Origin: a virus
Strand: one strand, 5' to 3'
Virus record (IMG/VR): IMGVR_UViG_3300037584_004752
Span: 1-41,852 of that record
Length of the DNA stretch: 41,852 bases
Shown: positions 1 to 41,852 of the stretch, piece by piece
Position numbering within the stretch: position 1 is the stretch's first letter
How the letters are laid out: every line of letters starts with the position of its first letter
Notes under the pieces: generated by a model
Seen by the model: the letters and a program-made list of their open reading frames with translations, nothing else
What the model was told of the DNA's origin: nothing
Databases searched by the model: none
Position numbers and translations under genes: made by a program

Positions 1-19
1 AGTAGGTAAATTCTGGTTG

Positions 20-31
20 TCCGGTGTCCGT
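20..31 (+). repeat. GC-rich 12-base motif, copy 1 (TCCGGTGTCCGT, exact consensus)
   Basis: This is the only copy outside a gene. Near-copies lie at 4212, 6904, 7533, 13371, 24775 and 26281, all in the same orientation. The role is unknown. Confidence 0.6.
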
Positions 32-90
32 TTTTCTTATATAATTTACCTGTGTTATTTATCTTAAATAACGTTCTTTGCTTAAAGACT

Positions 91-134
91 CTTGGGGGAG
101 TTCATTTTAATTGCTCTCTAATCATTCCCCCAGG
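91..134 (-). terminator. Possible terminator-like hairpin after the leftmost gene
   Basis: CTTGGGGGA at 91-99 pairs with TCCCCCAGG at 126-134, with one G-T wobble and a 26-base loop. It lies about 25 bases past the stop of the gene ending at 160. No strong T-run follows on the minus strand, so the terminator role is weak. Confidence 0.3.
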
Positions 135-159
135 GGTTAAACACATTCGCCCACCATGA

Positions 160-582
160 CTACGATAATCTCTTATAATTTTCTTCAAGTATTAATGCAC
201 GAATTTCTCTTCTCTCATCTTTACTCTTAGCTTCTCGATACCTCTTATATAAACTTCGATACCGGATCCAGGCTATTTGCATTTTAGTAAAAATAATTTT
301 TTCATCATCTACCATTTTTAAATACTCACCTCTCACAAAGTCAGGATCTAATTCAGCACCCCAACACACATTTTTAAAGTCTTCAGAATTATCTACAAAC
401 CAACAGTGGCTGTCATGTTTATGGTAAGTTTCTCTTTTAAAATTAGAAGGATTAGTAGCGTCCTCTAATGCTTGCACAAGGATCGCTTGAAACAATCGCT
501 GTTCTGCGAATGCTTTTGGTTTTGTTATTGCTAGGCTCAACTTAGTGCCCAAATATTTTAGTAAGCTTGGAGCACAAGTCAT
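160..582 (-). CDS. Conserved marine-phage protein, unknown function
   Basis: Predicted 140 residues. From about residue 24 the protein has the run AFAEQRLFQAILVQALEDA, followed by a His/Cys/Trp-rich stretch (about 53-75), a charged middle and a Lys/Arg-rich C-terminus. I associate this arrangement with uncharacterised proteins of marine podoviruses, from memory only. No catalytic motif is recognisable. The ATG start at 582 overlaps the preceding gene's end by about 40 bases. The N-terminal 20 residues fit the rest poorly, so a non-ATG start nearer 535 is possible. It is the last gene of the left minus-strand block. Confidence 0.7.
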   Translation of the reverse strand: MTCAPSLLKYLGTKLSLAITKPKAFAEQRLFQAILVQALEDATNPSNFKRETYHKHDSHCWFVDNSEDFKNVCWGAELDPDFVRGEYLKMVDDEKIIFTKMQIAWIRYRSLYKRYREAKSKDERREIRALILEENYKRLS

Positions 583-760
583 AAGCTTTAGTTTTATCCA
601 TTACAAAAGTTCGTGATCGCTTACGTCTATACCTGGGCTTCTCATATACTCGAATGTACAAATCCCACATACGTTCAAGGTAATCCATCTTTTCTTGACC
701 TGTCATTAGATCAAGCATTACAATTGATTCTTTGAGTAACCCTCTAGGTTTTTTTTCCAT
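542..760 (-). CDS. Small basic protein, unknown function
   Basis: About 72 residues, beginning MEKKPRGLLKESIVML if the ATG at 760 is used. GTG at 772 and ATG at 766 are in-frame alternatives, and none has a clear Shine-Dalgarno. The C-terminal half is basic and aromatic (YEKPRYRRKRSR), compatible with nucleic-acid binding. I recognise no family. It overlaps the following gene by about 40 bases, which suggests coupled translation in the left minus-strand operon. Confidence 0.55.
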   Translation of the reverse strand: MEKKPRGLLKESIVMLDLMTGQEKMDYLERMWDLYIRVYEKPRYRRKRSRTFVMDKTKAYDLCSKLTKIFGH

Positions 761-813
761 TAGCATAACCACGATGCGGGAAAGATATAAGATATGGAAA
801 AATCACACCGTGG

Positions 814-1065
814 TTAGCTATTTTTAACAACCAGTTTTATGCCTTTTGAATCTGCAGCACGTTTACGCCCTGATCGCCATCGATCCTCGATTTTATCAAG
901 GAAAGAAAGACTAAAATTTCCTAAACCAAAGTCATTTCCACAATACAACTGAAACATTAAACTAGTAAGCTCATCATAAGTTTGTTTATTAGGACAAACC
1001 ATTACAAGCTTATCTAACGCTTGGTTTAATGCTTCTTCACTGCTTTTTTTTACAGCTTTACCCAC
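814..1065 (-). CDS. Small conserved hypothetical protein
   Basis: Predicted 83 residues. The start is a GTG at 1065, chosen because AAGGAT lies five bases upstream of it. The protein is helical and charged with two cysteines (CPNKQTYDEL and YCGND) and a basic C-terminus (RWRSGRKRAADSKGIK). No domain is recognised. It is separated by about 190 bases, including a terminator, from the gene on its right, so it probably starts its own transcript. Confidence 0.6.
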   Translation of the reverse strand: MGKAVKKSSEEALNQALDKLVMVCPNKQTYDELTSLMFQLYCGNDFGLGNFSLSFLDKIEDRWRSGRKRAADSKGIKLVVKNS

Positions 1066-1210
1066 AAAATATCCTTTATTTTAAAAGTTAATTTTATGTT
1101 TCGTTGTTCGGTGAAAATAAAGTGTTTTGAAAGCCCCACTTTTTCATTTAGGCTTAGGAATACATTTATTGTTTATAAAAGAAGTGACTTAATTGCAACA
1201 CTTAAATTTA

Positions 1211-1244
1211 AAAAAAAGGTGGCGTTAGTCTCCCGTACGCCACC
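1211..1244 (-). terminator. Rho-independent terminator
   Basis: A perfect 8-bp stem (GGTGGCGT at 1218-1225 with ACGCCACC at 1237-1244) has an 11-base loop. Read on the minus strand it is followed directly by a run of T (A-run at 1211-1217 on the plus strand). It sits 14 bases past the stop of the gene ending at 1258 and closes that short operon. Confidence 0.85.
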
Positions 1245-1257
1245 CATCATTGATCAA

Positions 1258-1473
1258 TTATTTACCATTGACTAGCTTCCGCCCCTCAGCAAGTAAATTC
1301 TGTTTCATTTTTTCAGGACTGATACCTTGTTTTTTAGCTATCTTTTTGACTTCATCGTCTACTAATTTAGCAATCATATTACCTGGTCTTCTAAATCCAT
1401 TCTGTCCCATAGCTCTAATAATTGTATAAGACTCGATATCAACTGCACATGATTTCCATTTACTAATATCCAT
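1258..1473 (-). CDS. Small protein, possible ribbon-helix-helix regulator
   Basis: Predicted 71 residues with a strong ribosome-binding site (AAGGAGGA before the ATG). The opening MDISKWKSCAVDIESYTIIR, then a basic patch and a helix (NMIAKLVDDEVKKIAKKQ), fits the strand-helix-helix plan of Arc/MetJ-type DNA-binding proteins of about this size. A regulatory role in early phage transcription would follow, but this is inference from pattern only. It is the last gene before the terminator at 1211-1244. Confidence 0.6.
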   Translation of the reverse strand: MDISKWKSCAVDIESYTIIRAMGQNGFRRPGNMIAKLVDDEVKKIAKKQGISPEKMKQNLLAEGRKLVNGK

Positions 1474-1482
1474 TGTTCCTCC

Positions 1483-1590
1483 TTAAAAAAACATTATGTA
1501 AAAAGCACCACCAAAAAGTGCTAGTAAAATTTTTGCAGGTATTAAAAACATAACTGCACAAATAATTGTTTTAATAATTAAATTATTCAT
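1483..1590 (-). CDS. 35-residue single-span membrane peptide
   Basis: A very short frame starts at the ATG at 1590 and overlaps the stop of the gene ending at 1583 by eight bases. Its stop lies ten bases before the next gene's start. Almost the whole peptide is hydrophobic (IIKTIICAVMFLIPAKILL, then LFGGAFYIMFF), so it would insert in the host membrane. The tight packing between two genes supports it being real. Membrane micropeptides are common among early phage genes; the function is unknown. Confidence 0.5.
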   Translation of the reverse strand: MNNLIIKTIICAVMFLIPAKILLALFGGAFYIMFF

Positions 1591-1828
1591 CTTCTTCTAT
1601 TCCCTTCAATTGATCGTAGCATAGTTCAGAAGCTACCTTTTCATTAATTATATAAATTGGCATTTCATCAAACTTTAACGAACATTGTTGTAATTTTCGC
1701 ATACAATTTTGAAACTCATCATCAGAATATTCCAATGGCATACCATTTGCTGTGTGTCTTGGTAGTTCAGATATAATACTGTCAACCTGTTGACACCAAT
1801 TTTTAAAAGTATCAGATTTATTTTTCAT
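1583..1828 (-). CDS. Small acidic hypothetical protein
   Basis: Predicted 81 residues, acidic, with four cysteines (positions about 12, 42, 49 and 70) not arranged as a classical zinc site. It starts with an ATG at 1828 that overlaps the end of the preceding coiled-coil gene by 11 bases. No family is recognised. It belongs to the four-gene minus-strand operon 2081-1258. Confidence 0.6.
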   Translation of the reverse strand: MKNKSDTFKNWCQQVDSIISELPRHTANGMPLEYSDDEFQNCMRKLQQCSLKFDEMPIYIINEKVASELCYDQLKGIEEDE

Positions 1829-2081
1829 TTAGTGTTTTCTCCAAATCTTCGATAGGGCTAGACTCTACAATACCTAATGCATCTTTCAACCTCTCATTTT
1901 CTTCTGTAAGTTTTTTTATATTAGCTGTCAAATCATCAAGCTGATCACAAAGTCTTTTACATACTTTTTGCAATTCATCTAATGCTACATCTAATTCTGT
2001 TGCTTCTTGTGTAAGTACTAACGGTTGTACTTTTTTAAGAAATTCATTTGTGTCTTTATGCCTGTTTTCTATTGTTGCCAT
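1818..2081 (-). CDS. Small coiled-coil protein
   Basis: Predicted 87 residues. From about residue 28 to 83 it has regular Leu/Ile heptad spacing (ALDELQKVCKRLCDQLDDL, then IKKLTEENERLKDALGIV), so it should form a coiled coil. An AGAGGAG-like ribosome site precedes the ATG. It is the first gene of the left operon and is transcribed away from the plus-strand block at 2155 across a 73-base AT-rich gap. Function unknown. Confidence 0.6.
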   Translation of the reverse strand: MATIENRHKDTNEFLKKVQPLVLTQEATELDVALDELQKVCKRLCDQLDDLTANIKKLTEENERLKDALGIVESSPIEDLEKTLNEK

Positions 2082-2154
2082 GTGGTCTCCTCTTTGTTAT
2101 TATTTATAATATCTTAAATATAATTATTTTAATGGGATATGCAAGGATAATTTT
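2082..2154. promoter_or_regulatory. Divergent AT-rich promoter region
   Basis: This 73-base gap separates genes transcribed in opposite directions. On the plus strand it holds two TATAAT-type hexamers (in TTTATAATATC and AAATATAATTA). On the minus strand it holds TATTAT-type boxes. No operator repeat is visible. The exact promoters are not resolved. Confidence 0.5.
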
Positions 2155-2427
2155 ATGACAAAATTTATACTAGTTTTATATATGTGCAGTATGTTGACTA
2201 ATGATTGCCCTAGTAATCATATACCTGGGCACACCTTTACTAATCATAGAGATTGCGTTCAAATGGGTTATCGAGTTGCCCACAACACTTTTATGTCATT
2301 GGAGGAAATTGAGGAATTTGACAAAGAATATGTAGAAACTAACAAAATAGTAGTAAAATTTGAGTGTCAGGCTGTAGAAGTTCCAAAACCCATTGTGCCA
2401 CCTAAAAAACCTAAAACAACCACATAG
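2155..2427 (+). CDS. Small Cys-containing protein with hydrophobic N-terminus
   Basis: Predicted 90 residues; AAGGAT precedes the ATG. The N-terminus (MTKFILVLYMCSML) is hydrophobic and could be an export signal or anchor. Cysteines at 11, 18, 34 and 71 could form disulfides outside the cytoplasm. The tail is Pro/Lys-rich (VPKPIVPPKKPK). Proteins of this pattern occur in marine phages by my recollection; no function is known to me. It opens the plus-strand block 2155-3164. Confidence 0.65.
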   Translation: MTKFILVLYMCSMLTNDCPSNHIPGHTFTNHRDCVQMGYRVAHNTFMSLEEIEEFDKEYVETNKIVVKFECQAVEVPKPIVPPKKPKTTT

Positions 2428-2457
2428 TTGCTTTTATATCACAATTTGATATATAAT
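2428..2457 (+). promoter_or_regulatory. Promoter placed for a leaderless transcript
   Basis: TTGCTT at 2428-2433, an 18-base spacer, then a perfect TATAAT at 2452-2457. The ATG of the next gene starts at 2463, only five bases past the -10 box. The transcription start would fall on or next to the start codon, and no Shine-Dalgarno is present. Confidence 0.55.
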
Positions 2458-2462
2458 CCCTT

Positions 2463-2729
2463 ATGAAGCTATATCGCGTCCAAGCAAACTATAAGAATAT
2501 ATATATTGATGAGATGCTTGAGGCTGAGAACGATAAGGCCGCTCTTGAGTATTTTGTAAAGAAGGTTGACTCAGGAGATGTAACAGAAAGGGAAGGACCA
2601 GGTTTTTATAATCCTGATTTTTTATTCCTAACCTTCGAGGAGGTTGACCGAGATGCAACTACAAAAGTTAATATCGGAGAAACTTCAATTGGAGTCACAG
2701 TGGGCTACCAAAGCGTTGGAACAGGGTAG
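2463..2729 (+). CDS. Small conserved hypothetical protein
   Basis: Predicted 88 residues. The first half (MKLYRVQANYKNIYIDEMLE, then AALEYFVKKVDSGD) reads as a small alpha/beta fold. The last 20 residues overlap the next gene's frame. There is no Shine-Dalgarno, and a TATAAT box lies five bases before the ATG, so the gene may be read from a leaderless mRNA. No family is recognised. Confidence 0.6.
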   Translation: MKLYRVQANYKNIYIDEMLEAENDKAALEYFVKKVDSGDVTEREGPGFYNPDFLFLTFEEVDRDATTKVNIGETSIGVTVGYQSVGTG

Positions 2730-2841
2730 AGTAACTCCAGATATGAAGTGGATCGATATCAAGATCAAAAATCTAAGAACTAAGATTAATGATCAAAGTG
2801 TTGAAGACGCTAGAAAAGGTCTTTTAGACATAGCCAGTTAA
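2653..2841 (+). CDS. Small helical hypothetical protein
   Basis: About 62 residues, starting MQLQKLISEKLQLESQW. The ATG at 2653 is preferred over an upstream TTG (2644) because GAGGAGG at 2637-2643 lies nine bases before the ATG and none before the TTG. It overlaps the 3' end of the preceding gene by 77 bases in another frame. It is charged and helical with no motif recognised. Confidence 0.55.
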   Translation: MQLQKLISEKLQLESQWATKALEQGRVTPDMKWIDIKIKNLRTKINDQSVEDARKGLLDIAS

Positions 2842-3032
2842 ATCTGGTTAAAAAAATTCATTTTTTTCCTAAGACTACTGCGCTCTAAATTTTCCAAAAA
2901 AACATTTTCTTAAAGTTATACACATTGATAAACAATAATTATTTTTTTTGTTGTATGACTTTGTTGAATAGTAAACGATTTTGAAAAAGTGCTCGTGGTA
3001 TAATACTAAATAAAAAAATAAGGAGGGCAATT
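2842..3032. other. AT-rich intergenic region with DnaA box; possible origin or control region
   Basis: No gene is seen in these 190 bases. They contain long A and T runs, an exact DnaA-box match TTATACACA at 2916-2924, a very AT-rich stretch to its right and the promoter at 2996-3004. The location next to the DNA polymerase gene would suit a replication origin. One DnaA box alone is weak evidence. Confidence 0.35.
2996..3004 (+). promoter_or_regulatory. Extended -10 promoter
   Basis: TGG followed directly by TATAAT (2999-3004) is a consensus extended -10 element, which in sigma-70 promoters reduces the need for a -35 box. It is followed 16 bases later by AGGAGG and the start of the 43-residue gene at 3033. 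Confidence 0.65.
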
Positions 3033-3164
3033 ATGGTTTGGAGACATCCAAGTTATTATGCAGAACTTAGAAGGCTGCGTAAGATCGAAGAAGAGAAGGA
3101 GGAGGAGAACAAGAAGGACAAGGATCCTTCCGAACAATCTCAAGATCCTCAATCTCAAGAATAA
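3033..3164 (+). CDS. 43-residue highly charged peptide
   Basis: The frame begins MVWRHPSYYAELRRLRKIEE, continues as a Glu/Lys-rich helix and ends in a Gln/Ser/Asp-rich tail. It has a consensus AGGAGG at 3021-3026 and a consensus extended -10 promoter upstream, which makes strong expression likely. The function is unknown; its size and charge suit a protein that binds a host enzyme. It is convergent with the polymerase gene, from which a hairpin at 3172-3194 separates it. Confidence 0.6.
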   Translation: MVWRHPSYYAELRRLRKIEEEKEEENKKDKDPSEQSQDPQSQE

Positions 3165-3171
3165 CTTTAAG

Positions 3172-3194
3172 GCCCTTGCATTCTTTGCAGGGGC
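3172..3194. terminator. Hairpin between convergent genes, possibly bidirectional terminator
   Basis: GCCCTTGCA (3172-3180) pairs with TGCAGGGGC (3186-3194), a 9-bp stem with one wobble and a 5-base loop. It lies exactly between the stop of the plus-strand peptide gene (3164) and the stop of the polymerase gene (3197). T-runs are short on both sides. Confidence 0.5.
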
Positions 3195-3196
3195 TA

Positions 3197-5065
3197 CTAT
3201 TCCTTAGCTTCTCCCCAGGATCGTCCGAGTGCAATATCAACTTTGGAAGGTACTTTGAAATCTCCGATGGCATTTTCCATTATCTCCTTAACATTTTTTA
3301 TATCTTCTTCCTTATCTATTGAAAAACATAATTCATCATGAATTTGAAGTAAAGGTTTATATCCAGCTTTATGACACTCAATCATGGCTTGTTTAGTTTG
3401 ATCTGCTGCTGAACCCTGAATTAATCTATTTAAAGCTTTATAAGTGAAAGCTCTACGAATATTGTTTCCATAAACGGCCTTAGCTTCTTCATATTGCATT
3501 GCTTTGTTCATTCCGAAGGTTGATGGCTCCCACATGTCAAATCGGCATTTACGACCCCTTATTGTTCGAATAAAGCCATATTTTGATGCAGAACTAGATA
3601 CCTCTGTAGCTAATTGCTTAACAAAGGGCACTCTTTCTCCATATTTTAACAATAATTGTTCAGCACTGTCCTTAGAAATACCTAATTCCTTAGCTAATTT
3701 AGCCTTTCCCATACCATAAAACAATCCAAGATTGATTGTTTTAGCCTGGGTTCTAGTAATCTGTGCCATATCCGCAACTATTTGGTGAAAGTCAGCAGAC
3801 TCATTTTTATAGGCTTCAATGAATTCTTTACTACCTGAAAATTCATTATTAGTTGAGGCAGCATAGTGAGCTACAATTCTTGGTTCTTGTTGTGAGTAAT
3901 CGAAACTACCCCATTGTCTACCTTCTTCAGGTAAGAATAAACTTCTAATTTTGTTTCCATATTCTTTGTTACGTGCTGGGATCTGTTGCAAGTTTGGATT
4001 AGAATATGATAAACGTCCTGATACAGTTCCACCTTGGTCAGATCTTAGTTGATTTATTTCAGAATGTATTCTACCTTTGTGAACATAACGTTGAATGGAG
4101 TCTATGAATGTTGAATGGAATTTATTTATTTCTCTTGCTTGTCTTATTAGTTGCGCTATCGGGTTATCACAGTTCACTAGCCAATTTTGGGTAAAACTAG
4201 GCTCTCCGGTTTTCGGTGTCCGTGGGTACTCAACACCTATTCTGTCAAACACTTGCGCCACTGATCGAGCTGCCCAAATATCAATATCAAGTGTGGTCTG
4301 AGATTTTATACTAGACAAAACCTCAGACTCTTTTTGTTTAAATTCTTTTTTTAACTTAGCAGCCTGTGCTTCGTCAACTCTTATTCCTTTCATTTTTGTA
4401 TCAATCAATATGGGTAATAGTTCCATCTCCATCTCCCACACATCATTTAAACTCTGTTTAGATATTTCGGTTTTGAATCTTTCCCACAAACGTAAAGTTA
4501 AACCTGCGTCTTGTTCAGCATAAAAACCAACATAACCTGCAGGTAATCTCCAAAGATCAGCTTTAGGATCTATACCCCACTCTTTTGCTTTTTCATTTAA
4601 GAATGTTTCATTTTTTATTTCACCAAGATAATCCTTAGCACATGCGTTTAAACTAAAACTAAATCTGTTTTCGTTGATCAAAGCTGCAGCAATCATAGTA
4701 TCGACTATTTGCCCACGTATTTCAAAACCATTAATTAATAACCAACCTACATCATAACTTGCATTATGAAATATTTTTGTAGCTGGTAATTTTAAAACAT
4801 CTTGCATCCATGCTGTTGTAATAGATAAATCCATATTACCACCTGCATCATGTTGAATAGGAAAATACCATTGTTGCCCAAGTGCAGCTACTGCAAAACC
4901 TACTATACCTCCATCAAAAGTTGCCCAACCTGGTCCTTTTGTTTTAATATTTGGATCTTTTGTCTCCAAGTCAATTGCTATTTCTTTTGCTTGTCTTAAA
5001 TCAGGATACTCTGCTGGAGCTATCCAATCACTATCATTATATATAAAGTTTAATTGATGTGTCAT
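3197..5065 (-). CDS. polA: Family A DNA polymerase with 3'-5' exonuclease domain
   Basis: Predicted 622 residues, the usual size for phage PolA lacking a 5' nuclease domain. The exonuclease domain is intact: D32 and E34 (AIDLETKDP), N101 and D105 (FHNASYD), Y182 and D186 (YAEQD). The polymerase domain has motif A at 388-400 (FDYSQQEPRIVAH, D389), motif B at 438-452 (RTQAKTINLGLFYGMG, K442) and motif C at 575-578 (IHDE). The position equivalent to E. coli Pol I F762 is Leu446. It replicates the phage genome. Its ATG overlaps the stop of the zinc-ribbon gene (ATGA), so the two are translationally coupled. It is the last gene of the replication operon. Confidence 0.97.
   Translation of the reverse strand: MTHQLNFIYNDSDWIAPAEYPDLRQAKEIAIDLETKDPNIKTKGPGWATFDGGIVGFAVAALGQQWYFPIQHDAGGNMDLSITTAWMQDVLKLPATKIFHNASYDVGWLLINGFEIRGQIVDTMIAAALINENRFSFSLNACAKDYLGEIKNETFLNEKAKEWGIDPKADLWRLPAGYVGFYAEQDAGLTLRLWERFKTEISKQSLNDVWEMEMELLPILIDTKMKGIRVDEAQAAKLKKEFKQKESEVLSSIKSQTTLDIDIWAARSVAQVFDRIGVEYPRTPKTGEPSFTQNWLVNCDNPIAQLIRQAREINKFHSTFIDSIQRYVHKGRIHSEINQLRSDQGGTVSGRLSYSNPNLQQIPARNKEYGNKIRSLFLPEEGRQWGSFDYSQQEPRIVAHYAASTNNEFSGSKEFIEAYKNESADFHQIVADMAQITRTQAKTINLGLFYGMGKAKLAKELGISKDSAEQLLLKYGERVPFVKQLATEVSSSASKYGFIRTIRGRKCRFDMWEPSTFGMNKAMQYEEAKAVYGNNIRRAFTYKALNRLIQGSAADQTKQAMIECHKAGYKPLLQIHDELCFSIDKEEDIKNVKEIMENAIGDFKVPSKVDIALGRSWGEAKE
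4212..4223 (+). repeat. GC-rich 12-base motif, copy 2 (11/12)
   Basis: TTCGGTGTCCGT, preceded by a second half-copy (TCCGGT at 4205-4210). It lies inside the polymerase gene and encodes part of RTPKTG on the minus strand with GC-rich codons unlike the surrounding AT-rich ones. Confidence 0.55.
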
Positions 5066-5235
5066 TGTTTTCTCCTACTACAGTTAGTTTCGTCTATAAA
5101 TCTCATTTTTTTTACGGGAAGTCCTAAAAGAAAAATATAACAGTCAGCGCAATAATAATTATGTTTATGTATTACAACCGCTGATACTTCATTACATTTT
5201 TCACAGTGGATAATTTCATTTCTTTTTTTTGGCAT
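5062..5235 (-). CDS. 57-residue zinc-ribbon peptide
   Basis: The frame starts MPKKRNEIIHCEKCNEVSAV and carries two CxxC knuckles, C11/C14 and C29/C32, spaced as in a zinc ribbon. The C-terminus is basic. It overlaps the 3' end of the DUF3310 gene by 20 bases and shares ATGA with the polymerase start. Its place directly upstream of, and coupled to, DNA polymerase hints at a replication or nucleic-acid-binding role, which is inference. Confidence 0.65.
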   Translation of the reverse strand: MPKKRNEIIHCEKCNEVSAVVIHKHNYYCADCYIFLLGLPVKKMRFIDETNCSRRKQ

Positions 5236-5464
5236 CTTTCAATTTTTTTATTTCTAAGTCACAATAATGTTTTATTTTTTCTAAATCTTCTATTCCGTTT
5301 TTGTACTTATATCTACAAACATATTTAACAACGTTACCTTGAAAAAACGATAAATCATTTTTTGCAATAAATTCATAAGGTTGAATGTCAAAAAATTTAT
5401 AATGACTTCCTCCAATTTGTTTATCTTGTGGGAAAGCTTCATCAAACATATCTTTATCACTCAT
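5216..5464 (-). CDS. DUF3310 / T7 gp1.7-like protein
   Basis: Predicted 82 residues with the family signature: GGSHYK (residues 18-23), IQPYEFI, then FFQGNVVKYVCRYKYKNG and EDLEKIKHY. DUF3310 proteins are common in phages, and the T7 relative gp1.7 has nucleoside monophosphate kinase activity, so a role in nucleotide supply is plausible. Whether this short version is catalytic cannot be seen. It lies in the replication operon between the PP-loop gene and the zinc-ribbon peptide. Confidence 0.85.
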   Translation of the reverse strand: MSDKDMFDEAFPQDKQIGGSHYKFFDIQPYEFIAKNDLSFFQGNVVKYVCRYKYKNGIEDLEKIKHYCDLEIKKLKDAKKKK

Positions 5465-5467
5465 ATT

Positions 5468-6274
5468 TTATACTCCACATAGGCCCTCGCACTCTTGATT
5501 AAAGAGATCTGGCCCATCATCGTTTTTAAATTTAACTTCGTCTAAAGGTACACAAGATCTGTGTACAAAGTTTTTTACTTTAGGATTATGCATTCGCATC
5601 TTTTTATCAAATTCTACAGCACTTGCAAATTCTTTTGGTCTGTTGTTTCTCATATCTAACCAAAAGTTATCATCATGAAAAGGACAACCTATACAAGCAG
5701 ATTTAACAGGTACTTTAAAACCTTTACCCTCATACCATTTTAAACAATCTTGTCTGGACATTTTCTTTTCAATTAATGGCCATCTATTTTCTTGCCACCA
5801 AAATCTAGAGGGTTTCATTCTCATAATTTCATCCATAGATATACCCACCCAAACTTCTATGTGTTTATCTTTTGGAAATCTTTGTCTTGGTTTCAACCCA
5901 AATATTTCTCTAATTTTTTTTGCAATTGGAGTTATTTTATATTCTCTTGTGCATTGTCTTCTTCCCATTCCTTTTTTACCTTGGTCATTCAAAGTATAAA
6001 ATGGTGCGGAAGCAAATTGGTTTCCGCCTGGAGATAAAGCTTTTATTATATCATCTTGAATATTACCTTTTTTAACTATGTGTATTGGATAACTTATTAC
6101 ACTTTTTAAATATTCTAAATGTTGTATTACAGGTTCAGGTTCCCAACCCGTGTCAGCAAATACAGCTGCGTCAGGCTTAACACCAAACTCTCCTGCATCT
6201 GCCATTAAAGCCATTGTTGAGCTTTGAACACCAGCTCCTAATGATAAAATTCTTAATGATGGATTTTCTTTCAT
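5468..6274 (-). CDS. PAPS-reductase-like PP-loop ATPase/sulfotransferase family protein
   Basis: Predicted 268 residues. A PP-loop, SLGAGVQSSTMAL, lies at 11-23, followed by VFADTGWEPEPV (38-49), typical of the phosphoadenosine phosphosulfate reductase/DndC-like superfamily. Conserved-looking cysteines are C108 (RRQC), C194 and C197 (ACIGC), C241, C262 and C266, enough to bind an iron-sulfur cluster as in DndC-type enzymes. The family activates a substrate with ATP. Here it could serve sulfur transfer to nucleic acid or nucleotide modification, but no partner genes for DNA phosphorothioation are visible. Its stop overlaps nothing to the left; its ATG overlaps the preceding gene by four bases. 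Confidence 0.8.
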   Translation of the reverse strand: MKENPSLRILSLGAGVQSSTMALMADAGEFGVKPDAAVFADTGWEPEPVIQHLEYLKSVISYPIHIVKKGNIQDDIIKALSPGGNQFASAPFYTLNDQGKKGMGRRQCTREYKITPIAKKIREIFGLKPRQRFPKDKHIEVWVGISMDEIMRMKPSRFWWQENRWPLIEKKMSRQDCLKWYEGKGFKVPVKSACIGCPFHDDNFWLDMRNNRPKEFASAVEFDKKMRMHNPKVKNFVHRSCVPLDEVKFKNDDGPDLFNQECEGLCGV

Positions 6275-6474
6275 AATTTAAATGGTTGTAATGCTTTAAT
6301 TTTTTCTTCTGCATTTGCTATCTTTTCTATTAATTTATCTGCCTCATCTATGTGTTGTGGATGTTCACCAATTGCTACTGGTTTCTCTAAATAAATTTTA
6401 AGTGTTGCTTCAGCTTCAGAGATTTGAGCATTATATCTATCTTCTAAAGCTTCTATAATTAATTTTCTAAACAT
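6271..6474 (-). CDS. Small coiled-coil protein conserved in marine phages
   Basis: About 67 residues, beginning MFRKLIIEALEDRYNAQISE. The ATG at 6474 is preferred over 6486 because TGAGG lies six bases upstream. A helix-rich body with the run GEHPQHIDEADKLIEKIANA resembles small uncharacterised proteins I know from cyanophages and pelagiphages. It overlaps the helicase gene end (6467) and the start of the PP-loop gene, so it is part of the replication operon. Confidence 0.65.
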   Translation of the reverse strand: MFRKLIIEALEDRYNAQISEAEATLKIYLEKPVAIGEHPQHIDEADKLIEKIANAEEKIKALQPFKL

Positions 6475-8077
6475 AATTAGCCTCATACTGTTTAAAATAC
6501 TTTCCTAATGGAAAATTGTATTGATGGTAAGTACCTAACAAATGTAAAGTTTGTTTAGATCTTGTTGCACCTGTATACCATACCCTAAGTTCTTTTACCT
6601 TATCTGCTAAATTCTTTTTATCAAAATGAGATGGAAAGTTGCACTTACTAGCAAGAACTACATTATCTGCTTCTCCACCTTTTACTTGATGTATTGTATC
6701 AATAATAATTTTTGGGGGTTGTGTAAGATCTACACCTTCATTCATAAGCTTTTGAAAGTATTGTTTATCTTTATCCTTAAATTTTCTTTTAAACACTTGA
6801 TTCCATTTACCCTTTTCATCTCGCATACCACACCTTAAATGTAATTCATCAAATGTAAATACCTGATTTGGATGAGCAAAGCTCCATTTTTTACTGTCCG
6901 ATGACCGGTATCCGTGGTCTATGTTTAATAAATATTCATACATTGTTACAGCTTCTTCTCTGTTTATGCTGCCACCATCACATATTTTTTCCCAATATTG
7001 TATTGCGTAAAACTGGTTTGGTTCGAATGATTTATTATTTTTTTGATCTTGATAATACAATCCAAGATTCTTTGCCTCTGTTTGTAATTCTTTTTTTACA
7101 TCGTTTATTCTTGCAAGCACCATCCAACTACCATCCATATTCCAAGGCACTTTCTTCAAACCATTCCATCTATACACCGCACCTTCTTTGTCATTAGAAT
7201 AAAATTCTTTTGGCACTCTGTTATCGCCCATAGAGTTTAATAAACATTTAGAAAAAAAATGTATGTTTTTATTAAGTCTTACAGATTTTTTTAATACAAG
7301 TGATTTACCAGGAAAAGTTTGAAACAAAGTTACATCAGCACCATTCCACTCATAAATTGCTTGGTCATCATCTCCTGCAATGTATACACGTTCCACACCT
7401 TCAGACATTTTAACCACCATATCCCATTGCAAAGGTGTTAGATCCTGAGCTTCATCAACCATCAATACTTTGAAAGGCACCACTAGTCCATCATCAATAA
7501 ACTTTTGCACCATATCTGTGAAATCTAACCTGTCTGGTGTCCGTTTTCCGTTTTCCAACTCCATTGTCTTAAATTGTTCGTATCCTGCAATAATTGATTT
7601 AAACTGTTGTAACCTTACACTTTTTCTTGATTGTTGTTTATACAGCCACACAGGATCAACTTTCATATTTCTTGCCCTGTCATATATTTGTAAAGACCAA
7701 TTGTTATAAACTTTTTGATCATCATGGCCATCTTTGTAATTAATTTTAATTGTTCCATATTGTGTATGAAACATAAGCATGTCTGCTTTTGGATCTAAAA
7801 CAGGTATCTCAGCAAACTGTTGTCTTGCTAACGAGTGCAATGTTCTAAAATATTTAAATGCATCTTCATCGTAACCCTTAAATTTTTGTCTAACTCTAGT
7901 TACACATTCATTTACAGCTTTGTTTGTAAAAGATACATAACATATCTCATCAGGAGAATATCCTTTTTCAAGATAACGTTTAACACGTTTCAAAAGGTTC
8001 TCTGTTTTTCCAGTGCCAGGTGGTCCAAAGATCTTAATTGTCTTCCCACGCAGCCTTTGTTTTAACGAATTTGACAT
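6467..8077 (-). CDS. UvrD/Rep-like superfamily 1 helicase
   Basis: About 536 residues from the ATG at 8077 (a GTG at 8095 is an alternative; neither has a clear ribosome site). Motifs in order: Walker A GPPGTGKT (about 18-25), motif Ia SFTNKAV, Walker B VDEAQD (about 207-212), motif III AGDDDQAIYEWNGAD, motif V HQVKGGEADNVVL and motif VI WYTGATRSKQTLHLL. This is a complete SF1A ATPase that would unwind duplex DNA 3'-5'. No DnaB-type helicase is visible, so it may be the replicative or recombination helicase. The 5' end overlaps the primase gene by about 44 bases. Confidence 0.92.
   Translation of the reverse strand: MSNSLKQRLRGKTIKIFGPPGTGKTENLLKRVKRYLEKGYSPDEICYVSFTNKAVNECVTRVRQKFKGYDEDAFKYFRTLHSLARQQFAEIPVLDPKADMLMFHTQYGTIKINYKDGHDDQKVYNNWSLQIYDRARNMKVDPVWLYKQQSRKSVRLQQFKSIIAGYEQFKTMELENGKRTPDRLDFTDMVQKFIDDGLVVPFKVLMVDEAQDLTPLQWDMVVKMSEGVERVYIAGDDDQAIYEWNGADVTLFQTFPGKSLVLKKSVRLNKNIHFFSKCLLNSMGDNRVPKEFYSNDKEGAVYRWNGLKKVPWNMDGSWMVLARINDVKKELQTEAKNLGLYYQDQKNNKSFEPNQFYAIQYWEKICDGGSINREEAVTMYEYLLNIDHGYRSSDSKKWSFAHPNQVFTFDELHLRCGMRDEKGKWNQVFKRKFKDKDKQYFQKLMNEGVDLTQPPKIIIDTIHQVKGGEADNVVLASKCNFPSHFDKKNLADKVKELRVWYTGATRSKQTLHLLGTYHQYNFPLGKYFKQYEANYV
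6904..6915 (+). repeat. GC-rich 12-base motif, copy 3 (10/12)
   Basis: ACCGGTATCCGT inside the UvrD-like helicase gene, preceded by a further half-copy TGTCCG at 6895-6900. Confidence 0.45.
7533..7544 (+). repeat. GC-rich 12-base motif, copy 4 (11/12)
   Basis: TCTGGTGTCCGT inside the same helicase gene, followed by TTTCCGTTTTCC. It encodes KRTPD on the minus strand. Confidence 0.55.
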
Positions 8078-9605
8078 CTTTATTCTTATGCTCACTTTGT
8101 TTTGGTAGAGTCACAACCCAATGTCTAGATTGAATTCCTTTGAACTTAGCTTTGGGTTTAGCTCCACCTTGTTCTAAGAATCTTGTACATTCTTTTTCAT
8201 TCCAATTGTAACTCATTTTTTTCATAAAAGCTCTAAACGTCTCAAGTTTAAATCTCATTTCTGTTTCGTCACGCCATATATTACCACTATCTATTTGGTC
8301 AAATTCTGTAGTATCTTCAACATCTTCTAAGAATCTTCCCATTCTAGAATTAAATACATCGCTACTTTCTTCTCCTGCATCAAAACCCTCCATATCTTGT
8401 TTGTTTGAGATTAACTCTTCAAGCCAATCTCTATAAGGATCAGGATCTCTTTTAGTTGGTTTCAATGCTCTCCAAACAATATCAAAATTTAAAAGTTGTT
8501 CTCCAAGTAATTGTTGTTGGTATAATTGTTTTGTTGAAAGTCTAATTGATTTACCTTGAATAGGTAATATCCAATAAGGTTCAGGATATGAATTTACTTT
8601 TATTAATTTACCAACTTCAGGTAAAGCTTCATTTGCACCTATACCAAGTTTACGTTTTACACATTCACTTGATACACAATGCATTCTAGCAATAGATGTT
8701 TTACACTTAAAAGCATACTCTTTGTTTTCAACACCTTTAAATATATTTTGTAATTCTTTTGGATGTAGCTTTTCACTACAAACCTTTGTCATCATCTCCC
8801 TTGTCCACTCTTCGTACATGACAGGATCGGGATTTATTTTCTTTGCTAACACTGCAACATTAAACATTGCATCATTTCTACCCTCACCTTTTTGTACTTT
8901 GTTTTTCATAAAGTTTACTACACAAGGTGGGTAGTCTTTTGTTTCATCATCTTGAAATATTTTTAACTTTTTAAATTCAGCAGGTGTGAGTCTGTATTGT
9001 TTTACAAACTCATATAAGTTTTCTAATTTAATTGAGTTACACTGATCATCCATTGCAACTCTAGTTGGCATATTAAATTTTTGATATGGTAAGTTTACAA
9101 AATTACCTTTTCTCTTTTCATCCCAGTTATCAGGTGTAAGATCAACTTCATCTTGTGCAGGAAATATATCTGTTGTAGTATCGTTAATACCTAAATCTGA
9201 TGCAATCTCGATTAATTTTTTACGCATCGCAGATGCAGCAACTACACCATCGATAAATAAAATTAAATGGAGTCCGTTGGATTTTGATCTGAATGGTATG
9301 AGCGGGTATTTTCTTTTCCGTATAATCGATATAACTTCCTGATGCTGTATATTATAACGATCAACATCGATGACCCCCCAACTGCATGTATTATCATCTC
9401 TAATGGGTACTGATCCATAATAGGCTTCTCCTTTTAAATGTTGTTTCCAATGTTCAATTGTTATTGGTTTAGGTTCAACCCAATGTTTGAATTCTGCCTT
9501 GCCTTTTGAGTTTTTCTTACCCGTTGGTTTGGAAACACCAAAATATGTAGTAGAGCCCTGGAAGAGTTCTACAAACTCCTCCAGGGTTTTGTCAAGTAGG
9601 TCCAT
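8034..9605 (-). CDS. Archaeo-eukaryotic-type primase (AEP/PrimPol family)
   Basis: Predicted 523 residues. The N-terminal catalytic region shows the AEP signature: GVIDVDRYN with D80 and D82 as metal ligands, then RSKSNGLHLILF with H113 (the sxH motif), and a downstream TTDIFPAQDEVD acidic motif (about 144-155). A middle Cys/His-containing part (CKTSIARMHCVSSEC, about 303-317) may bind zinc or form a PriCT-type region. It would prime, and possibly extend, DNA. It starts two bases after the preceding stop and its 3' end overlaps the helicase gene, so primase and helicase are coupled. Confidence 0.85.
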   Translation of the reverse strand: MDLLDKTLEEFVELFQGSTTYFGVSKPTGKKNSKGKAEFKHWVEPKPITIEHWKQHLKGEAYYGSVPIRDDNTCSWGVIDVDRYNIQHQEVISIIRKRKYPLIPFRSKSNGLHLILFIDGVVAASAMRKKLIEIASDLGINDTTTDIFPAQDEVDLTPDNWDEKRKGNFVNLPYQKFNMPTRVAMDDQCNSIKLENLYEFVKQYRLTPAEFKKLKIFQDDETKDYPPCVVNFMKNKVQKGEGRNDAMFNVAVLAKKINPDPVMYEEWTREMMTKVCSEKLHPKELQNIFKGVENKEYAFKCKTSIARMHCVSSECVKRKLGIGANEALPEVGKLIKVNSYPEPYWILPIQGKSIRLSTKQLYQQQLLGEQLLNFDIVWRALKPTKRDPDPYRDWLEELISNKQDMEGFDAGEESSDVFNSRMGRFLEDVEDTTEFDQIDSGNIWRDETEMRFKLETFRAFMKKMSYNWNEKECTRFLEQGGAKPKAKFKGIQSRHWVVTLPKQSEHKNKDVKFVKTKAAWEDN

Positions 9606-9606
9606 A

Positions 9607-10401
9607 CTAGAATGGAGTTTTTTCTACCGATTCTTCTTTTCCGTGGTTAACTCTGACAGCACCTTTTTTACAAGTTTCATAAAACTCAAAAGCTGTTTTT
9701 ATTGTCTCTTCGCTCTCCACAGTTCCAATATGCTCAATCTCCCAACCATACCATGATCCAAGATTGTTTTTTTCTAAAACAGTCTTCATGTTATATTTTT
9801 GAGTGAAAGGAGCAGGTTTAAAGAACCCTTTTCCATCTTTTTTCTTTGCTCTCAAAGACATCATCATAGAATTCCACTTCTTAGATTTTTTTCTTTGAGT
9901 TGACTTCATAGTAATTAATGCTGTTGATGATTTATCTTCTTCAACAATCATTACATAATGAGATGCTGTCTCTTCTATGTAATTACCATTTTCTAGTCTA
10001 TCTTTACCATCGTCACCTCTGGTAGTTTTACTCATGATATCCGAATCAGCAGGATACACATTTATAGGAGCAGAGCTACCTTCTTGGCCTCTGTCTCTCC
10101 ATTCAATGTACTCCAACTTATAATAGCAAGGGATAACTGTTATACCTTGTTGTCCATTATAAAGCTCATCGGTTACTGTGTTGTAGATCATTCCAGGTCT
10201 TGCGCTCTCAATGAACTGGCTATCTCCTTGAGTAACTTGTGGTGATAGTTGTCCTAGAACTTTTAGGAATGGTAATGCTAGACTTTTTGAATCTACATTA
10301 TCAAAACCCGTATCAGCGAATTGCTCAATACTAACTGCAGCAACTGCACCGGCTTCTTTTTTAATCGATACTTCGTTCGATTTTCCGTCATTTAGTTTCA
10401 T
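9607..10401 (-). CDS. Probable single-stranded-DNA-binding protein
   Basis: Predicted 264 residues with no enzyme motif. The C-terminus is acidic and ends in Pro-Phe (KEESVEKTPF), like the protein-interaction tails of bacterial SSB (ends IPF) and T7 gp2.5 (ends in Phe). The middle is beta-rich with aromatic residues (VIPCYYKLEYIEW). It lies directly upstream of the primase and helicase genes, where many phages place their SSB. The assignment rests on context and the tail, so another replication accessory protein is possible. Confidence 0.55.
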   Translation of the reverse strand: MKLNDGKSNEVSIKKEAGAVAAVSIEQFADTGFDNVDSKSLALPFLKVLGQLSPQVTQGDSQFIESARPGMIYNTVTDELYNGQQGITVIPCYYKLEYIEWRDRGQEGSSAPINVYPADSDIMSKTTRGDDGKDRLENGNYIEETASHYVMIVEEDKSSTALITMKSTQRKKSKKWNSMMMSLRAKKKDGKGFFKPAPFTQKYNMKTVLEKNNLGSWYGWEIEHIGTVESEETIKTAFEFYETCKKGAVRVNHGKEESVEKTPF

Positions 10402-10412
10402 ATTATTACCTA

Positions 10413-10952
10413 TTATTTGTTCGTTATTTTCGTTTTATTTGCGATGTACACTCCGAACAGATCAAAAGGTAGTTCTTTACCACCCTCAACTTGTTCTCTT
10501 ACAAAAGCTTTCAACGTCATTGGTTCTACTTTTTCTTTTTTATTGTAAGCAAAACCATTGTCATCACAAACTTTTATAAGTTCCGAGACTTGGTTGTCTT
10601 GTCCTCTGCCGAAACTTGCAGTTATAGTATTTTTAATTAAATCCTCATAACCTCTATTTCGTAACCAGCTGAACGCTTCGTCAACACGTGATTCAGGAAT
10701 TTTCGCTGCATAGAATGGTTTAACTTCTACAGTTGAACCATCTGCTAACTTCAGCAAAGATACACCAGCTTCCTGCATCATCTCTGGAATTATTCTTTCT
10801 TCCATGTCTCTTGCTTTATGCTTGAGTAATGAAAGTTTTTCTTCTTCTTGTTCTATTTGTTTGTTAAGATCTTTTAAGTGATTACATTTGTCAGATATAG
10901 ATTTTACACTATCCTGACTAATGTCAATTTTTGACATTTTTTCAATATCCAT
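10413..10952 (-). CDS. Conserved phage protein with N-terminal coiled coil, unknown function
   Basis: About 179 residues. The ATG at 10952 is chosen because AGGAGG stands nine bases upstream; the TTG at 10973 lacks one. Residues 20-60 form a coiled coil (LNKQIEQEEEKLSLLKHKAR). Then comes a region with AFSWLRNRGYEDLIKNTI and SFGRGQD, and a C-terminal domain with TLKAFVREQVEGGKELPFD. I recall this arrangement in T7-like and marine podoviruses near replication genes. Its function is not known to me. It is the first gene of the replication operon. Confidence 0.65.
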   Translation of the reverse strand: MDIEKMSKIDISQDSVKSISDKCNHLKDLNKQIEQEEEKLSLLKHKARDMEERIIPEMMQEAGVSLLKLADGSTVEVKPFYAAKIPESRVDEAFSWLRNRGYEDLIKNTITASFGRGQDNQVSELIKVCDDNGFAYNKKEKVEPMTLKAFVREQVEGGKELPFDLFGVYIANKTKITNK

Positions 10953-11022
10953 ATTTATCCTCCTGGACTTCAATAAATTATTTATTTGATCTTTGCAAGA
11001 AAAAAATATAAAAAGTTTTCGG
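10953..11022. promoter_or_regulatory. Divergent promoter gap between replication operon and SNF2 helicase
   Basis: This is a 70-base AT-rich gap between divergent genes. On the minus strand TTGCAA and TATTGA are 17 bases apart and could be the -35 and -10 for the replication operon. No convincing plus-strand -10 consensus is seen. Confidence 0.35.
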
Positions 11023-12450
11023 ATGTGGATCTACCCTTATAAAACTCAACCCTATGAGCATCAACGTAATGCGTTAAGAGAATCAGCTGAAAAAAATAAT
11101 TGGGCTTATTTTATGGAGATGGGTACTGGTAAAACAAAAGTAACTATTGATAACATTGGTTTTTTATTTTTACAAAGAAAAATAAATTCTTGTTTAATTA
11201 TTGCACCTAAATCAGTATATTTAAATTGGCAATCTGAAATAGAAACTCACATGCCTGATGTTATAAAGTATAGGATATATAAGTGGAATATAGATAAACC
11301 AAAAGATTATTATAGACTTAATGAATTTTCACACCTTAGAATCTTTCTAATAAACGTTGAAGCTTTATCAACCAAAAGGGGACTTGAGGGTTGTGTGGAT
11401 TATCTTACAAGAAATAAATTAAATTTTGTAACAGTGGATGAATCAACCACAATAAAAAACAGACAAGCAAAACGAACAAAAAACATTTTAGCACTAGGAA
11501 AAATAAGTCATATAAAGCGAATATTAACAGGATCCCCAATAACAAAATCTCCATTAGATCTATTTACACAATGTCAGTTCTTAAGTCCAGAATTATTAGG
11601 TTTTCATAGTTATTTAGCATTTAGAAATCGTTATGCAGAAATGACTGACATACCAGTTGGTTCAGGAAGGTATATATCGGTGCCCAAATACTACAAAAGA
11701 CTTGAAGAACTAGAAGAAAAAATGAAAGGTTTTGCTACTCGTATACGTAAAGATCAATGTTTAGATTTAAAACCTAAAGTAAGAACTAGAAGGTACATTG
11801 AACTAGATGGTGAAGGCAAAAAAATATATGACCGTCTAAGAACATCTGCGCTAGCAATAGTTGAAGATAGTACAATATCATTTTCTAATAAGTTAACAGA
11901 AATAATAAAGTTACATCAGGTATGTAATGGTTTTACTAAAAATGATGATGGTAAAATATTAAAATTACATAAACAAAAACTAAATGCACTTGAAGAAGCA
12001 TTAGAAGAAACTGATGGCAAAGTAATTATATGGGCAAATTATTTATATAATATTCATGAGATAAAAGATTTTTTGATTGATAAATATGGAGAAGAATCTA
12101 CTGTGTGTATTTATGGAGAAGTTAGCGTTGAAAATAGAAAAAATGCTGTGGATCGTATACAAAACGATGACAGTTGTCGTTTCATGGTTGCTAATCCTAC
12201 TACTGGGGGCTTTGGTCTTACTCTTACCGCTTGTAATACTGTTATCTATTATTCAAACTCATATAACTTAGAAATAAGAATGCAATCAGAAGATAGAGCT
12301 CACAGGCTTGGACAAAAAGGAACTGTTGTTTACATAGATATTGTTGCTAGAAATACATTAGATGAAGCTATTATGAAGTCGCTAACTAATAAAGGTAAGC
12401 TTGCTGCTAAAACATTAGGGGAAGAAGATCTTAAGAGCTGGCTTCTGTAA
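11023..12450 (+). CDS. SNF2-type superfamily 2 helicase
   Basis: About 475 residues from the ATG at 11023, beginning MWIYPYKTQPYEHQRNAL; a TTG at 10993 is less likely. Motif Q-like YEHQ precedes motif I GTGKT (34-38), motif Ia APKSVYLNWQ, motif II DEST (139-142, in place of DEAH), motif III LTGSP, motif V TGGFGLTLTAC and motif VI QSEDRAHRLGQ. SNF2-like phage helicases translocate on DNA and are linked to recombination or fork remodelling. It is the only plus-strand gene between 3164 and the right edge. Its 3' end overlaps the convergent nuclease gene by 20 bases. Confidence 0.92.
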   Translation: MWIYPYKTQPYEHQRNALRESAEKNNWAYFMEMGTGKTKVTIDNIGFLFLQRKINSCLIIAPKSVYLNWQSEIETHMPDVIKYRIYKWNIDKPKDYYRLNEFSHLRIFLINVEALSTKRGLEGCVDYLTRNKLNFVTVDESTTIKNRQAKRTKNILALGKISHIKRILTGSPITKSPLDLFTQCQFLSPELLGFHSYLAFRNRYAEMTDIPVGSGRYISVPKYYKRLEELEEKMKGFATRIRKDQCLDLKPKVRTRRYIELDGEGKKIYDRLRTSALAIVEDSTISFSNKLTEIIKLHQVCNGFTKNDDGKILKLHKQKLNALEEALEETDGKVIIWANYLYNIHEIKDFLIDKYGEESTVCIYGEVSVENRKNAVDRIQNDDSCRFMVANPTTGGFGLTLTACNTVIYYSNSYNLEIRMQSEDRAHRLGQKGTVVYIDIVARNTLDEAIMKSLTNKGKLAAKTLGEEDLKSWLL

Positions 12451-13099
12451 TCTTATTATACTGCTCAACTCTTTCTAAAAATTTATCTCCATACTCTTTT
12501 AATTCTGACTCATTTAGTCGGAATTCTTGATATTGTAAAGCTCTGCTACACATAGATATTACACCTTGTTCTATTGGACCGTAATTTTTTACATGAGCTA
12601 AATAGTATGCACCAAGCTGTAACTTGTAATCCTCAACCCATTCTTCTTTTTTTGGTTTGTTAGTTTGTTTCCAATCTACAATACTTGGCTTACCATAACA
12701 CATAGCTGTTAAATCACATGTGCCTGCAAATTTATTTTCGTATTCTAAGCTTACTTCGTTTCCCCAAATTTCATCAAGTTTTATATTATCCAGAATTGTT
12801 TTAGCCATCATTCTTGGCTTACTTCCTTCTTCCATAGCGTTGTAATAACCCTGACCATTAAGAGAATATTCTAATACTTGATGCATCTCTGTACCAATTG
12901 TAGATGCTTGTCTCATAATTCTGTCAGCCTCAGCATCTCCAACTTTTCTACGCCAGTTTTCTAAAAATCTTTTATCTTTTGTGGCCCCAAGTATATTTGT
13001 TACACTCGGTACTTTGACATTATCAACTAAATACTTTCTTCCGTTTGTGTCTGAAAATCTATTATAGTGCTTGTAAGGATACTTCTTTAAAAGCTTCAT
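12431..13099 (-). CDS. PD-(D/E)XK exonuclease (Cas4/RecB-like)
   Basis: Predicted 222 residues. The fold markers are GTEMHQVLE (69-77, with H73), then D129 in AGTCDL, the (D/E)xK pair D142-W-K144 in SIVDWKQTN, and the downstream YKLQLGAYYLA helix (158-168). This matches phage exonucleases of the RecB/Cas4-like PD-(D/E)XK group, which degrade DNA ends for recombination or recycling of host DNA. It ends in a 20-base overlap with the oppositely oriented SNF2 helicase gene. Confidence 0.88.
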   Translation of the reverse strand: MKLLKKYPYKHYNRFSDTNGRKYLVDNVKVPSVTNILGATKDKRFLENWRRKVGDAEADRIMRQASTIGTEMHQVLEYSLNGQGYYNAMEEGSKPRMMAKTILDNIKLDEIWGNEVSLEYENKFAGTCDLTAMCYGKPSIVDWKQTNKPKKEEWVEDYKLQLGAYYLAHVKNYGPIEQGVISMCSRALQYQEFRLNESELKEYGDKFLERVEQYNKITEASS

Positions 13100-13108
13100 G
13101 CTTATCTT

Positions 13109-13288
13109 TTACTGCATCATATCCATAAGTAAAGTTAAAAGTACAGCTCCCATACCCCCAACAATCCAATATTCTAATCTTTTTATTCTTTCTTTCATCT
13201 CTTTTATTTGTTCAAACGTTTGCTTTTGCATTATTCTGCAAAGTTTTTCGTGATCTTCAATTTTTTGTATTGCAGATTTTTTAGGCAT
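13109..13288 (-). CDS. 59-residue tail-anchored coiled-coil protein, XhlA/holin-like
   Basis: The frame starts at an ATG at 13288, overlapping the end of the large ejection-protein gene by eight bases. Residues 5-40 form a charged helix (FEQIKEMKERIKRLEYW), followed by one hydrophobic segment (WIVGGMGAVLLTLLMDMM, 41-58). A coiled coil with a C-terminal membrane anchor is the plan of haemolysin XhlA-family lysis proteins. Lysis, or anchoring of the ejection apparatus, are alternatives. Confidence 0.6.
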   Translation of the reverse strand: MPKKSAIQKIEDHEKLCRIMQKQTFEQIKEMKERIKRLEYWIVGGMGAVLLTLLMDMMQ

Positions 13289-16200
13289 TTCCCATCTCTC
13301 TTCTTCTTGCTGCAGCTATTGTTGTTGGATCGTTTGGAAATAGATCTGCTACTTGTTGCGATGTTACTTGTCCGGTGTTCGCTTGTGTTTGTGGAGCAAC
13401 AGGATTTTGTAATTGTATATCACCCATCACTGATTCAACTTGCTCTCGATCTCTTTCTTCTTCTTCTGCATCTACAACAGCATTGTTTTGTAAAGATTTT
13501 TGAATCATACCTACTAGTTTATTATCCTCTTCTGCACTTCCTGATGATTCGGTAAAATCATTTGCAAACATAATTTCCTGTACTTTATCAGGTACGTTTT
13601 CAAATTTAGGTTCAGGTATAGACATTGGCAAATTAGATAATTTTTCTATAATCTCTGTTTCACTAATAGTTTTTGGATCAACTTTTGGTATGTCTTTATC
13701 TTCGTCAGCAAGGTAATTTATAAGTCTTGCTAATGCATCTCTTTTTCTAGTTAAACCAAGTTTCATAGCAGATCCAGTGACTGCTTTTGTTTTTCCTAAA
13801 ATGCCATTAACCTTTAAGGCATCAACAATTGTTTGTACACTTCTACCTGAGTAATAATCTCTTCCAGGTAAGAAAGTTGCTTTAGTTGTACCTGTACCAA
13901 TCTTTTCACCTCGTAATAATTTTAATGTTTCTTCTGGTAAAAGAGCATCATTCATAGCTCTTATTGCAACTGGATCTGAAAGTATTTGTCCTGCTCTTCT
14001 TGCTAGTAATAACAGTGCTGCTGTAGCAATTCCACCAGGTGCCCCACCAAAAAAAAGTCCACCAGCAATTCCTCCACCTAGTGTAAGTCTTCTAGCTAAA
14101 AATTGAGATGGGTCAGCCAATTTGGTTTCACCGATCGCTTTCATATAAGATGCAAAATTATAAAATTCTTCTGCACCTTTATTGCCAAGCATATACTGTA
14201 TTTTTCTTCTACCAGCTTCGTCAAATGAGTTTGCAATACCAAAAGATTTCATAAATTTAGTAGCATCAAATTCTGCAAAGTTATCAGCACCAAATTTTAA
14301 TTCAGTCGTATCAAATATTCCGTTATTTCTTTTTACACTTTCGATACTAAAATCTGACAAATTTCTTTTTTGATCTCTTGTCATTACTTTTAATGTATCT
14401 GTAAGATAGGACGCACCAGCGTTAATAGAAGCGTCCTCATCTATAAAATTCCACACAGACTTTGCTCCAGCATCGGAGGGACTACCAAATGCTCTTAAAA
14501 ATTTGTTAAATGCGTATTTTGCAGTAACTGCTTTAAATAAATCTTCACCACCTTGGGTAGATTTAACGCCTATTTCTCTTGATCCTTCAGCACCAATAAG
14601 TTTTTTAAACTGTACTAATGCATCTACAGAATCATTTTCAAATACTTCTCGTCCAATGTCTTTGAATAATTGATCTCTGTATTGCGTACCTGCACCTTGA
14701 AAACCCTCTAGACTTTTTGCAGTAAATACGTTTCTATCAAATTTTCTTATGCTTTTTACAAGTGGAGATAATTGATAAAAACCTTGAACATCAGAAAATA
14801 TTTTATTAGCAGTTAATAATTGATCTTTTAAAAGATTAGCTGCTTGTTGTGTTTTTTCAATATATTGATCTGCAAGAGGTTTTCCACCTTGTTTAGCTAT
14901 TGTATCGTAAGTTGCTTTTATACCTTCATCATCTAAAAATTTTGCTGGGTTAGCAATATCTTCTCCAAATTTTGCAAAATCTGTTTCCATAGCTTCCCGC
15001 ATTATAAACATATTGTCTTTTAATGTTTGATATCTACTACCTTGAATTGCATTATTTAACATGGTCATTACACCTTTAAATTGTTTTGGTGTAATAAATC
15101 CATCTCTAATTTGTATCATTGATTTCATAAACAAGTTTATAGGGTCTGCCTGCATAGTAAGTAATTTTTCTATGTCCATTGGTTTGGCTGCTACACCATA
15201 CATACCTTCTAAGTATTCACTAAATTCAGGAAACTGTGATTGGTTTTCTTCTAAAAATTCTTTTGCTGCTTGTTGAGTTTTTTGTAATTTTATTATTCTT
15301 GGGTTACCAGATGTAATAGCTAAATTATCAAAAGTTTTATAAGCACTTTCATATAAGTTTACATTTTCTACAAAAACTTTTTCTGCTTGTTTTCTAATAC
15401 TACTGTTGATTGCACTTACTTTTAACAATGGCGCGTATGCTTGTAGATCTTCCAAATATCTTTTACCACCTGCAATCTCTGCCTCTGATTTAGCAATTTT
15501 TCCTATAGGTGATACCAATGGAAATACCCCCATGAATCTAAAATAGTTTCTTCCAAGACCTGAAAAAGTTCCTTGTCCCTCTTTCAATGCAGATAATAAG
15601 GGTAGTGGTAAACCCTTATCTCTTGCAAATTGTGCAAGTTCTTTTTGTTTAGGACCCACTGTTCCAAAAGCTTTTCTCATCATTTTACCCATAGGTCCAA
15701 ATATAAATGGTGAAAGTAAAGATGCTCCTGTATTCCACATCATCGCATTTTTCATTGCAACACCTGCGTTTACTAGTTGATCTCTTTCAACATCACCCTC
15801 TGGTATTTCAGATAAATCATCTGCTAAGGCTGATGCAATTTGTACACCTGCTTGTTCATTTAGGGTATCATAAGTTAAAGCTCCAGCTCCAGCTCCAGCA
15901 GTACCACCTAAAATAGATTGTACTTCTGTTTTTAATAAAGGACCTCTATAAGCTCTTGATAATGGGTCAACTAATTTTCCTAAACCTCTAATAGCACCAC
16001 CAAATAATTTAAATCGTCCTGGTAGTCTGTCTGCTATTTTTACTGCTTGTTGTGCAAAAAATCCAGGTCCTTTGCCAAAAAGATTTCCATCTTTTGCTGC
16101 TTTAAATATTTTTTTTCTGTTAGCTACGTAAGGATAGATTGATCCTCCTATGTCTCCAACTAATTCATAAGTATCTTGCCCAACACCTGTTGATACTTGT

Positions 16201-16403
16201 AAGGGATCTTGTAAAAATTCTTTTTCACTAGCTACTTCTTCTGCTGCACCTAATCTCATTTCTGATAACTCACCCATAGTAGGACCCTTTAACTTACCAC
16301 TTTTAATAAGTGCATCTATAACCATTCTTTGCTCTTCATTAAGAGCATTTGGGTTTAAAGTTTTATCATCTAACTTTTTTTGTAATTGATTTAATGTGCT
16401 CAT
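13281..16403 (-). CDS. Large internal virion / ejection protein
   Basis: Predicted 1040 residues. It is helical and Ala/Gly/Lys-rich, with a low-complexity Gly/Ala segment (AGAGAGALTYD, about 165-180) and a strong hydrophobic stretch around 775-800 (LTLGGGIAGGLFFGG, then IATAALLLLA) that could insert into the host membrane. There is no enzyme motif. Size, composition and its place as the last large virion gene resemble the core and ejection proteins of T7 (gp15/gp16) and P22 (gp16/gp20), which form a conduit for DNA. The start overlaps the previous stop as TAATG. One copy of the 12-base motif lies at 13371. Confidence 0.65.
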   Translation of the reverse strand: MSTLNQLQKKLDDKTLNPNALNEEQRMVIDALIKSGKLKGPTMGELSEMRLGAAEEVASEKEFLQDPLQVSTGVGQDTYELVGDIGGSIYPYVANRKKIFKAAKDGNLFGKGPGFFAQQAVKIADRLPGRFKLFGGAIRGLGKLVDPLSRAYRGPLLKTEVQSILGGTAGAGAGALTYDTLNEQAGVQIASALADDLSEIPEGDVERDQLVNAGVAMKNAMMWNTGASLLSPFIFGPMGKMMRKAFGTVGPKQKELAQFARDKGLPLPLLSALKEGQGTFSGLGRNYFRFMGVFPLVSPIGKIAKSEAEIAGGKRYLEDLQAYAPLLKVSAINSSIRKQAEKVFVENVNLYESAYKTFDNLAITSGNPRIIKLQKTQQAAKEFLEENQSQFPEFSEYLEGMYGVAAKPMDIEKLLTMQADPINLFMKSMIQIRDGFITPKQFKGVMTMLNNAIQGSRYQTLKDNMFIMREAMETDFAKFGEDIANPAKFLDDEGIKATYDTIAKQGGKPLADQYIEKTQQAANLLKDQLLTANKIFSDVQGFYQLSPLVKSIRKFDRNVFTAKSLEGFQGAGTQYRDQLFKDIGREVFENDSVDALVQFKKLIGAEGSREIGVKSTQGGEDLFKAVTAKYAFNKFLRAFGSPSDAGAKSVWNFIDEDASINAGASYLTDTLKVMTRDQKRNLSDFSIESVKRNNGIFDTTELKFGADNFAEFDATKFMKSFGIANSFDEAGRRKIQYMLGNKGAEEFYNFASYMKAIGETKLADPSQFLARRLTLGGGIAGGLFFGGAPGGIATAALLLLARRAGQILSDPVAIRAMNDALLPEETLKLLRGEKIGTGTTKATFLPGRDYYSGRSVQTIVDALKVNGILGKTKAVTGSAMKLGLTRKRDALARLINYLADEDKDIPKVDPKTISETEIIEKLSNLPMSIPEPKFENVPDKVQEIMFANDFTESSGSAEEDNKLVGMIQKSLQNNAVVDAEEEERDREQVESVMGDIQLQNPVAPQTQANTGQVTSQQVADLFPNDPTTIAAARRREMGNA
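13371..13382 (+). repeat. GC-rich 12-base motif, copy 5 (10/12)
   Basis: TCCGGTGTTCGC inside the large ejection-protein gene. It encodes ANTGQ on the minus strand. Confidence 0.45.
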
Positions 16404-18619
16404 TATTTAAATAACTCCGGTGGGAAAATTTTGTTGAAATCTTCTTCAGTCATTTCTTCTATTTTCTTTTGTAAATTTTTAAATTTTTTACTTTCAAAAT
16501 CAGTCATATTATCAATAGTCATTTCATTTGGTAATAAACCATATGCTTTTCTTTCATTTAATAAGTATTGAGATGATCCACCAGCTCTTTCATACAATCT
16601 TTCTGATTGTCTTATATCATCAAGTATGGTTTCTGCTGTTGCAGTTAATGAAGCAATAACGTTTCTTTCACCTCTTAATAATGGGAATACTTTTACAAGA
16701 CCTTTAGCCATCTCAATATCTTTTTGAGTTAACCTGTCTTTTGCTTTTAGTGAGTTCGCTAATTTGTAAACAAGAACTGTTTCGTTAATAGCAAGTCTTT
16801 CATAGTCAAGTGTACTACCATCTTTCAATCTTTTCTTAGCATTACCTATTGCATCATTGTAATTTTTTTGGAAACTACCTAAACCATCTCTACCATTTAA
16901 ATATTTTAATGCATCATTAGCTGTTTCAAATTCACCTGATGCAACTAAAGCATTTGCAACTTTCTTTTGTTCAATGTTAAATGCTGCCTTACCAGCTGCT
17001 TTTAGTTCTGCTTTGTCACTTCCTCCTATTTTAGCAAAAGCTAAGACATCACCTAGTGCTTCACTTAAACGACCTCCGTATAATCCTACAGCACCAGTAA
17101 CACCTGCTTGTGCTCCTCCTGATTCAATAATACCTAAACTTCTATTAATTAAATTTACTGCAGCATATTTACCTGCAATACTTTTAGCAATTTCCAAAGT
17201 TTCTTTGTTCATATCTTTGTTTGCTATAAAGTTTAAACCAGGATCTACTGTTTGATAATTATACATTCCATTTGCGTCTGCAGTTCCCATAGCCATTTGT
17301 TTTGTACCATTTTCTAAAATACGTCCTGGTACGTTTACTATCCTACCTGCCTTATTAGTCATTTGAATAACGCCAACTTCTTTTGTATCAGGCATTTCGA
17401 ATGCTTGATTCTGTGCTTTTAAAAAATCTGTTGAAAACTCTAATGCTCTACCAAGAAGATTTTGTTCTATCTCATCTTCTTTCATTTTAACCATAACCAT
17501 GTTGTTTACAGCTGGACCCAATGCAGCTCCAAATACTTCAAGAGCACCACCTAGTCCTCCTTTTCTTGTAGTCCCTGTTAACAAACCTGATGCAAGGTTA
17601 GATAAAAATACCATCTTAGCTTGAGATGTTTTACCTTGTCTCATTTCTTTAGCAATTAATCTTGCTAAATCTAGTTGTGCTTTAAAAGGTGAGTTTGCAT
17701 TTATCGTATCTAAATTAGGATCACCTTTACCTTTTGGATCTTCTTTAGGATCATCTTTTGGTGGATCTTGTTTAGGATCTTCTCCTCCAGGTGCAGGCAT
17801 TGCACCAGACATATTATCTACATTTCCTCCTATATCTGAAATTTGAGGTGGCATAGCATTCTCTGCTACTTTTGCAGTATCAATAACTTTTGTTTTTTTT
17901 CCAAACTTAGTTACATTATCAGGAGCTGTTGCAACGTCTTTCTGTTCATAGTTTTTAGAACTTGGTCTCCCTGATCCAGGATTAGGTATTGTTGTTCTTG
18001 GTTTCTTTACAATTTCATCAAGCTTCTTTGGATCTACTTTTCCAAACTGTTGATTAAACTGTTCGTCATCTAAATAACTACTTCCAAATTGCATAGATTT
18101 AGATTTATGAGCTGCTCTTTCATCTTCAGTCATATTTTGAATCCTGTCATATTCTTTTTTACCTGCATATGCAAGATATGTTGGACCTGCTAAAAGAAGT
18201 GCAGAAGTCAAACCAGGTAAACTTGCTAATCCAGGTAATGCTCTAGAAGCTATCATAGCCCCACCCGTACCAAATGCCATTTGTCCAATTGGATCTTTTA
18301 TGTTAAGAGCATCAGCAACTTTCATTCCTCCACCAAAACCAATTATATTAGGTATACCAAATATGTTTCTGCCAAAACTTTTTAAACCTGTTCCAGCTCT
18401 TTCCATCAACGTTGGTTGATTTCTAAGTGCCACTGCGTAATTATAAGGTTTACCAACAGTTACTCCTAAATTTCCTCCTTGAGGAATAATCGCAGGCACA
18501 GGTGGTCTATTAGGACCTATTATACTTTTACCTGTTCTTGCTTTAATAGGTTTAAGATGGCCTTTTCTCAAAGCCTCTCTTCTGAACATGGGTCTATTTA
18601 ATATTTTATTTAAAGACAC
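16403..18619 (-). CDS. Second large internal virion / ejection protein
   Basis: Predicted 738 residues. The start is a GTG at 18619 preceded by a perfect AGGAGG. The N-terminus is basic and Pro-rich. A Gly/Ala-rich hydrophobic region spans about 90-160 (AFGTGGAMIASRALPGLASL, then LTSALLLAGPTYLAYAG). A Pro/Asp/Lys-rich linker lies near 275-300 (GGEDPKQDPPKDDPKEDPK). The helical C-terminal half ends NKIFPPELFK. No enzymatic motif is seen. Position between the Gln-rich protein and the 1040-residue protein suggests a member of a three-part ejection set, by analogy with T7 and P22. Confidence 0.6.
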   Translation of the reverse strand: MSLNKILNRPMFRREALRKGHLKPIKARTGKSIIGPNRPPVPAIIPQGGNLGVTVGKPYNYAVALRNQPTLMERAGTGLKSFGRNIFGIPNIIGFGGGMKVADALNIKDPIGQMAFGTGGAMIASRALPGLASLPGLTSALLLAGPTYLAYAGKKEYDRIQNMTEDERAAHKSKSMQFGSSYLDDEQFNQQFGKVDPKKLDEIVKKPRTTIPNPGSGRPSSKNYEQKDVATAPDNVTKFGKKTKVIDTAKVAENAMPPQISDIGGNVDNMSGAMPAPGGEDPKQDPPKDDPKEDPKGKGDPNLDTINANSPFKAQLDLARLIAKEMRQGKTSQAKMVFLSNLASGLLTGTTRKGGLGGALEVFGAALGPAVNNMVMVKMKEDEIEQNLLGRALEFSTDFLKAQNQAFEMPDTKEVGVIQMTNKAGRIVNVPGRILENGTKQMAMGTADANGMYNYQTVDPGLNFIANKDMNKETLEIAKSIAGKYAAVNLINRSLGIIESGGAQAGVTGAVGLYGGRLSEALGDVLAFAKIGGSDKAELKAAGKAAFNIEQKKVANALVASGEFETANDALKYLNGRDGLGSFQKNYNDAIGNAKKRLKDGSTLDYERLAINETVLVYKLANSLKAKDRLTQKDIEMAKGLVKVFPLLRGERNVIASLTATAETILDDIRQSERLYERAGGSSQYLLNERKAYGLLPNEMTIDNMTDFESKKFKNLQKKIEEMTEEDFNKIFPPELFK

Positions 18620-18627
18620 TTAACCTC

Positions 18628-19473
18628 CTATTGTACACCAGGTGGTTTCATACCCTGATAAGCAGTAAACGCACCGATACCTGTTCCAACTGCTTGAGCA
18701 AGTGGGCTAGTTGATGGACCAGTTCCCATTGTAACTCCTGATTGAGTTTTAGGACCTGCAGCATACAAGTTAGCTAAGAACTCTGCTCTTTGATATGGTT
18801 CGTACTGTTGTTGTAATGTAGATTGTCTTTGCGCATCTATTGCTTGTTGAGCAAGTTGTCTTTGAATACCACCTGCAGCGAATAATTGATTTATATCATT
18901 TTGAGCCATTTGTTGTTGACCGAGACCCATTTGACCTAATTGTTGACCTGCAGCTAGTCCAACTTGTTGTTGTCTTTGAGCTGCACCTAAGGCAGTCGTA
19001 AAACCTTGTTGTTGTGCTCTACCCATAGCTTCTAAAGTTCTACCTTGAAGCTCTGCTTGTTGAACACCTTCTCTTCCACCACCAAAGGCACCTGATTGTA
19101 TAGCTTGTTGAGCTACTTTATTTTGCATCATTTGACCTTGTCTTCCAATCTCTCCTGTAACATATTGTTGAAAAGGATTTAAATACTGTGAAATTTGTGC
19201 AGCACCAATAGGAGCAGCGGCTCCTGTAACTTGATTTATACCAGCTTGAACTGTTCCTGCTCCAACACCTGTTTGACCTGCAGCGGTCATTCCTTGTTGT
19301 TCTAATGCACCTAAACCGGCTACTTGATAATCTGGTAAGTTAATTGGATCTTGCGCTATCTGACGCGCAATATCCATCAATTCTATTTTTCTTTCTTCTA
19401 TACCAGGAGCCTCTCTTACAAATTGTGTTTGTGATGTAGGTGTTGCTGCTGATTTTGGTCTCATGAAACTCAT
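18628..19473 (-). CDS. Gln/Ala/Gly-rich virion protein, probable DNA-ejection protein
   Basis: Predicted 281 residues. The middle (about 50-240) is extremely rich in Gln, Ala and Gly (QQMAQNDINQLFAAGGIQRQ) and includes GAFGGGREGVQQAELQGRTL, a pattern I associate with marine podovirus proteins annotated as DNA-transfer or injection proteins. No catalytic residues are evident. It precedes the two large ejection proteins with a nine-base gap to the next gene. It could correspond to the smallest of three ejection proteins (P22 gp7 or T7 gp14-like). Confidence 0.55.
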   Translation of the reverse strand: MSFMRPKSAATPTSQTQFVREAPGIEERKIELMDIARQIAQDPINLPDYQVAGLGALEQQGMTAAGQTGVGAGTVQAGINQVTGAAAPIGAAQISQYLNPFQQYVTGEIGRQGQMMQNKVAQQAIQSGAFGGGREGVQQAELQGRTLEAMGRAQQQGFTTALGAAQRQQQVGLAAGQQLGQMGLGQQQMAQNDINQLFAAGGIQRQLAQQAIDAQRQSTLQQQYEPYQRAEFLANLYAAGPKTQSGVTMGTGPSTSPLAQAVGTGIGAFTAYQGMKPPGVQ

Positions 19474-19477
19474 AATT

Positions 19478-19942
19478 TTATCCTATCCACTTTTCTAATT
19501 GTACATGTCTTTTTTTCCAGCCCCATTTTTTTGAAACTTTTTCCCATCCTGGTCTGGCCATTATGCTCAATCTTTTACATTTATTTACTTTTGAAAAATC
19601 TGTCACAGCTTTGATAAGGTTGTCCTCCCATAAATCTCTTCTTTTACCAGTGCATATAACTATTTCATATTGATTGAAATTAGGTAAGATACCTATTCTA
19701 CCAACACAAATACCAAAAACTTTATTTTCTTCTGACTCATCAGATCCAAACATGATCCAACATTGCATTAAATCTTTTTTTAATTCATCCTGTATCCATT
19801 TAGCATCGGCATAACTACCTGAATATTTTAAAGCCTCTGCTACCATAAACTCAGCTAGTGGCCAAAAAGTATCTATGTCTTTTGGCTCTAGTGGTAAAAC
19901 ACTTACTAAAGGTTTAATTAATTTTTTGTTTGCTGTCGCCAT
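19478..19942 (-). CDS. GNAT-fold-like internal virion protein (T7 gp13-like)
   Basis: Predicted 154 residues. The layout (PLEPKDIDTFWPLAEFMVAE at the N-terminus, VFGICVGRIGILPNFNQYEI in the middle, LSIMARPGWEKVSKKWGWKK near the end) resembles N-acetyltransferase-like folds such as the T7 internal protein gp13 family. A clear acetyl-CoA-binding R/Q-x-x-G-x-G/A loop is absent, so enzyme activity is doubtful. It overlaps the preceding gene by 29 bases and stands at the head of the ejection-protein genes. Confidence 0.55.
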   Translation of the reverse strand: MATANKKLIKPLVSVLPLEPKDIDTFWPLAEFMVAEALKYSGSYADAKWIQDELKKDLMQCWIMFGSDESEENKVFGICVGRIGILPNFNQYEIVICTGKRRDLWEDNLIKAVTDFSKVNKCKRLSIMARPGWEKVSKKWGWKKRHVQLEKWIG

Positions 19943-20864
19943 TTCTATCCTTTAATAAATCAAATACTCTTTTGTATCTTTTTTGTTGTTCATAGAAATA
20001 TTGGGCACCTTTTTCTCTCATGTCTTTCATGCTACTTGGGTTAGCACCTGCTATGATTCCAGCACCTAATACTCCATCTGCTCTTGTTACAAATTCTCCA
20101 TCTGCTAATTGAGCTAACATTGTATCCTCGTCTTTATCACCTACTCCTGCTCCATCTTCAACATATCCTGTTGCTCTAACATAATTATTAGAATCGTTTT
20201 CATCGTGAGTCATTTTTGATGGAAGATAATTTACACCACCTACATTAAATTTTTTTATTTCTGCTATTCCACCCTCTTTTAATCTTTGTTTAACCATTGA
20301 ATATGGACCTACACGTTGATCATCTTTACCTGCTTCTTCAGGAGAATACATTTGTTCATATGCAACTTCATTTCCTGTGGTTGGGTCAATATATGTATAT
20401 CCAGGTCTTTTTTCTTTTAAATCTAGATAACCCATATTATAACCAGGCATATAAATATCAGTTGGTTGTGGATCAAATGCACCACCAAGATAAGTTGCTG
20501 CAGCTAATGCAGTTGAAACTCTTGCTGGAGAAAAATCAGCACCAGACTCTCCACCTTTTCTTAACATATCTAAAATATTACTAATACCTTTATTTTGAGT
20601 AACCGGTGCAAACATACTTGGATCACCACCTCCCGGAACTGCTGACATTGTTCTTGAAAGAATTGCAGGATTTTTTGAACCTAACAAAGACGTAACCGAT
20701 GGAGCACTAACTCCTGGTACCATACCTGCTAAATTATAACCACTATATGCTCCTGCAGCAGCACCAAACAATCTCCCTAGTCCTGATGCACCTGCATCTT
20801 TTGCTCCTCGATATCCTCGGTATCCACCGTATAATGCGGCAGCGATAGCTAGTGGATGTGGCAT
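19914..20864 (-). CDS. Conserved marine-phage virion-associated protein
   Basis: Predicted 316 residues. The N-terminus is Gly/Ala/Tyr-rich (AAALYGGYRGYRGAKDAGAS, then LFGAAAGAYSGYNLAGM), like a membrane-interacting segment. Near the C-terminus is DTMLAQLADGEFVTRADGVL, then GAGIIAGA, a signature I recall from many marine podovirus proteins of unknown role. It lies between the glycosyltransferases and the GNAT-like protein, so an internal or tail-associated role is plausible. AAGGAG lies about 11 bases before the ATG. Confidence 0.6.
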   Translation of the reverse strand: MPHPLAIAAALYGGYRGYRGAKDAGASGLGRLFGAAAGAYSGYNLAGMVPGVSAPSVTSLLGSKNPAILSRTMSAVPGGGDPSMFAPVTQNKGISNILDMLRKGGESGADFSPARVSTALAAATYLGGAFDPQPTDIYMPGYNMGYLDLKEKRPGYTYIDPTTGNEVAYEQMYSPEEAGKDDQRVGPYSMVKQRLKEGGIAEIKKFNVGGVNYLPSKMTHDENDSNNYVRATGYVEDGAGVGDKDEDTMLAQLADGEFVTRADGVLGAGIIAGANPSSMKDMREKGAQYFYEQQKRYKRVFDLLKDRNGDSKQKIN

Positions 20865-20909
20865 ATATAAATACTCCTTTTAAGATCTTAAATATAAAAT
20901 AATACCATT

Positions 20910-21785
20910 TTACTTAGCTGATATCAACTCATCGTGGAACTTGCCTTGGTACTGATGTTCTCCCACATGAACTATGGCATCATTAATGTATGCATAACAT
21001 TTACCACCCATGTCTCTCCAAAGCTTACAAAAAGCAAAATCTTCCCCATTGTAAGTCTTTTCTTTTGGATCGTGTAAGGTATCAAAAAAGTTCCACATAT
21101 TTGGTTTATTCACATATTTACCATTGATAACTGTCTTTTGTACTATTTCTTTGTCAGGATATTTTTTAATCATTTTTTCTATGACTTCTCTTTTAATAAG
21201 CATACATCCTGTTGGTGAATCAGTTACCTCCATAACACCCTTATTAACCTTTATATTATCAGGATCAGGCACTTTCATAGGGTAGGTATGTAGGGCTCTT
21301 CTAATATCATCAGGTGATTTTATTAAACCTAGTTGCATTTTATTAAAAGCTTTTTCCCACATTAAAGTTTTTAAAGGGTATGGAACGGATATAATATCTT
21401 TATCAGCTTTCAACATGGTAAATATAGACTTACCTTGGAAATAAATATCGGAATCAATAAACAATAAATGTGTTGCTTTTGATTCTAATAAACCAGCTAC
21501 TGATAAATTTCTTCCTTGAGTCACTAAAGATGATTTTATTAAATGAAAAGATACTTTTAATTTTTTCTTAAAACATTCTTGTTGAAACTCTATTAATGCT
21601 TGTGTGTAATGTATAGAAACATCACTATGAACAGGTGTTGCAACAAAAACTTCAAAATTTTTATATTGATCTTTATCTTCTTTCCACAAAGGTTCTATTG
21701 CCTTTTCATAATCAGATTGAGTTTCTATGTTTACCTCTTGTAATGTTTGGTAAGTATCTTCGTTTATATATTTACTGTTTGACAC
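20910..21785 (-). CDS. GT-A-fold glycosyltransferase
   Basis: Predicted 291 residues. The start is a GTG at 21785 with AAAGGAG six bases upstream, overlapping the previous gene by 14 bases. Features: FVATPVHSDVS (about 48-58), SSLVTQGRN (nucleotide-sugar region), ATHLLFIDSDIYF with the DxD metal motif (about 111-116), TGCMLIKREV, and the C-terminal GEDFAFCKLWRDMG with VHVGEH. It would transfer a sugar from a nucleotide donor. The acceptor is unknown. It forms a unit with the GT-B enzyme and the DUF6445-type oxygenase upstream, inside the virion module. Confidence 0.82.
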   Translation of the reverse strand: MSNSKYINEDTYQTLQEVNIETQSDYEKAIEPLWKEDKDQYKNFEVFVATPVHSDVSIHYTQALIEFQQECFKKKLKVSFHLIKSSLVTQGRNLSVAGLLESKATHLLFIDSDIYFQGKSIFTMLKADKDIISVPYPLKTLMWEKAFNKMQLGLIKSPDDIRRALHTYPMKVPDPDNIKVNKGVMEVTDSPTGCMLIKREVIEKMIKKYPDKEIVQKTVINGKYVNKPNMWNFFDTLHDPKEKTYNGEDFAFCKLWRDMGGKCYAYINDAIVHVGEHQYQGKFHDELISAK

Positions 21786-22701
21786 GTAAAGCTCCTTTCA
21801 AAAAGTTTTCCCATTCCATAGCTTTTTTATCCCAACTATAAAATTTTTTATAATATTTTTGTTGTTCTTCTAAATGATTTTGCATCGTATCTGTATGTAA
21901 ATATTGAGCAGAAATATCTATTGCTCCTGCTATGCTTGCAGATAATAATTCTAAATCTTTTGTGTAATTTACATATACAGGCCATTCTGCACAAGTTTCT
22001 GGAAGTGCTCCAAAGTTAGTTGTAATAACATGAAGCCCTGCAGCTAAAGCTTCTAAAGCTGAAGCACAAAACGTTTCTTCAAATATTGATGGATATACAA
22101 ATAAATCATAATCTGTAATGTGGTCTAATAAGTATTCGTTAGGTTTGTAACCTATATAATTTACATTTGGTAACTTTTTTGCTTGATTAAAAAGTGCTTC
22201 TGTATCTTTATTTGCTTTATCAGCAAATTCCTTACCATAGACATCATTTGAACTATAAACATCTAAAGTAATATTTTTATTTTGTAAAAGTTGCATAGCT
22301 AAAAGCAACACATTTAAACCTCTCCAAGGAGTGCAATGATGCATAATTCTAATAGGTTCTCCCTTTTTATAAATTTTTCTTTTTGGAAAATGATGTGCAC
22401 CATTTTTTATGACCATTGATTTATCTTCAGGTATTTGAAAAAAATATCTAAATTTTTCATAACACCAATGTGAGTTAAAAACATACCAATCATATTCATT
22501 GTGTCGGTCTTTATTTCTAAAAAAACTTTGTAGATTAGGTTGATCCCAAGAGTTTTTTTGCCAAAGTATATTTATCTTACTGGGATCCAGTGGCACTTTT
22601 CCTGGAATAGATGTACATATTTGAAACTTATTTAATAAGTCTTTTGATACATACTTTTCAAGCAACTCTTGTTGTAATTCTGTTGCACCTCTAGGTTTCA
22701 T
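21772..22701 (-). CDS. GT-B-fold glycosyltransferase (GT4-like)
   Basis: About 309 residues. The ATG at 22701, with GAAAGG ten bases upstream, is preferred over a TTG at 22719. The C-terminal domain carries the GT4 hallmarks: RIMHHCTPWRGLNVLLLAM (sugar-nucleotide domain start), LPNVNYIGY, DLFVYPSIFEETFCASALEA with the Ex7E motif, and GLHVITTNFGALPET. It would retain or invert a sugar from NDP-sugar. It overlaps the oxygenase gene before it by 11 bases and the GT-A gene after it by 14, so the three are co-translated. The acceptor is unknown. Confidence 0.88.
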   Translation of the reverse strand: MKPRGATELQQELLEKYVSKDLLNKFQICTSIPGKVPLDPSKINILWQKNSWDQPNLQSFFRNKDRHNEYDWYVFNSHWCYEKFRYFFQIPEDKSMVIKNGAHHFPKRKIYKKGEPIRIMHHCTPWRGLNVLLLAMQLLQNKNITLDVYSSNDVYGKEFADKANKDTEALFNQAKKLPNVNYIGYKPNEYLLDHITDYDLFVYPSIFEETFCASALEALAAGLHVITTNFGALPETCAEWPVYVNYTKDLELLSASIAGAIDISAQYLHTDTMQNHLEEQQKYYKKFYSWDKKAMEWENFLKGALRVKQ

Positions 22702-23266
22702 TTTTTTTGTACCTTTCAAGTGTAGATTCTTTAGTAACTATAAAAAATGGTTGTACCCATCTTTCTTCTATATCTTGTTCTGTAGAAGGAGCGTGTGGCA
22801 CAAGGGGATTGTAAAAAACACATCTGTTAAATTTTGAACCTATTGTTGTCGTTGGTTCATAAGAGTCTTTAGTTATGAAAAAATGAGTGCCATCTTTAAA
22901 TGAATTTGAATTAAGATAGATTAAACCTGCAAAATCATAAAAGTCCTCATCAACATGGGGTCTTAGCTGTTTCCAACAAGAAGATTTTTCTAATTCCATT
23001 TTTTTAGTTTTTCGTAAAAAAGATTTTAATTGTAATACTTTTAAACCAGTTTGTCTTTCAAAAGTTTTTTTAAGTGTATTAATTAACTCATGATTTGATT
23101 CTAAGGTAAAAGGACTTGTTTGATAACAAGGATAAGCTTTAAATTTATCTGCGTTCATCCAAATATTATTAGGTTGATGACAACTTATAAAATGTTCGTT
23201 TATAAAATAAAATAAAACTGTGCCATATTCTTCTTTATTATAAAAGTTTTCAATTAATTGAAACAT
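22691..23266 (-). CDS. 2OG/Fe(II) oxygenase-like protein (DUF6445 type)
   Basis: Predicted 191 residues. The metal-binding HxD is in LRPHVDEDFYDFAGLIYLNS (about 101-120), the distal His in VFYNPLVPHAPSTE, and an Arg follows 11 residues later (EERWVQPFFIV). This fits 2-oxoglutarate/Fe(II) dioxygenases of the DUF6445-like group; the family name is from memory. It would hydroxylate an unknown substrate. It is coupled to two glycosyltransferase genes, which suggests that a hydroxyl it makes may be glycosylated. This is inference. Confidence 0.72.
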   Translation of the reverse strand: MFQLIENFYNKEEYGTVLFYFINEHFISCHQPNNIWMNADKFKAYPCYQTSPFTLESNHELINTLKKTFERQTGLKVLQLKSFLRKTKKMELEKSSCWKQLRPHVDEDFYDFAGLIYLNSNSFKDGTHFFITKDSYEPTTTIGSKFNRCVFYNPLVPHAPSTEQDIEERWVQPFFIVTKESTLERYKKNET

Positions 23267-23282
23267 GCTTTTATAAGTTTAG

Positions 23283-23483
23283 TTATTTTTTGGTTTTGGC
23301 ACCAATCGCTCCAACTCTTGTAACTTTTATTTCAAGATCTTGTCTAAAATCATCTTCAGTAGTATCAGTGTTGGGATCAGCAACATCAGCATCAAAATGA
23401 TCTTTGCTATCATATACTTTACCTGTTCTTTTGTGTTTAATAATTTCTTTTGCTTCAACAGGTATTTTAGGTAAATCACTCAT
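23283..23483 (-). CDS. Small acidic protein conserved in marine phages
   Basis: Predicted 66 residues. It begins MSDLPKIPVEAKEIIKHKRT, then GKVYDSKDHFDADVADPNTD and an acidic middle. The ATG overlaps the stop of the 45-residue basic peptide gene (ATGA), so translation is coupled. The pattern is familiar from uncharacterised virion-module genes of marine podoviruses; function unknown. Confidence 0.65.
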   Translation of the reverse strand: MSDLPKIPVEAKEIIKHKRTGKVYDSKDHFDADVADPNTDTTEDDFRQDLEIKVTRVGAIGAKTKK

Positions 23484-23617
23484 TGTTTCCGTCCTTGTTT
23501 ATTATATTTTTTATTGTGTTGCAACTTCTTTTTTTTGTTAGGATTTTTTGTATGTCGTCTAGGTCTTTTCCTTGGTTTATCCCGAGGTGTGAAATGTTTG
23601 AAAGTTCTTTTAGCCAT
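23480..23617 (-). CDS. 45-residue highly basic peptide
   Basis: The frame begins MAKRTFKHFTPRDKPRKRPR and is almost entirely Lys/Arg/His/Asn, ending NKKYNKQGRKQ. The start overlaps the previous gene's end by eight bases and the stop overlaps the next start (ATGA). Peptides beginning MAKRTFKH are familiar from marine cyanophages and pelagiphages. The charge suggests DNA or RNA binding, or packaging with DNA in the capsid. Confidence 0.7.
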   Translation of the reverse strand: MAKRTFKHFTPRDKPRKRPRRHTKNPNKKKKLQHNKKYNKQGRKQ

Positions 23618-23960
23618 TCTCCTGCGATCTATCTATTTGTGCATAACTTACTACACCCTGAATTGTATTACTTCCTGTAGCTGACTGTACTGTAATTGAA
23701 TCACCTGCTTCTAAACTTAAACCTTGTGGAGTAGCATTCACTTGTGATTTTGCAGCTACATCATCCCGAAAAAATTCGTATTCTGTACTTGAGTCGGACG
23801 AATCTACAAAATTCATATTAACTAAAATAGCTGAAGAAGCATCACTGTTAGAACAATAAACAGCTTTTATTAAAACTGTTGCATCACTAGGACATGTAAA
23901 AACCGTAACCTTCCCTGTGCTAGCTTGTTTGAAACCTTGATTTTTATATCTAATTGTCAT
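23610..23960 (-). CDS. Small beta-rich structural protein
   Basis: Predicted 116 residues, Ser/Thr/Val-rich with alternating hydrophobic pattern (GKVTVFTCPSDATVLIKAVY, then GLSLEAGDSITVQSATGSNT), as in small jelly-roll or beta-sandwich head or tail proteins. No family is assigned. The ATG overlaps the preceding stop (ATGA). It is located between the tail hub block and the small basic peptide genes. Confidence 0.6.
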   Translation of the reverse strand: MTIRYKNQGFKQASTGKVTVFTCPSDATVLIKAVYCSNSDASSAILVNMNFVDSSDSSTEYEFFRDDVAAKSQVNATPQGLSLEAGDSITVQSATGSNTIQGVVSYAQIDRSQENG

Positions 23961-24121
23961 GATAAAAAGTAATTAAAAGCATCCTGTTCATTTTTTAGTT
24001 CTTGTTGGTAAGAAGTGTTTAGCTTATCTTGCATCGTTCGTAAAGACTGAGTTACCTGCCTTTGGTTTTCTTCAGTATATTTTGGTGTTGGTTCTGGAAT
24101 TATAATATCTACTCTAGCCAT
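23957..24121 (-). CDS. 54-residue helical peptide
   Basis: The frame begins MARVDIIIPEPTPKYTEENQ and continues as a Gln/Glu/Asn-rich helix. The ATG follows the previous stop directly (TAAATG) and the stop overlaps the next ATG, so the frame is wedged precisely between two virion genes. This is the main evidence that it is real. No function is recognised. Confidence 0.6.
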   Translation of the reverse strand: MARVDIIIPEPTPKYTEENQRQVTQSLRTMQDKLNTSYQQELKNEQDAFNYFLS

Positions 24122-24643
24122 TTAATAACCTGAATGTAAGCCACCAATACCACTTGTATGTCTTGATTGTGTTGGAGCAGGTGCGGATGGTGCTTTTGTT
24201 GATGCTGGAATATTACCACCACCTCTTGCAATATCTTGTGCACTTGCTTCCATGTTCATAATTTTTGCTGGGATTGTTTTAATGTTTCCTTGAGAATCTT
24301 CTTTCATGTTTTTTTGTATTGCTTTCTGGTTTCTTTTGTTTGTTAAATATTCTGATATACCTAAAGCTCTGCCAGATAAAGCTGATACTGCAGCAAGAGG
24401 AGCAAACATACTTGAGCCCATTCCTAAAATAGATAATACTCCTGTAGCTTGTGCAGCATTCAAACCTATTTTTTTAGCCGCATAATCAATGGCTTTATTT
24501 TTTATTGCATTACCTGCAAGTTCTTTTAATGTAGGTAGTTCCATACCACCTCTTAACTCTTCTTGAGGTAATAATGGTTGAATGCCTTGAGGTTGCATAG
24601 TCTGATCACCAGGCACAAATTCATTTACTAGATCTGGTTCCAT
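24122..24643 (-). CDS. Virion-module protein with hydrophobic Ala/Gly segment, unknown function
   Basis: Predicted 173 residues. Residues about 55-95 are hydrophobic (AAQATGVLSILGMGSSMFAP, then LAAVSALSGRALGIS), able to cross or enter a membrane. The tail is Pro/Ser/Thr-rich. The start overlaps the stop of the tail-hub gene (TAATG). It may be a small ejection or tail protein; this is inferred from position and composition. Confidence 0.55.
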   Translation of the reverse strand: MEPDLVNEFVPGDQTMQPQGIQPLLPQEELRGGMELPTLKELAGNAIKNKAIDYAAKKIGLNAAQATGVLSILGMGSSMFAPLAAVSALSGRALGISEYLTNKRNQKAIQKNMKEDSQGNIKTIPAKIMNMEASAQDIARGGGNIPASTKAPSAPAPTQSRHTSGIGGLHSGY

Positions 24644-26802
24644 TATCCCCTCATTCCATCTAATTGAACATCTGCTCTAAAAGTTCCAAAACGCCAATTT
24701 TGTTCTGTACTAGTATTAGCAATTTTTAAACTAGCAAATCTAGCCCTCGCTCTAGTATCAACTTTCTTGGTCGATCCGGTGACCGTGAATGGTCCTAAGG
24801 GAGACGATGCTTCTGTATCTGCAGGAAAATCTCTAAGTAATATTGTTACTTGAGCATCCCCTTGTATAGTTTTAAAATCAGGTACAAATCTTCTCATACT
24901 CATAAAAAACTCAGCACTAGTTCCATCAGGATTTAAACTAAAATCTCCTGATTCTATAAAAGCTGGTATAGCAGTTTTATTACCAGATGTATCTACTTCA
25001 TCAACACCTTTTTCATGTTCAAAATATTTAGTTGATCCATTTATATTTGTAACACCTTGAACAGTTGGAAAACTACCTACACCTGTTGAGTTAAACTCTG
25101 TAGCGTAAGGATTTGAAAATAAATTTGCATCTACCCATGTTGTTCTTGATAAAGATCCAGTTACCCAAGTTCCATCTTGATAGTTGTAACATACATACCT
25201 ATCATTAAAGTCAGACGTAGCTTGAGGATAATACCAACATATTTCTTCATATAAATGATTTAAACCTACGTATACTGATTCACCAGCTGAAAAGTTTACT
25301 CCTAAATTGCTTCCGTTTTTTGTTGTAAAAACAAAATCTTCAACCGGACAAGGAAGTGATTTTACTGTACCATCAAAAACAAAAAAGCCACCAGATTCTC
25401 CCATCCAATAAACTGCACCATTAACATATTTCATAGCGTGTTGACCAATACACCCACAGTTAGAACCGACTTGTCTAATAGAAAAAGTAAAAGGTGGTCC
25501 TACAAACTGCATTACATACGCTGCATTATCTGTTAAAATTAAAGTATAATCTTTACCTTGAACAGCACCTACAATTTTTGTTCCTTGGTCTACTCTAAAT
25601 GTTCCCGCAGTGTTAACTGAAGTAGGTGTGTAATCACTTGTATTTTCTTGATCTGAAAATCTTATAAATAGTTTATCTTGTGTTGAGGTATCTCCTACCG
25701 TTGTTTCAGTGCCTAACATTATTAAATGTCTATCTCTATCTGAAACCAAAGACATAACAGATCTTGTAGGAGCGTTTGAAATTACTGTAGCTCTTGTATT
25801 GAGAGCATTTGCATTTGAATTTATTGGGTTCCAAGAAAAAGACTTACCATTTTTAATGGTAGCAATAAGTTGTTCTCCAAAATTATCTAAAGACCAAGAT
25901 CCAGGATCTATTGTTAATGTTGAAGACAATGATTCAATACCCCATCCTGTAAAGACTTCAACACCTGCACCACTTGAATGTGCGGATCTTGTTCCTGCTG
26001 CAGCTCTTGTTATTCCTGTAAGGTCGTTAGATGAAATTCCTGTGTATGAAATAAATTCTGCTCCAACTTTTATTGTTCCTGTGCTTGGAAAGTTTGTAGT
26101 AGATGCTAGCGTAACTGATGTTCCTGATCCACCAGTTCCAGCAGTGTCATCTAATAAGGCTCCGTTCAAAGTGCTAAATACTTGTTGGCCACCACCCCAA
26201 AGTCCTGTACCCCAACCAAATCCAAATGTTGAACTTAAAGCTCCTGGTTTTATATATGGAGTAACTGTTGCAGATCCAGATCCGTTGACCGTTGTCCCTG
26301 CTGCGCTAGCCATTGTAATAGTAAACTCATCACTACCTGGAACGGTTACTACTTGAAAAGGGTTAGTTGTAAAATTTGCTGCAGTATATCCTGCTCCTGT
26401 AGGAGGTGTTACAGAGCTAAATAAAAAAATATCTCCAGGCTCTAGACCATGAGCTGGTTTGTTAACAGTCACTGTTGCAGAGGTGTTAACAGTATCAAAA
26501 GTACAGCTTGTTAGGGCTGTGCCTAAAGGAGTAATATCAAAAAAAGCTCCTTCATAATAAATTATTAAAACTTTATTTGTTCCTATTGCAGCATATTTTC
26601 TACCGTCTAGATCAGCCCAAATAAATTGTTCTCTAGCCGCTCCTATAATAGTGCTTTCTAAAATTTGTTCCCATCCTCCAATTTTTTCTGGAAGACCGTA
26701 TCTAAATCTAACAAAGTCACCATCAGTCCACTGACCTTGTGCACCGGTTTGTGTAACTTGTTTGTTAAATCCAGGGGCTATATCTACTTTTGTTAATGGC
26801 AT
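24643..26802 (-). CDS. Tail hub/stabilisation protein (P22 gp10-like)
   Basis: Predicted 719 residues. The N-terminus MPLTKVDIAPGFNKQVTQTG, followed by WTDGDFVRFRYGLPEKIGGW, is the signature of the phage stabilisation/tail accessory family related to P22 gp10, widespread in marine podoviruses. The body is beta-rich with repeated short strands, as expected for a propeller-like tail hub. It would plug or extend the short tail below the adaptors. A TATAAT box five bases before the ATG and no Shine-Dalgarno suggest its own leaderless promoter after the modification genes. Two copies of the 12-base motif lie in it (24775, 26281). Confidence 0.8.
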   Translation of the reverse strand: MPLTKVDIAPGFNKQVTQTGAQGQWTDGDFVRFRYGLPEKIGGWEQILESTIIGAAREQFIWADLDGRKYAAIGTNKVLIIYYEGAFFDITPLGTALTSCTFDTVNTSATVTVNKPAHGLEPGDIFLFSSVTPPTGAGYTAANFTTNPFQVVTVPGSDEFTITMASAAGTTVNGSGSATVTPYIKPGALSSTFGFGWGTGLWGGGQQVFSTLNGALLDDTAGTGGSGTSVTLASTTNFPSTGTIKVGAEFISYTGISSNDLTGITRAAAGTRSAHSSGAGVEVFTGWGIESLSSTLTIDPGSWSLDNFGEQLIATIKNGKSFSWNPINSNANALNTRATVISNAPTRSVMSLVSDRDRHLIMLGTETTVGDTSTQDKLFIRFSDQENTSDYTPTSVNTAGTFRVDQGTKIVGAVQGKDYTLILTDNAAYVMQFVGPPFTFSIRQVGSNCGCIGQHAMKYVNGAVYWMGESGGFFVFDGTVKSLPCPVEDFVFTTKNGSNLGVNFSAGESVYVGLNHLYEEICWYYPQATSDFNDRYVCYNYQDGTWVTGSLSRTTWVDANLFSNPYATEFNSTGVGSFPTVQGVTNINGSTKYFEHEKGVDEVDTSGNKTAIPAFIESGDFSLNPDGTSAEFFMSMRRFVPDFKTIQGDAQVTILLRDFPADTEASSPLGPFTVTGSTKKVDTRARARFASLKIANTSTEQNWRFGTFRADVQLDGMRG
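24775..24786 (+). repeat. GC-rich 12-base motif, copy 6 (11/12)
   Basis: TCCGGTGACCGT inside the tail-hub gene, encoding TVTG on the minus strand. Confidence 0.5.
26281..26292 (+). repeat. GC-rich 12-base motif, copy 7 (10/12)
   Basis: TCCGTTGACCGT inside the tail-hub gene. It is the most divergent copy and could be chance. Confidence 0.35.
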
Positions 26803-26807
26803 TACAA

Positions 26808-26816
26808 ATTATACCA
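26808..26816 (-). promoter_or_regulatory. Extended -10 promoter for a leaderless tail-hub transcript
   Basis: On the minus strand TGG precedes a perfect TATAAT (26813-26808), and the ATG of the tail-hub gene begins five bases later at 26802. The start of transcription would coincide with the start codon. The box lies just past the stop of the carbamoyltransferase C-terminal gene. Confidence 0.55.
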
Positions 26817-26822
26817 TATATT

Positions 26823-27350
26823 TCATGGCCAATAAACATATTTGAACTCTGAATTATCAATCGTATATTGTAAAAAACTCTCATTTTCAACTATAGGAAA
26901 CCCTGCTAAATTGAAAGAAGTGTTAAGCAATATAGGCACACCAGTTTTTTCATAAAAATATTTTATTAAATCATAATAATTTGGATTATCTATTCTTTTT
27001 AAAGTTTGAACTCTACATGTATTATCTACGTGTACAATTGAAGACACTTCTTCCAGAGCTTTGTTTTTTGCTTTTACAGCAAAAGACATATAAGGACTTT
27101 CACTTAACGATCCTAAATCAAAATAATCATGTGCATGCTCAAGTAGAACTGTACCAGCTAAAGGTCTCCACCATTCTCTTTTTTTAAATTTATTAACAAT
27201 ATTTTTTGCGTCTAGGTTTCTTGGATCAAATAAAATAGATCTATTTCCTAAAGCTCTAGGTCCCCATTCACTTTCATTTTGATAAATCACTAAAGGTTTT
27301 TGTTGTAATAAAATTTCAACTGCTTCTTCTTTTTTTCTTATATATGCCAT
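26823..27350 (-). CDS. Carbamoyltransferase, C-terminal domain as a separate protein
   Basis: About 175 residues starting MAYIRKKEEAVEILLQQKPL at the ATG at 27350; the open frame extends upstream but that part is antisense-like and overlaps the oxygenase gene. The hallmark ESEWGPRALGNRSILFDPR (about 25-43) of the Carbam_trans_C domain is present, followed by REWWRPLAGTVL, SPYMSFAVK, VHVDNTCRVQTL and GVPILLNTSFN. The domain is complete. In TobZ, CmcH and NodU it is fused behind the Kae1-like domain. Here its partner is the gene at 27959-28882, with an oxygenase gene in between. The two proteins presumably assemble to make and transfer carbamoyl groups. Confidence 0.88.
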   Translation of the reverse strand: MAYIRKKEEAVEILLQQKPLVIYQNESEWGPRALGNRSILFDPRNLDAKNIVNKFKKREWWRPLAGTVLLEHAHDYFDLGSLSESPYMSFAVKAKNKALEEVSSIVHVDNTCRVQTLKRIDNPNYYDLIKYFYEKTGVPILLNTSFNLAGFPIVENESFLQYTIDNSEFKYVYWP

Positions 27351-27354
27351 AAAA

Positions 27355-27975
27355 TTATTGACCTTTTCTTTTACATAAAAAATTTCCAGACACTGACACC
27401 CTTTCCACATCACTTCTAAAAGGCATGACTGTATGATGTAAATTAGCTGGAAAAATATATAATTCATTTGTTTTAGGAAATCTTGTATGGGAACATATGT
27501 AATCACTATATCGGTCTTGGGTACCATATATAAACTGAATAGCACCTGGTTTACCTTCTCCTTCAGATACAAATTCTATAGCTTCTTTTTTTATTTCTTC
27601 AGGAACTTTTAGATATAGCACAAAAGAAATATCGCCTGAATGAGTATGAGGAGGATTAAATTCATTCTTTCTCATGTAGTTTATCCATAGTGAATTTAAT
27701 TTCATATGTTCTATTTTTTGTGAGTTTATTGTCCAAACATTTTCTTTCGTTTGAATATAGTTTAAAAAGTATTTACTTGTATGTTCTACAAACCAATCAA
27801 TATCTTGTTGTGTGTAAAAATTTTCTCTATCAATATGACCAGCAAGATTTTGTCTGTTATCATTTGATTTTACTTTATTACTTCTTTTTAAAAGTTCTTT
27901 TGTTATGTGGTCTTCTACCTCAAATTTGGCTACAAAAGGTCCCCAATATAAAAATTCATTATTTATAGATGTCAT
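27355..27975 (-). CDS. 2OG/Fe(II) oxygenase-like protein nested in split carbamoyltransferase locus
   Basis: Predicted 206 residues. The core is NPPHTHSGDISFVLYLKVP (about 107-125) with the His metal ligands, and FPANLHHTVMPFRSDVERVS (about 174-193) with the distal His and an Arg for 2-oxoglutarate, as in the 2OG-FeII_Oxy_5 type. The ATG lies inside the end of the carbamoyltransferase N-terminal gene (17-base overlap), and the stop lies five bases before the C-terminal gene's ATG. This tight packing implies that the three products are made together. The substrate is unknown. Confidence 0.78.
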   Translation of the reverse strand: MTSINNEFLYWGPFVAKFEVEDHITKELLKRSNKVKSNDNRQNLAGHIDRENFYTQQDIDWFVEHTSKYFLNYIQTKENVWTINSQKIEHMKLNSLWINYMRKNEFNPPHTHSGDISFVLYLKVPEEIKKEAIEFVSEGEGKPGAIQFIYGTQDRYSDYICSHTRFPKTNELYIFPANLHHTVMPFRSDVERVSVSGNFLCKRKGQ

Positions 27976-28882
27976 AGTATAACGCTGCTCCTATAGCTGT
28001 ACCCGCATCATGAGGTATTGGATCTACAAAAAAATTTAAATCAGGATATTTTTCTACATATTTAAAATTATTTGAACAATTAAGAAAATAACCACCAGAT
28101 AATAAAATATTATTGTTCATATGTTTTGCTTGATCTATTAACTCACATGTTTCTTTAAAAGTTTTTTCTTGTACTTCTTTTGCAATTTCTACTTTATTGT
28201 AATCTAAATCATATTTTTTTTTACAATAAGCGTAAGAAGAAAGTCCCATAACCTTACCCGCAGAGTGTCCACTATTATATCCTAAACTTTTACAAGCCTT
28301 ATCAAACTCAATTCCACCCACGGCAAAGTCTGAAAATTTATTTAAAAATCCTCCTAAATATTTAAATTTAACCATAGAATTTTGTTGGTCTCCAATTTCC
28401 ATATTACTCTTCCAGCGTGTGTGGTGTTTATAAATAGGATTTACATTTTTTTTGTTAATATAATAAACCGATTCTATTTCTTGAAAAGGTATATAAAAAT
28501 TACTAGCTCCACCACCATCTACAACTATTGCTAAAGCTTCTTCAAAATTTGAAAAATAAAAAGAACAGATTGCATGATATAAATGGTGTTCTCTTACATT
28601 AAAATAGTAGGGTGGATCACCCAATTGATTTTGTAAATTTTTAATCATTTGTTGATCATCTTCAAGAAAATAACCATTGTTGCTTCCATAAGAAGCATAA
28701 CAAACAAAATCTGGTTTAAAATTTATTTTTTGTAAAATAGATTGATATATTTTTGGGGCAGGAACTAAATCATAATCTTTGATTCCAACAAATCTTTCTT
28801 CATTATAAAAATCAATTATCTTACCATTTTGATAAACACATATGGAGGGGTGGTGAGAAATATTAATAGAAAGTATTTTCAT
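27959..28882 (-). CDS. Carbamoyltransferase, N-terminal Kae1-like domain as a separate protein
   Basis: Predicted 307 residues. Domain markers in order: KILSINISHHPSICVYQNGK (ATPase-fold start), EERFVGIK, EHHLYHA (98-104; H99 and H103 as the metal-binding His pair), VVDGGGAS (120-127), SAGKVMGLSSY, LLSGGYFLNCSNN and PIPHDAGTAIGAALYY at the C-terminus. This is a full N-terminal domain of the NodU/CmcH/TobZ carbamoyltransferase family, which forms carbamoyl-adenylate from carbamoyl phosphate and ATP. It stops exactly where the family's C-terminal domain would begin. That domain is encoded separately at 26823-27350. Confidence 0.9.
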   Translation of the reverse strand: MKILSINISHHPSICVYQNGKIIDFYNEERFVGIKDYDLVPAPKIYQSILQKINFKPDFVCYASYGSNNGYFLEDDQQMIKNLQNQLGDPPYYFNVREHHLYHAICSFYFSNFEEALAIVVDGGGASNFYIPFQEIESVYYINKKNVNPIYKHHTRWKSNMEIGDQQNSMVKFKYLGGFLNKFSDFAVGGIEFDKACKSLGYNSGHSAGKVMGLSSYAYCKKKYDLDYNKVEIAKEVQEKTFKETCELIDQAKHMNNNILLSGGYFLNCSNNFKYVEKYPDLNFFVDPIPHDAGTAIGAALYYDIYK

Positions 28883-28889
28883 AAAGTAA

Positions 28890-29123
28890 TTATGATTTAT
28901 CTCTATCTATTCCTTCCATTTTAGAATCTTCATTACTAGGTGTTTTTTTTAATTTTTCATTGAAGTTTTGATTCCACTCTGCAACTATTTTGACAAGATT
29001 GTTTCCAAAGTGTCTAAGAGATTCAGCGGTTAAATAAATTTTACCTTTCTCTGTAATTATTTTTTTCTCTTCTTCAGAAAATATTATGTCACAAGAACCA
29101 TCTTTGTTTTGTTTAAAAATCAT
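28890..29123 (-). CDS. Small hypothetical protein
   Basis: Predicted 77 residues. It starts MIFKQNKDGSCDIIFSEEEK, then a helix (LTAESLRHFGNNLVKIVAEW) and a charged tail. The ATG overlaps the preceding oxygenase gene by 11 bases, and the stop is seven bases before the carbamoyltransferase start. It is part of the cargo cluster 30958-26823. No family is recognised. Confidence 0.6.
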   Translation of the reverse strand: MIFKQNKDGSCDIIFSEEEKKIITEKGKIYLTAESLRHFGNNLVKIVAEWNQNFNEKLKKTPSNEDSKMEGIDRDKS

Positions 29124-29670
29124 TTTCTAATTGTTCTCCCCAAAAAGTTCTTTTGTCTTTCCACCATTCTTTATTTTTACCATTTGCATCTACATAATGA
29201 AAGAAAACTTGTGCGTGCCAATCTCCTTGAAATTCTTTTCTATAGTGCTCAACATCACAACCTAGATAAATTACTGCATCACCATCTTTAAGTTCAATTT
29301 CTTTATCGCCTATAAAAATAGGCCAAGGTGTACTATCTGAACCAATCATAGCTGTAACACTTATTTCACAAGACTCACGATCTGTGTGTTTTTTTAAATC
29401 TGCAAATTTTGTATACATCCTCCAATAGCTGTATGTAGGATGTAATTTTAAATTAGTTTCTTTTTCCATAAGATCAAACTTAGTCAAAAGAAAAGATTCC
29501 ATTATTGGATCTGCATAATAGTTTGTGTCACAATTTTTATTTTGTCGAAGATCAAATGAGTTGATGTTTAATCTATGTTTAATAAATACATATTTGTTTA
29601 ATAGTTTTACTTCTTCTTTTGAAAAAAAGTTTTTTACAATTTTATACTTTGTATCTTTTATAGTGCCCAT
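29113..29670 (-). CDS. 2OG/Fe(II) oxygenase-like protein
   Basis: Predicted 185 residues. Metal-binding HxD is in LKKHTDRESCEISVTAMIGS (HTD, about residues 95-97). KDGDAVIYLGCDVEHYRKEF carries the distal His, followed by DWHAQVFFHYVDANGK, typical of a phage oxygenase group. The residue ten after the distal His is His rather than Arg/Lys, so 2-oxoglutarate binding may use a different residue or be lost. It overlaps the neighbouring oxygenase gene by 13 bases. Substrate unknown. Confidence 0.75.
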   Translation of the reverse strand: MGTIKDTKYKIVKNFFSKEEVKLLNKYVFIKHRLNINSFDLRQNKNCDTNYYADPIMESFLLTKFDLMEKETNLKLHPTYSYWRMYTKFADLKKHTDRESCEISVTAMIGSDSTPWPIFIGDKEIELKDGDAVIYLGCDVEHYRKEFQGDWHAQVFFHYVDANGKNKEWWKDKRTFWGEQLENDF

Positions 29671-30224
29671 GCAACCACCGAATATCTAGTTCCTTTTGTA
29701 ACTGGTTTTACGCAATGAGGGTACAAAAAATTACTTGGCCACATAATTAATCTAGCAACTTTATTTTCAATAGTAAATTCGTTTTCTCCTTGTGGTTCTC
29801 TAAAACAAAGATTACCGCCTTCATAATCATTATTTAAGATAAGTATGCAGCTTATGGTTCTTGGTATATCTTTAAAATGATCCCAATGATAATTATATTT
29901 ATCAGAAAGATTATATTTTAATATATCAATATTAAGTATTTGTGATGTTATTTTATCTTTAATTGAAGTATTAAATTCTTCATTATATAGATTTAAATGT
30001 CTTTGAATTATTGCAAACAAAAAATTATGCCAATGAACTATGGTCATAGAATTTGACAAAGGAGACAAAGGTGTAATTTTAACGCTTCTAATTTTTTTGT
30101 TTATTTTATTATTTGCAACTCCTCCCTCTTCAAAATCTAAAGTGTTTGCAACTTGTATTAAACTACCTATTGCCTTATAAGGCACTGCATTATCATATAT
30201 TTTTATATATTTTTTTAAGTCCAT
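29658..30224 (-). CDS. Prolyl-4-hydroxylase-type 2OG/Fe(II) oxygenase
   Basis: Predicted 188 residues with a classical P4H-like core: YNYHWDHFKDIPRTISCILI (HxD; about 111-130), NNDYEGGNLCFREPQGE, and MWPSNFLYPHCVKPVTKGTR, with the Arg exactly ten residues after the distal His for 2-oxoglutarate. All key residues are present, so it should be active. P4H-type enzymes hydroxylate proline in proteins, but phage members are not characterised well enough to fix the substrate. It overlaps both neighbours by 10-13 bases and lies two genes downstream of the tail-fibre pair. Confidence 0.85.
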   Translation of the reverse strand: MDLKKYIKIYDNAVPYKAIGSLIQVANTLDFEEGGVANNKINKKIRSVKITPLSPLSNSMTIVHWHNFLFAIIQRHLNLYNEEFNTSIKDKITSQILNIDILKYNLSDKYNYHWDHFKDIPRTISCILILNNDYEGGNLCFREPQGENEFTIENKVARLIMWPSNFLYPHCVKPVTKGTRYSVVAWAL

Positions 30225-30958
30225 TTTTTTTTAGACCAATATTTAGTTTTATAAATATGAAGACTTTGTAAAAAATAAAAAAGTTTTCCTTTTCTAAAAT
30301 ATTCGGTATTAGCACTTTTTATTTTCATTTTCCAAGGATCTCTTTTAAAGGGTATTATTTGAACGTAAGCTGTTCCTTTTTTTATTGTTGTATCGAGAGT
30401 TGGGTATTTATCGCCATTTATAATTATTGGAAAATTAACTTCATTAGGAAAGGTATCCGTATCAACTATACCTGGTATTATTGAAAACCTGTCATCATGA
30501 TTATTCATTGGAGGTAAAAATAAACAAGAATATCCTGGAGGTGTAACTATTTTCCAAGGGTTCATAATTTTTATAAAAGGTTGATTATTATTTTTACCAA
30601 CTAAAGGAGAGCCGCTAAGTTGTTGTGTAGCATGAAATTCAGTGTTACTACGTCCAAGATTTATAGACTTCGCACCTAATAAATTATCATCTATTTGTTT
30701 TGGTGTAAAAAAAGAATCAGGTTCACCTTTGTCATTTTTCACATTGTTTTTAAAAGTATAATCTTGTGGCACCCTTAGAAGATATCCAGTTGTAAGTGTA
30801 TCTAAAAAAGGCATGCAACCTTTTACTGTTTGCATTTCTCGATTATGTTCTAATTTTTTATACCATTCAGGTATATTCAATTTTATTGGTGTGGGGTAAT
30901 CTTCTTTTAAATCAACGTATTCTTCATGTGCAATGAATTCAATAATTTTATCATTCAT
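30215..30958 (-). CDS. Conserved marine-phage protein, possibly DUF6065-like
   Basis: Predicted 247 residues. TPIKLNIPEWYKKLEHNREM (about 23-42) and VKGCMPFLDTLTTGYLLRVP (about 45-64) recall the DUF6065-type family found in cyanophages; the name is from memory and uncertain. The second half, with PWKIVTPPGYSCLFLPPMNN and FPIIINGDKYPTLDTTIKKG, reads like a cupin or double-stranded beta-helix fold, which would relate it to the oxygenases beside it, but I see no complete HxD...H triad. It is the first gene of the cargo cluster ending at 26823. Confidence 0.6.
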   Translation of the reverse strand: MNDKIIEFIAHEEYVDLKEDYPTPIKLNIPEWYKKLEHNREMQTVKGCMPFLDTLTTGYLLRVPQDYTFKNNVKNDKGEPDSFFTPKQIDDNLLGAKSINLGRSNTEFHATQQLSGSPLVGKNNNQPFIKIMNPWKIVTPPGYSCLFLPPMNNHDDRFSIIPGIVDTDTFPNEVNFPIIINGDKYPTLDTTIKKGTAYVQIIPFKRDPWKMKIKSANTEYFRKGKLFYFLQSLHIYKTKYWSKKKWT

Positions 30959-30993
30959 GCAAGGATAATGTACTTTTTTATAAAAAAATCAAC

Positions 30994-31434
30994 CTATAAT
31001 AATTCTAATAAGTTAATTACTTCTTGTCCTTGATCATTTATCCATTTTTCTAAAGGTTCTGAAGCAGGAATAGAAGACACATCAAGAGAGTTTAAATAAT
31101 CTCTGTAATTTGTAACACTGCTTGCAAAAGGTTTACTTGAATTATTTTCAAGCCAACTATTTATACCTTCTAAAATATGATTTTTATCTTCATTATGTTC
31201 TATGTCATAACCATCATATGTTATGTCTTCATAAGTAACATTTGTTCCATCATAATTAACACTTTTTAAAGAAAGTCTCACTGCATCAAAATCAGATTGA
31301 GAAACTTCTACAATATCATAATCATCTTGACTCCAATCAGCATTATTATCTATATGATTTTGATCTTTTGCAATCTTAAAAAGTTTTCCGTATACAACAC
31401 TTGAATCTTTAGTTAAAATTAATTTTGCCATCAT
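30994..31434 (-). CDS. Acidic protein after the tail fibre, possible fibre chaperone or accessory
   Basis: Predicted 146 residues, acidic (many Asp, Asn and Ser), with IVEVSQSDFDAVRLSLKSVN, SWLENNSSKPFASSVTNYRD and a C-terminal helix. The start overlaps the fibre stop (TAATG), so it is translationally coupled to the fibre gene, the usual place for a fibre-assembly protein. No sequence family is recognised; the role is inferred only from position. Confidence 0.5.
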   Translation of the reverse strand: MMAKLILTKDSSVVYGKLFKIAKDQNHIDNNADWSQDDYDIVEVSQSDFDAVRLSLKSVNYDGTNVTYEDITYDGYDIEHNEDKNHILEGINSWLENNSSKPFASSVTNYRDYLNSLDVSSIPASEPLEKWINDQGQEVINLLELL

Positions 31435-32672
31435 TAAGCTCCTGTATTTTCAAAAACGTATATCGCACCGCCCCCACCTGTTTGACCAGTAGTAGAACCG
31501 GGGCTTCCACCCCCTCCGGGTTGACCAGCGTTGTTTATAACAAATCTAAAAGGTGAACTTATTGAAATTGCAGACGGGTTTCCACTCGTTCCTGTATTTC
31601 CACTTTGTCCAGGAACAGATCCTGGTTGTCCTCGGTTTGCACCGTTACCACCATTAAAATTAAAAACGTTTGCTAGAGAAGTAGCTCCACCTGCCGAACT
31701 GCTAGAAAATCTAGCACCTCCAGATCCTCCACTTCCAATAGTGAATGGTTGAGAGAAAGGATGAGTAAATGGGTGACCAATGTAACCGTAAAAACCGCTT
31801 CCGCCACCGCCCCCACTTGTAGTATCTGGACCGGATCCAGCTCCACCTCCACCTCCACCTGCAGCATATATTCCAAAAAAAGATCCATTTGCATTTGAAG
31901 TTAGAGTTCCGCTTGAGTTAGTAAAAGTTTTAGGTTCAAATCCTCCACCTCCTGCAGATCCTGATGAAGCAGCAGTAAGTCTTCCTTGAGCATCAACAGT
32001 AATTGAAGACGCTGTATAAGAGCCAGCTGTTACAGCAGTGTTTGCAAGTTGATCAGCACCAACAGCATCATCTGCTATTAAGGCAGTAGTAATTGCATCG
32101 TCAGCGATTGCTGCAGTAGTCACAGCATCATCAGCGATAGCAGCAGCTACAATGGCATCGTCAGCAATCTTGGCTGAAGTTACAGCATCGTCAGCAATTT
32201 TTGCAGTAGTCACTGCACTGTCAGCAATTTGTGCTGCAGCTACTGTACCACCTAAAGTGTCTAATGAAATTTCATTTAAGTTTGTTCCATCAGAATATGC
32301 TGCGTAAATTTTAGCAGCGTCTAAAGTAAATCCTGTTCCTGATGCAGTTTTAATTGTAAGGTTTGCAGGATTTGTTAAACCTGTTGCATCAAATATATAA
32401 AATTTTTCTATTGAATTTGGAATAGTACAAATTGTGCTTGCTGCAATCGTTGCAGTTGCAAATTTGATAACCATGTTTCTTGCATTTGATAATGCACCGT
32501 CTGACATTACAAGAGCAAGAGTACCACCACTTGATAATGTTACTTGTTCAAAACCAGCAATAGCTTGTTGAATTACATTTAAATTTGTATTTGTTTTATC
32601 ACCCCATGTACCAGCGTTCTCACCGGTTACCATTAGTTCTAGTTTTAAATCACTTGAATAACTTGATGCCAT
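31434..32672 (-). CDS. Tail fibre with decapeptide repeats and Gly-rich tip
   Basis: Predicted 412 residues; AAGGAG precedes the ATG. The N-terminal part (SDLKLELMVTGENAGTWGDK) is shared by many marine-phage fibres. Residues 149-208 are six decapeptide repeats of the form IADDAVTTAK, as in trimeric fibre shafts. From about 240 to the end the protein is dominated by glycine (AAGGGGGGAGSG, TSGGGGGSGF, GSGGSGGARF), with GxP-containing stretches (NRGQPGSVPGQSGNTGTSGN). This resembles the polyglycine-II tips of T-even gp38-type adhesins. It should recognise the host surface and would be a natural target for the nearby oxygenases. Confidence 0.82.
   Translation of the reverse strand: MASSYSSDLKLELMVTGENAGTWGDKTNTNLNVIQQAIAGFEQVTLSSGGTLALVMSDGALSNARNMVIKFATATIAASTICTIPNSIEKFYIFDATGLTNPANLTIKTASGTGFTLDAAKIYAAYSDGTNLNEISLDTLGGTVAAAQIADSAVTTAKIADDAVTSAKIADDAIVAAAIADDAVTTAAIADDAITTALIADDAVGADQLANTAVTAGSYTASSITVDAQGRLTAASSGSAGGGGFEPKTFTNSSGTLTSNANGSFFGIYAAGGGGGGAGSGPDTTSGGGGGSGFYGYIGHPFTHPFSQPFTIGSGGSGGARFSSSSAGGATSLANVFNFNGGNGANRGQPGSVPGQSGNTGTSGNPSAISISSPFRFVINNAGQPGGGGSPGSTTGQTGGGGAIYVFENTGA
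32049..32228 (-). repeat. Six 30-bp coding repeats in tail-fibre shaft
   Basis: Six tandem degenerate 30-bp units encode IAD[DS]A-type decapeptides (residues 149-208 of the fibre). Units differ mainly at the last four codons. Confidence 0.8.
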
Positions 32673-32708
32673 AAAAATTCTCCTTAATAATTTTATATTT
32701 TACATTAA

Positions 32709-33677
32709 CTAAGCAGCCAAATCAACCACCGTCCATGTATTAGATACTCCTAAATCTATTTCAGCCCACGCTGTAATATTAGGACTTCCAACAGATCCTG
32801 TCAATTCTATGCCTGTAGGGATCACTACAGCCTCTCCTGTTGCACCCTCTTCCCCTAAAGATGAAGTAATAGAAAGCCCTGATACCCCTATAATTTGTCC
32901 TGGTATTTCCGCATGTTGTCCAAGTGTCATGGTTGCAGAAATTCCAGTCACTGATTCATTTGTGCTTTGTATTAAAGTAATACTTCCTTGTGTGAAAGAT
33001 GCTTGACTTCCTGTAACAGGAACTGGAGTTTTTAAACCACCTACCGTATTTCCTTGTGAAGATGTTATAGATATTCCAGAAACATCTACATTCGCATCTC
33101 CAGATAATGAACTAGAACCTATAGTAAAATCTAATTGATCTTCTGCAGCTAAAACGATTACATCTCCGTCAATTTGAAGTGAAAAACTACCTTGAGTAAA
33201 GCTAGCTTGAGATCCACTTACAGCAACAGTTACGTCTGTAAAAGCTGTTTCATTTCCAATAGATGATGTTAATGATTGTCCTGTAACTTGAATTGAAAAA
33301 TTATCACCCCAAGCAAACTCACCCCATTCACCTCTACCCCAACCTTCTCCTGTTAGAGTACTTTCATCTACAGTAGCAGCTCCTATACTTGATGATGTTG
33401 AAATTCCTGTAACAGGCACTCCTATACCAATCACGGTGCTTCCAACACCTATAGACATAGTAACTACGCCAGGATCTACTAATGCTGAAGTTCCACCGAC
33501 TGAAGCACCAATGCTTGATGATAATGATATTCCTGAAACACTTACATCAGCGTTTGCTGTGACTGATTCAGAACCAATTGATGATGTTAATGATATGCCA
33601 CTGACGGAAACTATTTCATCAGAAAGGTCGCCCCATTCAGATGCTCCCCATGTCTTTCGTCCCCATCCAGTAGCCAT
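32709..33677 (-). CDS. Repeat-rich tail/appendage protein
   Basis: Predicted 322 residues. Two tryptophan motifs of the form WGRxxWGxxxWGD occur near residues 5-17 and 113-126. Between and after them about ten copies of a VSGISLTSSIG-like unit recur (VSVSGISLTSSIG, VSVSGISLSSSIG, VTGISTSSSIG, VTGQSLTSSIG, VDVSGISITSS and others). The protein is beta-rich, acidic and poor in Lys and Cys, like a virion surface protein. It is placed between the head-proximal proteins and the fibre gene. No enzymatic domain is seen. The W-G-rich motif is familiar from marine phage tail proteins. Confidence 0.65.
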   Translation of the reverse strand: MATGWGRKTWGASEWGDLSDEIVSVSGISLTSSIGSESVTANADVSVSGISLSSSIGASVGGTSALVDPGVVTMSIGVGSTVIGIGVPVTGISTSSSIGAATVDESTLTGEGWGRGEWGEFAWGDNFSIQVTGQSLTSSIGNETAFTDVTVAVSGSQASFTQGSFSLQIDGDVIVLAAEDQLDFTIGSSSLSGDANVDVSGISITSSQGNTVGGLKTPVPVTGSQASFTQGSITLIQSTNESVTGISATMTLGQHAEIPGQIIGVSGLSITSSLGEEGATGEAVVIPTGIELTGSVGSPNITAWAEIDLGVSNTWTVVDLAA

Positions 33678-33690
33678 ATCATTTTAATCC

Positions 33691-34134
33691 TTATGCTAAT
33701 CTCAAGATTGCAGCAGAAGTTGTGAATGCAGGAAACTGAATTGTAAATGTTCCTGCAGTTGCAGTTTTGTCTCCACCGAAATCTAATACAGCAACAGCAT
33801 CAGTAGTACTAGAACCACCATCAGTTGTTGTATTGTAGATTAATGCTCCTCTTGCAGTAAGAGTTACGTTTTGAAAAGATAAATCAGCAAAATCTGTAAT
33901 TGCTACAGATGATGAAACTTTTACACCTTGATTAACTAAAGCACTTCCACCAGCCGAATAATTTGGTGATGACACTTCATTAGGTGTTGTATAGTTTGTA
34001 GTAGATTTACCCAAAGTTGCTGAACTTGTAAACATCGCTAACTTATAAGTGTCAGATGATGTGTCAAAGTCATGCTTTCCTTGTAGTAATTCTTTTTTAA
34101 AAGAATCACATATTGCATTTGTTGTTATTGCCAT
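33691..34134 (-). CDS. Virion structural protein, possible tail or head component
   Basis: About 147 residues, beginning MAITTNAICDSFKKELLQGK. The ATG at 34134 is chosen because AAGGAGG lies just upstream; the frame is open further but would overlap the adaptor gene. The sequence is Thr/Ser/Ala-rich and beta-like with ALIYNTTTDGGSSTTDAVAV and VLDFGGDKTATAGTFTIQFP. The motif RGALIYN resembles short virion proteins of marine siphoviruses and podoviruses. No exact function is recognised. Confidence 0.65.
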   Translation of the reverse strand: MAITTNAICDSFKKELLQGKHDFDTSSDTYKLAMFTSSATLGKSTTNYTTPNEVSSPNYSAGGSALVNQGVKVSSSVAITDFADLSFQNVTLTARGALIYNTTTDGGSSTTDAVAVLDFGGDKTATAGTFTIQFPAFTTSAAILRLA

Positions 34135-34147
34135 AATGGCCTCCTTA

Positions 34148-34810
34148 TTAATTTGTGTTTGGAGTAGGACTTTGGACCTGTATTCTAGGAACTCCATCAT
34201 CATACTCAGCTCGTCTTCTTCTACCCATTTGTTGTAGGGCAAAATTCTGTACTTCTTCATTGTACTTGCTTTCATAGAGCTTGTACATATCCATGGGGCC
34301 TTTTAAAAATCTAAAACATTCTGCAAGAACTCCATGTAACAACATTGATTCTTGGTATTTAGCTAAATATGTTTGATTAGTAGAAGTAAATTCAGGAGGA
34401 TCTTTTATGTAATTTATTTGCACTGTATCTGCGGCAGCAGGAGTTGGTGCAACAATAATATTAAATTCATCCCAATTTGCATAATATTTAGGAGTTCCTT
34501 GCGTACCAGATCCATTAAACTCTGATATAAAACTTGTATCTCTTTTTTCTAAAAAACTTCTAACACCTCCAGATGTAAGATGTTCAACAGATCTTAAAAC
34601 TAAAACATCTGATGGCATAGACACAGCTCTATTACCTGCTGTAAAATTTGAATTTGCATATTTTCGTAGATCATCATAATCAACTTTACCTGCAATATCT
34701 AATTCAACGTTTCTTATAAATTCTTGTATTTGAGAATCTGATAATACATTACTTGAAACCTCTGTATAGTTTCGGACTTGTGTTAAAAAACTTGAATGTG
34801 TAATAGCCAT
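34148..34810 (-). CDS. Head-tail adaptor protein
   Basis: Predicted 220 residues. The plan MAITHSSFLTQVRNYTEVSS, QIQEFIRNVELDIAGKVDYD (helical), a beta part (SMPSDVLVLRSVEHLTSGGV), YYANWDEFNIIVAPTPAAAD and a C-terminal helix with YLAKYQESMLLHGVLAECFR matches the phage adaptor family that connects portal and tail in podoviruses such as SU10 and P22 (gp4). It forms a ring below the portal. Its start abuts the preceding stop. The tail of the gene is Arg-rich (QQMGRRRRAEYDD). Confidence 0.75.
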   Translation of the reverse strand: MAITHSSFLTQVRNYTEVSSNVLSDSQIQEFIRNVELDIAGKVDYDDLRKYANSNFTAGNRAVSMPSDVLVLRSVEHLTSGGVRSFLEKRDTSFISEFNGSGTQGTPKYYANWDEFNIIVAPTPAAADTVQINYIKDPPEFTSTNQTYLAKYQESMLLHGVLAECFRFLKGPMDMYKLYESKYNEEVQNFALQQMGRRRRAEYDDGVPRIQVQSPTPNTN

Positions 34811-35250
34811 TATGTAATACTAACCTCCACTTGACCTATAGTAGAAAAAAGTTCTCTTCTTCTATTTTGTAGAGAAGGATCTTCTGGAATCATACTATGA
34901 TTTATAGATGTAACACCGTTTCTTGTTATTTCAAAATCTTGTGTTTTAAATGCAAAGTCTCCTGGTAAAGATAAATTTGCAACTCCAACTGAAGCACCAC
35001 CTGAGTCTGATATTGTTACATCATTAGAAAATTTTACAGAAGGTTGTTGAAACTTCATGTTTCTTGTATTTTGTAAAGCTATTGCATCAGCAGTATTATG
35101 TCTTCGTCTTATTTGTGGATGTTTAGGTTCAAACTCTGAAGTATGTACCAAAGATCCATTCCATTCCTTAACCATCTCAATGTATGGAAATGCCATTCCT
35201 GATCTGTCTGATATTGATTGTGATCTTTTACCTGTTGCCCATTTAGCCAT
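34810..35250 (-). CDS. Conserved marine-phage structural protein
   Basis: Predicted 146 residues beginning MAKWATGKRSQSISDRSGMA, then FPYIEMVKEWNGSLVHTSEF and EPKHPQIRRR. This N-terminal signature is familiar to me from head-to-tail regions of cyanophages and pelagiphages. The rest is beta-rich. It lies between two adaptor-like genes, so it is probably part of the neck. No catalytic motif is seen. The stop and the next gene's start overlap. Confidence 0.7.
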   Translation of the reverse strand: MAKWATGKRSQSISDRSGMAFPYIEMVKEWNGSLVHTSEFEPKHPQIRRRHNTADAIALQNTRNMKFQQPSVKFSNDVTISDSGGASVGVANLSLPGDFAFKTQDFEITRNGVTSINHSMIPEDPSLQNRRRELFSTIGQVEVSIT

Positions 35251-35251
35251 T

Positions 35252-35947
35252 TTATATTCCTTGTGGGTAGAATGATTGAGGAGTAATATAAGTAGAAGCT
35301 CTTTGACCGTCTTCGTCCAAAGCTCTTTTTAATTGATCTTCATAAATTAATTTATTTTGCTGTACAAGTTGTGGAGCATTTTTCATAGCAAGATAGTAAG
35401 CTAAACCTGCAACCATGCATGGTAAAAATCTAAACACAACATCTGCATCATTTGAATAAGCACCCGCATCTTCAATTCTTTTAATTACATAATATTTTAA
35501 AGTTGTATAAGTATTCAAATCTGGTGCTTGATAAAGATATATTTTTGGTGTCGTTTCTCTTTCCACATAATACTGAGATGGTTGTCCAGTAGCTAATTTG
35601 TTAGGAAGTGCAGCATACGCAGATCTATCAATTTTAGTTAAAGATACGTCTTGTGTACTAGCACCATTAGAAGCTGCTGCAGTTGAAGATACAAAAGCTT
35701 CTAAAACATCGCTTACACCGGCACTGACGCTATACTCTGCTTGACCAGAAACTAAAGCATTTTCATGAAGAGCTACTTTCCAAAGATGGATACCTCTATT
35801 AGCCCACTCTGCAAATAATAAATTTAAACTTGTTCTTGCCGATTTTAAACTATGACCGCTTGTGGTTGTCATACCACATCTTTCATATGCTTCTTGAATT
35901 ATTTCTTCTATCGATAGGTCAAATGCTGTCGTCCCTGAAGTAGCCAT
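35252..35947 (-). CDS. Neck/adaptor protein (P22 gp4 / T7 gp11-like)
   Basis: Predicted 231 residues. The N-terminus, MATSGTTAFDLSIEEIIQEA and YERCGMTTTSGHSLKSARTS, with LNLLFAEWANRGIHLWKV, is a recurrent pattern in marine podovirus neck proteins. Later YYVERETTPKIYLYQAPDLN, and a helical C-terminus (QNKLIYEDQLKRALDEDGQR), fit the alpha-beta-alpha architecture of portal-tail adaptors such as P22 gp4 and T7 gp11. A role in joining head to tail is inferred. It starts the four-gene neck block 35947-33691. Confidence 0.65.
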   Translation of the reverse strand: MATSGTTAFDLSIEEIIQEAYERCGMTTTSGHSLKSARTSLNLLFAEWANRGIHLWKVALHENALVSGQAEYSVSAGVSDVLEAFVSSTAAASNGASTQDVSLTKIDRSAYAALPNKLATGQPSQYYVERETTPKIYLYQAPDLNTYTTLKYYVIKRIEDAGAYSNDADVVFRFLPCMVAGLAYYLAMKNAPQLVQQNKLIYEDQLKRALDEDGQRASTYITPQSFYPQGI

Positions 35948-35997
35948 TATTATCCTTTTTACGGTTGTACAATTTCTTGGATTGTATCACTTTTTGA

Positions 35998-36129
35998 CTA
36001 AACTTTGAAGACCTTAGACTTTTTGCTATATAATTTGGCAAGGACACGTTTTTTCTTCTTTTTTTCATCTCTTGCACCTCTGAGCTTACCCTCAACTTGT
36101 TTTCTAATTTGTGATCTTCCTATTGGCAT
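35998..36129 (-). CDS. 43-residue basic peptide
   Basis: The frame begins MPIGRSQIRKQVEGKLRGAR and has a Lys-only run. It is highly basic, so nucleic-acid binding or packaging in the capsid is possible. A perfect TATAAT lies five bases before the ATG, with no Shine-Dalgarno, suggesting a leaderless transcript. It lies between the oxygenase gene and the neck genes. Confidence 0.6.
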   Translation of the reverse strand: MPIGRSQIRKQVEGKLRGARDEKKKKKRVLAKLYSKKSKVFKV

Positions 36130-36134
36130 TTCTT

Positions 36135-36140
36135 ATTATA
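36135..36140 (-). promoter_or_regulatory. -10 box for a leaderless transcript
   Basis: On the minus strand GG precedes a perfect TATAAT (36140-36135), and the ATG at 36129 begins after five bases. It overlaps the stop region of the oxygenase gene (36143). It may restart transcription for the neck genes. Confidence 0.5.
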
Positions 36141-36142
36141 CC

Positions 36143-36700
36143 TTAATTTTCTATAAGTTCAAACACTACATCTTTAGGGTCAAAATTAAAAGATATAATA
36201 GTTTTAGAATTATGTGACAAGTTTCTACCACCTCTATGAATATAATAAGCAGGAAAAGCAATCAAATCACCTTCGTTAGCATCAATAGAAATTACTTCTT
36301 TAGGGTTAGATGGATTCAAAATATCAGTCTTAGGATGTATTTCTTTGTTGAAATCTAAATAATAAACACCAGTAAAATTACTTCCGTGCGTATGCCACCC
36401 ATGTTTACCAGAATTGTGGTATTGTTGATACCAAATATTGTAAAGTGTAACGTCTGTAAAACCAATTTTGCAAACTAATTTTTTAAGTGTATTTTCTAAA
36501 TGTGGTTTAAAAATTTTAACCCATTTTCTATTAAAATTTGTTGAGTCATTCCAATCAAGCCTATGAATATTATCATTTATAGAATTGTTTTGAATAAAAA
36601 CATTATCAGCTTCAGATGAATTTATTATACTTAATATTTCTTTTTTTAAAATTAAATGTTCTGTGAAAGAACATTTAAGCATGGGAGTTTTTATTTCCAT
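36143..36700 (-). CDS. 2OG/Fe(II) oxygenase-like protein
   Basis: Predicted 185 residues. GKHGWHTHGSNFTGVYYLDF (about 117-136) supplies the HxH-type metal site, and GDLIAFPAYYIHRGGRNLSH (about 152-171) the distal His, followed by Lys for 2-oxoglutarate and IISFNFDP. This is the 2OG-FeII_Oxy_5-like pattern common in marine phages. Substrate unknown. It sits between endolysin and neck genes, an interruption of the virion module. Confidence 0.78.
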   Translation of the reverse strand: MEIKTPMLKCSFTEHLILKKEILSIINSSEADNVFIQNNSINDNIHRLDWNDSTNFNRKWVKIFKPHLENTLKKLVCKIGFTDVTLYNIWYQQYHNSGKHGWHTHGSNFTGVYYLDFNKEIHPKTDILNPSNPKEVISIDANEGDLIAFPAYYIHRGGRNLSHNSKTIISFNFDPKDVVFELIEN

Positions 36701-36707
36701 AAAAAGA

Positions 36708-37184
36708 TTAAACTAAATCAACTGCTTTACCTATTATTGGTTTGTATTTAGTTTTACCTTCAGATTTATAAGCATGCAAGAATTGTTTTCTAGGTTGATC
36801 AGATGTATAGCTACAATGTATCCATCCCGAATTAGGTTCGCCTGGCGTGTAAAACTCGAGTATCAATTGATCAAATTCTAGGTTTGCATAAATCCAATCA
36901 GCTAATTCAGCGTTGTCAGTTCCCATACATTCGAAATCTGCGGCCTCAGCTTTTGCATGTTGACTGTTGATTGAGCTACCAATTTTAGTGCAAAGCTGTT
37001 CGCTTCGGAAACCGCTAGTCACTTTTACTCTGCCGAAGTGGTCACGTACCGGTTGTAGTATATTTTCACATAATGCTTTTAATTTTTCTATTTGACCAGA
37101 ATTAGGATTATTATTTATATCCAACCTAACTGCTGTATCTGATTTAATTAATTCTTGTAAACTAAAATTACGTGTTAATTCCAT
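36708..37184 (-). CDS. Endolysin, M15-type D,D-carboxypeptidase-like peptidase
   Basis: Predicted 158 residues; GGAG precedes the ATG. VKVTSGFRSEQL (54-65), SQHAKAEAADFE with H76 and D83, and SGWIHCSYT with H123 form the zinc triad of Peptidase_M15_3 enzymes. These cleave peptidoglycan cross-peptides, so it should lyse the host. There is no signal peptide, so a holin is needed. Two small membrane proteins are encoded just upstream (37420-37960), making a lysis cassette likely. Confidence 0.88.
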   Translation of the reverse strand: MELTRNFSLQELIKSDTAVRLDINNNPNSGQIEKLKALCENILQPVRDHFGRVKVTSGFRSEQLCTKIGSSINSQHAKAEAADFECMGTDNAELADWIYANLEFDQLILEFYTPGEPNSGWIHCSYTSDQPRKQFLHAYKSEGKTKYKPIIGKAVDLV

Positions 37185-37186
37185 TA

Positions 37187-37420
37187 TTACTCCAATATAA
37201 GTTTTTTAATACTTTTACTACCATCTATGTTCGATTCAAGTTCAGCCATCGACTTAATACACTGATAAACAACATTATTATTTTTATTCGTTCGCATTGC
37301 GACTCTTTTGCCTTTCAAACACATTGACATTGAAGGCTTACCTGATTCAGGATCAACCTGAATTCTGTGTTCCTTAATCTCTCCGTTGACAATCATAAGA
37401 AGGGCTACAATTAACTCCAT
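37187..37420 (-). CDS. Small protein with hydrophobic N-terminus
   Basis: Predicted 77 residues; GGAG precedes the ATG. MELIVALLMIVNGEIKEHRI has a short hydrophobic start, perhaps a signal or anchor. Two cysteines (CLKGKRVAMR and YQCIKSMAEL) could form a disulfide after export. It lies directly upstream of the endolysin gene. A lysis or envelope role is possible but unproven. Confidence 0.6.
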   Translation of the reverse strand: MELIVALLMIVNGEIKEHRIQVDPESGKPSMSMCLKGKRVAMRTNKNNNVVYQCIKSMAELESNIDGSKSIKKLILE

Positions 37421-37800
37421 TAGTGTGCTCCGTTTCCGTTCTGTCTTACTTTATCTTTTAATACTTCTATATCAGCTAATGCTTTGTCTAACTGTTCTCT
37501 TAAAAATTCTATATTAACTTTGTTTGTCATGTTCATCTCTTGAGTCTCTTCCATTTTCTCTACGGACTTATATAAATCCTCGATTAAAAAATGTTGCTCC
37601 TGATCCGTGGGCACTTGTTCAGACTTCTTGAGCAGATCATTTTCAAATAACTCACGTGATGTCTCTAACGATACCAACCTCGCAGTCAGCTCTGTGTATG
37701 CGAACACGCCCATAGCAACTAAAATTATTAGAGAGGCTACGGTTTTCATCGGCATCTGCACGCGTGCTTCTTCTCCAATGTTAAGTGGTTTATTGGACAC
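37420..37800 (-). CDS. Membrane-anchored coiled-coil protein of lysis region
   Basis: About 126 residues. The start is a GTG at 37800, chosen because GGAGG lies five bases upstream, giving MSNKPLNIGEEARVQMPMKT; a GTG at 37812 is an alternative. One membrane segment follows (VASLIILVAMGVFAYTELT, about 21-39), then a long coiled coil (about 40-120). I recall the same MSNKPLNIGEE opening in marine cyanophage and pelagiphage proteins. It may be a spanin- or holin-like component of the lysis cassette. The fit to any named lysis family is not certain. Confidence 0.6.
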   Translation of the reverse strand: MSNKPLNIGEEARVQMPMKTVASLIILVAMGVFAYTELTARLVSLETSRELFENDLLKKSEQVPTDQEQHFLIEDLYKSVEKMEETQEMNMTNKVNIEFLREQLDKALADIEVLKDKVRQNGNGAH

Positions 37801-37960
37801 CTGGTCCTCCACAAAGAGCTAAGAATACCAACATCATAATCAATGCACCAGTAAAGTAATAATTCATTTTTATCTCACTCATACGTTGGACAAGATTATC
37901 AACTATAAACCCTGCTCTGTCTAGTGCCTCAAAAAATTTATAAATCCATTTATCTATCAT
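37790..37960 (-). CDS. 56-residue single-span membrane protein, holin candidate
   Basis: The frame begins at the ATG at 37960, overlapping the preceding stop (ATGA). It ends 11 bases into the next gene. Residues about 1-30 are amphipathic (MIDKWIYKFFEALDRAGFIV), then one hydrophobic segment (YYFTGALIMMLVFLALC, 34-50). Size, one membrane span and position two genes upstream of the endolysin fit a small holin. It is an inference from context. Confidence 0.55.
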   Translation of the reverse strand: MIDKWIYKFFEALDRAGFIVDNLVQRMSEIKMNYYFTGALIMMLVFLALCGGPGVQ

Positions 37961-38664
37961 TCGTATGTTTCATCCTCGTCTCTTTCTTTTTCATAACCTT
38001 CTTGCAACATTTCACTTAACGTTTGTTCTTTTTTTTCCATTTCATAGAACATTTTATCGCTGTCCTCTGTAACCAATCCGTTATCTTCAGCATCCCAATA
38101 TGTAGTCTGAACTTTGTAATCTGGCCAGCTGTTATCAGTAGTATAACTGTTAATATGCCAAAGAATACGATTATTAGGCTGAGCTGCATAATTCCCGTTA
38201 GCAAGAGCCAATATATGCGCACACTTATGTTCTTGAGGTATTTCAGAATGTTCAACATCCAAAATATTAACGTCTGGATGACCCCAATCAACCGTAAATA
38301 AATATTCTCCATGAAGAAATTTTTTGTTTAAACCTAAGTATTTACCTTTTACACCAGCCAACCAATCAAACCGATGAACACTAGGCCAATAGCTAAAACA
38401 GTTCCACAATTCCAACTCGTGCGTCTGCATATCCGGCACATCGGCTCTATCATACGATTTTTGGAAAAACGCTGAGATAGGCAAACGCCAAAAGCATGCA
38501 CCATTGGGTAACATGATGTTAAACAAGATAGCACGCCCTGATATTGACGTGAGACCAAAGATAACACACTCTTCACTTTCTCCTTGATGTTCTTTAAGAT
38601 CATATAGATACTCCTTCCTTACCTTACAATAAATTGGTGGTATATTAGCATTTAAATAAGACAT
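37957..38664 (-). CDS. Conserved marine-phage protein, unknown function
   Basis: Predicted 235 residues. It starts MSYLNANIPPIYCKVRKEYL, contains FWRLPISAFFQKSYDRADVP and TVDWGHPDVNILDVEHSEIP, and ends in an acidic helix (TLSEMLQEGYEKERDEDETY). Trp and Asn richness gives it a distinct look, and I recall similar proteins in cyanophages without a function. No catalytic signature is clear. It is coupled to the 56-residue membrane protein (ATGA) and follows the basic protein gene directly. Confidence 0.65.
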   Translation of the reverse strand: MSYLNANIPPIYCKVRKEYLYDLKEHQGESEECVIFGLTSISGRAILFNIMLPNGACFWRLPISAFFQKSYDRADVPDMQTHELELWNCFSYWPSVHRFDWLAGVKGKYLGLNKKFLHGEYLFTVDWGHPDVNILDVEHSEIPQEHKCAHILALANGNYAAQPNNRILWHINSYTTDNSWPDYKVQTTYWDAEDNGLVTEDSDKMFYEMEKKEQTLSEMLQEGYEKERDEDETYE

Positions 38665-39357
38665 CTAGCATTTCCATCTTCTCCTAGCTTGTCTAATTCT
38701 TGAGTTAGGATCATTTCTAGTTTTTGCACTTGCTCTTTTTAACTGACCCAAGGATCTTGCGCAATAACTTTTTCTTCTTTTTGCAGCTTTTGATCCAGCT
38801 TTAACTTTTCCAGTTACTGCAGTTTTTAATTTTGATCCAGGGTTTGCTCTTCTATAAGCAGCAACACCTGCTTTTGTCATTCCCGCACCTTTTTCAGTAG
38901 GTCTAAAATTTCTTTTATTTCTTGCAGGCATATTGTCACCACCTCTTTTTAATTTTAACATACCACCTTGAGCTTTTCTTTTTTTTGAAATTGATCTTAT
39001 TAGCTCATTAAATGATGGACCATAACCATGAGTTCTCATTAAATCATCTCTTATAGATTCTGCAGAACCTTGGCTTCCCATCTTATTAATATGATAGGTG
39101 CTTGGTCCTCTTGTTCTTACTCTTACTGTTTTGAAGGAACTACCTTTTTGAGACTGAGCTTTTGTAGGAATAATTTTACTTTCTGCATCTCTAGCCCTGA
39201 TGTTATATCTAGAAATACTTTTAGTTCCTCTACCAATATTCTCAATATTTTTTTTAGATTTAGCAGCAGACTTTCGATGTTTTATTTTTTTTAAAACATC
39301 TTTCATTCTAGTACCAACGTACTTGCCGCCAGATTCTAAAAATTTAAGTCTGCCCAT
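38665..39357 (-). CDS. Basic protein with conserved C-terminal motif (marine phage)
   Basis: Predicted 230 residues, very rich in Lys/Arg. The C-terminal third has RPTEKGAGMTKAGVAAYRRA, NPGSKLKTAVTGKVKAGSKA and AKRRKSYCARSLGQL, a motif I know from marine phage proteins of unknown function (possibly DUF6321-like; name uncertain). The N-terminal part may be a separate lysine-rich domain, so the gene could be a fusion. Strong positive charge suggests DNA contact, perhaps inside the capsid. Confidence 0.65.
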   Translation of the reverse strand: MGRLKFLESGGKYVGTRMKDVLKKIKHRKSAAKSKKNIENIGRGTKSISRYNIRARDAESKIIPTKAQSQKGSSFKTVRVRTRGPSTYHINKMGSQGSAESIRDDLMRTHGYGPSFNELIRSISKKRKAQGGMLKLKRGGDNMPARNKRNFRPTEKGAGMTKAGVAAYRRANPGSKLKTAVTGKVKAGSKAAKRRKSYCARSLGQLKRASAKTRNDPNSRIRQARRRWKC

Positions 39358-39358
39358 C

Positions 39359-39649
39359 TTACGTAAATGTAATAGTCACACCTGGAGTATTTGTTAAATC
39401 CAAATACACACCTTCAGTAAATAATATTCCAGAGCCTGGAACGTATATATCTAAACCTTCAGTTCCAAATTTGAATGTTGCAACCACTGTTCCTGAAGCT
39501 CCTCCGCTTTTTAAAACTACTGAACCACTTGCTACACCTTCTGCTTGAATATATGTAACTCTTGCTCTTCTAGTAGTAGGCACCAATTGAGCATCTGCTG
39601 CTGCATGAGCTACCGACTGGTCTGATGTAAAACTTCCGCCACCTGACAT
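39359..39649 (-). CDS. Small beta-rich virion protein
   Basis: Predicted 96 residues, Gly/Ser/Thr/Val-rich, with alternating strands (VTYIQAEGVASGSVVLKSGG, then TVVATFKFGTEGLDIYVPGS). Size and composition suit a small head or tail protein. A strong hairpin (39668-39687) stands just before its ribosome site (AGGAG at about 39655). Function not recognised. Confidence 0.6.
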   Translation of the reverse strand: MSGGGSFTSDQSVAHAAADAQLVPTTRRARVTYIQAEGVASGSVVLKSGGASGTVVATFKFGTEGLDIYVPGSGILFTEGVYLDLTNTPGVTITFT

Positions 39650-39667
39650 AATTTTCTCCTATAGTTT

Positions 39668-39687
39668 GTGGCTCCCGAGGGAGCCAC
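39668..39687 (-). promoter_or_regulatory. Strong intergenic hairpin
   Basis: A perfect 8-bp G+C-rich stem (GTGGCTCC at 39668-39675 with GGAGCCAC at 39680-39687) and a four-base loop lie in the 48-base gap between two virion genes. No T-run follows on the minus strand, so it is more likely an mRNA stabiliser, processing site or attenuator than a terminator. Confidence 0.5.
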
Positions 39688-39697
39688 TAATTAATTA

Positions 39698-40252
39698 TTA
39701 CGCTGCAAATGCAAACGCACCAGTGACAGCTGCTGCTGCACCAGTGAATTCAGTTGCAATATGCCATGTACCTGTTTCATAACACATGAAAGCAATTTTT
39801 CCACCGGTTGACAAAACATTAGTAGCTGCATCAGCTGGAGTGAAAACTAATTGTGTTTCACCTGCTGCTGAAGTATCAAAAGTTACTTCATTTGCTGCTC
39901 TTGATTCAATTAAAGAACCAGTTGCCCAAACGTCAGATCCTGCTGCATTAAAAGTTAAAGTAGCAGTTCCGCCCGCTGTGTCTTTAGATTGAACGTAAAC
40001 TGCAATCGCACCTTTAGTTGCTGCAGGTAATGCTACAGCACATGCTGCTGCACCTGTGTAGTTAACAACTGCAATAATTCCATCAGCGATAGAAATATTT
40101 GCTGCTGTTGCTGTGTCAGCTAAAACTAAACCTGTAAGATCAGGCATACCTGAACTCATTCTTGTTGTAATTGCACCTGATGATGCATTTTTAGTAGCCA
40201 TTTGAAAGCCACCTTCAGAACGTACCGGTCCCGAAAAAGTAGTTGATGCCAT
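39698..40252 (-). CDS. Putative capsid decoration protein
   Basis: Predicted 184 residues; GGAGAAAATT precedes the ATG. It begins MASTTFSGPVRSEGGFQMAT and is Ala/Thr/Gly/Val-rich with regular beta-strand alternation and almost no Lys. Its place two genes after the major capsid gene and its composition fit a capsid cement or decoration protein. Such MASTTFSGPV-type proteins are familiar from marine phage virion modules. The function is inferred. Confidence 0.55.
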   Translation of the reverse strand: MASTTFSGPVRSEGGFQMATKNASSGAITTRMSSGMPDLTGLVLADTATAANISIADGIIAVVNYTGAAACAVALPAATKGAIAVYVQSKDTAGGTATLTFNAAGSDVWATGSLIESRAANEVTFDTSAAGETQLVFTPADAATNVLSTGGKIAFMCYETGTWHIATEFTGAAAAVTGAFAFAA

Positions 40253-40370
40253 AATTTTCTCCTTTGTATAGCGTTCATTATGTAGTCTCTATACCGTCTG
40301 CCTAGCCAGTCTACATAATAATTTATTTCTAGGTATTTTTATTCTATAGGAATGTCAGTCTCAAGTAAAG
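40253..40370. other. Intergenic gap with inverted repeat
   Basis: There is no gene in these 118 bases. ATTATGTAG at 40277-40285 pairs perfectly with CTACATAAT at 40311-40319 (9 bp, 25-base loop). It could be a terminator remnant, operator or mRNA structure before the decoration gene. No T-run follows on the minus strand. Confidence 0.45.
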
Positions 40371-40892
40371 CTACCATGATTTAACTTCTTTAATATTAAA
40401 ACTCATCCCAAATTTAGAAAAATCATCAGGGTTTTTTTCACAACCGTGTTGTAAAATAGAACTAAAAATTCCAAAAACCCCTGCTTCAGGTTTTATTTTT
40501 TCATGTATTTCTGGAAAATTAAGTGTTTGATTTGAACTATTTAAATAAATTACTCCAGACCAAAATGATTCTTTATGATCATGGTAAAGTGTTTTTTCTC
40601 TTGGTTTTACTTCAAAACCCCATGCCTCATGTAAACCATATTTAGGTAAATTATAATGTAAATCTAGATGATCTATAATTGGGTATAATAATTTTTGAAA
40701 ATTTTTATCTTCTTTAAAAAAACTAAAAGGTGTCATTAAAGATTTAATGTTTGTTTGATAATTCATATTATTATCTGAATCACATGCTTTTTTTATTTTC
40801 TCAATATAGTAATTACAATCTAGTTCTAATTTACCGGTAATAAAAAAATATTCTTTTGAAACTTTTCTATTAACATCTTTAGTGATGATCAT
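40371..40892 (-). CDS. 2OG/Fe(II) oxygenase-like protein next to capsid gene
   Basis: About 173 residues from the ATG at 40892 (a GTG at 40907 is an alternative; no clear ribosome site for either). KTLYHDHKESFWSGVIYLNS supplies the HxH metal site, and IFSSILQHGCEKNPDDFSKF the distal His and downstream Lys, as in 2OG-FeII_Oxy_5-like phage oxygenases. It lies directly after the capsid terminator and before the decoration gene. The substrate is unknown; its position suggests a virion protein. Confidence 0.75.
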   Translation of the reverse strand: MIITKDVNRKVSKEYFFITGKLELDCNYYIEKIKKACDSDNNMNYQTNIKSLMTPFSFFKEDKNFQKLLYPIIDHLDLHYNLPKYGLHEAWGFEVKPREKTLYHDHKESFWSGVIYLNSSNQTLNFPEIHEKIKPEAGVFGIFSSILQHGCEKNPDDFSKFGMSFNIKEVKSW

Positions 40893-40907
40893 TGGCTTAA
40901 TTAACAC

Positions 40908-40941
40908 AAAAAAAAGGGCAGTGCAAATTAATGCACCGCCC
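40908..40941 (-). terminator. Rho-independent terminator after the capsid gene
   Basis: A 10-bp stem (GGGCAGTGCA at 40916-40925 with TGCACCGCCC at 40932-40941; the one mismatch becomes G-U on the minus-strand RNA) with a 6-base loop is followed on the minus strand by eight T. It lies 24 bases past the capsid stop and would lower transcription of the oxygenase gene relative to capsid. Confidence 0.88.
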
Positions 40942-40965
40942 TTTAATGTAATCTTTTAAAGACTA

Positions 40966-41852
40966 TTAACTAGTTGGTAAATTTCCGTTACCAAAAATAC
41001 ATCTTGGATCAGAAAATCCAAAAGAGTATCTTTCTCTAGCTTTAAATCTCATGTTACCTGTATCGAAGTCACCTTCCATAGCAGTTTTGATCGGTGATCT
41101 AACAAACATTTTTAGTCCATTAGGCACATCAGTTAACAAGAAGTATGAGTCTGTGTCAGTTAAAAAGTTATTAACTCTGTAACCTTCAGGTACCATACCC
41201 ATGTTATTGATCGCATTAATGTCATTGTCTGCAGTTGCCGTTCTCATTGGAGATTTCATGATTCTTTCCGCTGTGAACTGTAGTTCTTTTGGAATAATCA
41301 TTTTTCTTCCAGAGGCTGCAATTTTTAAGCCTCTTTCATCGACAAAGCCAGAGATGTCAATTAATGACTGCTCAAGTGAAGTTTCGTTAAGGTCTGCAGC
41401 AGTAGCAAGAACGTTTGAGAAAGTTCCGCCTGTTGCTAGTGGGTGAGCGTTTCCGATTAAAGATTCGCCATCACCACCTGTAACAGTTGTAACTTGCGCA
41501 TTGTTCAATACGTTTGCAGCTTTAACTTGCTTCGTATTTGCCATAGATCTTGCAAGAGCTCTTGTGTATCTTCCAGCAAGTCTATCGTATAGGTTATCTT
41601 CGATTGCTTCTTCAGTGATAGCAAATGCTAAAGCAATTGTTTCGTGGTTGTATCTAGCTGTGAAAGTTTCACCTGCTTGATCGAACACTACTCCAGCACC
41701 TTCTTGTTTAGTTGGTGCAGAAGCGAAACCGCTTAACATTACTTCTTCTTCAAAAGCTCTGTCAGATGTTTCAGTCGCAAAAATTTCAGCATGCTGATTT
41801 TCATAACGACTATATTCCAGGCCGAATAAAGCATTCAAACCTGGCTCTAGTT
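40966..41852 (-). CDS. Major capsid protein, 5' end beyond the window
   Basis: The frame is open to the right edge (visible residues begin LEPGLNALFGLEYSRYENQH), so the true start is outside; an internal TTG at 41838 is not a credible start. About 294 residues are visible. Features of Mu gpT/HK97-fold capsid proteins are TARYNHETIALAFAITEEAI (N-terminal region), ARSMANTKQVKAANVLNNAQ, GNAHPLATGG, MIIPKELQFTAERI and a C-terminal RFKARERYSFGFSDPRCIFG. It builds the icosahedral head. It is the highest-level virion gene, closed by a strong terminator. Confidence 0.82.
   Translation of the reverse strand, partial: LEPGLNALFGLEYSRYENQHAEIFATETSDRAFEEEVMLSGFASAPTKQEGAGVVFDQAGETFTARYNHETIALAFAITEEAIEDNLYDRLAGRYTRALARSMANTKQVKAANVLNNAQVTTVTGGDGESLIGNAHPLATGGTFSNVLATAADLNETSLEQSLIDISGFVDERGLKIAASGRKMIIPKELQFTAERIMKSPMRTATADNDINAINNMGMVPEGYRVNNFLTDTDSYFLLTDVPNGLKMFVRSPIKTAMEGDFDTGNMRFKARERYSFGFSDPRCIFGNGNLPTS

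Follow-up and report, generated by a model that had tools for sequence, protein, structure and literature searches.

Six oxygenase-like genes among the virion genes of a pelagiphage relative, including a member of the 'ferrochelatase' family PHROG 2954

The oxygenase set and its genomic position

The sequence analysed here comprises positions 1 to 41,852 of IMG/VR record IMGVR_UViG_3300037584_004752, a linear, uncultivated marine virus; this whole stretch of 41,852 nucleotides is referred to as the window. Judged by virion-gene similarity and gene order, the window is a relative of the HTVC023P-type pelagiphages, which infect SAR11. Its needle protein, used as the query for finding relatives, shares 59.9% amino acid identity with that of HTVC023P, 52.4% with HTVC027P and 48.7% with 023Pt_psg01, and the order of fibre, needle and glycosyltransferase genes is common to the window and HTVC023P-type relatives. 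A search with window positions 1-25000 found no near-identical phages. The features considered are as follows.

8034-9605: primase (PHROG 21866)
20910-21785, minus strand: second glycosyltransferase-like gene, Anp1-like (phrog_1574, 5.3e-35; PF03452, E 0.001, below cut-off)
21772-22719, minus strand: GT4-type glycosyltransferase (PF00534, 1.8e-15; phrog_2170)
22691-23266, minus strand: P1, oxygenase, HxD, His104 (PF13640, E 0.0017, sub-threshold; phrog_274/phrog_1644)
24643-26802, minus strand: needle, virion structural protein (phrog_3287, 6.4e-85)
26823-27350, minus strand: CarbC, carbamoyltransferase C-terminal half, ATG at 27350 (phrog_1601 positions 352-521, 1.6e-62)
27355-27975, minus strand: P2, oxygenase, HxH (PF13759, 5.9e-15; phrog_81, 2.1e-31)
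27959-28882, minus strand: CarbN, carbamoyltransferase N-terminal half (PF02543, 3.3e-10; phrog_1601 positions 1-319)
29113-29670, minus strand: P3, probable oxygenase, HxD (phrog_2954, 7.7e-48; no Pfam match)
29658-30224, minus strand: P4, oxygenase, HxD, prolyl-hydroxylase-like (PF13640, 3.3e-15; phrog_61, 9.2e-33)
30215-30958, minus strand: P10, dUTPase-fold protein by predicted model, DUF6065-like, not an oxygenase
31434-32672, minus strand: tail fibre with glycine-rich end, candidate substrate (tail-fibre PHROGs)
32709-33677, minus strand: fib322, repeat-rich, adjoining the tail fibre (gene order conserved)
36143-36700, minus strand: P5, oxygenase, HxH (PF13759, 7.1e-7; phrog_81, 2.7e-30)
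40371-40907, minus strand: P6, oxygenase, HxH (PF13759, 1.2e-8; phrog_81, 1.4e-10)
40966-41850, minus strand: major capsid protein, extending past the record end (phrog_371, 1.4e-18)

All six oxygenase ORFs listed in a first-pass annotation of this DNA are present on the minus strand, and only the start of P6 is revised, to a GTG giving an ORF of 40371-40907; the earlier end at 40892 is an internal ATG. P1 overlaps the start of the GT4 gene, whose neighbour in relatives remains the phrog_1574 gene. P2 is flanked by the carbamoyltransferase halves, overlapping CarbN and ending 4 nt before the CarbC ATG; the NodU/TobZ-type N- and C-terminal domains are thus both present, on two ORFs rather than one chain, and adjacent split pairs occur elsewhere (e.g. 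loci L006, L007 and L072). The P10, P4 and P3 genes overlap in that order (P10 with P4, P4 with P3), P10 coming first, and sit downstream of the tail-fibre gene, whose product has 47 glycines within its final 167 residues. P5 is flanked by a neck/tail gene and an M15 peptidase gene, and P6 adjoins the major capsid gene.

Six oxygenases in about 20 kb is a high number, as first remarked, but an ordinary one for this phage group, in which 13 records carry between three and eight each and the sets vary in number, order and strand. In the five records holding both the virion and replication modules (the window, HTVC023P, HTVC027P, 023Pt_psg01 and G001), the 24 oxygenase ORFs all lie among head, neck, fibre and tail genes and none in the replication cluster. 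The earlier suggestion that such genes accompany virion rather than replication genes therefore describes these records but is not a general rule: the replication clusters of cyanophages P-SSM7 and S-CAM22 contain a P3 homologue, between the genes for a DNA methyltransferase and the clamp-loader gp62, and their annotation shows neither a fibre nor a neighbouring oxygenase there; in ACG-2014f a homologue sits close to nrdAB. The same cyanophage cases weaken the argument from position for late modification of virions, which the placement of the six genes otherwise favours. The available text of the HTVC027P transcriptome paper describes the early, middle and late clusters as mosaic.

Superfamily membership and the iron site

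Iterated profiles seeded from four of the six ORFs and searched against the ORFs of the window and 161 loci each converged on about 510 ORFs (union 518, common to all four 493; counts over loci, not deduplicated). The converged set includes all six window oxygenases, with P1 joining at 4e-13 to 1e-20, and no other window ORF of at least 70 amino acids. The six oxygenase-type cores proposed earlier are thus members of one double-stranded beta-helix superfamily. When narrow-family profiles were compared, P2, P4, P5 and P6 were linked pairwise at 93-98% probability and P1 to P4 (77%) and P3 (71%), against at most about 6% for non-oxygenase controls. P2, P4, P5 and P6 also score above the Pfam curated cut-offs, with P1 below and P3 without a match. 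P4 matches EGLN1 (E 1e-4) and prolyl 3-hydroxylase 1 (E 2e-4) in the PDB, both of them protein hydroxylases; a single-sequence PDB search with P2 found no relative. The double-stranded beta-helix fold is predicted for P3 from a structural model and for P1, P2, P4, P5 and P6 from sequence profiles only. Consistent with the strong mutual difference noted before, the highest pairwise global identity among the six is 30%, and no BLASTP match is better than E 0.046. The label 'DNA endonuclease V' attached to phrog_274, and hence to P1, was rejected: PF04493 matches none of five phage records versus 6 of 14 controls, and phrog_274 matches the two controls that PF13640 also matches, plus E. coli. The other P1 family, phrog_1644, carries the label 'minor coat protein'.

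The HxD/E...H pattern that serves as the criterion of the 2OG-Fe(II) superfamily occurs, as HxD, in P1, P3 and P4, and not in P2, P5 and P6, which carry HxH. Among 433 non-redundant relatives, the first His is kept in 421 and the distal His in 423, and the middle residue is Asp in 262, His in 146 and Glu in 21. On the oxygenase tree (FastTree, 165 divergent columns, long branches), the H/D/E state needs only 8 changes. Because 146 of the 433 relatives carry HxH with so few changes, HxH is, as far as alignment and tree can tell, a stable, deeply inherited class related to the superfamily. Decay was rejected as its cause, since the state is deep, changes are few and the 2OG-anchor position is retained: 90% of the HxH class have Arg or Lys after the distal His, and in the HxD rows Arg is the residue seen there most often. 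In P3, a conserved Arg or Lys is missing from the customary anchor place, and the invariant Arg84, Arg144, Gln154 and His158 are candidates for that role. We infer that the six oxygenases use 2OG.

PHROG 2954 and the P10-P4-P3 cassette

The P3 family, phrog_2954, is labelled 'ferrochelatase' in databases and in two papers. The AF2 model of P3 (pLDDT 95.1) has 2OG oxygenases as its top Foldseek matches (prob 1.00) and aligns in VIA with oxygenase-fold proteins at Z values of about 15-16; such proteins fill the best 50 matches listed by both programs. Those of Foldseek include vCPH, a viral prolyl hydroxylase, and a prolyl hydroxylase from Pseudomonas in complex with EF-Tu. A PDB search with the P3 profile found no relative. 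The profile evidence speaks against the ferrochelatase label: PF00762 matches none of 14 phage records, 13 of them with phrog_2954, and 8 of 14 control genomes, in which phrog_2954 matches none. Profile and model together suggest that P3 and PHROG 2954 look like another 2OG-type oxygenase, not a haem enzyme, and this is a new element of our analysis; no paper in the literature searched mentions phage, ferrochelatase, misannotation and auxiliary metabolic genes together. P3 is preceded directly upstream by an oxygenase in 103 of 116 distinct cases. Cultured HTVC023P has P3, P4-like and P2-like genes, and P3 and P10 are absent from the Pelagibacter phage HTVC027P.

Two papers tie the oxygenases of these viruses to 'ferrochelatase', one of them giving PHROG 2954, PHROG 61 and PHROG 21866 as the three functions enriched in seasonal viruses. 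All three occur in the window, as P3, P4 and the primase, respectively. Should PHROG 2954 prove to be an oxygenase, the haem interpretation would no longer hold, and one oxygenase cassette would supply two of the three seasonal markers. Earlier papers publish these oxygenases as auxiliary metabolic genes, and the varying number, order and strand of the sets would fit insertion hot spots, the virion-gene location being a mere insertion site for foreign genes encoding free-standing enzymes that act on host small molecules. The published link breaks down where it involves ferrochelatase, and the P10-P4-P3 block retains its order and place in many loci (35 runs among plus-strand P3 genes); on these grounds we find this quite improbable.

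P10 was tried as a seventh oxygenase and rejected, having no profile link to the oxygenases and a dUTPase fold. By its predicted model (AF2, pLDDT 92.3), P10 is a dUTPase-fold protein, with 3t6y as best Foldseek match (E 5.4e-4) and a VIA alignment to 2y8c of Z 10.3 over 119 residues (rmsd 2.3). DUF6065, of which no mention was found in the literature searched, matches 22 of 38 family members, and PF00692 matches one of the 38, at 0.001. Matched by eye, the positions conserved in P10 at dUTPase motifs 1 and 2 are GYxL and PPLNN; neither the Asp of the first motif nor the Arg-Ser-Ser of the second, the dUTPase metal and phosphate motifs, is kept.

In carbamoyltransferase-selected loci, all 24 P10 cases have an oxygenase next to them; another locus sample was collected by means of P3, which biases its oxygenase density. 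Two halovirus copies of P10 have no oxygenase annotated alongside, and an oxygenase borders the P10 relative in 2 of 80 loci from cellular contigs. Two clusters of these cellular neighbours resemble, by eye, an ECF sigma factor and an anti-sigma protein. We conclude that P10-P4-P3 is the constant part of the oxygenase set, a coupled cassette downstream of the fibre gene. Among 66 distinct fibre-to-needle stretches, P10 was found in 24 of 35 with a glycine-rich fibre versus 1 of 31 without (Fisher 1.7e-8), and in the 43 not fetched via P3 or carbamoyltransferase in 13 of 18 versus 1 of 25, with P10 scored no farther than 5 kb from the needle gene (locus L087, for example, counts as absent despite having P10). 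Corrected for relatedness, the link comes down to about three pairs for and none against (sign test p 0.25, not significant), so fibre and cassette may have been inherited together as a single block. The fibre profile missed a separate glycine-rich protein of HTVC023P (L004 26376-27302).

Proposed role and comparison with known systems

In close relatives, carbamoyltransferases adjoin oxygenases in 31 of 35 cases, compared with 83 of 297 for other ORFs; in distant loci the pairing is weak (5/25 versus 24/245, p 0.16). Placing the 44 carbamoyltransferase-adjacent oxygenases on the tree takes 27 changes, which means that the pairing arose repeatedly. We tentatively propose, as a possibility to which we give somewhat less than even weight, that the six oxygenases hydroxylate virion proteins. 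P4 and P3 would act on virion-protein side chains, most likely those of the glycine-rich end of the fibre, whose gene lies just upstream, and P10 would serve them as a trimeric partner or adaptor. Further hydroxyl groups would come from the remaining, exchangeable oxygenases, and the split carbamoyltransferase next to P2 and the glycosyltransferase pair beside P1 may cap some of these. We infer both the target and the order of these steps. A stricter version, in which the dUTPase-fold adaptor guides two oxygenases to the receptor-binding end of the fibre, the hydroxyls then receive sugar or carbamoyl groups, and the HxH enzymes form a 2OG-dependent three-histidine class, seems to us rather unlikely; were it true, the phage would tune adhesion chemically, by an exchangeable enzyme set and not by mutation alone.

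The oxygenases, carbamoyltransferase and glycosyltransferases might instead modify a surface glycan of the infected cell, or make an activated sugar, with superinfection block or shielding of the new virion as possible purposes. In P-SSM2, a heptose kinase, a phosphoheptose isomerase and an epimerase lie next to the carbamoyltransferase, and both an oxygenase and tail fibres are close by; the S-SCSM2R carbamoyltransferase has epimerases and a GT10 enzyme alongside, and in the window two glycosyltransferase-like genes adjoin P1. We nevertheless consider this reading unlikely, as no sugar-nucleotide gene was found among the window ORFs scanned, many loci carry the P3-P4 pair without a carbamoyltransferase, and the nearest solved relatives of P4 act on protein.

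Late DNA or nucleotide modification, by base hydroxylation followed by carbamoylation or glycosylation, has its own precedent: TET-dependent carbamoylated cytosine exists in phage DNA. P3 follows the DNA methyltransferase in P-SSM7 and S-CAM22, in S-SCSM1 and S-RIM44 the split carbamoyltransferase comes after thymidylate synthase, and P10, with its dUTPase fold, adjoins thymidylate synthase in HRTV-2. Nonetheless, the window gives no match to Tet_JBP (PF12851), 11 records give none above cut-off (one weak match, in G016), and the window ORFs scanned include no DNA methyltransferase. With P10 also lacking the dUTPase metal and phosphate motifs and the five two-module records keeping their oxygenases out of the replication cluster, we judge this route improbable.

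Our preferred reading, hydroxylation of virion proteins, concerns a kit already known in kind: such sets are in print (Wittmers 2022, PMC9599517). We add the P10-P4-P3 cassette, the inherited HxH class and the carbamoyltransferase split around P2. In its accessible text, that paper describes eight oxygenase kinds in pelagiphages, with several non-orthologous ones close together in a single genome beside a 'ferrochelatase' gene, as here; the partner is taken there as a haem enzyme, whereas here it looks like an oxygenase, and P10, the split carbamoyltransferase and the HxH class go without mention in that text. The cyano- and pelagimyophages Mosig, P-RSM4, S-PM2 and S-SM2 likewise carry several oxygenases and a P3 homologue near tail-fibre or neck genes, but belong to an unrelated phage family with larger genomes; P10 was not noted in these clusters, and P3 has no oxygenase next to it in some. 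P2, P5 and P6 share the HxH...H and Arg/Asn pattern of the TIGR02466/PF13759 structures 2rg4 and 3bvc, both of uncharacterised proteins. P10 has the same fold as dUTPase and differs in the residues of two catalytic motifs. Although identity over structure alignments is about 8-17% and P3 lacks the usual anchor residue, the prolyl hydroxylases (EGLN/PHD, bacterial P4H and viral vCPH) resemble P3 in predicted fold and P4 in sequence.

Oxygenase membership, iron site and genomic position

All six oxygenase-like ORFs listed by the first-pass annotation are present where it placed them. These and the neighbouring genes discussed here are as follows:

22691-23266, minus strand: oxygenase P1
27355-27975, minus strand: oxygenase P2
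29113-29670, minus strand: oxygenase P3
29658-30224, minus strand: oxygenase P4
36143-36700, minus strand: oxygenase P5
40371-40907, minus strand: oxygenase P6
30215-30958, minus strand: P10, predicted dUTPase-fold protein
31434-32672, minus strand: tail fibre
24643-26802, minus strand: needle (virion structural protein)
27959-28882: carbamoyltransferase, N half
26823-27350: carbamoyltransferase, C half

Profile search against Pfam placed four of the six above the cut-off and one below it, with one giving no match; in PHROGs, three fall in phrog_81 and one in phrog_61 (both oxygenase), a fifth matches phrog_2954 ('ferrochelatase'), and the sixth has a weak match to phrog_1644/phrog_274. Iterated profile searches seeded with P1, P3, P4 and P5 across 2777 ORFs (161 loci and the window) reached one common set, with a union of 518 ORFs, 493 of them found by all four seeds. 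This set includes the six window ORFs, and the whole window holds exactly six superfamily members. When narrow-family profiles were compared, P2, P4, P5 and P6 were joined at 93-98% and P1 was joined to P4 and P3 at 71-77%, with controls other than oxygenases reaching about 6% at most; P3 showed weak links to most other oxygenases.

Of 433 relatives retained at 70% identity, 421 keep the first iron-site His and 423 the distal one. At the middle position, 262 have Asp, 146 His, 21 Glu and 4 another residue, and the state changes 8 times on the tree. The His class, to which P2, P5 and P6 belong, has a basic residue, Arg (76%) or Lys (14%), where 2OG is normally anchored, and an Asn close by (91%), a pattern shared by the uncharacterised proteins of the solved structures 3bvc and 2rg4. 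P3 retains HxD...H and lacks a basic residue at this 2OG position.

The first-pass annotation also set the oxygenases beside virion rather than replication genes. This holds here, since all 24 oxygenase ORFs in five records with both modules lie outside the replication cluster, but it fails as a trait of the gene family. In eight annotated cyano- or pelagimyophages, the fetched stretch around the P3 homologue contains a labelled tail fibre in four (P-RSM4, Mosig, S-PM2, S-SM2); P-SSM7 and S-CAM22 carry the homologue amid replication genes, ACG-2014f carries it close to nrdAB, and in S-RIM32 it has oxygenases nearby and no fibre label. The virion-module location therefore belongs to this phage group and not to the gene family. 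Late modification by these oxygenases is a plausible hypothesis.

Denser arrays than that of the window, each of eight oxygenase ORFs, occur in two further virus records, G018 (2744-8178 of 21,961 bases) and G016 (11025-19535 of 19,535 bases). In the Pelagibacter phage Mosig (L265), the oxygenase cluster is immediately followed, at 9981-11217, by genes with the labels 'heme oxygenase' and 'phycocyanobilin:ferredoxin oxidoreductase'.

P3 and the ferrochelatase label

Because the narrow-family links of P3 to most others were weak, a structure model was made (mean pLDDT 95.1, pTM 0.90). Foldseek matched it to 2OG-Fe(II) oxygenases and prolyl hydroxylases (probability 1.00, best E 2.0e-7), and a second structure comparison gave Z of about 15-16. 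A ferrochelatase profile found no match in 14 phage records, and phrog_2954 is present in 13 of these; conversely, phrog_2954 matched none of 14 control genomes, although ferrochelatase is present in eight of them. Given the model matches and these profile results, the public name 'ferrochelatase' for the P3 family is very probably wrong. Our search of open-licence papers found none questioning the label.

In cyanophage ACG-2014f (L269), the P3 match falls in one ORF labelled 'ferrochelatase' (7968-9056, about 362 aa). As one half of phrog_3531 (362 positions) matches P3 and the other half P4, the two are probably fused in this ORF. P3 is present in HTVC023P and absent from HTVC027P, two phages that grow on Ca. 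Pelagibacter HTCC1062.

Gene partners of the oxygenases

P10, P4 and P3 form a cassette with overlaps of 10 bases (P10/P4) and 13 bases (P4/P3). Of 116 distinct P3 genes, 103 have an oxygenase directly upstream, which is P4-type in 81. The P10 model (pLDDT 92.3) has a predicted dUTPase fold; of 38 relatives, 22 hit DUF6065 and a single one hits dUTPase (E 0.001). Hallmarks of dUTPases are the motif 1 Asp and the motif 2 Arg-Ser-Ser, neither of which is found among the conserved positions of P10. P10 has relatives in 52 phage records, the majority haloarchaeal viruses, and in many alphaproteobacteria, where an oxygenase adjoins in 2 of 80 loci. In a Maricaulis MAG contig (L272) and an alphaproteobacterial single-cell contig (L273), P10 adjoins several oxygenases; both look like phage sequence within cellular assemblies.

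Upstream, the cassette is preceded by a tail-fibre gene with a glycine-rich end, and P10 is present in 24 of 35 distinct stretches with such a fibre versus 1 of 31 without. On the tree, only about three independent informative pairs remain, all in favour (p 0.25), so inheritance of fibre and P10 as a single block accounts for the pattern equally well.

P2 lies between the carbamoyltransferase halves, overlapping the N half and ending 4 bases before the C half; in the other listed loci the gene is whole or in adjacent halves, and none is split around an oxygenase. When loci were retrieved by searching for carbamoyltransferase itself, an oxygenase adjoins 31 of 35 of these genes in close relatives (83 of 297 other ORFs) and 5 of 25 in distant relatives (24 of 245 other ORFs, p 0.16). 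The 44 carbamoyltransferase-adjacent oxygenases are spread over many branches, requiring 27 changes, 20 of them forced by well-supported branches.

Relation to known phages

The window is a linear, 41,852-base virus record from IMG/VR. It agrees in gene order (fibre, needle, GT pair, replication genes) with the HTVC023P/HTVC027P/023Pt_psg01 group, and its needle shares 49-60% amino acid identity with the homologues in these three phages. An ORF at 37957-38664 (235 aa) is named 'ferredoxin' by phrog_3704, with no Pfam match at 0.01, and the same profile set matches ORFs annotated PurM in these phages; the labels conflict, and all may be wrong. A PAPS-reductase-like gene (5468-6274, phrog_424; Pfam match below cut-off) lies inside the replication cluster.

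The observation of the first-pass annotation is right, and its general kind was already known. Eight non-orthologous oxygenases were described in this phage group near 'ferrochelatases' (Wittmers 2022, PMC9599517), phrog61, phrog2954 and phrog21866 were seasonally enriched in a 2024 time series (PMC11561400), proteins of phages were likened to human EGLN3 and PHROG 61 in the Phold paper (PMC12774648), and a Baltic study termed the use of a viral prolyl 4-hydroxylase cryptic (PMC9301287). The HTVC027P transcriptome paper (PMC12753301) names gp73 as an oxygenase; at 27093-28754 of this phage (L005), gp72-gp74 are three minus-strand genes all belonging to the superfamily, which adds gp72 and gp74. 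Against this background, the identity of P3, the stable HxH class, the P10-P4-P3 cassette and the repeated oxygenase-carbamoyltransferase pairing in close relatives are the most useful new points.

Follow-up and report, generated by a model that had tools for sequence, protein, structure and literature searches.

The locus analysed here raises the question of why the two domains of a carbamoyltransferase, which belong to one polypeptide in the characterised enzymes, are encoded by two genes with a complete oxygenase gene between them, and whether the three products act as a single dedicated assembly. The window, i.e. the whole stretch of DNA that was analysed, is a virus record of 41.9 kb. The three genes lie on its minus strand. 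They encode a 307-aa protein that corresponds to the Kae1-like (acceptor/transfer, iron-binding) domain of class III O-carbamoyltransferases standing by itself (N-half, 27959..28882), a 2OG-Fe(II) oxygenase of 206 aa (OxyA, 27355..27975), and a stand-alone YrdC-like (carbamoyl-phosphate/ATP adenylation) domain of 175 aa, whose ATG lies at 27350 (C-half, 26823..27350). As judged from the sequences, and with a probability of about two in three, the two halves would constitute a two-protein class III O-carbamoyltransferase of the TobZ/GdmN type whose split is old, the acquired oxygenase being an optional enzyme of a decoration island and not a required subunit.

The surrounding genes are read along the minus strand in the order tail-fibre-like protein (31434..32672, from the PHROG search), 146-aa protein, 247-aa island protein (30215..30958, PHROG 7084), two proteins of the 2OG/'ferrochelatase' type, a 77-aa protein conserved in the island (28890..29123, PHROG search and relatives), N-half, OxyA, C-half and a 719-aa virion structural protein (24643..26802, PHROG 3287). 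OxyC (29658..30224) is a 2OG-Fe(II) oxygenase by its match to PF13640 (E 3.3e-15); OxyB (29113..29670) matches PHROG 2954 ('ferrochelatase') and has other PHROG matches in common with 2OG proteins; its fold is probably that of an oxygenase. 'Ferrochelatase' and 'DNA endonuclease V', the names of PHROGs that these 2OG-oxygenase-like proteins match (29113-29670 and 29658-30224), are probably misannotations. A group 1 glycosyltransferase (21772..22719, minus strand; PF00534, E 1.8e-15) shares strand and module with the island, and the replication module holds a PAPS-reductase-like gene (5468-6274, PHROG 424).

The nearest counterparts of the structural protein are found in the pelagiphages HTVC023P (60% identity) and HTVC027P and in phage 023Pt_psg01, with identities of 49-60%; the window is therefore an HTVC023P-like phage, and from this relationship a SAR11 host is likely. 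HTVC023P-type pelagiphages, with a structural gene up to 60% identical, carry 2OG oxygenases and a 'ferrochelatase' at the same island position (PMC9599517), and no carbamoyltransferase is annotated in the stretches compared, though similar oxygenase islands are kept. The arrangement of the three genes occurs in a separate IMG/VR contig (L002), 99.7% identical to the window over 4.4 kb with 13 mismatches, which carries both junctions. Since this is nearly the same phage, it counts as a second assembly and not as a second lineage.

The N-half matches Pfam PF02543 (E 3.3e-10) and positions 1-319 of PHROG 1601. Its residues H99/H100, H103, D122, D292 and H10 are invariant in the N alignment of 16 sequences. 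In GdmN the iron ligands are H133, H137, D156 and D333 and the general base is H27 (PMC9633730); their counterparts in the N-half are H99, H103, D122, D292 and H10, and a profile alignment placed HHxxH, DGxG, the base His and the last Asp on those of TobZ. By its AlphaFold model, with a pLDDT of 86.7 and a pTM of 0.87, the N-half is expected to form a complete Kae1-like domain, and the top PDB match was TobZ (E 1.2e-12, TM 0.70), with only 17-18% identity in the aligned fold and part of the middle region of TobZ absent from the N-half.

The C-half matches PF16861 (E 2.8e-51), positions 359-521 of PHROG 1601 and PHROG 20469, a 181-position family made of C-halves alone. The open reading frame as listed is longer by 74 codons and opens with an upstream TTG, but the relatives use the ATG at 27350 as their start. 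The motifs GPRALGNRS, KxRExxRP, HVD..R.QT and NTSFN were recognised in the family alignment and in the alignment to VtdB and NovN; GPRALGNRS is invariant in the C alignment (14 sequences) except for the P of GPR, replaced in a few (GKR, GSR). Comparison with the oxygenase-free relative L003 returned a dN/dS of 0.097 for the N-half and 0.126 for the C-half, whose values lie at 0.10-0.13; these are about equal to those of oxygenase-free relative pairs. Both halves are intact in their motifs, and at a dN/dS of about 0.1 both are strongly constrained by purifying selection. The earlier note had described an enzyme divided at its domain boundary into two complete halves, each with its own start and stop, and a full oxygenase gene closely spaced between them. 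All of this held, as the PHROG 1601 boundaries, the HHxxH and GPRALGNRS motifs kept in the window and the junctions of the second contig attest; the three intact genes are joined by a 17-nt overlap and a 4-nt spacer, and three separate products are expected.

Both halves gave profile matches to TobZ, GdmN, NovN and VtdB (PF02543 + PF16861), with which the pair shares the two domains, their order and the iron-ligand and GPRALGNRS motifs. However, each of these enzymes is one polypeptide, whereas the window encodes two proteins on separate genes, which a third gene keeps apart; as the characterised members have both domains in one polypeptide, the pair was filed as a split variant and not as a standard class III member. 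The YrdC-like adenylating and Kae1-like transferase proteins of tRNA t6A synthesis, TsaC/Sua5 and TsaD/Kae1, are also separate (PMC10321239, PMC11648230). Their substrate is threonylcarbamoyl/tRNA, while the sequences of the window halves place them in the TobZ family. A place in the TsaC/TsaD family was rejected, the matches being to the Carbam_trans families and TobZ-type enzymes. The 5-hydroxymethylcytosine carbamoyltransferase (PMC8670742) is phage-type and acts on a hydroxyl, like the family of the window pair, but it is fused, distant in sequence and has a thymidylate synthase homologue as partner. Membership in this DNA-modifying group was likewise rejected, as the sequence branch differs and no thymidylate synthase was found among the window proteins tested.

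The family of the window pair is that of the marine-phage 'Nol-like carbamoyltransferases' (PHROG 1601; PHROG 20469), of which P-SSM2 carries a fused form. In named phages the halves carry several separate 'Nol-like carbamoyltransferase' annotations, and one PHROG family consists of C-halves only, so that the split itself is already in databases, though without remark; a search of the open-licence literature found no published description of a split phage carbamoyltransferase. The named phages S-RIM44, Sf-FP1 and S-SCSM1 have the orders C-N or C-N-C-N, in contrast to the N-C order of the window, and no isolate carrying the N-C split clade was found; the two-part form is widespread among marine phages that have not been cultivated.

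Direct N-C splits with no gene between, usually overlapping by about 17 nt, occur in L003, L027, L004-L015, L028, L031 and many more contigs. A de-duplicated census counted 97 split N-C pairs, 28 fused genes, 14 C-N pairs and 7 N-C pairs with an inserted gene; as the sample was drawn by similarity to the window phage, these are counts and not frequencies. In the C-domain tree all split N-C pairs, insertion-bearing ones included, form one clade (support 100/98); the only exceptions are adjacent N and C halves within tandem C-N-C-N arrays. In the N-domain tree the split clade costs 3 changes and not 1, and at least one branch is very long. The relatives indicate that the split is old and predates the radiation of a large phage clade. 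A scan of genome contigs with the N-half for a bacterial source returned 4 matches, 2 of which are short metagenome-derived contigs with split halves (L270 and L271) that could be phage DNA.

OxyA matches PF13759 with E 5.9e-15 (55.9 bits against a cut-off of 27), and the distal His and Arg are present in the stretches HTHSGD and HHTV...ERVSVSGNF. Among the best 80 of its 91 relatives, the nearest is a gene of another viral contig (L040), with 81% amino acid identity and a dN/dS of 0.31. Its sequence relationships indicate that OxyA is horizontally acquired and young relative to the old split. The homology to the L040 oxygenase covers 27355..27957 (minus strand), a segment that starts at GAATTTTTATATTGGGG and ends at the stop codon, and the six codons ahead of it resemble the start of a C-half.

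The boundaries of this segment preserve the old junction in two copies. In the direct-overlap relative L027 the C-half begins within the last codons of the N-half (ATGACATATATAAATAAAAAAGAAGAAGCAG). In the window, the 17-nt overlap between the end of the N-half and the start of OxyA (27959..27975, minus strand; ATGACATCTATAAATAA) is the left copy of the old N/C overlap, and its ATG is the C-half start in relatives (junctions of L003, L027, L004 and others). OxyA begins on this old ATG (ATGACATCTATAAATAAT), with L040 homology only after the six codons. Downstream of OxyA and of the 4-nt spacer between its stop and the next start (27351..27354, minus strand), the C-half restarts with ATGGCATATATAAGAAAAAAAGAAGAAGCAG in a right copy of the overlap (27334..27350, minus strand; ATGGCATATATAAGAAA), which is identical to the left copy at 13 of the 17 positions; 28 of 31 bases of the restored start match that of L027. 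We infer the following order of events: a foreign oxygenase gene would have recombined into the N/C overlap of an ancestral split pair, OxyA would have taken over the start codon of the C-half with five more codons, and a duplicated copy would have given the C-half its new start. Because the overlap is duplicated, the capture of OxyA left both neighbours whole.

The N-half is 95% and the C-half 86% identical to those of L003; DNA identity falls at OxyA and stays lower into the structural gene, a drop that marks a recombination boundary near the insertion. In a further contig (L071:4534-7810) OxyB and the structural gene flank an OxyA-like gene (41%); no carbamoyltransferase match fell there, and this slot is thus occupied in the absence of the two halves.

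The junction has also received a different gene. A gene of about 160 codons stands between N and C in six de-duplicated contig groups (L138/L252, L254, L256, L257, L263/L264 and L266) and also starts on the old N/C junction (e.g. L252:4882-5370). A weak class I methyltransferase signature, with PF09445 just above cut-off in one member, and low-confidence PDB matches of a poor model (pLDDT 60) to methyltransferases suggest that it is methyltransferase-like. In L151/L261, nested among this lineage on the tree, the gene is absent and the junction is direct, which on the tree appears to be a clean loss. The two inserted genes are unrelated, and their carriers are far apart within the clade; the junction has therefore taken up a gene on at least two occasions.

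The two domains of the fused enzymes have distinct roles: ATP-dependent activation of carbamoyl phosphate falls to the YrdC-like one, whereas the Kae1-like one attaches the carbamoyl group to the acceptor (PMC9633730). By analogy with these domains we infer that the phage halves act as two subunits. The C-half would activate carbamoyl phosphate with ATP, and the N-half, with its iron site, would take the carbamoyl-adenylate and move the carbamoyl group onto a hydroxyl; since this intermediate is labile, the separately translated halves would have to meet as subunits. The site in the tail module, the group 1 glycosyltransferase and the frequent 2OG neighbours suggest that sugars, tail proteins or the host surface are decorated. 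The acceptor, a guess from these neighbours, would most likely be a sugar or a surface/tail component on which the glycosyltransferases and oxygenases nearby also act. A possible but doubtful extension of the two-subunit reading is that carbamoylation is modular, a YrdC-like activator serving swappable Kae1-like acceptor subunits, with the overlap junction a place where decoration enzymes are repeatedly captured through takeover of the downstream start codon.

It is unlikely that the halves instead work as a free two-step system like TsaC/TsaD, in which the C-half would supply carbamoyl-adenylate with no need of stable binding to the N-half and may serve several acceptor-specific N-halves. Such freedom is consistent with the occurrence of N-C, C-N and C-N-C-N arrangements and with the separate Kae1-like and YrdC-like proteins of tRNA t6A synthesis (PMC10321239, PMC11648230). 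It is also consistent with S-SSM7 (L039:5537-7661), where a fused carbamoyltransferase is followed by a small 2OG oxygenase, a lone extra N-half and then a gene annotated 'denV'. However, N and C lie side by side in almost every locus, as partners would, and the fused enzymes make and use the intermediate within one molecule. The 'denV' gene of S-SSM7 is of the kind whose PHROGs are matched by 2OG-like proteins.

The earlier note had gone further and suggested an assembled complex where the oxygenase makes the hydroxyl that the two-part enzyme carbamoylates. An obligate complex of this kind, in which OxyA would hydroxylate the substrate and hand it to the assembled two-part carbamoyltransferase, seems to us rather improbable. 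It draws on the tight overlap and spacing of the three genes, on the row of fused carbamoyltransferase, 2OG oxygenase and stand-alone N-half in S-SSM7, and on the proximity of 2OG oxygenase genes, which 19 of 24 split pairs but 2 of 7 fused genes have at a distance of no more than 3 kb. But nothing lies between the halves in most split relatives, L003 with its 95% identical N-half among them, so that the oxygenase is not part of the split's design; OxyA is foreign, and an unrelated methyltransferase-like gene fills the same slot in another lineage. The same three-gene order, which the earlier note had suggested looking for in other contigs, was found only in the near-copy L002, both among the best 80 of 91 OxyA relatives and in the de-duplicated census, which returned no independent lineage with it. 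The known class III enzymes (TobZ, GdmN, NovN) carbamoylate hydroxyl groups on sugars or natural products and are not known to need a dedicated oxygenase partner. With the HTVC023P-type islands that lack an annotated carbamoyltransferase, this speaks against OxyA as the source of the hydroxyl, a role to which the frequent 2OG neighbours lend weak support; given these neighbours, OxyA could be functionally coupled to the carbamoyltransferase. A two-part carbamoyltransferase with an optional junction gene is thus a better reading of the locus than a dedicated oxygenase-carbamoyltransferase assembly.

Modification of phage DNA, in which the pair would carbamoylate a hydroxymethylated base in the manner of the 5-hydroxymethylcytosine carbamoyltransferase, is very improbable for the window. 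A fused enzyme of phage type performs this reaction (PMC8670742), and split pairs directly follow a thymidylate synthase gene in S-RIM44 (L033:4352-6607) and Sf-FP1 (L035:4361-6613), both in C-then-N order. In S-SCSM1 (L122:2428-6010) four half-genes in C-N-C-N order, all annotated as carbamoyl transferase, lie immediately downstream of such a gene. The C-N pairs of S-RIM44 and Sf-FP1 possibly belong to a base-modification pathway, in a context unlike that of the window. The published enzyme gave no match to the N profile and 38 bits with the C profile, and shows ALCNTT where the C-half has ALGNRS; at this distance its function is not transferable to the window pair. Moreover, the window pair belongs to the tail module and has a group 1 glycosyltransferase in its vicinity, a setting reported in PMC8670742 for contigs without modified cytosine. 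Finally, gene decay or an assembly chimaera, to which the restriction of the oxygenase-bearing junction to the window contig and a near-identical one might point, can practically be dismissed in view of the second contig with both junctions, the intact motifs, the dN/dS of about 0.1, the clean boundaries with a duplicated overlap and the many relatives with the split.

A large clade of ocean phages thus encodes, as two chains, an enzyme known biochemically only as one. In at least one natural case, that of the window, programmed frameshifting cannot join the halves, as a whole gene stands between them; in relatives with direct overlap such joining may occur. Since two chains exist in nature, the passage of carbamoyl-adenylate between the two sites can be tested with separate parts. 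The locus is also a clear example of how a compact phage gene cluster takes a gene into an overlapping pair with neither neighbour broken.
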